NCBI GenBank assembly: GCA_947568835.1
Contig: CANOQG010000007.1
Coordinates: 5,270,001-5,334,000, forward strand
DNA: 64,000 bases
From: Protonemura montana
Taxonomy: Eukaryota; Arthropoda; Insecta; Plecoptera; Nemouridae
Reading direction: 5' to 3'
Each line of letters opens with the position of its first letter. Position 1 is the first letter of the stretch. Positions 1-64,000 of this stretch are shown piece by piece. Below the pieces are notes generated by a model. It was not told the DNA's origin. It saw nothing but the letters and a program-made list of their open reading frames with translations, and made no database searches. The translations under genes and the position numbers were made by a program.

Positions 1-119
1 CATGTCCTGCCCTATGTCCTGTCCCATGTCCTGCCCCATTTCCTGCCCCATGTCCTGCTCCATGTCCTGCCCCATGTCCTGCCCCATGTCCCGCTCCATG
101 TCCTCCCCCTGTCCTGCCT

Positions 120-126
120 CATGTCC
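120..126 (+). repeat. 7-bp short unit (representative copy)
   Basis: CATGTCC is followed directly by a full 12-mer starting at 127, so five bases (TGCCC) are missing relative to the normal unit. The same junction, CATGTCCCATG, recurs throughout the array, for example before 430, 559, 963, 1043 and 1188, at irregular spacings of roughly 80-400 bp. Because 7 is not a multiple of 3, each copy moves the 12-mer into the next reading frame. On the - strand it brings two G-runs closer together (GGGACATGGG, a 4-base spacer instead of 8). Confidence 0.95.
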
Positions 127-548
127 CATGTCCTGCCCCATGTCCTGCCCCATGTCCTGCCCCATGTCCTGCCCCATGTCCTGTCCCATGTCCTGCCCCA
201 TGTTTTGCCCCATGTCCTGTCCAATGTCCTGCCTCATGTCCTGCCCCATGTCCTGCCCCATGTCCTGTCCCATGTCCTGCCCCATGTCATGCCCCATGTC
301 CTGCCCCATTTCCTGCCCCATGTCCCATGTCCTACCCCATGTCCTGCCCTTTGTCCTGTCCCATTTCCTGCCCCATGTCCTGCCCCATGTCCTGCCCCAT
401 GTCCTGCCCCATGTCCTGCCCCATGTCTTGCCCCATGTCCCATGTCCTGCCCCATGTCCTGCCCCATTTCCTGCCCCATGTCCTTCCCTATGTCCTGTCC
501 CATGTCCTGCCCCATGTCCTGCCCCATGTCCTGCTCCATGTCCTCCCC

Positions 549-559
549 CTGTTATGCCC
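549..559 (+). repeat. 11-bp unit, CTGTTATGCCC allele (representative copy)
   Basis: After a 12-mer with G9>C (537-548, ending TCCTCCCC), the next unit is CTGTTATGCCC. It lacks the A of CATG and has CC changed to TA. This pair recurs once or twice in most higher-order blocks, for example near 7,126, 10,973, 12,493, 14,333, 16,427 and 18,057. It shifts the reading frame in the opposite sense to the 7-bp unit. Related 11-bp alleles are CTGTCCAGCCC (1,307) and CTGTCCTGCCC (2,521 region). The shared one-base deletion suggests one founder unit that later diverged. Confidence 0.9.
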
Positions 560-747
560 CATGTCCCATGTCCTGCCCCATGTCCTGCCCCATGTCCTGC
601 CCCATGTCCTGCCACATGTCCTGCCCCATGTCTTGCCATATGTCCTGCCCCATTTCCTGCCCCATGTCCTGCCCCATGTCCTGCCCCATGTCCTGCCCCA
701 TGTCCTGTCCCATGTCCTGCCCCATGTCCTGCCCCATGTCCTGCCCC

Positions 748-750
748 TAG
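748..750 (+). other. TAG landmark variant (first of a recurrent series)
   Basis: CATG is changed to CTAG in the context GCCCCTAGTCCTG. The same variant ends at 750, 3528, 4035, 7973, 11820, 15748, 18907, 31284, 37117, 41022, 44903, 48126, 49761, 53044, 56478, 60347 and 63630. Leaving out the copy at 3528, spacings are 3285, 3938, 3847, 3928, 3159, 12377, 5833, 3905, 3881, 3223, 1635, 3283, 3434, 3869 and 3283 bp, so it acts as a ruler for the 3.2-3.9-kb higher-order period. It is a stop codon only in one frame of a non-coding array. Confidence 0.9.
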
Positions 751-1306
751 TCCTGCCCTATGTCCTGTCCCATGTCCTGCCCCATGTCCTGCCCCATGTC
801 CTGTCCCATGTCCTGCCTCATGTCCTGCCCCATGTCCTGCCCTATGTCCTGCCCCATGTCCTGCCCCATGTCCTGCCCCATGTCCTGCCCTATGTCCTGC
901 CCCATGTCCTGCCCTATGTCCTGTCCCATGTCCTGCTCCATGTCCTGCCCCATGTCCTGCCCCATGTCCCATGTCCTGCCCCATGTCCTGCCCCATGTCC
1001 TGCCCATGTCATGCCCCATGTCCTGCCCCATGTCCTGCCCCATGTCCCATGTCCTGCCTCATGTCCTGCCCCTTGTCCTGTCCTATTTCCTGCCCCATGT
1101 CCTGCCCCATGTCCTGCCCCGTGTCCTGCCCCATGTCCTGCCCCATGTTCTGCCCCATGTCCTGCCCCATGTCTTGCCCCATGTCCCATGTCCTGCCCCA
1201 TGTCCTGCCCCATGTCCTGCCCCATGTCCTTCCCTATGTCCTGTCCCATGTCCTGCCCCATGTCCTGCCCCATGTCCTGCCCCATGTCCTGCTCCATGTC
1301 CTTCCC

Positions 1307-1317
1307 CTGTCCAGCCC
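1307..1317 (+). repeat. 11-bp unit, CTGTCCAGCCC allele (representative copy)
   Basis: This follows a G9>T 12-mer (CATGTCCTTCCC, 1,295-1,306) and lacks the A of CATG, like the 549 allele, but carries C>A to give CCAGCCC. Further copies lie near 4,605, 8,471, 16,597, 21,673, 25,191, 28,972 and 34,803. They mark matching places in the large duplicated blocks. None was noticed to the right of about 35 kb. Confidence 0.88.
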
Positions 1318-1955
1318 CATGTCCCATGTCCTGCCCCATGTCCTGCCACATGTCCTGCCCCATGTCCTGCCATATGTCCTGTCCCATGTCCTGCCCCATG
1401 TCCTGCCCTATGTCCTGCCCCATGTCCTGCCCCATGTCCTGCTCCATGTCCTGCCCCATGTCCTGCCCCATGTCCAATGTCTTGCCCCATATCCTGCCCT
1501 ATGTCCTGCCCCATGTCCTGCCCCATGTCCTGCCCATGTCCTGTCCCATGTCCTGCCCCATGTCATGCCCCATGTCCTGCCCCATGTCCTGCCCCATGTC
1601 CTATGTCCTGCCCCATGTCCTGCCCCTTGTCCTGTCCCATTTCCTGCCCCATGTCCTGCCCCATGTCCTGACCCATGTCCTGCCCCATGTCCTGCCCCAT
1701 GTCCTGCCCCATGTCCTGCCCCATGTCCTGCCCCATGTCCCATGTCCTGCCCCATGTCCTGCCCCTTGTCCTGTCCCATTTCCTGCCCCATGTCCTACCC
1801 CATGTCCTGCCCCATGTCCTGCCCCATGTCCTGCCCCATGTCCTGCCTCATGTCCTGCCCCATGTCTTGCCCCATGTCCCATGTCCTGCCCCATGTCCTG
1901 CCCCATGTTCTGCCCCATGTCCTGCCCTATGTCCTGTCTTATGTCCTGCCCCATG

Positions 1956-1958
1956 TAA
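1956..1958 (+). other. TAA landmark variant CATGTAATG (first of a recurrent series)
   Basis: C6 and C7 of one unit are both A, giving CATGTAATGCCCC. Copies end at 1958, 3369, 6493, 10340, 17427, 22506, 26024, 29805 and 35637, and none was found further right. In five of the copies (17,427; 22,506; 26,024; 29,805; 35,637) a second TAA variant, CCTAACCC, ends exactly 232 bp upstream (17,195; 22,274; 25,792; 29,573; 35,405). The fixed spacing shows that these are copies of one ancestral block. Confidence 0.9.
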
Positions 1959-2409
1959 TGCCCCATGTCCTGCTCCATGTCCTCCCCCTGTCCTGCCCTC
2001 TATCTTATGTCCAGCCCCATGTCCTGCCTCATGGCCTGCCCCATGTCCTGCCCTATGTCCTGTCCCATGTCCTGCCCCATTTCCTGCCCCATGTCCTGCT
2101 CCATGTCCTGCCCCATGTCCTGCCCCATGTCCCGCTCCATGTCCTCCCCATGTCCTGCCTCATGTCCCATGTCCTGCCCCATGTCCTGCCCCATGTCCTG
2201 TCCCATGTCCTGCCCCATGTTTTGCCCCATGTCCTGTCCAATGTCCTGCCTCATGTCCTGCCCCATGTCCTGCCCCATGTCCTGCCCCATGTCCTGCCCC
2301 ATGTCCTGTCCCATGTCCTGCCCCATGTCATGCCCCATGTCCTGCCCCATGTCCTGCCCCATGTCCTGCCCCATGTCCTGCCCCATGTCCTGCCCCATGT
2401 CTTGCCCCA

Positions 2410-3408
2410 TGTTCCATGTCCTGCCCCATGTCCTGCCCCATGTCCTGCCCCATGTCCTTCCCTATGTCCTGTCCCATGTCCTGCCCCATGTCCTGCCCCA
2501 TGTCCTGCTCCATGTCCTCCCCCTGTCCTGCCCCATGTCCCATGTCCTGCATCATGTCCTGCCCCATGTCCTGCCCCATGTCCTGCCCTATGTCTTGTCC
2601 CATGTCCTGCCCCATGTCCTGCCCCATGTCCTGCCCTATGTCCTGCCCCATGTCTTGCCCCATGTCCCATGTCCTGCCCCATGTCCTGCCCCATGTCCTG
2701 CCCCATGTCCTGCCCTATGTCCTGCCCCATGTCCTGCCCCTTGTCCTGCCCCATGTCCTGCTCCATGTCCTGCCCCATGTCCCATGTCCTGCCCCATTTC
2801 CTGCCCCATGTCCTGCCCCATGTCCTGTCCCATGTCCTGCCTCATGTCCTGCCCCATGTCCTGCCCTATGTCCTGCCCCATGCCCTGCCCCATGTCCTGC
2901 CCCATGTCCTGCCCTATGTCCTGCCCCATGTCCTGCCCTATGTCCTGTCCCATGTCCTGCTCCATGTCCTGCCCCATGTCCTGCCCCATGTCCCATGTCT
3001 TGCCCCATGTCCTGCCCCATGTCCTGCCCCATGTCCTGCCCTATGTCCTGCCCCATGTCCTGCCCTATGTCCTGTCCCATGTCCTGCTCCATGTCCTGCC
3101 CCATGTCCTGCCCCATGTCCCATGTCCTGCCCCATGTCCTGCCCCATGTCCCATGTCCTGCCCCATGTCCTGCCCCTTGTCCTGTCCCATTTCCTGCCCC
3201 ATGTCCTACCCCATGTCCTGCCCCATGTCCTGCCACATGTCCTGCCCCATGTCCTGCCTCATGTCCTGCCCCATGTCTTGCCCCATGTCCCATGTCCTGC
3301 CCCATGTCCTGCCCCATGTCCTGCCCCATGTCCTGCCCTATGTCCTGTCTTATGTCCTGCCCCATGTAATGCCCCATGTCCTGCTCCATGTCCTCCCCCT
3401 GTCCTGCC
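2410..3408 (+). repeat. Duplicated block B, copy 1 (partner about 5,534-6,532)
   Basis: It matches at an offset of 3,124 bp, including the CATTCC-type, GCATCATG and GCCCTGCCCC variants and the TAA landmark (3,369 and 6,493). Immediately to the left (about 2,085-2,390) the match continues at an offset of 3,057, so copy 2 has 67 extra bases near 5,420-5,490. The extra bases contain a 7-bp unit plus several full units. Confidence 0.82.
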
Positions 3409-3934
3409 CCATGTCCCATGTCCTGCCCCATTTCCTGCCCCATGTCCTGCTCCATGTCCTGCCCCATGTCCTGCCCCATGTCCTGTCCCATGTCCTGCCC
3501 CATGTCCTGCCCCATGTCCTGCCCCTAGTCCTGCCCTATGTCCTGTCCTATGTCCTGCCCCATGTCCTGCCCCATGTCCTGCCCCATGTCCTGCCCCATG
3601 TCCTGCCCCATGTCTTGCCCCATGTCCCATGTCCTGCCCCATGTCATGCCCCATGTCCTGCCCCATGTCCTTCCCTATGTCCTGTCCCATGTCCTGCCCC
3701 ATGTCCTGCCCCATGTCCTGCTCCATGTCCTCCCCCTGTCCTGCCCCATGTCCCATGTCCTGCCCCATGTCCTGCCCCATGTCCTGCCCCATGTCTTGCC
3801 CCATGTCCCATGTCCTGCCCCATGTCCTGCCCCATGTCCTGCCCCATGTCCTGCCCTATGTCCTGCCCCATGTCCTGCCCCTTGTCCTTCCCCATGTCCT
3901 GCTCCATGTCCTGCCCCATGTCCCATGTCCTGCC

Positions 3935-5006
3935 CCATTTCCTGCCCCATGTCCTGCCCCATGTCCTGCCCCATGTCCTGCCCCATGTCCTGTCCCATGT
4001 CCTGCCCCATGTCCTGCCCCATGTCCTGCCCCTAGTCCTGCCCTATGTCCTGTCCCATGTCCTGCCCCATGTCCTGCCCCATGTCCTGTCCCATGTCCTG
4101 CCTCATGTCCTGCCCCATGTCCTGCCCTATGTCCTGCCCCATGTCCTGCCCCATGTCCTGCCCCATGTCCTGCCCTATGTCCTGCCCCATGTCCTGCCCT
4201 ATGTCCTGTCCCATGTCCTGCTCCATGTCCTGCCCCATGTCCTGCCCCATGTCCCATGTCCTGCCCCATGTCCTGCCCCATGTCCTGTCCCATGTCCTGC
4301 CCCATGTCATGCCCCATGTCCTGCCCCATGTCCTGCCCCATGTCCCATGTCCTGCCTCATGTCCTGCCCCTTGTCCTGTCCTATTTCCTGCCCCATGTCC
4401 TGCCCCATGTCCTGCCCCGTGTCCTGCCCCATGTCCTGCCCCATGTTCTGCCCCATGTCCTGCACCATGTCTTGCCCCATGTCCCATGTCCTGCCCCATG
4501 TCCTGCCCCATGTCCTGCCCCATGTCCTTCCCTATGTCCTGTCCCATGTCCTGCCCCATGTCCTGCCCCATGTCCTGCCCCATGTCCTGCTCCATGTCCT
4601 TCCCCTGTCCAGCCCCATGTCCCATGTCCTGCCCCATGTCCTGCCACATGTCCTGCCCCATGTCCTGCCATATGTCCTGTCCCATGTCCTGCCCCATGTC
4701 CTGCCCTATGTCCTGCCCCATGTCCTGCCCCATGTCCTGCTCCATGTCCTGCCCCATGTCCTTCCCCATGTCCAATGTCTTGCCCCATATCCTGCCCTAT
4801 GTCCTGCCCCATGTCCTGCCCCATGTCCTGCCCATGTCCTGTCCCATGTCCTGCCCCATGTCATGCCCCATGTCCTGCCCCATGTCCTGCCCCATGTCCT
4901 ATGTCCTGCCCCATGTCCTGCCCCTTGTCCTGTCCCATTTCCTGCCCCATGTCCTGCCCCATGTCCTGACCCATGTCCTGCCCCATGTCCTGCCCCATGT
5001 CCTGCC
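3935..5006 (+). repeat. Duplicated block C, copy 2
   Basis: This is the partner of 650-1,708. It overlaps the start of the 3.87-kb tandem block at 4,592, so the two duplications share material. That implies at least two successive rounds of rearrangement here. Confidence 0.82.
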
Positions 5007-8000
5007 GTATGTCCTGCCCCATGTCCTGCCCCATGTCCTGCCCTATGTCCTGTCCCATGTCCTGTCCCATGTCATGTCCCATGTCCTGCTCCATGTCCTG
5101 CCCCATGTCCTGCCCCATGTCCCATGTTTTGCCCCATTTCCTGCCCCATGTCCTGCTCCATGTCCTGCCCCATGTCCTGCCCCATGTCCCGCTCCATGTC
5201 CTCCCCATGTCCTGCCTCATGTCCCATGTCCTGCCCCATGTCCTGCCCCATGTCCTGTCCCATGTCCTGCCCCATGTTTTGCCCCATGTCCTGTCCAATG
5301 TCCTGCCTCATGTCCTGCCCCATGTCCTGCCCCATGTCCTGCCCCATGTCCTGCCCCATGTCCTGTCCCATGTCCTGCCCCATGTCATGCCCCATGTCCT
5401 GCCCCATGTCCTGCCCCATGTCCCATGTCCTGCCCCATGTCCTGCCCTTTGTCCTGTCCCATTTCCTGCCCCATGTCCTGCCCCATGTCCTGCCCCATGT
5501 CCTGCCCCATGTCCTGCCCCATGTCTTGCCCCATGTTCCATGTCCTGCCCCATGTCCTGCCCCATGTCCTGCCCCATGTCCTTCCCTATGTCCTGTCCCA
5601 TGTCCTGCCCCATGTCCTGCCCCATGTCCTGCTCCATGTCCTCCCCCTGTCCTGCCCCATGTCCCATGTCCTGCATCATGTCCTGCCCCATGTCCTGCCC
5701 CATGTCCTGCCCTATGTCTTGTCCCATGTCCTGCCCCATGTCCTGCCCCATGTCCTGCCCTATGTCCTGCCCCATGTCTTGCCCCATGTCCCATGTCCTG
5801 CCCCATGTCCTGCCCCATGTCCTGCCCCATGTCCTGCCCTATGTCCTGCCCCATGTCCTGCCCCTTGTCCTGCCCCATGTCCTGCTCCATGTCCTGCCCC
5901 ATGTCCCATGTCCTGCCCCATTTCCTGCCCCATGTCCTGCCCCATGTCCTGTCCCATGTCCTGCCTCATGTCCTGCCCCATGTCCTGCCCTATGTCCTGC
6001 CCCATGCCCTGCCCCATGTCCTGCCCCATGTCCTGCCCTATGTCCTGCCCCATGTCCTGCCCTATGTCCTGTCCCATGTCCTGCTCCATGTCCTGCCCCA
6101 TGTCCTGCCCCATGTCCCATGTCTTGCCCCATGTCCTGCCCCATGTCCTGCCCCATGTCCTGCCCTATGTCCTGCCCCATGTCCTGCCCTATGTCCTGTC
6201 CCATGTCCTGCTCCATGTCCTGCCCCATGTCCTGCCCCATGTCCCATGTCCTGCCCCATGTCCTGCCCCATGTCCCATGTCCTGCCCCATGTCCTGCCCC
6301 TTGTCCTGTCCCATTTCCTGCCCCATGTCCTACCCCATGTCCTGCCCCATGTCCTGCCCCATGTCCTGCCCCATGTCCTGCCTCATGTCCTGCCCCATGT
6401 CTTGCCCCATGTCCCATGTCCTGCCCCATGTCCTGCCCCATGTCCTGCCCCATGTCCTGCCCTATGTCCTGTCTTATGTCCTGCCCCATGTAATGCCCCA
6501 TGTCCTGCTCCATGTCCTCCCCCTGTCCTGCCCTATGTCTTATGTCCTGCTCCATGTCCTGCGTCATGTCCTGCCCCATGTCCTGCCCTATGTCCTGTCC
6601 CATGTCCTGCCCCATTTCCTGCCCCATGTCCTGCTCCATGTCCTGCCCCATGTCCTGCCCCATGTCCCGCTCCATGTCCTCCCCCTGTCCTGCCTCATGT
6701 CCCATGTCCTGCCCCATGTCCTGCCCCATGTCCTGCCCCATGTCCTGCCCCATGTCCTGTCCCATGTCCTGCCCCATGTTTTGCCCCATGTCCTGTCCAA
6801 TGTCCTGCCTCATGTCCTGCCCCATGTCCTGCCCCATGTCCTGTCCCATGTCCTGCCCCATGTCATGCCCCATGTCCTGCCCCATTTCCTGCCCCATGTC
6901 CCATGTCCTACCCCATGTCCTGCCCTTTGTCCTGTCCCATTTCCTGCCCCATGTCCTGCCCCATGTCCTGCCCCATGTCCTGCCCCATGTCCTGCCCCAT
7001 GTCTTGCCCCATGTCCCATGTCCTGCCCCATGTCCTGCCCCATTTCCTGCCCCATGTCCTTCCCTATGTCCTGTCCCATGTCCTGCCCCATGTCCTGCCC
7101 CATGTCCTGCTCCATGTCCTCCCCCTGTTATGCCCCATGTCCCATGTCCTGCCCCATGTCCTGCCCCATGTCCTGCCCCATGTCCTGCCCTATGTCTTGT
7201 CCCATGTCCTGCCCCATGTCCTGCCCCATGTCCTGCCCTATGTCCTGCCCCATGTCTTGCCCCATGTCCCATGTCCTGCCCCATGTCCTGCCCCATGTCC
7301 TGCCCCATGTCCTGCTCCATGTCCTGCCCCATGTCCTGCCCCATGTCCCATGTCATGCCCCATGTCCTGCCCCATGTCCTGCCCCATGTCCTGTCCCATG
7401 TCCTGCTCCATGTCCTGCCCCATGTCTTGCCCCATGTCCCATGTCCTGCCTCATGTCCTGCCCCATGTCCTGCCCCATGTCCTGCCCCATGTCCTGCCCC
7501 ATGTCCTGCCCCATGTCCTGCCCTATGTCCTGCCCCATGTCCTGCCCCATGTCCTGCCCTATGTCCTGTCCCATGTCCTGTCCCATGTCATGTCCCATGT
7601 CCTGCTCCATGTCCTGCCCCATGTCCTGCCCCATGTCCTGCCCCATGTCCTGCCCCATGTCCTGCTCCATGTCCTGCCCCATGTCCTGCCCCATGTCCCA
7701 TGTCATGCCCCAGGTCCTGCCCCATGTCCTGCACCATGTCCTGCCCCATGTCCTGCCCCATGTCCTGCCCTATGTCCTGTCCCATGTCCTGCCCCTTGTC
7801 CTGCCCCATGTCCTGCTACATGTCCTGCCCCATGTCCCATGTCCTGCCCCATTTCCTGCCCCATGTCCTGCCCCATGTCCTGCCCCATGTCCTGCCACAT
7901 GTCCTGCCCCATGTCCTGCCCCATGTCCTGTCCCATGTCCTGCCCCATGTCCTGCCCCATGTCCTGCCCCTAGTCCTGCCCTATGTCCTGTCCCATGTCC

Positions 8001-8457
8001 TGCCCCATGTCCTGCCCCATGTCCTGTCCCATGTCCTGCCTCATGTCCTGCCCCATGTCCTGCCCTATGTCCTGCCCCATGTCCTGCCCCATGTCCTGTC
8101 CCATGTCCTGCCCCATGTCCTGCCCCATGTCCTGCCCCATGTCCTGCCCTATGTCCTGTCCCATGTCCTGCCCCATGTCCTGCCCCATGTCCTGCCCTAT
8201 GTCCTGCCCCATGTCTTGCCCCATGTCCCATGTCCTGCCCCATGTCCTGCCCCATGTCCTGCCCCATGTCCTGCCCTATGTCCTGCCCCATGTCCTGCCC
8301 CATTTTCTGCTCCATGTCCCGCCCCATGTCCTGCCCCATGTCCCATGTCATGCCCCAAGTCCTGCCCCATGTCCTGCCCCATGTCCTGTCCCATGTCCTG
8401 CTCCATGTCCTGCCCCATGTCTTACCTCATGTCCCATGTCCTGCCCCATGTCCTGCT
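4592..8457 (+). repeat. 3.87-kb tandem higher-order repeat, copy 1
   Basis: This block is followed without a gap by a second copy at 8,458. The variant order matches at an offset of 3,866 bp from 4,592 to about 6,230, then at 3,847 bp to about 8,443. The 19-bp change equals one 12-mer plus one 7-mer, lost in copy 2 near 10,110. Only scattered substitutions were seen, such as CCTTCCCC at 4,762 against CCTGCCCC at 8,628. Confidence 0.9.
5534..6532 (+). repeat. Duplicated block B, copy 2
   Basis: This is the partner of 2,410-3,408. The match ends just after the TAA landmark, where CCTGCCCTATGTCTTATG replaces the copy 1 sequence. Confidence 0.82.
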
Positions 8458-11400
8458 ATATGTCCTTCCCCTGTCCAGCCCCATGTCCCATGTCCTGCCC
8501 CATGTCCTGCCACATGTCCTGCCCCATGTCCTGCCATATGTCCTGTCCCATGTCCTGCCCCATGTCCTGCCCTATGTCCTGCCCCATGTCCTGCCCCATG
8601 TCCTGCTCCATGTCCTGCCCCATGTCCTGCCCCATGTCCAATGTCTTGCCCCATATCCTGCCCTATGTCCTGCCCCATGTCCTGCCCCATGTCCTGCCCA
8701 TGTCCTGTCCCATGTCCTGCCCCATGTCATGCCCCATGTCCTGCCCCATGTCCTGCCCCATGTCCTATGTCCTGCCCCATGTCCTGCCCCTTGTCCTGTC
8801 CCATTTCCTGCCCCATGTCCTGCCCCATGTCCTGACCCATGTCCTGCCCCATGTCCTGCCCCATGTCCTGCCGTATGTCCTGCCCCATGTCCTGCCCCAT
8901 GTCCTGCCCTATGTCCTGTCCCATGTCCTGTCCCATGTCATGTCCCATGTCCTGCTCCATGTCCTGCCCCATGTCCTGCCCCATGTCCCATGTTTTGCCC
9001 CATTTCCTGCCCCATGTCCTGCTCCATGTCCTGCCCCATGTCCTGCCCCATGTCCCGCTCCATGTCCTCCCCATGTCCTGCCTCATGTCCCATGTCCTGC
9101 CCCATGTCCTGCCCCATGTCCTGTCCCATGTCCTGCCCCATGTTTTGCCCCATGTCCTGTCCAATGTCCTGCCTCATGTCCTGCCCCATGTCCTGCCCCA
9201 TGTCCTGCCCCATGTCCTGCCCCATGTCCTGTCCCATGTCCTGCCCCATGTCATGCCCCATGTCCTGCCCCATGTCCTGCCCCATGTCCCATGTCCTGCC
9301 CCATGTCCTGCCCTTTGTCCTGTCCCATTTCCTGCCCCATGTCCTGCCCCATGTCCTGCCCCATGTCCTGCCCCATGTCCTGCCCCATGTCTTGCCCCAT
9401 GTTCCATGTCCTGCCCCATGTCCTGCACCATGTCCTGCCCCATGTCCTTCCCTATGTCCTGTCCCATGTCCTGCCCCATGTCCTGCCCCATGTCCTGCTC
9501 CATGTCCTCCCCCTGTCCTGCCCCATGTCCCATGTCCTGCATCATGTCCTGCCCCATGTCCTGCCCCATGTCCTGCCCTATGTCTTGTCCCATGTCCTGC
9601 CCCATGTCCTGCCCCATGTCCTGCCCTATGTCCTGCCCCATGTCTTGCCCCATGTCCCATGTCCTGCCCCATGTCCTGCCCCATGTCCTGCCCCATGTCC
9701 TGCCCTATGTCCTGCCCCATGTCCTGCCCCTTGTCCTGCCCCATGTCCTGCTCCATGTCCTGCCCCATGTCCCATGTCCTGCCCCATTTCCTGCCCCATG
9801 TCCTGCCCCATGTCCTGTCCCATGTCCTGCCTCATGTCCTGCCCCATGTCCTGCCCTATGTCCTGCCCCATGCCCTGCCCCATGTCCTGCCCCATGTCCT
9901 GCCCTATGTCCTGCCCCATGTCCTGCCCTATGTCCTGTCCCATGTCCTGCTCCATGTCCTGCCCCATGTCCTGCCCCATGTCCCATGTCTTGCCCCATGT
10001 CCTGCCCCATGTCCTGCCCCATGTCCTGCCCTATGTCCTGCCCCATGTCCTGCCCTATGTCCTGTCCCATGTCCTGCTCCATGTCCTGCCCCATGTCCTG
10101 CCCCATGTCCTGCCCCATGTCCCATGTCCTGCCCCATGTCCTGCCCCTTGTCCTGTCCCATTTCCTGCCCCATGTCCTACCCCATGTCCTGCCCCATGTC
10201 CTGCCCCATGTCCTGCCCCATGTCCTGCCTCATGTCCTGCCCCATGTCTTGCCCCATGTCCCATGTCCTGCCCCATGTCCTGCCCCATGTCCTGCCCCAT
10301 GTCCTGCCCTATGTCCTGTCTTATGTCCTGCCCCATGTAATGCCCCATGTCCTGCTCCATGTCCTCCCCCTGTCCTGCCCTATGTCTTATGTCCTGCTCC
10401 ATGTCCTGCGTCATGTCCTGCCCCATGTCCTGCCCTATGTCCTGTCCCATGTCCTGCCCCATTTCCTGCCCCATGTCCTGTTTCATGTCCTGCCCCATGT
10501 CCTGCCCCATGTCCCGCTCCATGTCCTCCCCCTGTCCTGCCTCATGTCCCATGTCCTGCCCCATGTCCTGCCCCATGTCCTGCCCCATGTCCTGCCCCAT
10601 GTCCTGTCCCATGTCCTGCCCCATGTTTTGCCCCATGTCCTGTCCAATGTCCTGCCTCATGTCCTGCCCCATGTCCTGCCCCATGTCCTGTCCCATGTCC
10701 TGCCCCATGTCATGCCCCATGTCCTGCCCCATTTCCTGCCCCATGTCCCATGTCCTACCCCATGTCCTGCCCTTTGTCCTGTCCCATTTCCTGCCCCATG
10801 TCCTGCCCCATGTCCTGCCCCATGTCCTGCCCCATGTCCTGCCCCATGTCTTGCCCCATGTCCCATGTCCTGCCCCATGTCCTGCCCCATTTCCTGCCCC
10901 ATGTCCTTCCCTATGTCCTGTCCCATGTCCTGCCCCATGTCCTGCCCCATGTCCTGCTCCATGTCCTCCCCCTGTTATGCCCCATGTCCCATGTCCTGCC
11001 CCATGTCCTGCCCCATGTCCTGCCCCATGTCCTGCCCTATGTCTTGTCCCATGTCCTGCCCCATGTCCTGCCCCATGTCCTGCCCTATGTCCCGCCCCAT
11101 GTCTTGCCCCATGTCCCATGTCCTGCCCCATGTCCTGCCCCATGTCCTGCCCCATGTCCTGCTCCATGTCCTGCCCCATGTCCTGCCCCATGTCCCATGT
11201 CATGCCCCATGTCCTGCCCCATGTCCTGCCCCATGTCCTGTCCCATGTCCTGCTCCATGTCCTGCCCCATGTCTTGCCCCATGTCCCATGTCCTGCCTCA
11301 TGTCCTGCCCCATGTCCTGCCCCATGTCCTGCCCCATGTCCTGCCCCATGTCCTGCCCCATGTCCTGCCCTATGTCCTGCCCCATGTCCTGCCCCATGTC

Positions 11401-12290
11401 CTGCCCTATGTCCTGTCCCATGTCCTGTCCCATGTCATGTCCCATGTCCTGCTCCATGTCCTGCCCCATGTCCTGCCCCATGTCCTGCCCCATGTCCTGC
11501 CCCATGTCCTGCTCCATGTCCTGCCCCATGTCCTGCCCCATGTCCCATGTCATGCCCCAGGTCCTGCCCCATGTCCTGCACCATGTCCTGCCCCATGTCC
11601 TGCCCCATGTCCTGCCCTATGTCCTGTCCCATGTCCTGCCCCTTGTCCTGCCCCATGTCCTGCTACATGTCCTGCCCCATGTCCCATGTCCTGCCCCATT
11701 TCCTGCCCCATGTCCTGCCCCATGTCCTGCCCCATGTCCTGCCACATGTCCTGCCCCATGTCCTGCCCCATGTCCTGTCCCATGTCCTGCCCCATGTCCT
11801 GCCCCATGTCCTGCCCCTAGTCCTGCCCTATGTCCTGTCCCATGTCCTGCCCCATGTCCTGCCCCATGTCCTGTCCCATGTCCTGCCTCATGTCCTGCCC
11901 CATGTCCTGCCCTATGTCCTGCCCCATGTCCTGCCCCATGTCCTGTCCCATGTCCTGCCCCATGTCCTGCCCCATGTCCTGCCCCATGTCCTGCCCTATG
12001 TCCTGTCCCATGTCCTGCCCCATGTCCTGCCCCATGTCCTGCCCTATGTCCTGCCCCATGTCTTGCCCCATGTCCCATGTCCTGCCCCATGTCCTGCCCC
12101 ATGTCCTGCCCCATGTCCTGCCCTATGTCCTGCCCCATGTCCTGCCCCATTTTCTGCTCCATGTCCCGCCCCATGTCCTGCCCCATGTCCCATGTCATGC
12201 CCCAAGTCCTGCCCCATGTCCTGCCCCATGTCCTGTCCCATGTCCTGCTCCATGTCCTGCCCCATGTCTTACCTCATGTCCCATGTCCTG
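8458..12290 (+). repeat. 3.87-kb tandem higher-order repeat, copy 2
   Basis: This is a direct copy of 4,592-8,443. Private changes seen by eye include GCACC near 9,426, CTGTTTCATG near 10,479 (CTGCTCC in copy 1) and CCCGCCCC near 11,092. The match ends near 12,290, where CTGCCTCATG replaces the copy 1 sequence leading to the CTGTCCAGCCC unit. Confidence 0.9.
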
Positions 12291-14035
12291 CCTCATGTCC
12301 TGCCCCATGTCCTGCCCCATATCCTGCCCCATGTCCTGCCCCATGTCCTGCCCCATGTCCTGCCCCATGTCTTGCCCCATGTCCCTTGTCCTGCCCAATG
12401 TCCTGCCCCATGTCCTGCCCCATGTCCTTCCCTATGTCCTGTCCCATGTCCTGCGCCATGTCCTGCCCCATGTCCTGCTCCATGTCCTCCCCCTGTTATG
12501 CCCCATGTCCCATGTCCTGCCCCATGTCCTGCCCCATGTCCTGCCCCATGTCCTGCCCTATGTCTTGTCCCATGTCCTGCCCCATGTCCTGCCCCATGTC
12601 CTGCCCTATGTCCTGCCCCATGTCTTGCCCCATGTCCCATGTCCTGCCCCATGTCCTGCCCCATGTCCTGCCCCATGTCCTGCTCCATGTCCTGCCCCAT
12701 GTCCTGCCCCATGTCCCATGTCATGCCCCATGTCCTGCCCCATGTCCTGCCCCATGTCCTGTCCCATGTCCTGCTCCATGTCCTGCCCCATGTCTTGCCC
12801 CATGTCCCATGTCCTGCCTCATGTCCTGCCCCATGTCCTGCCCCATGTCCTGCCCCATGTCCTGCCCCATGTCCTGCCCCATGTCCTGCCCTATGTCCTG
12901 CCCCATGTCCTTCCCCATGTCCTGCTCCATGTCCTGCCCCATGTCCCATGTCCTGCCCCATGTCCTGCCCCATGTCCTGTCCCATGTCCTGCCCCATGTC
13001 CTGCCCCATGTCCTGCCCCATGTCCTGCCCCATGTCCTGCCCCATGTCCTGCCCCATGTCCTGTCCCATGTCCTGCCCCATGTCCTGCCCCATGTCCTGC
13101 CCCAAGTCCTGCCTCATGTCCTGCCCCATGTCCTGACCCATGTCCTGCCCCATGTCCTGCCCCATGTCCTGCCGTATGTCCTGCCCCATGTCCTGCCCCA
13201 TGTCCTGCTCCATGTCCTGCCCCATGTCCCATGTCCTGCCCCATGTCCTGCCCCATGTCCTGTCCCATGTCCTGCCCCATGTCCTGCCCCATGTCCTGCC
13301 CCATGTCCTGCCCCATGTCCTGTCCCATGTCATGTCCCATGTCCTGCTCCATGTCCTGCCCCATGTCCTGCCCCATGTCCCATGTCCTGCCTCATGTCCT
13401 GCCCCATGTCCTGCCCCATGTCCTGCCCCATGTCCTGCCCCATGTCTTGCCCCATGTCCCATGTCCTGCCTCATGTCCTGCCCCATGTCCTGCCCCATGT
13501 CCTGCCCCATGTCCTGCCCCATGTCCTGCCCCATGTCCTGCCCTATGTCCTGCCCCATGTCCTGCCCCATGTCCTGCCCTATGTCCTGCCCCATGTCCTG
13601 CCCTATGTCCTGCCCCATGTCCTTCCCCATGTCCTGCTCCATGTCCTGCCCCATGTCCCATGTCCTGCCCCATGTCCTGCCCCATGTCCTGTCCCATGTC
13701 CTGCCCCATGTCCTGACCCATGTCCTGCCCCATGTCCTGCCCCATGTCCTGCCGTATGTCCTGTCCCATGTCATGTCCCATGTCCTGCTCCATGTCCTGC
13801 CCCATGTCCTGCCCCATGTCCCATGTCCTGCCTCATGTCCTGCCCCATGTCCCGCTCCATGTCCTCCCCCTGTCCTGCCTCATGTCCCATGTCCTGCCCC
13901 ATGTCCTGCCCCATGTCCTGCCCCATGTCCTGCCCCATGTCCTGTCCCATGTCCTGCCCCATGTTTTGCCCCATGTCCTGTCCAATGTCCTGCCTCATGT
14001 CCTGCCCCATGTCCTGCCCCATGTCCTGCCCCATG
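10165..14035 (+). repeat. Duplicated block O, copy 1 (partner about 17,252-21,122)
   Basis: The match is at an offset of 7,087 bp. It is supported by the TAA landmark (10,340 and 17,427), the TAG landmark (11,820 and 18,907) and the pair of TGA variants 580 bp apart (13,136/13,716 and 20,223/20,803). The right edge is at the irregular CCTTGCCTG sequence near 14,043. Confidence 0.82.
10572..12587 (+). repeat. Duplicated block N, copy 1 (partner about 14,500-16,515)
   Basis: The variant order is shared at an offset of 3,928 bp, including TGTTTTGCC, GTCCAATG, CTGTTATGCCC, CCAGGTCC and the TAG landmark (11,820 and 15,748). The left match breaks where the partner has CTGCTCC near 14,499. The right match breaks at CCTTCCCTATG near 16,515. 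Confidence 0.82.
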
Positions 14036-14499
14036 TCCTGCCCCTTGCCTGTCCCATGTCCTGCCCCATGTCATGCCCCATGTCCTGCCCCATGTCCTGC
14101 CCCATGTCCCATGTCCTACCCCATGTCCTGCCCTTTGTCCTGTCCCATTTCCTGCCCCATGTCCTGCCCCATGTCCTGCCCCATGTCCTGCCCCATGTCC
14201 TGCCCCATGTCTTGCCCCATGTCCCATGTCCTGCCCCATGTCCTGCCCCATGTCCTGCCCCATGTCCTTCCCTATGTCCTGTCCCATGTCCTGCCCCATG
14301 TCCTGCCCCATGTCCTGCTCCATGTCCTCCCCCTGTTATGCCCCATGTCCCATGTCCTGCCCCATGTCCTGCCCCATGTCCTGCCCCATGTCCTGCCCTA
14401 TGTCTTGTCCCATGTCCTGCCCCATGTCCTGCCCCATGTCCTGCCCTATGTCCTGCCCCATGTCTTGCCCCATGTCCCATGTCCTGCCCCATGTCCTGC

Positions 14500-16515
14500 T
14501 CCATGTCCTGCCCCATGTCCTGCCCCATGTCCTGTCCCATGTCCTGCCCCATGTTTTGCCCCATGTCCTGTCCAATGTCCTGCCTCACGTCCTGCCCCAT
14601 GTCCTGCCCCATGTCCTGTCCCATGTCCTGCCCCATGTCATGCCCCATGTCCTGCCCCATGTCCTGCCCCATGTCCCATGTCCTACCCCATGTCCTGCCC
14701 TTTGTCCTGTCCCATTTCCTGCCCCATGTCCTGCCCCATGTCCTGACCTATGTCCTGCCCCATGTCCTGCCCCATGTCTTGCCCCATGTCCCATGTCCTG
14801 CCCCATGTCCTGCCCCATGTCCTGCCCCATGTCCTTCCCTATGTCCTGTCCCATGTCCTGCCCCATGTCCTGCCCCATGTCCTGCTCCATGTCCTCCCCC
14901 TGTTATGCCCCATGTCCCATGTCCTGCCCCATGTCCTGCCCCATGTCCTGCCCCATGTCCTGCCCTATGTCTTGTCCCATGTCCTGCCCCATGTCCTGCC
15001 CCATGTCCTGCCCTATGTCCTGCCCCATGTCTTGCCCCATGTCCCATGTCCTGCCCCATGTCCTGCCCCATGTCCTGCCCCATGTCCTGCTCCATGTCCT
15101 GCCCCATGTCCTGCCCCATGTCCCATGTCATGCCCCATGTCCTGCCCCATGTCCTGCCCCATGTCCTGTCCCATGTCCTGCTCCATGTCCTGCCCCATGT
15201 CTTGCCCCATGTCCCATGTCCTTCCTCATGTCCTGCCCCATGTCCTGCCCCATGTCCTGCCCCATGTCCTGCCCCATGTCCTGCCCCATGTCCTGCCCTA
15301 TGTCCTGCCCCATGTCCTGCCCCATGTCCTGCCCTATGTCCTGTCCCATGTCCTGTCCCATGTCATGTCCCATGTCCTGCTCCATGTCCTGCCCCATGTC
15401 CTGCCCCATGTCCTGCCCCATGTCCTGCCCCATGTCCTGCTCCATGTCCTGCCCCATGTCCTGCCCCATGTCCCATGTCATGCCCCAGGTCCTGCCCCAT
15501 GTCCTGCCCCATGTCCTGCCCCATGTCCTGCCCCATGTCCTGCCCTATGTCCTGTCCCATGTCCTGCCCCTTGTCCTGCCCCATGTCCTGCTACATGTCC
15601 TGCCCCATGTCCCATGTCCTGCCCCATTTCCTGCCCCATGTCCTGCCCCATGTCCTGCCCCATGTCCTGCCACATGTCCTGCCCCATGTCCTGCCCCATG
15701 TCCTGTCCCATGTCCTGCCCCATGTCCTGCCCCATGTCCTGCCCCTAGTCCTGCCCTATGTCCTGTCCCATGTCCTGCCCCATGTCCTGCCCCATGTCCT
15801 GTCCCATGTCCTGCCTCATGTCCTGCCCCATGTCCTGCCCTATGTCCTGCCCCATGTCCTGCCCCATGTCCTGTCCCATGTCCTGCCCCATGTCCTGCCC
15901 CATGTCCTGCCCCATGTCCTGCCCTATGTCCTGTCCCATGTCCTGCCCCATGTCCTGCCCCATGTCCTGCCCTATGTCCTGCCCCATGTCTTGCCCCATG
16001 TCCCATGTCCTGCCCCATGTCCTGCCCCATGTCCTGCCCCATGTCCTGCCCTATGTCCTGCCCCATGTCCTGCCCCATTTTCTGCTCCATGTCCCGCCCC
16101 ATGTCCTGCCCCATGTCCCATGTCATGCCCCATGTCCTGCCCCATGTCCTGCCCCATGTCCTGTCCCATGTCCTGCTCCATGTCCTGCCCCATGTCTTAC
16201 CTCATGTCCCATGTCCTGCCTCATGTCCTGCCCCATGTCCTGCCCCATATCCTGCCCCATGTCCTGCCCCATGTCCTGCCCCATGTCCTGCCCCATGTCT
16301 TGCCCCATGTCCCATGTCCTGCCCCATGTCCTGCCCCATGTCCTGCCCCATGTCCTTCCCTATGTCCTGTCCCATGTCCTGCCCCATGTCCTGCCCCATG
16401 TCCTGCTCCATGTCCTCCCCCTGTTATGCCCCATGTCCCATGTCCTGCCCCATGTCCTGCCCCATGTCCTGCCCCATGTCCTGCCCTATGTCTTGTCCCA
16501 TGTCCTGCCCCATGT
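14500..16515 (+). repeat. Duplicated block N, copy 2
   Basis: This is the partner of 10,572-12,587. Differences seen include CACGTCC near 14,586 (a gained CpG) and CTGACCTATG at 14,744-14,753. Confidence 0.82.
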
Positions 16516-19500
16516 CCTTCCCTATGTCCTGTCCCATGTCCTGCCCCATGTCCTGCCCCATGTCCTGCCCCATGTCCTGCTCCATGTCCTTCCCCTGTCC
16601 AGCCCCATGTCCCATGTCCTGCCCCATGTCCTGCCACATGTCCTGCCCCATGTCTTGCCATATGTCCTGTCCCATGTCCTGCCCCATGTCCTGCCCTATG
16701 TCCTGCCCCATGTCCTGCCCCATGTCCTGCTCCATGTCCTGCCCCATGTCTTGCCCCATGTCCCATGTCCTGCCTCATGTCCTGCCCCATGTCCTGCCCC
16801 ATGTCCTGCCCCATGTCCTGCCCCATGTCCTGCCCCATGTCCTGCCCTATGTCCTGCCCCATGTCCTGCCCAATGTCCTGCCCTATGTCCTGTCCCATGT
16901 CCTGTCCCATGTCATGTCCCATGTCCTGCTCCATGTCCTGCCCCATGTCCTGCCTCATGTCCTGCCCTATGTCCTGCCCCATGTCCTGCCCCATTTCCTG
17001 CTCCATGTCCTGCCCCATGTCCTGCCCCATGTCCCATGTCATGCCCCAGGTCCTGCCCCATGTCCTGCCCCATGTCCTGCCCCATGTCCTGCCCCATGTC
17101 CTGCCCTATGTCCTGTCCCATGTCCTGCCCCTTGTCCTGCCCCATGTCCTGCTACATGTCCTGCCCCATGTCCCATGTCCTGCCCCATTTCCTAACCCAT
17201 GTCCTGCCCCATGTCCTGCCCCATGTCCTGCCCCATGTCCTGCCCCATGTCCTGCCCCATGTCCTACCCCATGTCCTGCCCCATGTCCTGCCCCATGTCC
17301 TGCCCCATGTCCTGCCTCATGTCCTGCCCCATGTCTTGCACCATGTCCCATGTCCTGCCCCATGTTCTGCCCCATGTCCTGCCCCATGTCCTGCCCTATG
17401 TCCTGTCTTATGTCCTGCCCCATGTAATGCCCCATGTCCTGCTCCATGTCCTCCCCCTGTCCTGCCCTATGTCTTATGTCCTGCTCCATGTCCTGCGTCA
17501 TGTCCTGCCCCATGTCCTGCCCTATGTCCTGTCCCATGTCCTGCCCCATTTCCTGCCCCATGTCCTGCTCCATGTCCTGCCCCATGTCCTGCCCCATGTC
17601 CCGCTCCATGTCCTCCCCCTGTCCTGCCTCATGTCCCATGTCCTGCCCCATGTCCTGCCCCATGTCCTGCCCCATGTCCTGCCCCATGTCCTGTCCCATG
17701 TCCTGCCCCATGTTTTGCCCCATGTCCTGTCCAATGTCCTGCCTCATGTCCTGCCCCATGTCCTGCCCCATGTCCTGTCCCATGTCCTGCCCCATGTCAT
17801 GCCCCATGTCCTGCCCCATGTCCTGCCCCATGTCCCATGTCCTACCCCATGTCCTGCCCTTTGTCCTGTCCCATTTCCTGCCCCATGTCCTGCCCCATGT
17901 CCTGCCCCATGTCCTGCCCCATGTCCTGCCCCATGTCTTGCCCCATGTCCCATGTCCTGCCCCATGTCCTGCCCCATGTCCTGCCCCATGTCCTTCCCTA
18001 TGTCCTGTCCCATGTCCTGCCCCATGTCCTGCCCCATGTCCTGCTCCATGTCCTCCCCCTGTTATGCCCCATGTCCCATGTCCTGCCCCATGTCCTGCCC
18101 CATGTCCTGCCCCATGTCCTGCCCTATGTCTTGTCCCATGTCCTGCCCCATGTCCTGCCCCATGTCCTGCCCTATGTCCTGCCCCATGTCTTGCCCCATG
18201 TCCCATGTCCTGCCCCATGTCCTGCCCCATGTCCTGCCCCATGTCCTGCTCCATGTCCTGCCCCATGTCCTGCCCCATGTCCCATGTCATGCCCCATGTC
18301 CTGCCCCATGTCCTGCCCCATGTCCTGTCCCATGTCCTGCTCCATGTCCTGCCCCATGTCTTGCCCCATGTCCCATGTCCTGCCTCATGTCCTGCCCCAT
18401 GTCCTGCCCCATGTCCTGCCCCATGTCCTGCCCCATGTCCTGCCCCATGTCCTGCCCTATGTCCTGCCCCATGTCCTGCCCCATGTCCTGCCCTATGTCC
18501 TGTCCCATGTCCTGTCCCATGTCATGTCCCATGTCCTGCTCCATGTCCTGCCCCATGTCCTGCCCCATGTCCTGCCCCATGTCCTGCCCCATGTCCTGCT
18601 CCATGTCCTGCCCCATGTCCTGCCCCATGTCCCATGTCATGCCCCAGGTCCTGCCCCATGTCCTGCCCCATGTCCTGCCCCATGTCCTGCCCCATGTCCT
18701 GCCCTATGTCCTGTCCCATGTCCTGCCCCTTGTCCTGCCCCATGTCCTGCTACATGTCCTGCCCCATGTCCCATGTCCTGCCCCATTTCCTGCCCCATGT
18801 CCTGCCCCATGTCCTGCCCCATGTCCTGCCACATGTCCTGCCCCATGTCCTGCCCCATGTCCTGTCCCATGTCCTGCCCCATGTCCTGCCCCATGTCCTG
18901 CCCCTAGTCCTGCCCTATGTCCTGTCCCATGTCCTGCCCCATGTCCTGCCCCATGTCCTGTCCCATGTCCTGCCTCATGTCCTGCCCCATGTCCTGCCCT
19001 ATGTCCTGCCCCATGTCCTGCCCCATGTCCTGTCCCATGTCCTGCCCCATGTCCTGCCCCATGTCCTGCCCCATGTCCTGCCCTATGTCCTGTCCCATGT
19101 CCTGCCCCATGTCCTGCCCCATGTCCTGCCCTATGTCCTGCCCCATGTCTTGCCCCATGTCCCATGTCCTGCCCCATGTCCTGCCCCATGTCCTGCCCCA
19201 TGTCCTGCCCTATGTCCTGCCCCATGTCCTGCCCCATTTTCTGCTCCATGTCCCGCCCCATGTCCTGCCCCATGTCCCATGTCATGCCCCATGTCCTGCC
19301 CCATGTCCTGCCCCATGTCCTGTCCCATGTCCTGCTCCATGTCCTGCCCCATGTCTTACCTCATGTCCCATGTCCTGCCTCATGTCCTGCCCCATGTCCT
19401 GCCCCATATCCTGCCCCATGTCCTGCCCCATGTCCTGCCCCATGTCCTGCCCCATGTCTTGCCCCATGTCCCATGTCCTGCCCCATGTCCTGCCCCATGT

Positions 19501-21166
19501 CCTGCCCCATGTCCTTCCCTATGTCCTGTCCCATGTCCTGCCCCATGTCCTGCCCCATGTCCTGATCCATGTCCTCCCCCTGTTATGCCCCATGTCCCAT
19601 GTCCTGCCCCATGTCCTGCCCCATGTCCTGCCCCATGTCCTGCCCTATGTCTTGTCCCATGTCCTGCCCCATGTCCTGCCCCATGTCCTGCCCTATGTCC
19701 TGCCCCATGTCTTGCCCCATGTCCCATGTCCTGCCCCATGTCCTGCCCCATGTCCTGCCCCATGTCCTGCTCCATGTCCTGCCCCATGTCCTGCCCCATG
19801 TCCCATGTCATGCCCCATGTCCTGCCCCATGTCCTGCCCCATGTCCTGTCCCATGTCCTGCTCCATGTCCTGCCCCATGTCTTGCCCCATGTCCCATGTC
19901 CTGCCTCATGTCCTGCCCCATGTCCTGCCCCATGTCCTGCCCCATGTCCTGCCCCATGTCCTGCCCCATGTCCTGCCCTATGTCCTGCCCCATGTCCTTC
20001 CCCATGTCCTGCTCCATGTCCTGCCCCATGTCCCATGTCCTGCCCCATGTCCTGCCCCATGTCCTGTCCCATGTCCTGCCCCATGTCCTGCCCCATGTCC
20101 TGCCCCATGTCCTGCCCCATGTCCTGCCCCATGTCCTGCCCCATGTCCTGTCCCATGTCCTGCCCCATGTCCTGCCCCATGTCCTGCCCCAAGTCCTGCC
20201 TCATGGTCTGCCCCATGTCCTGACCCATGTCCTGCCCCATGTCCTGCCCCATGTCCTGCCGTATGTCCTGCCCCATGTCCTGCCCCATGTCCTGCTCCAT
20301 GTCCTGCCCCATGTCCCATGTCCTGCCCCATGTCCTGCCCCATGTCCTGTCCCATGTCCTGCCCCATGTCCTGCCCCATGTCCTGCCCCATGTCCTGCCC
20401 CATGTCCTGTCCCATGTCATGTCCCATGTCCTGCTCCATGTCCTGCCCCATGTCCTGCCCCATGTCCCATGTCCTGCCTCATGTCCTGCCCCATGTCCTG
20501 CCCCATGTCCTGCCCCATGTCCTGCCCCATGTCTTGCCCCATGTCCCATGTCCTGCCTCATGTCCTGCCCCATGTCCTGCCCCATGTCCTGCCCCATGTC
20601 CTGCCCCATGTCCTGCCCCATGTCCTGCCCTATGTCCTGCCCCATGTCCTGCCCCATGTCCTGCCCTATGTCCTGCCCCATGTCCTGCCCTATGTCCTGC
20701 CCCATGTCCTTCCCCATGTCCTGCTCCATGTCCTGCCCCATGTCCCATGTCCTGCCCCATGTCCTGCCCCATGTCCTGTCCCATGTCCTGCCCCATGTCC
20801 TGACCCATGTCCTGCCCCATGTCCTGCCCCATGTCCTGCCGTATGTCCTGTCCCATGTCATGTCCCATGTCCTGCTCCATGTCCTGCCCCATGTCCTGCC
20901 CCATGTCCCATGTCCTGCCTCATGTCCTGCCCCATGTCCCGCTCCATGTCCTCCCCCTGTCCTGCCTCATGTCCCATGTCCTGCCCCATGTCCTGCCCCA
21001 TGTCCTGCCCCATGTCCTGCCCCATGTCCTGTCCCATGTCCTGCCCCATGTTTTGCCCCATGTCCTGTCCAATGTCCTGCCTCATGTCCTGCCCCATGTC
21101 CTGCCCCATGTCCTGCCCCATGTCCTGCCCCATGTCCTGTCCCATGTCCTGCCCCATGTCATGCCC
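15760..21166 (+). repeat. 5.4-kb dispersed higher-order block G, copy 1
   Basis: The block is shared with 33,970-39,376 at a constant offset of 18,210 bp, with no length change over 5.4 kb. Most of it (16,095-21,166) is also shared with 28,473-33,543 at an offset of 12,378, changing to 12,377 bp. It holds both TAA landmarks (17,195 and 17,427), the TAG landmark (18,907), a TGATCC variant (GATC at 19,564) and the 580-bp TGA pair. All three copies stop matching close to the same point, near 21,166, where CCCGCCCC appears in this copy. Confidence 0.9.
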
Positions 21167-22657
21167 CATGTCCCGCCCCATGTCCTGCCCCATGTCCCAT
21201 GTCATGCCCCATGTCCTGCCCCATGTCCTGCCCCATGTCCTGTCCCATGTCCTGCTCCATGTCCTGCCCCATGTCTTACCTCATGTCCCATGTCCTGCCT
21301 CATGTCCTGCCCCATGTCCTGCCCCATATCCTGCCCCATGTCCTGCCCCATGTCCTGCCCCATGTCCTGCCCCATGTCTTGCCCCATGTCCCATGTCCTG
21401 CCCCATGTCCTGCCCCATGTCCTGCCCCATGTCCTTCCCTATGTCCTGTCCCATGTCCTGCCCCATGTCCTGCCCCATGTCCTGCTCCATGTCCTCCCCC
21501 TGTTATGCCCCATGTCCCATGTCCTGCCCCATGTCCTGCCCCATGTCCTGCCCCATGTCCTGCCCTATGTCTTGTCCCATGTCCTGCCCCATGTCCTTCC
21601 CTATGTCCTGTCCCATGTCCTGCCCCATGTCCTGCCCCTTGTCCTGCCCCATGTCCTGCTCCATGTTCTTCCCCTGTCCAGCCCCATGTCCCATGTCCTG
21701 CCCCATGTCCTGCCACATGTCCTGCCCCATGTCTTGCCATATGTCCTGTCCCATGTCCTGCCCCATGTCCTGCCCTATGTCCTGCCCCATGTCCTGCCCC
21801 ATGTCCTGCTCCATGTCCTGCCCCATGTCTTGCCCCATGTCCCATGTCCTGCCTCATGTCCTGCCCCATGTCCTGCCCCATGTCCTGCCCCATGTCCTGC
21901 CCCATGTCCTGCCCCATGTCCTGCCCTATGTCCTGCCCCATGTCCTGCCCAATGTCCTGCCCTATGTCCTGTCCCATGTCCTGTCCCATGTCATGTCCCA
22001 TGTCCTGCTCCATGTCCTGCCCCATGTCCTGCCTCATGTCCTGCCCTATGTCCTGCCCCATGTCCTGCCCCATTTCCTGCTCCATGTCCTGCCCCATGTC
22101 CTGCCCCATGTCCCATGTCATGCCCCAGGTCCTGCCCCATGTCCTGCCCCATGTCCTGCCCCATGTCCTGCCCCATGTCCTGCCCTATGTCCTGTCCCAT
22201 GTCCTGCCCCTTGTCCTGCCCCATGTCCTGCTACATGTCCTGCCCCATGTCCCATGTCCTGCCCCATTTCCTAACCCATGTCCTGCCCCATGTCCTGCCC
22301 CATGTCCTGCCCCATGTCCTGCCCCATGTCCTGCCCCATGTCCTACCCCATGTCCTGCCCCATGTCCTGCCCCATGTCCTGCCCCATGTCCTGCCTCATG
22401 TCCTGCCCCATGTCTTGCACCATGTCCCATGTCCTGCCCCATGTTCTGCCCCATGTCCTGCCCCATGTCCTGCCCTATGTCCTGTCTTATGTCCTGCCCC
22501 ATGTAATGCCCCATGTCCTGCTCCATGTCCTCCCCCTGTCCTGCCCTATGTCTTATGCCCTGCTCCATGTCCTGCGTCATGTCCTGCCCCATGTCCTGCC
22601 CTATGTCCTGTCCCATGTCCTGCCCCATTTCCTGCCCCATGTCCTGCTCCATGTCCT
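19140..22657 (+). repeat. 3,518-bp tandem higher-order repeat, copy 1
   Basis: This block is followed directly by a second copy at an offset of exactly 3,518 bp. Over 20,227-22,274 the two copies give identical conceptual translations in two different + strand frames, which excludes silent differences there. Rare shared variants include CATGTTCTTCCCC (21,664 and 25,182) and ATGGTCTG (20,204 and 23,722). No difference was found by reading. Confidence 0.92.
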
Positions 22658-25600
22658 GCCCCATGTCTTGCCCCATGTCCCATGTCCTGCCCCATGTCCT
22701 GCCCCATGTCCTGCCCCATGTCCTGCCCTATGTCCTGCCCCATGTCCTGCCCCATTTTCTGCTCCATGTCCCGCCCCATGTCCTGCCCCATGTCCCATGT
22801 CATGCCCCATGTCCTGCCCCATGTCCTGCCCCATGTCCTGTCCCATGTCCTGCTCCATGTCCTGCCCCATGTCTTACCTCATGTCCCATGTCCTGCCTCA
22901 TGTCCTGCCCCATGTCCTGCCCCATATCCTGCCCCATGTCCTGCCCCATGTCCTGCCCCATGTCCTGCCCCATGTCTTGCCCCATGTCCCATGTCCTGCC
23001 CCATGTCCTGCCCCATGTCCTGCCCCATGTCCTTCCCTATGTCCTGTCCCATGTCCTGCCCCATGTCCTGCCCCATGTCCTGATCCATGTCCTCCCCCTG
23101 TTATGCCCCATGTCCCATGTCCTGCCCCATGTCCTGCCCCATGTCCTGCCCCATGTCCTGCCCTATGTCTTGTCCCATGTCCTGCCCCATGTCCTGCCCC
23201 ATGTCCTGCCCTATGTCCTGCCCCATGTCTTGCCCCATGTCCCATGTCCTGCCCCATGTCCTGCCCCATGTCCTGCCCCATGTCCTGCTCCATGTCCTGC
23301 CCCATGTCCTGCCCCATGTCCCATGTCATGCCCCATGTCCTGCCCCATGTCCTGCCCCATGTCCTGTCCCATGTCCTGCTCCATGTCCTGCCCCATGTCT
23401 TGCCCCATGTCCCATGTCCTGCCTCATGTCCTGCCCCATGTCCTGCCCCATGTCCTGCCCCATGTCCTGCCCCATGTCCTGCCCCATGTCCTGCCCTATG
23501 TCCTGCCCCATGTCCTTCCCCATGTCCTGCTCCATGTCCTGCCCCATGTCCCATGTCCTGCCCCATGTCCTGCCCCATGTCCTGTCCCATGTCCTGCCCC
23601 ATGTCCTGCCCCATGTCCTGCCCCATGTCCTGCCCCATGTCCTGCCCCATGTCCTGCCCCATGTCCTGTCCCATGTCCTGCCCCATGTCCTGCCCCATGT
23701 CCTGCCCCAAGTCCTGCCTCATGGTCTGCCCCATGTCCTGACCCATGTCCTGCCCCATGTCCTGCCCCATGTCCTGCCGTATGTCCTGCCCCATGTCCTG
23801 CCCCATGTCCTGCTCCATGTCCTGCCCCATGTCCCATGTCCTGCCCCATGTCCTGCCCCATGTCCTGTCCCATGTCCTGCCCCATGTCCTGCCCCATGTC
23901 CTGCCCCATGTCCTGCCCCATGTCCTGTCCCATGTCATGTCCCATGTCCTGCTCCATGTCCTGCCCCATGTCCTGCCCCATGTCCCATGTCCTGCCTCAT
24001 GTCCTGCCCCATGTCCTGCCCCATGTCCTGCCCCATGTCCTGCCCCATGTCTTGCCCCATGTCCCATGTCCTGCCTCATGTCCTGCCCCATGTCCTGCCC
24101 CATGTCCTGCCCCATGTCCTGCCCCATGTCCTGCCCCATGTCCTGCCCTATGTCCTGCCCCATGTCCTGCCCCATGTCCTGCCCTATGTCCTGCCCCATG
24201 TCCTGCCCTATGTCCTGCCCCATGTCCTTCCCCATGTCCTGCTCCATGTCCTGCCCCATGTCCCATGTCCTGCCCCATGTCCTGCCCCATGTCCTGTCCC
24301 ATGTCCTGCCCCATGTCCTGACCCATGTCCTGCCCCATGTCCTGCCCCATGTCCTGCCGTATGTCCTGTCCCATGTCATGTCCCATGTCCTGCTCCATGT
24401 CCTGCCCCATGTCCTGCCCCATGTCCCATGTCCTGCCTCATGTCCTGCCCCATGTCCCGCTCCATGTCCTCCCCCTGTCCTGCCTCATGTCCCATGTCCT
24501 GCCCCATGTCCTGCCCCATGTCCTGCCCCATGTCCTGCCCCATGTCCTGTCCCATGTCCTGCCCCATGTTTTGCCCCATGTCCTGTCCAATGTCCTGCCT
24601 CATGTCCTGCCCCATGTCCTGCCCCATGTCCTGCCCCATGTCCTGCCCCATGTCCTGTCCCATGTCCTGCCCCATGTCATGCCCCATGTCCCGCCCCATG
24701 TCCTGCCCCATGTCCCATGTCATGCCCCATGTCCTGCCCCATGTCCTGCCCCATGTCCTGTCCCATGTCCTGCTCCATGTCCTGCCCCATGTCTTACCTC
24801 ATGTCCCATGTCCTGCCTCATGTCCTGCCCCATGTCCTGCCCCATATCCTGCCCCATGTCCTGCCCCATGTCCTGCCCCATGTCCTGCCCCATGTCTTGC
24901 CCCATGTCCCATGTCCTGCCCCATGTCCTGCCCCATGTCCTGCCCCATGTCCTTCCCTATGTCCTGTCCCATGTCCTGCCCCATGTCCTGCCCCATGTCC
25001 TGCTCCATGTCCTCCCCCTGTTATGCCCCATGTCCCATGTCCTGCCCCATGTCCTGCCCCATGTCCTGCCCCATGTCCTGCCCTATGTCTTGTCCCATGT
25101 CCTGCCCCATGTCCTTCCCTATGTCCTGTCCCATGTCCTGCCCCATGTCCTGCCCCTTGTCCTGCCCCATGTCCTGCTCCATGTTCTTCCCCTGTCCAGC
25201 CCCATGTCCCATGTCCTGCCCCATGTCCTGCCACATGTCCTGCCCCATGTCTTGCCATATGTCCTGTCCCATGTCCTGCCCCATGTCCTGCCCTATGTCC
25301 TGCCCCATGTCCTGCCCCATGTCCTGCTCCATGTCCTGCCCCATGTCTTGCCCCATGTCCCATGTCCTGCCTCATGTCCTGCCCCATGTCCTGCCCCATG
25401 TCCTGCCCCATGTCCTGCCCCATGTCCTGCCCCATGTCCTGCCCTATGTCCTGCCCCATGTCCTGCCCAATGTCCTGCCCTATGTCCTGTCCCATGTCCT
25501 GTCCCATGTCATGTCCCATGTCCTGCTCCATGTCCTGCCCCATGTCCTGCCTCATGTCCTGCCCTATGTCCTGCCCCATGTCCTGCCCCATTTCCTGCTC

Positions 25601-26175
25601 CATGTCCTGCCCCATGTCCTGCCCCATGTCCCATGTCATGCCCCAGGTCCTGCCCCATGTCCTGCCCCATGTCCTGCCCCATGTCCTGCCCCATGTCCTG
25701 CCCTATGTCCTGTCCCATGTCCTGCCCCTTGTCCTGCCCCATGTCCTGCTACATGTCCTGCCCCATGTCCCATGTCCTGCCCCATTTCCTAACCCATGTC
25801 CTGCCCCATGTCCTGCCCCATGTCCTGCCCCATGTCCTGCCCCATGTCCTGCCCCATGTCCTACCCCATGTCCTGCCCCATGTCCTGCCCCATGTCCTGC
25901 CCCATGTCCTGCCTCATGTCCTGCCCCATGTCTTGCACCATGTCCCATGTCCTGCCCCATGTTCTGCCCCATGTCCTGCCCCATGTCCTGCCCTATGTCC
26001 TGTCTTATGTCCTGCCCCATGTAATGCCCCATGTCCTGCTCCATGTCCTCCCCCTGTCCTGCCCTATGTCTTATGCCCTGCTCCATGTCCTGCGTCATGT
26101 CCTGCCCCATGTCCTGCCCTATGTCCTGTCCCATGTCCTGCCCCATTTCCTGCCCCATGTCCTGCTCCATGTCCT
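22658..26175 (+). repeat. 3,518-bp tandem higher-order repeat, copy 2
   Basis: This is a direct copy of 19,140-22,657. The match ends near 26,180, where CCATACCCCGC follows. The apparent absence of differences contrasts with the scattered changes between other blocks. It suggests a very recent unequal exchange, or an artefact of assembling long reads through repeats. Confidence 0.92.
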
Positions 26176-27012
26176 GCCCCATGTCCTGCCCCATACCCCG
26201 CTCCATGTCCTCCCCCTGTCCTGCCTCATGTCCCATGTCCTGCCCCATGTCCTGCCCCATGTCCTGCCCCATGTCCTGCCCCATGTCCTGTCCCATGTCC
26301 TGCCCCATGTTTTGCCCCATGTCCTGTCCAATGTCCTGCCTCATGTCCTGCCCCATGTCCTGCCCCATGTCCTGTCCCATGTCCTGCCCCATGTCATGCC
26401 CCATGTCCTGCCCCATGTCCTGCCCATGTCCCATGTCCTACCCCATGTCCTGCCCTTTGTCCTGTCCCATTTCCTGCCCCATGTCCTGCCCCATGTCCTG
26501 CCCCATGTCCTGCCCCATGTCCTGCCCCATGTCTTGCCCCATGTCCCATGTCCTGCCCCATGTCCTGCCCCATGTCCTGCCCCATGTCCTTCCCTATGTC
26601 CTGTCCCATGTCCTGCCCCATGTCCTGCCCCATGTCCTGCTCCATGTCCTCCCCCTGTTATGCCCCATGTCCCATGTCCTGCCCCATGTCCTGCCCCATG
26701 TCCTGCCCCATGTCCTGCCCTATGTCTTGTCCCATGTCCTGCCCCATGTCCTGCCCCATGTCCTGCCCTATGTCCTGCCCCATGTCTTGCCCCATGTCCC
26801 ATGTCCTGCCCCATGTCCTGCCCCATGTCCTGCCCCATGTCCTGCTCCATGTCCTGCCCCATGTCCTGCCCCATGTCCCATGTCATGCCCCATGTCCTGC
26901 CCCATGTCCTGCCCCATGTCCTGTCCCATGTCCTGCTCCATGTCCTGCCCCATGTCTTGCCCCATGTCCCATGTCCTGCCTCATGTCCTGCCCCATGTCC
27001 TGCCCCATGTCC
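23720..27012 (+). repeat. Duplicated block F, copy 1 (partner about 27,501-30,793)
   Basis: The match is at an offset of 3,781 bp and includes both TAA landmarks (25,792/26,024 and 29,573/29,805) and the TGA pair (23,741/24,321 and 27,522/28,102). It overlaps the second 3,518-bp copy. It is more diverged than that pair, for example CATACCCC at 26,192 against CATGTCCC, and CATGTTCTT at 25,182 against CATGTCCTT. Confidence 0.84.
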
Positions 27013-27500
27013 TGTCCCATGTCCTGTCCCATGTCATGTCCCATGTCCTGCTCCATGTCCTGCCCCATGTCCTGCCCCATGTCCTGCCCCATGTCCTGCC
27101 CCATGTCCTGCTCCATGTCCTCCCCCTGTTATGCCCCATGTCCCATGTCCTGCCCCATGTCCTGCCCCATGTCCTTCCCCATGTCCTGCCCTATGTCTTG
27201 TCCCATGTCCTGCCCCATGTCCTTCCCTATGTCCTGTCCCATGTCCTGCCCCATGTCTTGCCCCATGTCCCATGTCCTGCCCCATGTCCTGCCCCATGTC
27301 CTGCCCCATGTCCTGCTCCATGTCCTGCCCCATCTCCTGCCCCATGTCCCATGTCATGCCCCATGTCCTGCCCCATGTCCTGCCCCATGTCCTGTCCCAT
27401 GTCCTGCTCCATGTCCTGCCCCATGTCTTGCCCCATGTCCCATGTCCTGCCTCATGTCCTGCCCCATGTCCTGCCCCATGTCCTGCCCCATGTCCTGCCC

Positions 27501-30500
27501 CATGTCCTGCCCCATGTCCTGACCCATGTCCTGCCCCATGTCCTGCCCCATGTCCTGCCGTATGTCCTGCCCCATGTCCTGCCCCATGTCCTGCTCCATG
27601 TCCTGCCCCATGTCCCATGTCCTGCCCCATGTCCTGCCCCATGTCCTGTCCCATGTCCTGCCCCATGTCCTGCCCCATGTCCTGCCCCATGTCCTGCCCC
27701 ATGTCCTGTCCCATGTCATGTCCCATGTCCTGCTCCATGTCCTGCCCCATGTCCTGCCCCATGTCCCATGTCCTGCCTCATGTCCTGCCCCATGTCCTGC
27801 CCCATGTCCTGCCCCATGTCCTGCCCCATGTCTTGCCCCATGTCCCATGTCCTGCCTCATGTCCTGCCCCATGTCCTGCCCCATGTCCTGCCCCATGTCC
27901 TGCCCCATGTCCTGCCCCATGTCCTGCCCTATGTCCTGTCCCATGTCCTGCCCCATGTCCTGCCCTATGTCCTGCCCCATGTCCTGCCCTATGTCCTGCC
28001 CCATGTCCTTCCCCATGTCCTGCTCCATGTCCTGCCCCATGTCCCATGTCCTGCCCCATGTCCTGCCCCATGTCCTGTCCCATGTCCTGCCCCATGTCCT
28101 GACCCATGTCCTGCCCCATGTCCTGCGCCATGTCCTGCCGTATGTCCTGTCCCATGTCATGTCCCATGTCCTGCTCCATGTCCTGCCCCATGTCCTGCCC
28201 CATGTCCCATGTCCTGCCTCATGTCCTGCCCCATGTCCCGCTCCATGTCCTCCCCCTGTCCTGCCTCATGTCCCATGTCCTGCCCCATGTCCTGCCCCAT
28301 GTCCTGCCCCATGTCCTGCCCCATGTCCTGTCCCATGTCCTGCCCCATGTTTTGCCCCATGTCCTGTCCAATGTCCTGCCTCATGTCCTGCCCCATGTCC
28401 TGCCCCATGTCCTGCCCCATGTCCTGCCCCATGTCCTGTCCCATGTCCTGCCCCATGTCATGCCCCATGTCCCGCCCCATGTCCTGCCCCATGTCCCATG
28501 TCATGCCCCATGTCCTGCCCCATGTCCTGCCCCATGTCCTGTCCCATGTCCTGCTCCATGTCCTGCCCCATGTCTTACCTCATGTCCCATGTCCTGCCTC
28601 ATGTCCTGCCCCATGTCCTGCCCCATATCCTGCCCCATGTCCTGCCCCATGTCCTGCCCCATGTCCTGCCCCATGTCTTGCCCCATGTCCCATGTCCTGC
28701 CCCATGTCCTGCCCCATGTCCTGCCCCATGTCCTTCCCTATGTCCTGTCCCATGTCCTGCCCCATGTCCTGCCCCATGTCCTGCTCCATGTCCTCCCCCT
28801 GTTATGCCCCATGTCCCATGTCCTGCCCCATGTCCTGCCCCATGTCCTGCCCCATGTCCTGCCCTATGTCTTGTCCCATGTCCTGCCCCATGTCCTTCCC
28901 TATGTCCTGTCCCATGTCCTGCCCCATGTCCTGCCCCATGTCCTGCCCCATGTCCTGCTCCATGTCCTTCCCCTGTCCAGCCCCATGTCCCATGTCCTGC
29001 CCCATGTCCTGCCACATGTCCTGCCCCATGTCTTGCCATATGTCCTGTCCCATGTCCTGCCCCATGTCCTGCCCTATGTCCTGCCCCATGTCCTGCCCCA
29101 TGTCCTGCTCCATGTCCTGCCCCATGTCTTGCCCCATGTCCCATGTCCTGCCTCATGTCCTGCCCCATGTCCTGCCCCATGTCCTGCCCCATGTCCTGCC
29201 CCATGTCCTGCCCCATGTCCTGCCCTATGTCCTGCCCCATGTCCTGCCCAATGTCCTGCCCTATGTCCTGTCCCATGTCCTGTCCCATGTCATGTCCCAT
29301 GTCCTGCTCCATGTCCTGCCCCATGTCCTGCCTCATGTCCTGCCCTATGTCCTGCCCCATGTCCTGCCCCATTTCCTGCTCCATGTCCTGCCCCATGTCC
29401 TGCCCCATGTCCCATGTCATGCCCCAGGTCCTGCCCCATGTCCTGCCCCATGTCCTGCCCCATGTCCTGCCCCATGTCCTGCCCTATGTCCTGTCCCATG
29501 TCCTGCCCCTTGTCCTGCCCCATGTCCTGGTACATGTCCTGCCCCATGTCCCATGTCCTGCCCCATTTCCTAACCCATGTCCTGCCCCATGTCCTGCCCC
29601 ATGTCCTGCCCCATGTCCTGCCCCATGTCCTGCCCCATGTCCTACCCCATGTCCTGCCCCATGTCCTGCCCCATGTCCTGCCCCATGTCCTGCCTCATGT
29701 CCTGCCCCATGTCTTGCACCATGTCCCACGTCCTGCCCCATGTTCTGCCCCATGTCCTGCCCCATGTCCTGCCCTATGTCCTGTCTTATGTCCTGCCCCA
29801 TGTAATGCCCCATGTCCTGCTCCATGTCCTCCCCCTGTCCTGCCCTATGTCTTATGTCCTGCTCCATGTCCTGCGTCATGTCCTGCCCCATGTCCTGCCC
29901 TATGTCCTGTCCCATGTCCTGCCCCATTTCCTGCCCCATGTCCTGCTCCATGTCCTGCCCCATGTCCTGCCCCATGTCCCGCTCCATGTCCTCCCCCTGT
30001 CCTGCCTCATGTCCCATGTCCTGCCCCATGTCCTGCCCCATGTCCTGCCCCATGTCCTGCCCCATGTCCTGTCCCATGTCCTGCCCCATGTTTTGCCCCA
30101 TGTCCTGTCCAATGTCCTGCCTCATGTCCTGCCCCATGTCCTGCCCCATGTCCTGTCCCATGTCCTGCCCCATGTCATGCCCCATGTCCTGCCCCATGTC
30201 CTGCCCATGTCCCATGTCCTACCCCATGTCCTGCCCTTTGTCCTGTCCCATTTCCTGCCCCATGTCCTGCCCCATGTCCTGCCCCATGTCCTGCCCCATG
30301 TCCTGCCCCATGTCTTGCCCCATGTCCCATGTCCTGCCCCATGTCCTGCCCCATGTCCTGCCCCATGTCCTTCCCTATGTCCTGTCCCATGTCCTGCCCC
30401 ATGTCCTGCCCCATGTCCTGCTCCATGTCCTCCCCCTGTTATGCCCCATGTCCCATGTCCTGCCCCATGTCCTGCCCCATGTCCTGCCCCATGTCCTGCC

Positions 30501-30793
30501 CTATGTCTTGTCCCATGTCCTGCCCCATGTCCTGCCCCATGTCCTGCCCTATGTCCTGCCCCATGTCTTGCCCCATGTCCCTTGTCCTGCCCCATGTCCT
30601 GCCCCATGTCCTGCCCCATGTCCTGCTCCATGTCCTGCCCCATGTCCTGCCCCATGTCCCATGTCATGCCCCATGTCCTGCCCCATGTCCTGCCCCATGT
30701 CCTGTCCCATGTCCTGCTCCATGTCCTGCCCCATGTCTTGCCCCATGTCCCATGTCCTGCCTCATGTCCTGCCCCATGTCCTGCCCCATGTCC
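27501..30793 (+). repeat. Duplicated block F, copy 2
   Basis: This is the partner of 23,720-27,012. The match ends near 27,012/30,793, where copy 1 jumps to the TGTCCCATGTCATG region and lacks about 120 bp (ten units) kept here. Between the copies, 27,013-27,500 is a patchwork of shorter pieces seen elsewhere in the array. Confidence 0.84.
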
Positions 30794-33543
30794 TGCCCCA
30801 TGTCCTGCCCCATGTCCTGCCCCATGTCCTGCCCTATGTCCTGCCCCATGTCCTGCCCCATGTCCTGCCCTATGTCCTGTCCCATGTCCTGTCCCATGTC
30901 ATGTCCCATGTCCTGCTCCATGTCCTGCCCCATGTCCTGCCCCATGTCCTGCCCCATGTCCTGCCCCATGTCCTGCTCCATGTCCTGCCCCATGTCCTGC
31001 CCCATGTCCCATGTCATGCCCCAGGTCCTGCCCCATGTCCTGCCCCATGTCCTGCCCCATGTCCTGCCCCATGTCCTGCCCTATGTCCTGTCCCATGTCC
31101 TGCCCCTTGTCCTGCCCCATGTCCTGCTACATGTCCTGCCCCATGTCCCATGTCCTGCCCCATTTCCTGCCCCATGTCCTGCCCCATGTCCTGCCCCATG
31201 TCCTGCCACATGTCCTGCCCCATGTCCTGCCCCATGTCCTGTCCCATGTCCTGCCCCATGTCCTGCCCCATGTCCTGCCCCTAGTCCTGCCCTATGTCCT
31301 GTCCCATGTCCTGCCCCATGTCCTGCCCCATGTCCTGTCCCATGTCCTGCCTCATGTCCTGCCCCATGTCCTGCCCTATGTCCTGCCCCATGTCCTGCCC
31401 CATGTCCTGTCCCATGTCCTGCCCCATGTCCTGCCCCATGTCCTGCCCCATGTCCTGCCCTATGTCCTGTCCCATGTCCTGCCCCATGTCCTGCCCCATG
31501 TCCTGCCCTATGTCCTGCCCCATGTCTTGCCCCATGTCCCATGTCCTGCCCCATGTCCTGCCCCATGTCCTGCCCCATGTCCTGCCCTATGTCCTGCCCC
31601 ATGTCCTGCCCCATTTTCTGCTCCATGTCCCGCCCCATGTCCTGCCCCATGTCCCATGTCATGCCCCATGTCCTGCCCCATGTCCTGCCCCATGTCCTGT
31701 CCCATGTCCTGCTCCATGTCCTGCCCCATGTCTTACCTCATGTCCCATGTCCTGCCTCATGTCCTGCCCCATGTCCTGCCCCATATCCTGCCCCATGTCC
31801 TGCCCCATGTCCTGCCCCATGTCCTGCCCCATGTCTTGCCCCATGTCCCATGTCCTGCCCCATGTCCTGCCCCATGTCCTGCCCCATGTCCTTCCCTATG
31901 TCCTGTCCCATGTCCTGCCCCATGTCCTGCCCCATGTCCTGATCCATGTCCTCCCCCTGTTATGCCCCATGTCCCATGTCCTGCCCCATGTCCTGCCCCA
32001 TGTCCTGCCCCATGTCCTGCCCTATGTCTTGTCCCATGTCCTGCCCCATGTCCTGCCCCATGTCCTGCCCTATGTCCTGCCCCATGTCTTGCCCCATGTC
32101 CCATGTCCTGCCCCATGTCCTGCCCCATGTCCTGCCCCATGTCCTGCTCCATGTCCTGCCCCATGTCCTGCCCCATGTCCCATGTCATGCCCCATGTCCT
32201 GCCCCATGTCCTGCCCCATGTCCTGTCCCATGTCCTGCTCCATGTCCTGCCCCATGTCTTGCCCCATGTCCCATGTCCTGCCTCATGTCCTGCCCCATGT
32301 CCTGCCCCATGTCCTGCCCCATGTCCTGCCCCATGTCCTGCCCCATGTCCTGCCCTATGTCCTGCCCCATGTCCTTCCCCATGTCCTGCTCCATGTCCTG
32401 CCCCATGTCCCATGTCCTGCCCCATGTCCTGCCCCATGTCCTGTCCCATGTCCTGCCCCATGTCCTGCCCCATGTCCTGCCCCATGTCCTGCCCCATGTC
32501 CTGCCCCATGTCCTGCCCCATGTCCTGTCCCATGTCCTGCCCCATGTCCTGCCCCATGTCCTGCCCCAAGTCCTGCCTCATGGTCTGCCCCATGTCCTGA
32601 CCCATGTCCTGCCCCATGTCCTGCCCCATGTCCTGCCGTATGTCCTGCCCCATGTCCTGCCCCATGTCCTGCTCCATGTCCTGCCCCATGTCCCATGTCC
32701 TGCCCCATGTCCTGCCCCATGTCCTGTCCCATGTCCTGCCCCATGTCCTGCCCCATGTCCTGCCCCATGTCCTGCCCCATGTCCTGTCCCATGTCATGTC
32801 CCATGTCCTGCTCCATGTCCTGCCCCATGTCCTGCCCCATGTCCCATGTCCTGCCTCATGTCCTGCCCCATGTCCTGCCCCATGTCCTGCCCCATGTCCT
32901 GCCCCATGTCTTGCCCCATGTCCCATGTCCTGCCTCATGTCCTGCCCCATGTCCTGCCCCATGTCCTGCCCCATGTCCTGCCCCGTGTCCTGCCCCATGT
33001 CCTGCCCTATGTCCTGCCCCATGTCCTGCCCCATGTCCTGCCCTATGTCCTGCCCCATGTCCTGCCCTATGTCCTGCCCCATGTCCTTCCCCATGTCCTG
33101 CTCCATGTCCTGCCCCATGTCCCATGTCCTGCCCCATGTCCTGCCCCATGTCCTGTCCCATGTCCTGCCCCATGTCCTGACCCATGTCCTGCCCCATGTC
33201 CTGCCCCATGTCCTGCCGTATGTCCTGTCCCATGTCATGTCCCATGTCCTGCTCCATGTCCTGCCCCATGTCCTGCCCCATGTCCCATGTCCTGCCTCAT
33301 GTCCTGCCCCATGTCCCGCTCCATGTCCTCCCCCTGTCCTGCCTCATGTCCCATGTCCTGCCCCATGTCCTGCCCCATGTCCTGCCCCATGTCCTGCCCC
33401 ATGTCCTGTCCCATGTCCTGCCCCATGTTTTGCCCCATGTCCTGCCCAATGTCCTGCCTCATGTCCTGCCCCATGTCCTGCCCCATGTCCTGCCCCATGT
33501 CCTGCCCCATGTCCTGTCCCATGTCCTGCCCCATGTCATGCCC
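28473..33543 (+). repeat. 5.1-kb dispersed block, third copy related to block G
   Basis: It matches 16,095-21,166. The offset is 12,378 bp before and 12,377 bp after a one-base loss at about 30,206 (CCTGCCCATG, three C instead of four). The block shares the GATC variant (31,941) and the 580-bp TGA pair (32,600 and 33,180). Private differences include CTGGTACATG near 29,528 and CCCACGTCC near 29,726. Confidence 0.86.
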
Positions 33544-33969
33544 CATGTCCTGCCCCATGTCCTGCCCCATGTCCCATGTCCTACCCCATGTCCTGCTCTT
33601 TGTCCTGTCCCATTTCCTGCCCCATGTCCTGCCCCATGTCCTGCCCCATGTCCTGCCCCATGTCCTGCCCCATGTCTTGCCCCATGTCCCATGTCCTGCC
33701 CCATGTCCTGCCCCATGTCCTGCCCCATGTCCTTCCCTATGTCCTGTCCCATGTCCTGCCCCATGTCCTGCCCCATGTCCTGCTCCATGTCCTCCCCCTG
33801 TTATGCCCCATGTCCCATGTCCTGCCCCATGTCCTGCCCCATGTCCTGCCCCATGTCCTGCCCTATGTCTTGTCCCATGTCCTGCCCCATGTCCTGCCCC
33901 ATGTCCTGCCCTATGTCCTGCCCCATGTCTTGCCCCATGTCCCATGTCCTGCCCCATGTCCTGCTCCAT

Positions 33970-36900
33970 GTCCTGTCCCATGTCCTGCCCCATGTCCTGC
34001 CCCATGTCCTGTCCCATGTCCTGCCTCATGTCCTGCCCCATGTCCTGCCCTATGTCCTGCCCCATGTCCTGCCCCATGTCCTGTCCCATGTCCTGCCCCA
34101 TGTCCTGCCCCATGTCCTGCCCCATGTCCTGCCCTATGTCCTGTCCCATGTCCTGCCCCATGTCCTGCCCCATGTCCTGCCCTATGTCCTGCCCCATGTC
34201 TTGCCCCATGTCCCATGTCCTGCCCCATGTCCTGCCCCATGTCCTGCCCCATGTCCTGCCCTATGTCCTGCCCCATGTCCTGCCCCATTTTCTGCTCCAT
34301 GTCCCGCCCCATGTCCTGCCCCATGTCCCATGTCATGCCCCATGTCCTGCCCCATGTCCTGCCCCATGTCCTGTCCCATGTCCTGCTCCATGTCCTGCCC
34401 CATGTCTTACCTCATGTCCCATGTCCTGCCTCATGTCCTGCCCCATGTCCTGCCCCATATCCTGCCCCATGTCCTGCCCCATGTCCTGCCCCATGTCCTG
34501 CCCCATGTCTTGCCCCATGTCCCATGTCCTGCCCCATGTCCTGCCCCATGTCCTGCCCCATGTCCTTCCCTATGTCCTGTCCCATGTCCTGCCCCATGTC
34601 CTGCCCCATGTCCTGCTCCATGTCCTCCCCCTGTTATGCCCCATGTCCCATGTCCTGCCCCATGTCCTGCCCCATGTCCTGCCCCATGTCCTGCCCTATG
34701 TCTTGTCCCATGTCCTGCCCCATGTCCTTCCCTATGTCCTGTCCCATGTCCTGCCCCATGTCCTGCCCCATGTCCTGCCCCATGTCCTGCTCCATGTCCT
34801 TCCCCTGTCCAGCCCCATGTCCCATGTCCTGCCCCATGTCCTGCCACATGTCCTGCCCCATGTCCTGCCATATGTCCTGTCCCATGTCCTGCCCCATGTC
34901 CTGCCCTATGTCCTGCCCCATGTCCTGCCCCATGTCCTGCTCCATGTCCTGCCCCATGTCTTGCCCCATGTCCCATGTCCTGCCTCATGTCCTGCCCCAT
35001 GTCCTGCCCCATGTCCTGCCCCATGTCCTGCCCCATGTCCTGCCCCATGTCCTGCCCTATGTCCTGCCCCATGTCCTGCCCAATGTCCTGCCCTATGTCC
35101 TGTCCCATGTCCTGTCCCATGTCATGTCCCATGTCCTGCTCCATGTCCTGCCCCATGTCCTGCCTCATGTCCTGCCCTATGTCCTGCCCCATGTCCTGCC
35201 CCATTTCCTGCTCCATGTCCTGCCCCATGTCCTGCCCCATGTCCCATGTCATGCCCCAGGTCCTGCCCCATGTCCTGCCCCATGTCCTGCCCCATGTCCT
35301 GCCCCATGTCCTGCCCTATGTCCTGTCCCATGTCCTGCCCCTTGTCCTGCCCCATGTCCTGCTACATGTCCTGCCCCATGTCCCATGTCCTGCCCCATTT
35401 CCTAACCCATGTCCTGCCCCATGTCCTGCCCCATGTCCTGCCCCATGTCCTGCCCCATGTCCTGCCCCATGTCCTACCCCATGTCCTGCCCCATGTCCTG
35501 CCCCATGTCCTGCCCCATGTCCTGCCTCATGTCCTGCCCCATGTCTTGCACCATGTCCCATGTCCTGCCCCATGTTCTGCCCCATGTCCTGCCCCATGTC
35601 CTGCCCTATGTCCTGTCTTATGTCCTGCCCCATGTAATGCCCCATGTCCTGCTCCATGTCCTCCCCCTGTCCTGCCCTATGTCTTATGTCCTGCTCCATG
35701 TCCTGCGTCATGTCCTGCCCCATGTCCTGCCCTATGTCCTGTCCCATGTCCTGCCCCATTTCCTGCCCCATGTCCTGCTCCATGTCCTGCCCCATGTCCT
35801 GCCCCATGTCCCGCTCCATGTCCTCCCCCTGTCCTGCCTCATGTCCCATGTCCTGCCCCATGTCCTGCCCCATGTCCTGCCCCATGTCCTGCCCCATGTC
35901 CTGTCCCATGTCCTGCCCCATGTTTTGCCCCATGTCCTGTCCAATGTCCTGCCTCATGTCCTGCCCCATGTCCTGCCCCATGTCCTGTCCCATGTCCTGC
36001 CCCATGTCATGCCCCATGTCCTGCCCCATGTCCTGCCCCATGTCCCATGTCCTACCCCATGTCCTGCCCTTTGTCCTGTCCCATTTCCTGCCCCATGTCC
36101 TGCCCCATGTCCTGCCCCATGTCCTGCCCCATGTCCTGCCCCATGTCTTGCCCCATGTCCCATGTCCTGCCCCATGTCCTGCCCCATGTCCTGCCCCATG
36201 TCCTTCCCTATGTCCTGTCCCATGTCCTGCCCCATGTCCTGCCCCATGTCCTGCTCCATGTCCTCCCCCTGTTATGCCCCATGTCCCATGTCCTGCCCCA
36301 TGTCCTGCCCCATGTCCTGCCCCATGTCCTGCCCTATGTCTTGTCCCATGTCCTGCCCCATGTCCTGCCCCATGTCCTGCCCTATGTCCTGCCCCATGTC
36401 TTGCCCCATGTCCCATGTCCTGCCCCATGTCCTGCCCCATGTCCTGCCCCATGTCCTGCTCCATGTCCTGCCCCATGTCCTGCCCCATGTCCCATGTCAT
36501 GCCCCATGTCCTGCCCCATGTCCTGCCCCATGTCCTGTCCCATGTCCTGCTCCATGTCCTGCCCCATGTCTTGCCCCATGTCCCATGTCCTGCCTCATGT
36601 CCTGCCCCATGTCCTGCCCCATGTCCTGCCCCATGTCCTGCCCCATGTCCTGCACCATGTCCTGCCCTATGTCCTGCCCCATGTCCTGCCCCATGTCCTG
36701 CCCTATGTCCTGTCCCATGTCCTGTCCCATGTCATGTCCCATGTCCTGCTCCATGTCCTGCCCCATGTCCTGCCCCATGTCCTGCCCCATGTCCTGCCCC
36801 ATGTCCTGCTCCATGTCCTGCCCCATGTCCTGCCCCATGTCCCATGTCATGCCCCAGGTCCTGCCCCATGTCCTGCCCCATGTCCTGCCCCATGTCCTGC

Positions 36901-39376
36901 CCCATGTTCTGCCCTATGTCCTGTCCCATGTCCTGCCCCTTGTCCTGCCCCATGTCCTGCTACATGTCCTGCCCCATGTCCCATGTCCTGCCCCATTTCC
37001 TGCCCCATGTCCTGCCCCATGTCCTGCCCCATGTCCTGCCACATGTCCTGCCCCATGTCCTGCCCCATGTCCTGTCCCATGTCCTGCCCCATGTCCTGCC
37101 CCATGTCCTGCCCCTAGTCCTGCCCTATGTCCTGTCCCATGTCCTGCCCCATGTCCTGCCCCATGTCCTGTCCCATGTCCTGCCTCATGTCCTGCCCCAT
37201 GTCCTGCCCTATGTCCTGCCCCATGTCCTGCCCCATGTCCTGTCCCATGTCCTGCCCCATGTCCTGCCCCATGTCCTGCCCCATGTCCTGCCCTATGTCC
37301 TGTCCCATGTCCTGCCCCATGTCCTGCCCAATGTCCTGCCCTATGTCCTGCCCCATGTCTTGCCCCATGTCCCATGTCCTGCCCCATGTCCTGCCCCATG
37401 TCCTGCCCCATGTCCTGCCCTATGTCCTGCCCCATGTCCTGCCCCATTTTCTGCTCCATGTCCCGCCCCATGTCCTGCCCCATGTCCCATGTCATGCCCC
37501 ATGTCCTGCCCCATGTCCTGCCCCATGTCCTGTCCCATGTCCTGCTCCATGTCCTGCCCCATGTCTTACCTCATGTCCCATGTCCTGCCTCATGTCCTGC
37601 CCCATGTCCTGCCCCATATCCTGCCCCATGTCCTGCCCCATGTCCTGCCCCATGTCCTGCCCCATGTCTTGCCCCATGTCCCATGTCCTGCCCCATGTCC
37701 TGCCCCATGTCCTGCCCCATGTCCTTCCCTATGTCCTGTCCCATGTCCTGCCCCATGTCCTGCCCCATGTCCTGATCCATGTCCTCCCCCTGTTATGCCC
37801 CATGTCCCATGTCCTGCCCCATGTCCTGCCCCATGTCCTGCCCCATGTCCTGCCCTATGTCTTGTCCCATGTCCTGCCCCATGTCCTGCCCCATGTCCTG
37901 CCCTATGTCCTGCCCCATGTCTTGCCCCATGTCCCATGTCCTGCCCCATGTCCTGCCCCATGTCCTGCCCCATGTCCTGCTCCATGTCCTGCCCCATGTC
38001 CTGCCCCATGTCCCATGTCATGCCCCATGTCCTGCCCCATGTCCTGCCCCATGTCCTGTCCCATGTCCTGCTCCATGTCCTGCCCCATGTCTTGCCCCAT
38101 GTCCCATGTCCTGCCTCATGTCCTGCCCCATGTCCTGCCCCATGTCCTGCCCCATGTCCTGCCCCATGTCCTGCCTCATGTCCTGCCCTATGTCCTGCCC
38201 CATGTCCTTCCCCATGTCCTGCTCCATGTCCTGCCCCATGTCCCATGTCCTGCCCCATGTCCTGCCCCATGTCCTGTCCCATGTCCTGCCCCATGTCCTG
38301 CCCCATGTCCTGCCCCATGTCCTGCCCCATGTCCTGCCCCATGTCCTGCCCCATGTCCTGTCCCATGTCCTGCCCCATGTCCTGCCCCATGTCCTGCCCC
38401 AAGTCCTGCCTCATGTCCTGCCCCATGTCCTGACCCATGTCCTGCCCCATGTCCTGCCCCATGTCCTGCCGTATGTCCTGCCCCATGTCCTGCCCCATGT
38501 CCTGCTCCATGTCCTGCCCCATGTCCCATGTCCTGCCCCATGTCCTGCCCCATGTCCTGTCCCATGTCCTGCCCCATGTCCTGCCCCATGTCCTGCCCCA
38601 TGTCCTGCCCCATGTCCTGTCCCATGTCATGTCCCATGTCCTGCTCCATGTCCTGCCCCATGTCCTGCCCCATGTCCCATGTCCTGCCTCATGTCCTGCC
38701 CCATGTCCTGCCCCATGTCCTGCCCCATGTCCTGCCCCATGTCTTGCCCCATGTCCCATGTCCTGCCTCATGTCCTGCCCCATGTCCTGCCCCATGTCCT
38801 GCCCCATGTCCTGCCCCATGTCCTGCCCCATGTCCTGCCCTATGTCCTGCCCCATGTCCTGCCCCATGTCCTGCCCTATGTCCTGCCCCATGTCCTGCCC
38901 TATGTCCTGCCCCATGTCCTTCCCCATGTCCTGCTCCATGTCCTGCCCCATGTCCCATGTCCTGCCCCATGTCCTGCCCCATGTCCTGTCCCATGTCCTG
39001 CCCCATGTCCTGACCCATGTCCTGCCCCATGTCCTGCCCCATGTCCTGCCGTATGTCCTGTCCCATGTCATGTCCCATGTCCTGCTCCATGTCCTGCCCC
39101 ATGTCCTGCCCCATGTCCCATGTCCTGCCTCATGTCCTGCCCCATGTCCCGCTCCATGTCCTCCCCCTGTCCTGCCTCATGTCCCATGTCCTGCCCCATG
39201 TCCTGCCCCATGTCCTGCCCCATGTCCTGCCCCATGTCCTGTCCCATGTCCTGCCCCATGTTTTGCCCCATGTCCTGTCCAATGTCCTGCCTCATGTCCT
39301 GCCCCATGTCCTGCCCCATGTCCTGCCCCATGTCCTGCCCCATGTCCTGTCCCATGTCCTGCCCCATGTCATGCCC
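33970..39376 (+). repeat. 5.4-kb dispersed higher-order block G, copy 2
   Basis: This is the partner of 15,760-21,166 at a spacing of 18,210 bp. Private changes seen include CATGTTCTG near 36,905, CCCAATG near 37,328, and CTCATGTCC near 38,410 where copy 1 has CTCATGGTC. A small number of substitutions and no indels suggest a recent long-range transfer, or a large duplication whose intervening units later changed. Confidence 0.88.
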
Positions 39377-39799
39377 CATGTCCTGCCCCATGTCCTGCCC
39401 CATGTCCCATGTCCTACCCCATGTCCTGCTCTTTGTCCTGTCCCATTTCCTGCCCCATGTCCTGCCCCATGTCCTGCCCCATGTCCTGCCCCATGTCCTG
39501 CCCCATGTCTTGCCCCATGTCCCATGTCCTGCCCCATGTCCTGCCCCATGTCCTGCCCCATGTCCTTCCCTATGTCCTGTCCCATGTCCTGCCCCATGTC
39601 CTGCCCCATGTCCTGCTCCATGTCCTCCCCCTGTTATGCCCCATGTCCCATGTCCTGCCCCATGTCCTGCCCCATGTCCTGCCCCATGTCCTGCCCTATG
39701 TCTTGTCCCATGTCCTGCCCCATGTCCTGCCCCATGTCCTGCCCTATGTCCTGCCCCATGTCTTGCCCCATGTCCCATGTCCTGCCCCATGTCCTGCTC
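35871..39799 (+). repeat. Near-triplicate 3.9-kb higher-order repeat, copy 1
   Basis: This is the first of three consecutive copies. The offset to copy 2 is 3,929 bp, then 3,905 and then 3,857. The 24- and 48-bp steps are exactly two and four whole units, lost in copy 2 near 40,700 and 41,090. It contains the last TGATCC variant (GATC at 37,774) and the TGA pair at 38,433/39,013. Its left part overlaps dispersed block G copy 2. Confidence 0.88.
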
Positions 39800-42700
39800 C
39801 ATGTCCTGCCCCATGTCCTGCCCCATGTCCTGTCCCATGTCCTGCCCCATGTTTTGCCCCATGTCCTGTCCAATGTCCTGCCTCACGTCCTGCCCCATGT
39901 CCTGCCCCATGTCCTGTCCCATGTCCTGCCCCATGTCATGCCCCATGTCCTGCCCCATGTCCTGCCCCATGTCCCATGTCCTACCCCATGTCCTGCCCTT
40001 TGTCCTGTCCCATTTCCTGCCCCATGTCCTGCCCCATGTCCTGCCCCATGTCCTGCCCCATGTCCTGCCCCATGTCTTGCCCCATGTCCCATGTCCTGCC
40101 CCATGTCCTGCCCCATGTCCTGCCCCATGTCCTTCCCTATGTCCTGTCCCATGTCCTGCCCCATGTCCTGCCCCATGTCCTGCTCCATGTCCTCCCCCTG
40201 TTATGCCCCATGTCCCATGTCCTGCCCCATGTCCTGCCCCATGTCCTGCCCCATGTCCTGCCCTATGTCTTGTCCCATGTCCTGCCCCATGTCCTGCCCC
40301 ATGTCCTAGCCTATGTCCTGCCCCATGTCTTGCCCCATGTCCCATGTCCTGCCCCATGTCCTGCCCCATGTCCTGCCCCATGTCCTGCTCCATGTCCTGC
40401 CCCATGTCCTGCCCCATGTCCCATGTCATGCCCCATGTCCTGCCCCATGTCCTGCCCCATGTCCTGTCCCATGTCCTGCTCCATGTCCTGCCCCATGTCT
40501 TGCCCCATGTCCCATGTCCTGCCTCATGTCCTGCCCCATGTCCTGCCCCATGTCCTGCCCCATGTCCTGCCCCATGTCCTGCCCCATGTCCTGCCCTATG
40601 TCCTGCCCCATGTCCTGCCCCATGTCCTGCCCTATGTCCTGTCCCATGTCCTGTCCCATGTCATGTCCCATGTCCTGCTCCATGTCCTGCCCCATGTCCT
40701 GCCCCATGTCCTGCTCCATGTCCTGCCCCATGTCCTGCCCCATGTCCCATGTCATGCCCCAGGTCCTGCCCCATGTCCTGCCCCATGTCCTGCCCCATGT
40801 CCTGCCCCATGTCCTGCCCTATGTCCTGTCCCATGTCCTGCCCCTTGTCCTGCCCCATGTCCTGCTACATGTCCTGCCCCATGTCCCATGTCCTGCCCCA
40901 TTTCCTGCCCCATGTCCTGCCCCATGTCCTGCCCCATGTCCTGCCACATGTCCTGCCCCATGTCCTGCCCCATGTCCTGTCCCATGTCCTGCCCCATGTC
41001 CTGCCCCATGTCCTGCCCCTAGTCCTGCCCTATGTCCTGTCCCATGTCCTGCCCCATGTCCTGCCCCATGTCCTGCCCCATGTCCTGCCCCATGTCCTGT
41101 CCCATGTCCTGCCCCATGTCCTGCCCCATGTCCTGCCCCATGTCCTGCCCTATGTCCTGTCCCATGTCCTGCCCCATGTCCTGCCCCATGTCCTGCCCTA
41201 TGTCCTGCCCCATGTCTTGCCCCATGTCCCATGTCCTGCCCCATGTCCTGCCCCATGTCCTGCCCCATGTCCTGCCCTATGTCCTGCCCCATGTCCTGCC
41301 CCATTTTCTGCTCCATGTCCCGCCCCATGTCCTGCCCCATGTCCCATGTCATGCCCCATGTCCTGCCCCATGTCCTGCCCCATGTCCTGTCCCATGTCCT
41401 GCTCCATGTCCTGCCCCATGTCTTACCTCATGTCCCATGTCCTGCCTCATGTCCTGCCCCATGTCCTGCCCCATATCCTGCCCCATGTCCTGCCCCATGT
41501 CCTGCCCCATGTCCTGCCCCATGTCTTGCCCCATGTCCCATGTCCTGCCCCATGTCCTGCCCCATGTCCTGCCCCATGTCCTTCCCTATGTCCTGTCCCA
41601 TGTCCTGCCCCATGTCCTGCCCCATGTCCTGCTCCGTGTCCTCCCCCTGTTATGCCCCATGTCCCATGTCCTGCCCCATGTCCTGCCCCATGTCCTGCCC
41701 CATGTCCTGCCCTATGTCTTGTCCCATGTCCTGCCCCATGTCCTGCCCCATGTCCTGCCCTATGTCCTGCCCCATGTCTTGCCCCATGTCCCATGTCCTG
41801 CCCCATGTCCTGCCCCATGTCCTGCCCCATGTCCTGCTCCATGTCCTGCCCCATGTCCTGCCCCATGTCCCATGTCATGCCCCATGTCCTGCCCCATGTC
41901 CTGCCCCATGTCCTGTCCCATGTCCTGCTCCATGTCCTGCCCCATGTCTTGCCCCATGTCCCATGTCCTGCCTCATGTCCTGCCCCATGTCCTGCCCCAT
42001 GTCCTGCCCCATGTCCTGCCCCATGTCCTGCCCCATGTCCTGCCCTATGTCCTGCCCCATGTCCTTCCCCATGTCCTGCTCCATGTCCTGCCCCATGTCC
42101 CATGTCCTGCCCCATGTCCTGCCCCATGTCCTGTCCCATGTCCTGCCCCATGTCCTGCCCCATGTCCTGCCCCATGTCCTGCCCCATGTCCTGCCCCATG
42201 TCCTGCCCCATGTCCTGTCCCATGTCCTGCCCCATGTCCTGCCCCATGTCCTGCCCCAAGTCCTGCCTCATGTCCTGCCCCATGTCCTGACCCATGTCCT
42301 GCCCCATGTCCTGCCCCATGTCCTGCCGTATGTCCTGCCCCATGTCCAGCCCCATGTCCTGCTCCATGTCCTGCCCCATGTCCCATGTCCTGCCCCATGT
42401 CCTGCCCCATGTCCTGTCCCATGTCCTGCCCCATGTCCTGCCCCATGTCCTGCCCCATGTCCTGCCCCATGTCCTGTCCCATGTCATGTCCCATGTCCTG
42501 CTCCATGTCCTGCCCCATGTCCTGCCCCATGTCCCATGTCCTGCCTCATGTCCTGCCCCATGTCCTGCCCCATGTCCTGCCCCATGTCCTGCCCCATGTC
42601 TTGCCCCATGTCCCATGTCCTGCCTCATGTCCTGCCCCATGTCCTGCCCCATGTCCTGCCCCATGTCCTGCCCCATGTCCTGCCCCATGTCCTGCCCTAT

Positions 42701-43656
42701 GTCCTGCCCCATGTCCTGCCCCATGTCCTGCCCTATGTCCTGCCCCATGTCCTGCCCTATGTCCTGCCCCATGTCCTTCCCCATGTCCTGCTCCATGTCC
42801 TGCCCCATGTCCCATGTCCTGCCCCATGTCCTGCCCCATGTCCTGTCCCTTGTCCTGCCCCATGTCCTGACCCATGTCCTGCCCCATGTCCTGCCCCATG
42901 TCCTGCCGTATGTCCTGTCCCATGTCATGTCCCATGTCCTGCTCCATGTCCTGCCCCATGTCCTGCCCCATGTCCCATGTCCTGCCTCATGTCCTGCCCC
43001 ATGTCCCGCTCCATGTCCTCCCCCTGTCCTGCCTCATGTCCCATGTCCTGCCCCATGTCCTGCCCCATGTCCTGCCCCATGTCCTGCCCCATGTCCTGTC
43101 CCATGTCCTGCCCCATGTTTTGCCCCATGTCCTGTCCAATGTCCTGCCTCATGTCCTGCCCCATGTCCTGCCCCATGTCCTGCCCCATGTCCTGCCCCAT
43201 GTCCTGTCCCATGTCCTGCCCCATGTCATGCCCCATGTCCTGCCCCATGTCCTGCCCCATGTCCCATGTCCTACCCCATGTCCTGCTCTTTGTCCTGTCC
43301 CATTTCCTGCCCCATGTCCTGCCCCATGTCCTGCCCCATGTCCTGCCCCATGTCCTGCCCCATGTCTTGCCCCATGTCCCATGTCCTGCCCCATGTCCTG
43401 CCCCATGTCCTGCCCCATGTCCTTCCCTATGTCCTGTCCCATGTCCTGCCCCATGTCCTGCCCCATGTCCTGCTCCATGTCCTCCCCCTGTTATGCCCCA
43501 TGTCCCATGTCCTGCCCCATGTCCTGCCCCATGTCCTGCCCCATGTCCTGCCCTATGTCTTGTCCCATGTCCTGCCCCATGTCCTGCCCCATGTCCTGCC
43601 CTATGTCCTGCCCCATGTCTTGCCCCATGTCCCATGTCCTGCCCCATGTCCTGCTC
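39800..43656 (+). repeat. Near-triplicate 3.86-kb higher-order repeat, copy 2
   Basis: This is a tandem copy of the preceding block, lacking 72 bp in two whole-unit losses. A private change, CCTAGCC, lies at 40,306-40,312. The TGA pair is at 42,290/42,870 with the conserved 580-bp spacing. Confidence 0.88.
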
Positions 43657-46265
43657 CATGTCCTGCCCCATGTCCTGCCCCATGTCCTGTCCCATGTCCT
43701 GCCCCATGTTTTGCCCCATGTCCTGTCCAATGTCCTGCCTCACGTCCTGCCCCATGTCCTGCCCCATGTCCTGTCCCATGTCCTGCCCCATGTCATGCCC
43801 CATGTCCTGCCCCATGTCCTGCCCCATGTCCCATGTCCTACCCCATGTCCTGCCCTTTGTCCTGTCCCATTTCCTGCCCCATGTCCTGCCCCATGTCCTG
43901 CCCCATGTCCTGCCCCATGTCCTGCCCCATGTCTTGCCCCATGTCCCATGTCCTGCCCCATGTCCTGCCCCATGTCCTGCCCCATGTCCTTCCCTATGTC
44001 CTGTCCCATGTCCTGCCCCATGTCCTGCCCCATGTCCTGCTCCATGTCCTCCCCCTGTTATGCCCCATGTCCCATGTCCTGCCCCATGTCCTGCCCCATG
44101 TCCTGCCCCATGTCCTGCCCTATGTCTTGTCCCATGTCCTGCCCCATGTCCTGCCCAATGTCCTGCCCTATGTTCTGCCACATGTCTTGCCCCATGTCCC
44201 ATGTCCTGCCCCATGTCCTGCCCCATGTCCTGCCCCATGTCCTGCTCCATGTCCTGCCCCATGTCCTGCCCCATGTCCCATGTCATGCCCCATGTCCTGC
44301 CCCATGTCCTGCCCCATGTCCTGTCCCATGTCCTGCTCCATGTCCTGCCCCATGTCTTGCCCCATGTCCCATGTCCTGCCTCATGTCCTGCCCCATGTCC
44401 TGCCCCATGTCCTGCCCCATGTCCTGCCCCATGTCCTGCCCCATGTCCTGCCCTATGTCCTGCCCCATGTCCTGCCCCATGTCCTGCCCTATGTCCTGTC
44501 CCATGTCCTGTCCCATGTCATGTCCCATGTCCTGCTCCATGTCCTGCCCCATGTCCTGCCCCATGTCCTGCCCCATGTCCTGCCCCATGTCCTGCTCCAT
44601 GTCCTGCCCCATGTCCTGCCCCATGTCCCATGTCATGCCCCAGGTCCTGCCCCATGTCCTGCCCCATGTCCTGCCCCATGTCCTGCCCCATGTCCTGCCC
44701 TATGTCCTGTCCCATGTCCTGCCCCTTGTCCTGCCCCATGTCCTGCTACATGTCCTGCCCCATGTCCCATGTCCTGCCCCATTTCCTGCCCCATGTCCTG
44801 CCCCATGTCCTGCCCCATGTCCTGCCACATGTCCTGCCCCATGTCCTGCCCCATGTCCTGTCCCATGTCCTGCCCCATGTCCTGCCCCATGTCCTGCCCC
44901 TAGTCCTGCCCTATGTCCTGTCCCATGTCCTGCCCCATGTCCTGCCCCATGTCCTGTCCCATGTCCTGCCTCATGTCCTGCCCCATGTCCTGCCCTATGT
45001 CCTGCCCCATGTCCTGCCCCATGTCCTGTCCCATGTCCTGCCCCATGTCCTGCCCCATGTCCTGCCCCATGTCCTGCCCTATGTCCTGTCCCATGTCCTG
45101 CCCCATGTCCTGCCCCATGTCCTGCCCTATGTCCTGCCCCATGTCTTGCCCCATGTCCCATGTCCTGCCCCATGTCCTGCCCCATGTCCTGCCCCATGTC
45201 CTGCCCTATGTCCTGCCCCATGTCCTGCCCCATTTTCTGCTCCATGTCCCGCCCCATGTCCTGCCCCATGTCCCATGTCATGCCCCATGTCCTGCCCCAT
45301 GTCCTGCCCCATGTCCTGTCCTATGTCCTGCTCCATGTCCTGCCCCATGTCTTACCTCATGTCCCATGTCCTGCCTCATGTCCTGCCCCATGTCCTGCCC
45401 CATATCCTGCCCCATGTCCTGCCCCATGTCCTGCCCCATGTCCTGCCCCATGTCTTGCCCCATGTCCCATGTCCTGCCCCATGTCCTGCCCCATGTCCTG
45501 CCCCATGTCCTTCCCTATGTCCTGTCCCATGTCCTGCCCCATGTCCTGCCCCATGTCCTGCTCCATGTCCTCCCCCTGTTATGCCCCATGTCCCATGTCC
45601 TGCCCCATGTCCTGCCCCATGTCCTGCCCCATGTCCTGCCCTATGTCTTGTCCCATGTCCTGCCCCATGTCCTGCCCCATGTCCTGCCCTATGTCCTGCC
45701 CCATGTCTTGCCCCATGTCCCATGTCCTGCCCCATGTCCTGCCCCATGTCCTGCCCCATGTCCTGCTCCATGTCCTGCCCCATGTCCTGCCCCATGTCCC
45801 ATGTCATGCCCCATGTCCTGCCCCATGTCCTGCCCCATGTCCTGTCCCATGTCCTGCGCCATGTCCTGCCCCATGTCTTGCCCCATGTCCCATGTCCTGC
45901 CCCATGTCCTGCCCCATGTCCTGCCCCATGTCCTGCCCCATGTCCTGCCCTATGTCCTGCCCCATGTCCTTCCCCATGTCCTGCTCCATGTCCTGCCCCA
46001 TGTCCCATGTCCTGCCCCATGTCCTGCCCCATGTCCTGTCCCATGTCCTGCCCCATGTCCTGCCCCATGTCCTGCCCCATGTCCTGCCCCATGTCCTGCC
46101 CCATGTCCTGCCCCATGTCCTGTCCCATGTCCTGCCCCATGTCCTGCCCCATGTCCTGCCCCAAGTCCTGCCTCATGTCCTGCCCCATGTCCTGACCCAT
46201 GTCCTGCCCCATGTCCTGCCCCATGTCCTGCCGTATGTCCTGCCCCATGTCCTGCCCCATGTCCT
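43657..46265 (+). repeat. Near-triplicate higher-order repeat, partial copy 3
   Basis: The match to copy 2 is at offsets of 3,857, then 3,881, 3,929 and 3,905 bp. This copy keeps the 24- and 48-bp segments that copy 2 lost and has itself lost 24 bp near 45,900. A cluster of private substitutions lies at 44,155-44,180 (CCCAATG, CATGTTCTGCCACATG). The match stops near 46,265, where CTGCCCTATG replaces CTGCTCC. Confidence 0.85.
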
Positions 46266-49132
46266 GCCCTATGTCCTGTCCCATGTCCTGTCCCATGTCA
46301 TGTCCCATGTCCTGCTCCATGTCCTGCCCCATGTCCTGCCCCATGTCCCATGTCCTGCCTCATGTCCTGCCCCATGTCCTGCCCCATGTCCTGCCCCATG
46401 TCCTGCCCCATGTCTTGCCCCATGTCCCATGTCCTGCCTCATGTCCTGCCCCATGTCCTGCCCCATGTCCTGCCCCATGTCCTGCCCCATGTCCTGCCCC
46501 ATGTCCTGCCCTATGTCCTGCCCCATGTCCTGCCCCATGTCTTGCCCTATGTCCTGCCCCATGTCCTGCCCTATGTCCTGCCCCATGTCCTTCCCCATGT
46601 CCTGCTCCATGTCCTGCCCCATGTCCCATGTCCTGCCCCATGTCCTGCCCCATGTCCTGTCCCATGTCCTGCCCCATGTCCTGACCCATGTCCTGCCCCA
46701 TGTCCTGCCCCATGTCCTGCCGTATGTCCTGTCCCATGTCATGTCCCATGTCCTGCTCCATGTCCTGCCCCATGTCCTGCCCCATGTCCCATGTCCTGCC
46801 TCATGTCCTGCCCCATGTCCCGCTCCATGTCCTCCCCCTGTCCTGCCTCATGTCCCATGTCCTGCCCCATGTCCTGCCCCATGTCCTGCCCCATGTCCTG
46901 CCCCATGTCCTGTCCCATGTCCTGCCCCATGTTTTGCCCCATGTCCTGTCCAATGTCCTGCCTCATGTCCTGCCCCATGTCCTGCCCCATGTCCTGCCCC
47001 ATGTCATGCCCCATGTCCTGCCCCATGTCCTGCCCCATGTCCCATGTCCTACCCCATGTCCTGCCCTTTGTCCTGTCCCATTTCCTGCCCCATGTCCTGC
47101 CCCATGTCCTGCCCCATGTCCTGCCCCATGTCCTGCCGCATGTCTTGCCCCATGTCCCATGTCCTGCCCCATGTCCTGCCCCATGTCCTGCCCCATGTCC
47201 TTCCCTATGTCCTGTCCCATGTCCTGCCCCATGTCCTGCCCCATGTCCTGCTCCATGTCCTCCCCCTGTTATGCCCCATGTCCCATGTCCTGCCCCATGT
47301 CCTGCCCCATGTCCTGCCCCATGTCCTGCCCTATGTCTTGTCCCATGTCCTGCCCCATGTCCTGCCCCATGTCCTGCCCTATGTCCTGCCCCATGTCTTG
47401 CCCCATGTCCCATGTCCTGCCCCATGTCCTGCCCCATGTCCTGCCCCATGTCCTGCTCCATGTCTTGCCCCATGTCCTGCCCCATGTCCCATGTCATGCC
47501 CCATGTCCTGCCCCATGTCCTGCCCCATGTCCTGTCCCATGTCCTGCTCCATGTCCTGCCCCATGTCTTGCCCCATGTCCCATGTCCTGCCTCATGTCCT
47601 GCCCCATGTCCTGCCCCATGTCCTGCCCCATGTCCTGCCCCATGTCCTGCCCCATGTCCTGCCCTATGTCCTGCCCCATGTCCTGCCCCATGTCCTGCCC
47701 TATGTCCTGTCCCATGTCCTGTCCCATGTCATGTCCCATGTCCTGCTCCATGTCCTGCCCCATGTCCTGCCCCATGTCCTGCCCTATGTCCTGCCCCATG
47801 TCCTGCCCCATGTCCTGCTCCATGTCCTGCCCCATGTCCTGCCCCATGTCCCATGTCATGCCCCAGGTCCTGCCCCATGTCCTGCCCCATGTCCTGCCCC
47901 ATGTCCTGCCCCATGTCCTGCCCTATGTCCTGTCCCATGTCCTGCCCCTTGTCCTGCCACATGTCCTGCTACATGTCCTGCCCCATGTCCCATGTCCTGC
48001 CCCATTTCCTGCCCCATGTCCTGCCCCATGTCCTGCCCCATGTCCTGCCACATGTCCTGCCCCATGTCCTGCCCCATGTCCTGTCCCATGTCCTGCCCCA
48101 TGTCCTGCCCCATGTCCTGCCCCTAGTCCTGCCCTATGTCCTGTCCCATGTCCTGCCCCATGTCCTGCCCCATGTCCTGTCCCATGTCCTGCCTCATGTT
48201 TTGCCCCATGTCCTGCCCTATGTCCTGCCCCATGTCCTGCCCCATGTCCTGTCCCATGTCCTGCCCCATGTCCTGACCCATGTCCTGCCCCATGTCCTGC
48301 CCTATGTCCTGTCCCATGTCCTGCCCCATGTCCTGCCCCATGTCCTGCCCTATGTCCTGCCCCATATCTTGCCCCATGTCCCATGTCCTGCCCCATGTCC
48401 TGCCCCATGTCCTGCCCCATGTCCTGCCCTATGTCCTGCCCCATGTCCTGCCCCATTTTCTGCTCCATGTCCCGCCCCATGTCCTGCCCCATGTCCCATG
48501 TCATGCCCCATGTCCTGCCCCATGTCCTGCCACATGTCCTGTCCCATGTCCTGCTCCATGTCCTGCCCCATGTCTTACCTCATGTCCCATGTCCTGCCTC
48601 ATGTCCTGCCCCATGTCCTGCCCCATATCCTGCCCCATGTCCAGCCCCATGTCCTGCCCCATGTCCTTCCCCATGTCCTGCTCCATGTCCTGCCCCATGT
48701 CTCATGTCCTGCCCCATGTCCTGCCCCATGTCCTGTCCCATGTCCTGCCCCATGTCCTGCCCCATGTCCTGCCCCATGTCCTGCCCCATGTCCTGCCCCA
48801 TGTCCTGCCCCATGTCCTGTCCCATGTCCTGCCCCATGTCCTGCCCCATGTCCTGCCCCAAGTCCTGCCTCATGTCCTGCCCCATGTCCTGACCCATGTC
48901 CTGCCCCATGTCCTGCCCCATGTCCTGTCTCATGTCATGTCCCATGTCCTGCTCCATGTCCTGCCCCATGTCCTGCCCCATGTCCCATGTCCTGCCTCAT
49001 GTCCTGCCCCATGTCCTGCTCCATGTCCTGCCCCATGTCCCATGTCCTGCCCCATGTCCTGCCCCATGTCCTGTCCCATGTCCTGCCCCATGTCCTGCCC
49101 CATGTCCTGCCCCATGTCCTGCCCCATGTCCT
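44275..49132 (+). repeat. 4.9-kb tandem higher-order repeat, copy 1
   Basis: It is followed directly by a copy at 49,133. The offset grows in whole-unit steps: 4,858, then 4,882 (+24) and 4,918 (+36), the last at about 46,990 where this copy lacks three units. It contains two TAG landmarks (44,903 and 48,126) and a TGA pair with the shorter 489-bp spacing (46,195/46,684). Confidence 0.88.
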
Positions 49133-52100
49133 GTCCCATGTCATGCCCCATGTCCTGCCCCATGTCCTGCCCCATGTCCTGTCCCATGTCCTGCTCCATG
49201 TCCTGCCCCATGTCTTGCCCCATGTCCCATGTCCTGCCTCATGTCCTGCCCCATGTCCTGCCCCATGTCCTGCCCCATGTCCTGCCCCATGTCCTGCCCC
49301 ATGTCCTGCCCTATGTCCTGCCCCATGTCCTGCCCCATGTCCTGCCCTATGTCCTGTCCCATGTCCTGTCCCATGTCATGTCCCATGTCCTGCTCCATGT
49401 CCTGCCCCATGTCCTGCCCCATGTCCTGCCCCATGTCCTGCCCCATGTCCTGCTCCATGTCCTGCCCCATGTCCTGCCCCATGTCCCATGTCATGCCCCA
49501 GGTCCTGCCCCATGTCCTGCCCCATGTCCTGCCCCATGTCCTGCCCCATGTCCTGCCCTATGTCCTGTCCCATGTCCTGCCCCTTGTCCTGCCCCATGTC
49601 CTGCTACATGTCCTGCCCCATGTCCCATGTCCTGCCCCATTTCCTGCCCCATGTCCTGCCCCATGTCCTGCCCCATGTCCTGCCACATGTCCTGCCCCAT
49701 GTCCTGCCCCATGTCCTGTCCCATGTCCTGCCCCATGTCCTGCCCCATGTCCTGCCCCTAGTCCTGCCCTATGTCCTGTCCCATGTCCTGCCCCATGTCC
49801 TGCCCCATGTCCTGTCCCATGTCCTGCCTCATGTCCTGCCCCATGTCCTGCCCTATGTCCTGCCCCATGTCCTGCCCCATGTCCTGTCCCATGTCCTGCC
49901 CCATGTCCTGCCCCATGTCCTGCCCCATGTCCTGCCCTATGTCCTGTCCCATGTCCTGCCCCATGTCCTGCCCCATGTCCTGCCCTATGTCCTGCCCCAT
50001 GTCTTGCCCCATGTCCCATGTCCTGCCCCATGTCCTGCCCCATGTCCTGCCCCATGTCCTGCCCTATGTCCTGCCCCATGTCCTGCCCCATTTTCTGCTC
50101 CATGTCCCGCCCCATGTCCTGCCCCATGTCCCATGTCATGCCCCATGTCCTGCCCCATGTCCTGCCCCATGTCCTGTCCTATGTCCTGCTCCATGTCCTG
50201 CCCCATGTCTTACCTCATGTCCCATGTCCTGCCTCATGTCCTGCCCCATGTCCTGCCCCATATCCTGCCCCATGTCCTGCCCCATGTCCTGCCCCATGTC
50301 CTGCCCCATGTCTTGCCCCATGTCCCATGTCCTGCCCCATGTCCTGCCCCATGTCCTGCCCCATGTCCTTCCCTATGTCCTGTCCCATGTCCTGCCCCAT
50401 GTCCTGCCCCATGTCCTGCTCCATGTCCTCCCCCTGTTATGCCCCATGTCCCATGTCCTGCCCCATGTCCTGCCCCATGTCCTGCCCCATGTCCTGCCCT
50501 ATGTCTTGTCCCATGTCCTGCCCCATGTCCTGCCCCATGTCCTGCCCTATGTCCTGCCCCATGTCTTGCCCCATGTCCCATGTCCTGCCCCATGTCCTGC
50601 CCCATGTCCTGCCCCATGTCCTGCTCCATGTCCTGCCCCATGTCCTGCCCCATGTCCCATGTCATGCCCCATGTCCTGCCCCATGTCCTGCCCCATGTCC
50701 TGTCCCATGTCCTGCGCCATGTCCTGCCCCATGTCTTGCCCCATGTCCCATGTCCTGCCTCATGTCCTGCCCCATGTCCTGCCCCATGTCCTGCCCCATG
50801 TCCTGCCCCATGTCCTGCCCCATGTCCTGCCCTATGTCCTGCCCCATGTCCTTCCCCATGTCCTGCTCCATGTCCTGCCCCATGTCCCATGTCCTGCCCC
50901 ATGTCCTGCCCCATGTCCTGTCCCATGTCCTGCCCCATGTCCTGCCCCATGTCCTGCCCCATGTCCTGCCCCATGTCCTGCCCCATGTCCTGCCCCATGT
51001 CCTGTCCCATGTCCTGCCCCATGTCCTGCCCCATGTCCTGCCCCAAGTCCTGCCTCATGTCCTGCCCCATGTCCTGACCCATGTCCTGCCCCATGTCCTG
51101 CCCCATGTCCTGCCGTATGTCCTGCCCCATGTCCTGCCCCATGTCCTGCCCTATGTCCTGTCCCATGTCCTGTCCCATGTCATGTCCCATGTCCTGCTCC
51201 ATGTCCTGCCCCATGTCCTGCCCCATGTCCCATGTCCTGCCTCATGTCCTGCCCCATGTCCTGCCCCATGTCCTGCCCCATGTCCTGCCCCATGTCTTGC
51301 CCCATGTCCCATGTCCTGCCTCATGTCCTGCCCCATGTCCTGCCCCATGTCCTGCCCCATGTCCTGCCCCATGTCCTGCCCCATGTCCTGCCCTATGTCC
51401 TGCCCCATGTCCTGCCCCATGTCTTGCCCTATGTCCTGCCCCATGTCCTGCCCTATGTCCTGCCCCATGTCCTTCCCCATGTCCTGCTCCATGTCCTGCC
51501 CCATGTCCCATGTCCTGCCCCATGTCCTGCCCCATGTCCTGTCCCATGTCCTGCCCCATGTCCTGACCCATGTCCTGCCCCATGTCCTGCCCCATGTCCT
51601 GCCGTATGTCCTGTCCCATGTCATGTCCCATGTCCTGCTCCATGTCCTGCCCCATGTCCTGCCCCATGTCCCATGTCCTGCCTCATGTCCTGCCCCATGT
51701 CCCGCTCCATGTCCTCCCCCTGTCCTGCCTCATGTCCCATGTCCTGCCCCATGTCCTGCCCCATGTCCTGCCCCATGTCCTGCCCCATGTCCTGTCCCAT
51801 GTCCTGCCCCATGTTTTGCCCCATGTCCTGTCCAATGTCCTGCCTCATGTCCTGCCCCATGTCCTGCCACATGTCCTGCCCCATGTCCTGCCCCATGTCC
51901 TGTCCCATGTCCTGCCCCATGTCATGCCCCATGTCCTGCCCCATGTCCTGCCCCATGTCCCATGTCCTACCCCATGTCCTGCCCTTTGTCCTGTCCCATT
52001 TCCTGCCCCATGTCCTGCCCCATGTCCTGCCCCATGTCCTGCCCCATGTCCTGCCGCATGTCTTGCCCCATGTCCCATGTCCTGCCCCATGTCCTGCCCC

Positions 52101-54063
52101 ATGTCCTGCCCCATGTCCTTCCCTATGTCCTGTCCCATGTCCTGCCCCATGTCCTGCCCCATGTCCTGCTCCATGTCCTCCCCCTGTTATGCCCCATGTC
52201 CCATGTCCTGCCCCATGTCCTGCCCCATGTCCTGCCCCATGTCCTGCCCTATGTCTTGTCCCATGTCCTGCCCCATGTCCTGCCCCATGTCCTGCCCTAT
52301 GTCCTGCCCCATGTCTTGCCCCATGTCCCATGTCCTGCCCCATGTCCTGCCCCATGTCCTGCCCCATGTCCTGCTCCATGTCTTGCCCCATGTCCTGCCC
52401 CATGTCCCATGTCATGCCCCATGTCCTGCCCCATGTCCTGCCCCATGTCCTGTCCCATGTCCTGCTCCATGTCCTGCCCCATGTCTTGCCCCATGTCCCA
52501 TGTCCTGCCTCATGTCCTGCCCCATGTCCTGCCCCATGTCCTGCCCCATGTCCTGCCCCATGTCCTGCCCCATGTCCAGCCCTATGTCCTGCCCCATGTC
52601 CTGCCCCATGTCCTGCCCTATGTCCTGTCCCATGTCCTGTCCCATGTCATGTCCCATGTCCTGCTCCATGTCCTGCCCCATGTCCTGCCCCATGTCCTGC
52701 CCTATGTCCTGCCCCATGTCCTGCCCCATGTCCTGCTCCATGTCCTGCCCCATGTCCTGCCCCATGTCCCATGTCATGCCCCAGGTCCTGCCCCATGTCC
52801 TGCCCCATGTCCTGCCCCATGTCCTGCCCCATGTCCTGCCCTATGTCCTGTCCCATGTCCTGCCCCTTGTCCTGCCCCATGTCCTGCTACATGTCCTGCC
52901 CCATGTCCCATGTCCTGCCCCATTTCCTGCCCCATGTCCTGCCCCATGTCCTGCCCCATGTCCTGCCACATGTCCTGCCCCATGTCCTGCCCCATGTCCT
53001 GTCCCATGTCCTGCCCCATGTCCTGCCCCATGTCCTGCCCCTAGTCCTGCCCTATGTCCTGTCCCATGTCCTGCCCCATGTCCTGCCCCATGTCCTGTCC
53101 CATGTCCTGCCTCATGTTTTGCCCCATGTCCTGCCCTATGTCCTGCCCCATGTCCTGCCCCATGTCCTGTCCCATGTCCTGCCCCATGTCCTGACCCATG
53201 TCCTGCCCCATGTCCTGCCCTATGTCCTGTCCCATGTCCTGCCCCATGTCCTGCCCCATGTCCTGCCCTATGTCCTGCCCCATATCTTGCCCCATGTCCC
53301 ATGTCCTGCCCCATGTCCTGCCCCATGTCCTGCCCCATGTCCTGCCCTATGTCCTGCCCCATGTCCTGCCCCATTTTCTGCTCCATGTCCCGCCCCATGT
53401 CCTGCCCCATGTCCCATGTCATGCCCCATGTCCTGCCCCATGTCCTGCCACATGTCCTGTCCCATGTCCTGCTCCATGTCCTGCCCCATGTCTTACCTCA
53501 TGTCCCATGTCCTGCCTCATGTCCTGCCCCATGTCCTGCCCCATATCCTGCCCCATGTCCTGCCCCATGTCCTGCCCCATGTCCTTCCCCATGTCCTGCT
53601 CCATGTCCTGCCCCATGTCTCATGTCCTGCCCCATGTCCTGCCCCATGTCCTGTCCCATGTCCTGCCCCATGTCCTGCCCCATGTCCTGCCCCATGTCCT
53701 GCCCCATGTCCTGCCCCATGTCCTGCCCCATGTCCTGTCCCATGTCCTGCCCCATGTCCTGCCCCATGTCCTGCCCCAAGTCCTGCCTCATGTCCTGCCC
53801 CATGTCCTGACCCATGTCCTGCCCCATGTCCTGCCCCATGTCCTGTCTCATGTCATGTCCCATGTCCTGCTCCATGTCCTGCCCCATGTCCTGCCCCATG
53901 TCCCATGTCCTGCCTCATGTCCTGCCCCATGTCCTGCTCCATGTCCTGCCCCATGTCCCATGTCCTGCCCCATGTCCTGCCCCATGTCCTGTCCCATGTC
54001 CTGCCCCATGTCCTGCCCCATGTCCTGCCCCATGTCCTGCCCCATGTCCTGTCCCATGTCATG
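49133..54063 (+). repeat. 4.9-kb tandem higher-order repeat, copy 2
   Basis: This is a direct copy of 44,275-49,132. Landmarks are TAG at 49,761 and 53,044 and the TGA pair at 51,077/51,566 (489 bp). The match ends near 54,063, where GTCATGTCCC replaces GTCATGCCCC. Private changes include CCACATG near 51,868 and CCAGCCCTATG near 52,574. Confidence 0.88.
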
Positions 54064-57000
54064 TCCCATGTCCTGCTCCATGTCCTGCCCCATGTCCTGC
54101 CCCATGTCCCATGTCCTGCCTCATGTCCTGCCCCATGTCCTGCCCCATGTCCTGCCCCATGTCCTGCCCCATGTCTTGCCCCATGTCCCATGTCCTGCCT
54201 CATGTCCTGCCCCATGTCCTGCCCCATGTCCTGCCCCATGTCCTGCCCCATGTCCTGCCCCATGTCCTGCCCTATGTCCTGCCCCATGTCCTGCCCCATG
54301 TCCTGCCCTATGTCCTGCCCCATGTCCTGCCCTATGTCCTGCCCCATGTCCTTCCCCATGTCCTGCTCCATGTCCTGCCCCATGTCCCATGTCCTGCCCC
54401 ATGTCCTGCCCCATGTCCTGTCCCATGTCCTGCCCCATGTCCTGACCCATGTCCTGCCCCATGTCCTGCCCCATGTCCTGCCGTATGTCCTGTCCCATGT
54501 CATGTCCCATGTCCTGCTCCATGTCCTGCCCCATGTCCTGCCCCATGTCCCATGTCCTGCCTCATGTCCTGCCCCATGTCCCGCTCCATGTCCTCCCCCT
54601 GTCCTGCCTCATGTCCCATGTCCTGCCCCATGTCCTGCCCCATGTCCTGCCCCATGTCCTGCCCCATGTCCTGTCCCATGTCCTGCCCCATGTTTTGCCC
54701 CATGTCCTGTCCAATGTCCTGCCTCATGTCCTGCCCCATGTCCTGCCCCATGTCCTGCCCCATGTCCTGCCCCATGTCCTGTCCCATGTCCTGCCCCATG
54801 TCATGCCCCATGTCCTGCCCCATGTCCTGCCCCATGTCCCATGTCCTACCCCATGTCCTGCTCTTTGTCCTGTCCCATTTCCTGCCCCATGTCCTGCCCC
54901 ATGTCCTGCCCCATGTCCTGCCCCATGTCCTGCCCCATGTCTTGCCCCATGTCCCATGTCCTGCCCCATGTCCTGCCCCATGTCCTGCCCCATGTCCTTC
55001 CCTATGTCCTGTCCCATGTCCTGCCCCATGTCCTGCCCCATGTCCTGCTCCATGTCCTCCCCCTGTTATGCCCCATGTCCCATGTCCTGCCCCATGTCCT
55101 GCCCCATGTCCTGCCCCATGTCCTGCCCTATGTCTTGTCCCATGTCCTGCCCCATGTCCTGCCCCATGTCCTGCCCTATGTCCTGCCCCATGTCTTGCCC
55201 CATGTCCCATGTCCTGCTTCATGTCCTGCTCCATGTCCTGCCCCATGTCCTGCCCCATGTCCTGTCCCATGTCCTGCCCCATGTTTTGCCCCATGTCCTG
55301 TCCAATGTCCTGCCTCACGTCCTGCCCCATGTCCTGCCCCATGTCCTGTCCCATGTCCTGCCCCATGTCATGCCCCATGTCCTGCCCCATGTCCTGCCCC
55401 ATGTCCCATGTCCTACCCCATGTCCTGCCCTTTGTCCTGTCCCATTTCCTGCCCCATGTCCTGCCCCATGTCCTGCCCCATGTCCTGCCCCATGTCCTGC
55501 CCCATGTCTTGCCCCATGTCCCATGTCCTGCCCCATGTCCTGCCCCATGTCCTGCCCCATGTCCTTCCCTATGTCCTGTCCCATGTCCTGCCCCATGTCC
55601 TGCCCCATGTCCTGCTCCATGTCCTCCCCCTGTTATGCCCCATGTCCCATGTCCTGCCCCATGTCCTGCCCCATGTCCTGCCCCATGTCCTGCCCTATGT
55701 CTTGTCCCATGTCCTGCCCCATGTCCTGCCCCATGTCCTGCCCTATGTCCTGCCCCATGTCTTGCCCCATGTCCCATGTCCTGCCCCATGTCCTGCCCCA
55801 TGTCCTGCCCCATGTCCTGCTCCATGTCCTGCCCCATGTCCTGCCCCATGTCCCATGTCATGCCCCATGTCCTGCCCCATGTCCTGCCCCATGTCCTGTC
55901 CCATGTCCTGCTCCATGTCCTGCCCCATGTCTTGCCCCATGTCCCATGTCCTGCCTCATGTCCTGCCCCATGTCCTGCCCCATGTCCTGCCCCATGTCCT
56001 GCCCCATGTCCTGCCCCATGTCCTGCCCTATGTCCTGCCCCATGTCCTGCCCCATGTCCTGCCCTATGTCCTGTCCCATGTCCTGTCCCATGTCATGTCC
56101 CAAATCCTGCTCCATGTCCTGCCCCATGTCCTGCCCCATGTCCTGCCCCATGTCCTGCCCCATGTCCTGCTCCATGTCCTGCCCCATGTCCTGCCCCATG
56201 TCCCATGTCATGCCCCAGGTCCTGCCCCATGTCCTGCCCCATGTCCTGCCCCATGTCCTGCCCCATGTCCTGCCCTATGTCCTGTCCCATGTCCTGCCCC
56301 TTGTCCTGCCCCATGTCCTGCTACATGTCCTGCCCCATGTCCCATGTCCTGCCCCATTTCCTGCCCCATGTCCTGCCCCATGTCCTGCCCCATGTCCTGC
56401 CACATGTCCTGCCCCATGTCCTGCCCCATGTCCTGTCCCATGTCCTGGCTTATGTCCTGCCCCATGTCCTGCCCCTAGTCCTGCCCTATGTCCTGTCCCA
56501 TGTCCTGCCCCATGTCCTGCCCCATGTCCTGTCCCATGTCCTGCCTCATGTCCTGCCCCATGTCCTGCCCTATGTCCTGCCCCATGTCCTGCCCCATGTC
56601 CTGTCCCATGTCCTGCCCCATGTCCTGCCCCATGTCCTGCCCCATGTCCTGCCCTATGTCCTGTCCCATGTCCTGCCCCATGTCCTGCCCCATGTCCTGC
56701 CCTATGTCCTGCCCCATGTCTTGCCCCATGTCCCATGTCCTGCCCCATGTCCTGCCCCATGTCCTGCCCCATGTCCTGCCCTATGTCCTGCCCCATGTCC
56801 TGCCCCATTTTCTGCTCCTTGTCCCGCCCCATGTCCTGCCCCATGTCCCATGTCATGCCCCATGTCCTGCCCCATGTCCTGCCCCATGTCCTGTCCCATG
56901 TCCTGCTCCATGTCCTGCCCCATGTCTTACCTCATGTCCCATGTCCTGCCTCATGTCCTGCCCCATGTCCTGCCCCATATCCTGCCCCATGTCCTGCCCC

Positions 57001-57793
57001 ATGTCCTGCCCCATGTCCTGCCCCATGTCTTGCCCCATGTCCCATGTCCTGCCCCATGTCCTGCCCCATGTCCTGCCCCATGTCCTTCCCTATGTCCTGT
57101 CCCATGTCCTGCCCCATGTCCTGCCCCATGTCCTGCTCCATGTCCTCCCCCTGTTATGCCCCATGTCCCATGTCCTGCCCCATGTCCTGCCCCATGTCCT
57201 GCCCCATGTCCTGCCCTATGTCTTGTCCCATGTCCTGCCCCATGTCCTGCCCCATGTCCTGCCCTATGTCCTGCCCCATGTCTTGCCCCATGTCCCATGT
57301 CCTGCCCCATGTCCTGCCCCATGTCCTGCCCCATGTCCTGCTCCATGTCCTGCCCCATGTCCTGCCCCATGTCCCATGTCATGCCCCATGTCCTGCCCCA
57401 TGTCCTGCCCCATGTCCTGTCCCATGTCCTGCTCCATGTCCTGCCCCATGTCTTGCCCCATGTCCCATGTCCTGCCTCATGTCCTGCCCCATGTCCTGCC
57501 CCATGTCCTGCCCCATGTCCTGCCCCATGTCCTGCCCCATGTCCTGCCCTATGTCCTGCCCCATGTCCTTCCCCATGTCCTGCTCCATGTCCTGCCCCAT
57601 GTCCCATGTCCTGCCCCATGTCCTGCCCCATGTCCTGTCCCATGTCCTGCCCCATGTCCTGCCCCATGTCCTGCCCCATGTCCTGCCCCATGTCCTGCCC
57701 CATGTCCTGCCTCATGTCCTGCCCCATGTCCTGACCCATGTCCTGCCCCATGTCCTGCCCCATGTCCTGCCGTATGTCCTGCCCCATGTCCTG
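53925..57793 (+). repeat. 3.87-kb tandem higher-order repeat, copy 1
   Basis: It is followed directly by a copy at an offset of 3,869 bp. This copy lacks 60 bp (five units) near 57,700, after which the offset is 3,929. Private changes include CTGCTTCATG near 55,213, CAAATCC near 56,101, CTGGCTTATG near 56,445 and CTCCTTGTCC near 56,815. Confidence 0.88.
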
Positions 57794-60700
57794 CCCCATG
57801 TCCTGCTCCATGTCCTGCCCCATGTCCCATGTCCTGCCCCATGTCCTGCCCCATGTCCTGTCCCATGTCCTGCCCCATGTCCTGCCCCATGTCCTGCCCC
57901 ATGTCCTGCCCCATGTCCTGTCCCATGTCATGTCCCATGTCCTGCTCCATGTCCTGCCCCATGTCCTGCCCCATGTCCCATGTCCTGCCTCATGTCCTGC
58001 CCCATGTCCTGCCCCATGTCCTGCCCCATGTCCTGCCCCATGTCTTGCCCCATGTCCCATGTCCTGCCTCATGTCCTGCCCCATGTCCTGCCCCATGTCC
58101 TGCCCCATGTCCTGCCCCATGTCCTGCCCCATGTCCTGCCCTATGTCCTGCCCCATGTCCTGCCCCATGTCCTGCCCTATGTCCTGCCCCATGTCCTGCC
58201 CTATGTCCTGCCCCATGTCCTTCCCCATGTCCTGCTCCATGTCCTGCCCCATGTCCCATGTCCTGCCCCATGTCCTGCCCCATGTCCTGTCCCATGTCCT
58301 GCCCCATGTCCTGACCCATGTCCTGCCCCATGTCCTGCCCCATGTCCTGCCGTATGTCCTGTCCCATGTCATGTCCCATGTCCTGCTCCATGTCCTGCCC
58401 CATGTCCTGCCCCATGTCCCATGTCCTGCCTCATGTCCTGCCCCATGTCCCGCTCCATGTCCTCCCCCTGTCCTGCCTCATGTCCCATGTCCTGCCCCAT
58501 GTCCTGCCCCATGTCCTGCCCCATGTCCTGCCCCATGTCCTGTCCCATGTCCTGCCCCATGTTTTGCCCCATGTCCTGTCCAATGTCCTGCCTCATGTCC
58601 TGCCCCATGTCCTGCCCCATGTCCTGCCCCATGTCCTGCCCCATGTCCTGTCCCATGTCCTGCCCCATGTCATGCCCCATGTCCTGCCCCATGTCCTGCC
58701 CCATGTCCCATGTCCTACCCCATGTCCTGCTCTTTGTCCTGTCCCATTTCCTGCCCCATGTCCTGCCCCATGTCCTGCCCCATGTCCTGCCCCATGTCCT
58801 GCCCCATGTCTTGCCCCATGTCCCATGTCCTGCCCCATGTCCTGCCCCATGTCCTGCCCCATGTCCTTCCCTATGTCCTGTCCCATGTCCTGCCCCATGT
58901 CCTGCCCCATGTCCTGCTCCATGTCCTCCCCCTGTTATGCCCCATGTCCCATGTCCTGCCCCATGTCCTGCCCCATGTCCTGCCCCATGTCCTGCCCTAT
59001 GTCTTGTCCCATGTCCTGCCCCATGTCCTGCCCCATGTCCTGCCCTATGTCCTGCCCCATGTCTTGCCCCATGTCCCATGTCCTGCCCCATGTCCTGCTC
59101 CATGTCCTGCCCCATGTCCTGCCCCATGTCCTGTCCCATGTCCTGCCCCATGTTTTGCCCCATGTCCTGTCCAATGTCCTGCCTCACGTCCTGCCCCATG
59201 TCCTGCCCCATGTCCTGTCCCATGTCCTGCCCCATGTCATGCCCCATGTCCTGCCCCATGTCCTGCCCCATGTCCCATGTCCTACCCCATGTCCTGCCCT
59301 TTGTCCTGTCCCATTTCCTGCCCCATGTCCTGCCCCATGTCCTGCCCCATGTCCTGCCCCATGTCCTGCCCCATGTCTTGCCCCATGTCCCATGTCCTGC
59401 CCCATGTCCTGCCCCATGTCCTGCCCCATGTCCTTCCCTATGTCCTGTCCCATGTCCTGCCCCATGTCCTGCCCCATGTCCTGCTCCATGTCCTCCCCCT
59501 GTTATGCCCCATGTCCCATGTCCTGCCCCATGTCCTGCCCCATGTCCTGCCCCATGTCCTGCCCTATGTCTTGTCCCATGTCCTGCCCCATGTCCTGCCC
59601 CATGTCCTGCCCTATGTCCTGCCCCATGTCTTGCCCCATGTCCCATGTCCTGCCCCATGTCCTGCCCCATGTCCTGCCCCATGTCCTGCTCCATGTCCTG
59701 CCCCATGTCCTGCCCCATGTCCCATGTCATGCCCCATGTCCTGCCCCATGTCCTGCCCCATGTCCTGTCCCATGTCCTGCTCCATGTCCTGCCCCATGTC
59801 TTGCCCCATGTCCCATGTCCTGCCTCATGTCCTGCCCCATGTCCTGCCCCATGTCCTGCCCCATGTCCTGCCCCATGTCCTGCCCCATGTCCTGCCCTAT
59901 GTCCTGCCCCATGTCCTGCCCCATGTCCTGCCCTATGTCCTGTCCCATGTCCTGTCCCATGTCATGTCCCATGTCCTGCTCCATGTCCTGCCCCATGTCC
60001 TGCCCCATGTCCTGCCCCATGTCCTGCCCCATGTCCTGCTCCATGTCCTGCCCCATGTCCTGCCCCATGTCCCATGTCATGCCCCAGGTCCTGCCCCATG
60101 TCCTGCCCCATGTCCTGCCCCATGTCCTGCCCCATGTCCTGCCCTATGTCCTGTCCCATGTCCTGCCCCTTGTCCTGCCCCATGTCCTGCTACATGTCCT
60201 GCCCCATGTCCCATGTCCTGCCCCATTTCCTGCCCCATGTCCTGCCCCATGTCCTGCCCCATGTCCTGCCACATGTCCTGCCCCATGTCCTGCCCCATGT
60301 CCTGTCCCATGTCCTGCCCCATGTCCTGCCCCATGTCCTGCCCCTAGTCCTGCCCTATGTCCTGTCCCATGTCCTGCCCCATGTCCTGCCCCATGTCCTG
60401 TCCCATGTCCTGCCTCATGTCCTGCCCCATGTCCTGCCCTATGTCCTGCCCCATGTCCTGCCCCATGTCCTGTCCCATGTCCTGCCCCATGTCCTGCCCC
60501 ATGTCCTGCCCCATGTCCTGCCCTATGTCCTGTCCCATGTCCTGCCCCATGTCCTGCCCCATGTCCTGCCCTATGTCCTGCCCCATGTCTTGCCCCATGT
60601 CCCATGTCCTGCCCCATGTCCTGCCCCATGTCCTGCCCCATGTCCTGCCCTATGTCCTGCCCCATGTCCTGCCCCATTTTCTGCTCCATGTCCCGCCCCA

Positions 60701-61736
60701 TGTCCTGCCCCATGTCCCATGTCATGCCCCATGTCCTGCCCCATGTCCTGCCCCATGTCCTGTCCCATGTCCTGCTCCATGTCCTGCCCCATGTCTTACC
60801 TCATGTCCCATGTCCTGCCTCATGTCCTGCCCCATGTCCTGCCCCATATCCTGCCCCATGTCCTGCCCCATGTCCTGCCCCATGTCCTGCCCCATGTCTT
60901 GCCCCATGTCCCATGTCCTGCCCCATGTCCTGCCCCATGTCCTGCCCCATGTCCTTCCCTATGTCCTGTCCCATGTCCTGCCCCATGTCCTGCCCCATGT
61001 CCTGCTCCATGTCCTCCCCCTGTTATGCCCCATGTCCCATGTCCTGCCCCATGTCCTGCCCCATGTCCTGCCCCATGTCCTGCCCTATGTCTTGTCCCAT
61101 GTCCTGCCCCATGTCCTGCCCCATGTCCTGCCCTATGTCCTGCCCCATGTCTTGCCCCATGTCCCATGTCCTGCCCCATGTCCTGCCCCATGTCCTGCCC
61201 CATGTCCTGCTCCATGTCCTGCCCCATGTCCTGCCCCATGTCCCATGTCATGCCCCATGTCCTGCCCCATGTCCTGCCCCATGTCCTGTCCCATGTCCTG
61301 CTCCATGTCCTGCCCCATGTCTTGCCCCATGTCCCATGTCCTGCCTCATGTCCTGCCCCATGTCCTGCCCCATGTCCTGCCCCATGTCCTGCCCCATGTC
61401 CTGCCCCATGTCCTGCCCTATGTCCTGCCCCATGTCCTTCCCCATGTCCTGCTCCATGTCCTGCTCCATGTCCCATGTCCTGCCCCATGTCCTGCCCCAT
61501 GTCCTGTCCCATGTCCTGCCCCATGTCCTGCCCCATGTCCTGCCCCATGTCCTGCCCCATGTCCTGCCCCATGTCCTGCCCCATGTCCTGTCCCATGTCC
61601 TGCCCCATGTCCTGCCCCATGTCCTGCCCCAAGTCCTGCCTCATGTCCTGCCCCATGTCCTGACCCATGTCCTGCCCCATGTCCTGCCCCATGTCCTGCC
61701 GTATGTCCTGCCCCATGTCCTGCCCCATGTCCTGCC
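57794..61736 (+). repeat. 3.93-kb tandem higher-order repeat, copy 2
   Basis: This is a direct copy of 53,925-57,793 with the five extra units retained. It contains the TGA variants at 58,314 and 61,663 and the TAG landmark at 60,347. Its right part (from about 59,725) also matches the start of the 4.9-kb repeat. Confidence 0.87.
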
Positions 61737-64000
61737 CTATGTCCTGTCCCATGTCCTGTCCCATGTCATGTCCCATGTCCTGCTCCATGTCCTGCCCCAT
61801 GTCCTGCCCCATGTCCCATGTCCTGCCTCATGTCCTGCCCCATGTCCTGCCCCATGTCCTGCCCCATGTCCTGCCCCATGTCTTGCCCCATGTCCCATGT
61901 CCTGCCTCATGTCCTGCCCCATGTCCTGCCCCATGTCCTGCCCCATGTCCTGCCCCATGTCCTGCCCCATGTCCTGCCCTATGTCCTGCCCCATGTCCTG
62001 CCCCATGTCTTGCCCTATGTCCTGCCCCATGTCCTGCCCTATGTCCTGCCCCATGTCCTTCCCCATGTTCTGCTCCATGTCCTGCCCCATGTCCCATGTC
62101 CTGCCCCATGTCCTGCCCCATGTCCTGTCCCATGTCCTGCCCCATGTCCTGACCCATGTCCTGCCCCATGTCCTGCCCCATGTCCTGCCGTATGTCCTGT
62201 CCCATGTCATGTCCCATGTCCTGCTCCATGTCCTGCCCCATGTCCTGCCCCATGTCCCATGTCCTGCCTCATGTCCTGCCCCATGTCCCGCTCCATGTCC
62301 TCCCCCTGTCCTGCCTCATGTCCCATGTCCTGCCCCATGTCCTGCCCCATGTCCTGCCCCATGTCCTGCCCCATGTCCTGTCCCATGTCCTGCCCCATGT
62401 TTTGCCCCATGTCCTGTCCAATGTCCTGCCTCATGTCCTGCCCCATGTCCTGCCCCATGTCCTGCCCCATGTCCTGCCCCATGTCCTGTCCCATGTCCTG
62501 CCCCATGTCATGCCCCATGTCCTGCCCCATGTCCTGCCCCATGTCCCATGTCCTACCCCATGTCCTGCCCTTTGTCCTGTCCCATTTCCTGCCCCATGTC
62601 CTGCCCCATGTCCTGCCCCATGTCCTGCCCCATGTCCTGCCGCATGTCTTGCCCCATGTCCCATGTCCTGCCCCATGTCCTGCCCCATGTCCTGCCCCAT
62701 GTCCTTCCCTATGTCCTGTCCCATGTCCTGCCCCATGTCCTGCCCCATGTCCTGCTCCATGTCCTCCCCCTGTTATGCCCCATGTCCCATGTCCTGCCCC
62801 ATGTCCTGCCCCATGTCCTGCCCCATGTCCTGCCCTATGTCTTGTCCCATGTCCTGCCCCATGTCCTGCCCCATGTCCTGCCCTATGTCCTGCCCCATGT
62901 CTTGCCCCATGTCCCATGTCCTGCCCCATGTCCTGCCCCATGTCCTGCCCCATGTCCTGCTCCATGTCTTGCCCCATGTCCTGCCCCATGTCCCATGTCA
63001 TGCCCCATGTCCTGCCCCATGTCCTGCCCCATGTCCTGTCCCATGTCCTGCTCCATGTCCTGCCCCATGTCTTGCCCCATGTCCCATGTCCTGCCTCATG
63101 TCCTGCCCCATGTCCTGCCCCATGTCCTGCCCCATGTCCTGCCCCATGTCCTGCCCCATGTCCTGCCCTATGTCCTGCCCCATGTCCTGCCCCATGTCCT
63201 GCCCTATGTCCTGTCCCATGTCCTGTCCCATGTCATGTCCCATGTCCTGCTCCATGTCCTGCCCCATGTCCTGCCCCATGTCCTGCCCTATGTCCTGCCC
63301 CATGTCCTGCCCCATGTCCTGCTCCATGTCCTGCCCCATGTCCTGCCCCATGTCCCATGTCATGCCCCAGGTCCTGCCCCATGTCCTGCCCCATGTCCTG
63401 CCCCATGTCCTGCCCCATGTCCTGCCCTATGTCCTGTCCCATGTCCTGCCCCTTGTCCTGCCCCATGTCCTGCTACATGTCCTGCCCCATGTCCCATGTC
63501 CTGCCCCATTTCCTGCCCCATGTCCTGCCCCATGTCCTGCCCCATGTCCTGCCACATGTCCTGCCCCATGTCCTGCCCCATGTCCTGTCCCATGTCCTGC
63601 CCCATGTCCTGCCCCATGTCCTGCCCCTAGTCCTGCCCTATGTCCTGTCCCATGTCCTGCCCCATGTCCTGCCCCATGTCCTGTCCCATGTCCTGCCTCA
63701 TGTTTTGCCCCATGTCCTGCCCTATGTCCTGCCCCATGTCCTGCCCCATGTCCTGTCCCATGTCCTGCCCCATGTCCTGACCCATGTCCTGCCCCATGTC
63801 CTGCCCTATGTCCTGTCCCATGTCCTGCCCCATGTCCTGCCCCATGTCCTGCCCTATGTCCTGCCCCATATCTTGCCCCATGTCCCATGTCCTGCCCCAT
63901 GTCCTGCCCCATGTCCTGCCCCATGTCCTGCCCTATGTCCTGCCCCATGTCCTGCCCCATTTTCTGCTCCATGTCCCGCCCCATGTCCTGCCCCATGTCC
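59725..64000 (+). repeat. Block M: partial copy of 49,139-53,414, cut by the window end
   Basis: The variant order matches at a constant offset of 10,586 bp from 59,725 to the last base. It includes TAG (60,347 and 63,630 against 49,761 and 53,044) and the 489-bp TGA pair (61,663/62,152 against 51,077/51,566). No length change was seen over 4.28 kb. The block evidently continues beyond the window. Confidence 0.86.

Follow-up and report, generated by a model that had tools for sequence, protein, structure and literature searches.

The 12-mer array

The window analysed here, a 64-kb stretch of DNA (positions 5,270,001–5,334,000) of the 5.54-Mb contig C18 in a genome of 258.5 Mb and 34 contigs, consists throughout of tandem copies of the 12-mer CATGTCCTGCCC, with a self-identity of 0.864 at a lag of 12 bp. 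Parsed with a periodic model, it comprises 5,521 units in 90 variants and is 95.5% identical to the 12-mer; shortened units, 422 measuring 7 bp and 98 measuring 11 bp, shift the register. The window and all 17 ten-kb stretches sampled within the C18 array are head-to-tail arrays of this single unit. CpG occurs 91 times in the window, compared with 4,788 occurrences expected by base composition, because the 12-mer contains no CpG. When four units were folded as single-stranded DNA, the structures were weak and not clearly above shuffles (z of 1.10 and −0.44).

Since 12 bases equal four codons, the array could be read as encoding a long repetitive protein, and 78 open reading frames of at least 300 aa are present, the longest with 2,748 aa. 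We attach practically no credence to this reading. The three forward frames are near-equally open (27, 21 and 20 stops) because the 12-mer has few stops, and 519 register jumps in 64 kb alter the frame; a coding array was rejected on these two grounds. Taken jointly with the origin proposed below, the array is very probably a megabase-scale, non-coding satellite of an insect-like nuclear genome, and we infer that it is heterochromatin without a coding role.

Modules of the window

Blocks were delimited by the rare unit CCTGTTATGCCC (37 copies), which cuts most of the window with 24 of its 36 spacings between 1,450 and 1,950 bp, and were then aligned unit by unit. Three module types, A, B and C, and in addition a short module S were obtained in this way (Table 1). 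Their identities were calculated from 9 A, 10 B, 4 C and 5 S copies, excluding B′, C′ and the stretches not split by CCTGTTATGCCC (548–10,970, 47,265–50,432, 52,183–55,061 and blocks of 471 and 833 bp). One TAG unit lies in each module A; its offset is 846 in eight of the nine copies and 822 in the shortened copy.

Table 1. Features of the window (positions within the 64 kb)
Feature	Length	Position	Strand	Copies	Remarks
Tandem array of 12-mer CATGTCCTGCCC		1..64000	+		whole window occupied
TAG unit CTAGTCCTGCCC, searched as CCCCTAGTCC		748..63630	+	17	
Module A	1,521 bp	10971..12491; other starts 14899, 18058, 30435, 36268, 40197 (1,449 bp), 44054, 55629, 59498	+	9	99.2–99.9% identical in ungapped columns
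Module B	1,690–1,920 bp	12492..14331; other starts 19579, 23097, 31956, 37789, 41646, 45575, 50433, 57150, 61019	+	10	without TAG; 99.2–100% identical in ungapped columns
Variant B′	1,673 bp	start 27125	+		
Module C	1,637–1,638 bp	16420..18057; other starts 25017, 28798, 34630	+	4	without TAG; 99.6–99.9% identical
Block C′	1,598 bp	21499..23096	+		units in common: 84–88% with C, 70–74% with A
Module S	567 bp	14332..14898; other starts 39630, 43487, 55062, 58931	+	5	99.3–100% identical
A-B-S composite	3,928 bp	10971..14898; others start 36268, 40197, 55629 (3,857–3,929 bp)	+		
Tandem pair, lag 3,518 bp		19144..26179	+		304 units, 100% identical; without TAG; cleanest case

Judging by the units that it has in common with both, block C′ is likely an exchange product, or hybrid, of C- and A-like blocks. 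Between module types about 60% of the units agree, which is above the level of shuffled blocks (12 shuffles per pair): 0.584 vs 0.469 for A and B (sd of shuffles 0.010), 0.620 vs 0.456 for A and C, and 0.606 vs 0.453 for B and C. Because this agreement exceeds the shuffles, modules A, B and C may be old relatives of each other.

Copies of a module thus resemble one another (99.2–100%) more closely than the individual units resemble the 12-mer (95.5%), as is found in higher-order repeats. A single regular block length along the array was not found; the window is a mosaic of modules, and other periods prevail elsewhere. We conclude that the array is a higher-order repeat in a loose sense, namely one of nested block duplication. 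An earlier note on this DNA, made from the letters alone, had described a higher-order repeat with one unit marked by the TAG variant. The higher-order organization is real and lies far above the shuffled control, but what was taken for a single TAG-marked unit is a patchwork of the modules in Table 1.

Spacing of the TAG unit

The search word CCCCTAGTCC was found 17 times on the forward strand of the window and not once on the reverse strand; the count, the first start and the last end are those given in the earlier note. In order along the window, the 16 spacings are 2,778, 507, 3,938, 3,847, 3,928, 3,159, 12,377, 5,833, 3,905, 3,881, 3,223, 1,635, 3,283, 3,434, 3,869 and 3,283 bp. Eleven of them fall between 3,159 and 3,938 bp, the range that had been claimed for most spacings. 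As to the exceptions reported before, those of 507, 1,635, 5,833 and 12,377 bp are present; one of 498 bp does not exist, the real value being 2,778 bp.

Nine of the 16 spacings equal sums of module lengths, five exactly and four after a correction of 12 or 24 bp. The exact ones are 3,928 and 3,869 bp (A+B+S), 3,159 bp (A+C), 5,833 bp (A+B+833+C) and 12,377 bp (A+B+C′+B+C+471+B′+C), whereas 3,905, 3,881, 3,223 and the last 3,283 bp become module sums once a difference of 24 or 12 bp in the position of TAG is taken into account. The remaining seven (2,778, 507, 3,938, 3,847, 1,635, the first 3,283 and 3,434 bp) decode partly or not at all. Among the five out-of-range spacings, 12,377 and 5,833 bp decode into modules, and 2,778, 507 and 1,635 bp do not.

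Other rare units behave similarly. Spacings of 3.1–4.0 kb make up 14/19 for CATATCCTGCCC, 12/15 for CATTTTCTGCTC and 12/17 for CATGTCTTACCT, compared with 11/16 for TAG; others are spaced differently, with 2/36 for CCTGTTATGCCC, 2/38 for TATGTCTTGTCC and 0/8 for CTTGTCCTGTCC in the same range. Over the 27 units with 8–40 copies each, TAG among them, 204 of 521 spacings measure 3.1–4.0 kb. The TAG unit, a passenger at a set place within module A, is not special but one of several comparable rare marks.

Self-comparison of the recoded window

The window was recoded as its 5,521 units in 90 variants and compared with itself for off-diagonal segments, as the earlier note had asked. Over all lags, 209 segments exceeded the score threshold. 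In two samples of 400 lags each, 10 and 16 segments were found in the real order vs none in either when the unit order was shuffled; shuffling of single units is a lenient control, in which short-range order is lost too. The off-diagonals that had been predicted are all there: lags of 3,518, 3,781, 3,847, 3,857, 3,869, 4,918, 10,586, 12,378 and 18,210 bp are included among the top segments, and 4,882 and 12,377 bp appear among the exact 400-mers. The pair at a lag of 3,518 bp (Table 1) bears out the proposed size of the higher-order unit, some 300 basic units.

The 45 best segments have 95–100% unit identity across 1.6–5.5 kb. The longest runs, of approximately 5.4–5.5 kb, occur at lags of 5,832 bp (97.5% of units identical) and 18,210 bp (465 units, 98.7%). 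For exact 200-mers, the lag bin of 3.75–4.0 kb exceeds all others listed up to 22 kb, at 8.3 times the mean; further peaks among these bins lie at 10.5, 12.25, 15.25, 18.0 and 19.25 kb. The structure of the window is real and, in most of the window, well resolved.

The rest of contig C18

In all 17 ten-kb stretches sampled from the C18 array the sequence is the 12-mer; four stretches have it on the strand opposite to the other 13. TAG occurs in nine of the 17, which have 38–74% of 100-mers in common with the window, and is missing from eight, which have 6–21%; from these values it follows that the C18 array holds at least two flavours. Each ten-kb stretch has its own strongest lags. When modules were tracked in 18 other stretches (the ten-kb stretches L015, L016 and L022 left out), a contiguous A-B run with a match to S was detected in one, L019 at 1.93 Mb. 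Thus, the quasi-period of 3.2–3.9 kb is local to the window's part of the array.

L019 and the window, more than 3 Mb apart on C18, also have an exact match of 2,032 bp. Local exchange alone does not explain such distant exact copies, which suggest either long-range exchange or a C18 that is misordered or doubled by haplotypes. In line with the latter, the multi-kb repeats might partly be a product of assembly, with both haplotypes in the contig or with pieces of the array misordered or wrongly joined. Distant places are indeed very alike, 86% of the 100-mers of L011 (5.384 Mb) recurring in L020 (2.1 Mb; 78–86% for this pair, 3.3 Mb apart) and 78% of those of L021 (2.5 Mb) in L023 (3.4 Mb); moreover, the strand of the 12-mer changes along the contig, and no telomere was found at the C18 ends read. 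Nevertheless, we consider this explanation improbable. The single strand flip that was inspected (L107, C18:5,398,712–5,398,750) is continuous across a short (CA)n spacer without N, there is no N in the window or in the ten-kb loci, and multi-kb periods exist on contig C12 as well. The modules recur many times in 64 kb, each copy with its own differences, and two haplotypes are therefore an insufficient source.

At the left end of C18 (L013 and L061; C18:1–10,394), the 12-mer array is directly preceded by a satellite of 35 bp, whose recurrent spacer contains CACAAAAATATAAAAGTTGAAAAATGTCAAAG; the passage lies near 10.4 kb. Genome-wide, the 35-mer of this satellite has 219 copies in one orientation and 1,000 in the other. 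We claim no link of this satellite to a ribosomal spacer: an exact 28S pattern had no match, and an 18S pattern had one match, with one mismatch, on C14. The right end (L060, L104–L106) carries a degenerate satellite of approximately 30 bp, by eye GCTCCAGACACTCTGCCTCGCTAGCCAGAC, followed by other sequence; a satellite resembling it is present at the start of contig C8 (L035).

Other contigs carrying the 12-mer

Across the genome, the two strands carry 874 and 232 occurrences of an extended TAG word (34 bases). On C12, 17 of 19 samples between 16.9 and 18.22 Mb are 12-mer, the remaining two being the most proximal. This array of about 1.1 Mb runs to a TTAGG telomere, the contig ending at 18.23 Mb, and has the position expected of a subtelomeric satellite, whereas the ends read of the window's contig C18 show no telomere. 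Contig C17 has the 12-mer at its start and TTAGG at its end. The TTAGG telomeres, like the appearance of ND3 and COX1 on the 15.9-kb contig C34, suggest an insect, perhaps a mayfly or a stonefly. The starts of C21, C24 and C25 (73, 72 and 113 kb; L047, L050 and L051) consist of the same 12-mer.

The position next to telomeres would fit an order kept by selection. An element of centromeres, or one associated with telomeres, could for instance depend on a binding site (the TAG unit might be one) that recurs at a set spacing. We regard such selection as highly unlikely, given that the TAG unit is missing from the eight C18 stretches mentioned above and that other rare units mark the spacing equally well. 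On C12, furthermore, the median TAG spacing is 1,579 bp and 13 of 99 spacings measure 3.1–4.0 kb (among the first 100 of 1,106 places), and the recurring lags there include 7,103, 9,014 and 3,074 bp.

The homogenized cores of the arrays are 94–96% identical to the 12-mer. At 17.8 and 18.0 Mb of C12 and at 1.0 and 1.15 Mb of C17, the identity is 85% and repeated 40-mers amount to 1–6%. There is, then, a young core and an old edge, with a degenerate layer towards the C12 telomere. Two 3-kb samples near contig ends, in or near 12-mer arrays, are at odds with a simple two-layer picture of core and edge: L112 (C12:18.20 Mb) and L113 (C17:0.10 Mb) fit the 12-mer at 66% and 70%, and in both the register jumps about 50 times per kb.

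Origin of the higher-order structure

In our view, the structure is very probably a result of ordinary satellite evolution by repeated unequal exchange on the kilobase scale. Pieces of about 0.5 to about 5 kb would have been exchanged unequally, or duplicated in tandem and lost in an equivalent way, over and over again. Chance mutations, such as the one that gave the TAG unit, would have been copied along with their neighbours, and the outcome in the window's part of the array would be modules A, B, C and S together with the A-B-S composite of 3.86–3.93 kb. The exchange mechanism itself we infer from the near-identity of the modules, the nine decoded TAG spacings, the hybrid block C′ and the differing local periods on C18 and C12.

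A simulation agrees with this proposal. Arrays of 5,520 units were subjected to tandem duplication with loss elsewhere, with a mean of 150 or 300 units and in four settings; this design does not separate crossing-over from other tandem duplication, and it excludes exchange between distant places. In all 12 runs, 66–85% of the 16-unit words were repeated and the peak lag lay between 1.2 and 13.5 kb; the real window has 81% and 3.7 kb. Simulated slippage of 1–20 units (one setting, three of three runs) produced 5–7% repeated 16-unit words; the lags peaked at their shortest values, and exact repeats did not exceed the 32-unit class. The peak lag varies among runs of one model and likewise among stretches of the real array; hence, selection of a fixed period is not needed.

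A wider version of the exchange model is conceivable, although we hold it to be rather doubtful: a chromosome-end satellite that swaps multi-kb blocks between chromosome ends or homologues so frequently that each stretch has a short-lived higher-order period of its own, with age increasing from a homogenized core to a degenerate layer below the telomere. If this were true, the arrays would document legibly how higher-order repeats are born and decay in a small, insect-like genome. The window is in any case a clean example of higher-order repeats arising from a very short unit, in which the modules, the sums of their lengths and a likely hybrid can be traced by hand. It lends itself well to modelling unequal exchange, and no new mechanism is required.

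Comparison with known satellites

Alpha satellite is built of 171-bp monomers, of which a higher-order unit holds 2–20, the latter figure being the one used in the earlier note. There, a unit consists of few long monomers, whereas in the present array it consists of about 300 short ones; measured against this standard, the opinion that such an organization is uncommon for a 12-mer is justified. What both have in common is that blocks of monomers are amplified jointly, as one review describes for alpha satellite (PMC8122249).

The closest known kind is human HSat2/3, a family thought to be derived from a pentamer (CATTC), which forms multi-megabase arrays with subfamilies and includes the 3.6-kb DYZ1 unit of Y chromosome HSat3 and a 1.77-kb unit on chromosome 1 (PMC4022460). 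By arithmetic, the DYZ1 unit corresponds to approximately 700 pentamers. Like the array described here, it is a multi-kb higher-order unit made from a very short ancestral repeat (PMC4022460), and it thus sets a precedent. Alpha satellite is therefore not the sole yardstick: with the 3.6-kb unit of DYZ1, a unit of several kb composed of very short repeats is already on record (PMC4022460). However, the repeat is the 12-mer CATGTCCTGCCC here and the CATTC pentamer there, which makes our array an analogue of HSat2/3 and not a member of that family. In addition, several module types alternate here and the period shifts along the array; common descent is not claimed.

For insects, the same review reports satellites in tandem arrays, some with higher-order forms, centromeric satellites of 5–12 bp in flies, and telomeric repeats in lower Diptera for which unequal crossover has been proposed (PMC8122249). 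In its beetle example of a higher-order form, two or three copies of a 211-bp unit are joined (PMC8122249), as opposed to hundreds of 12-mers here. A description of the CATGTCCTGCCC satellite was not found in the portion of the full-text literature that was searched. The growth of satellites by the copying of blocks is already known, and the array presented here adds another case to it, one that is based on a 12-mer.
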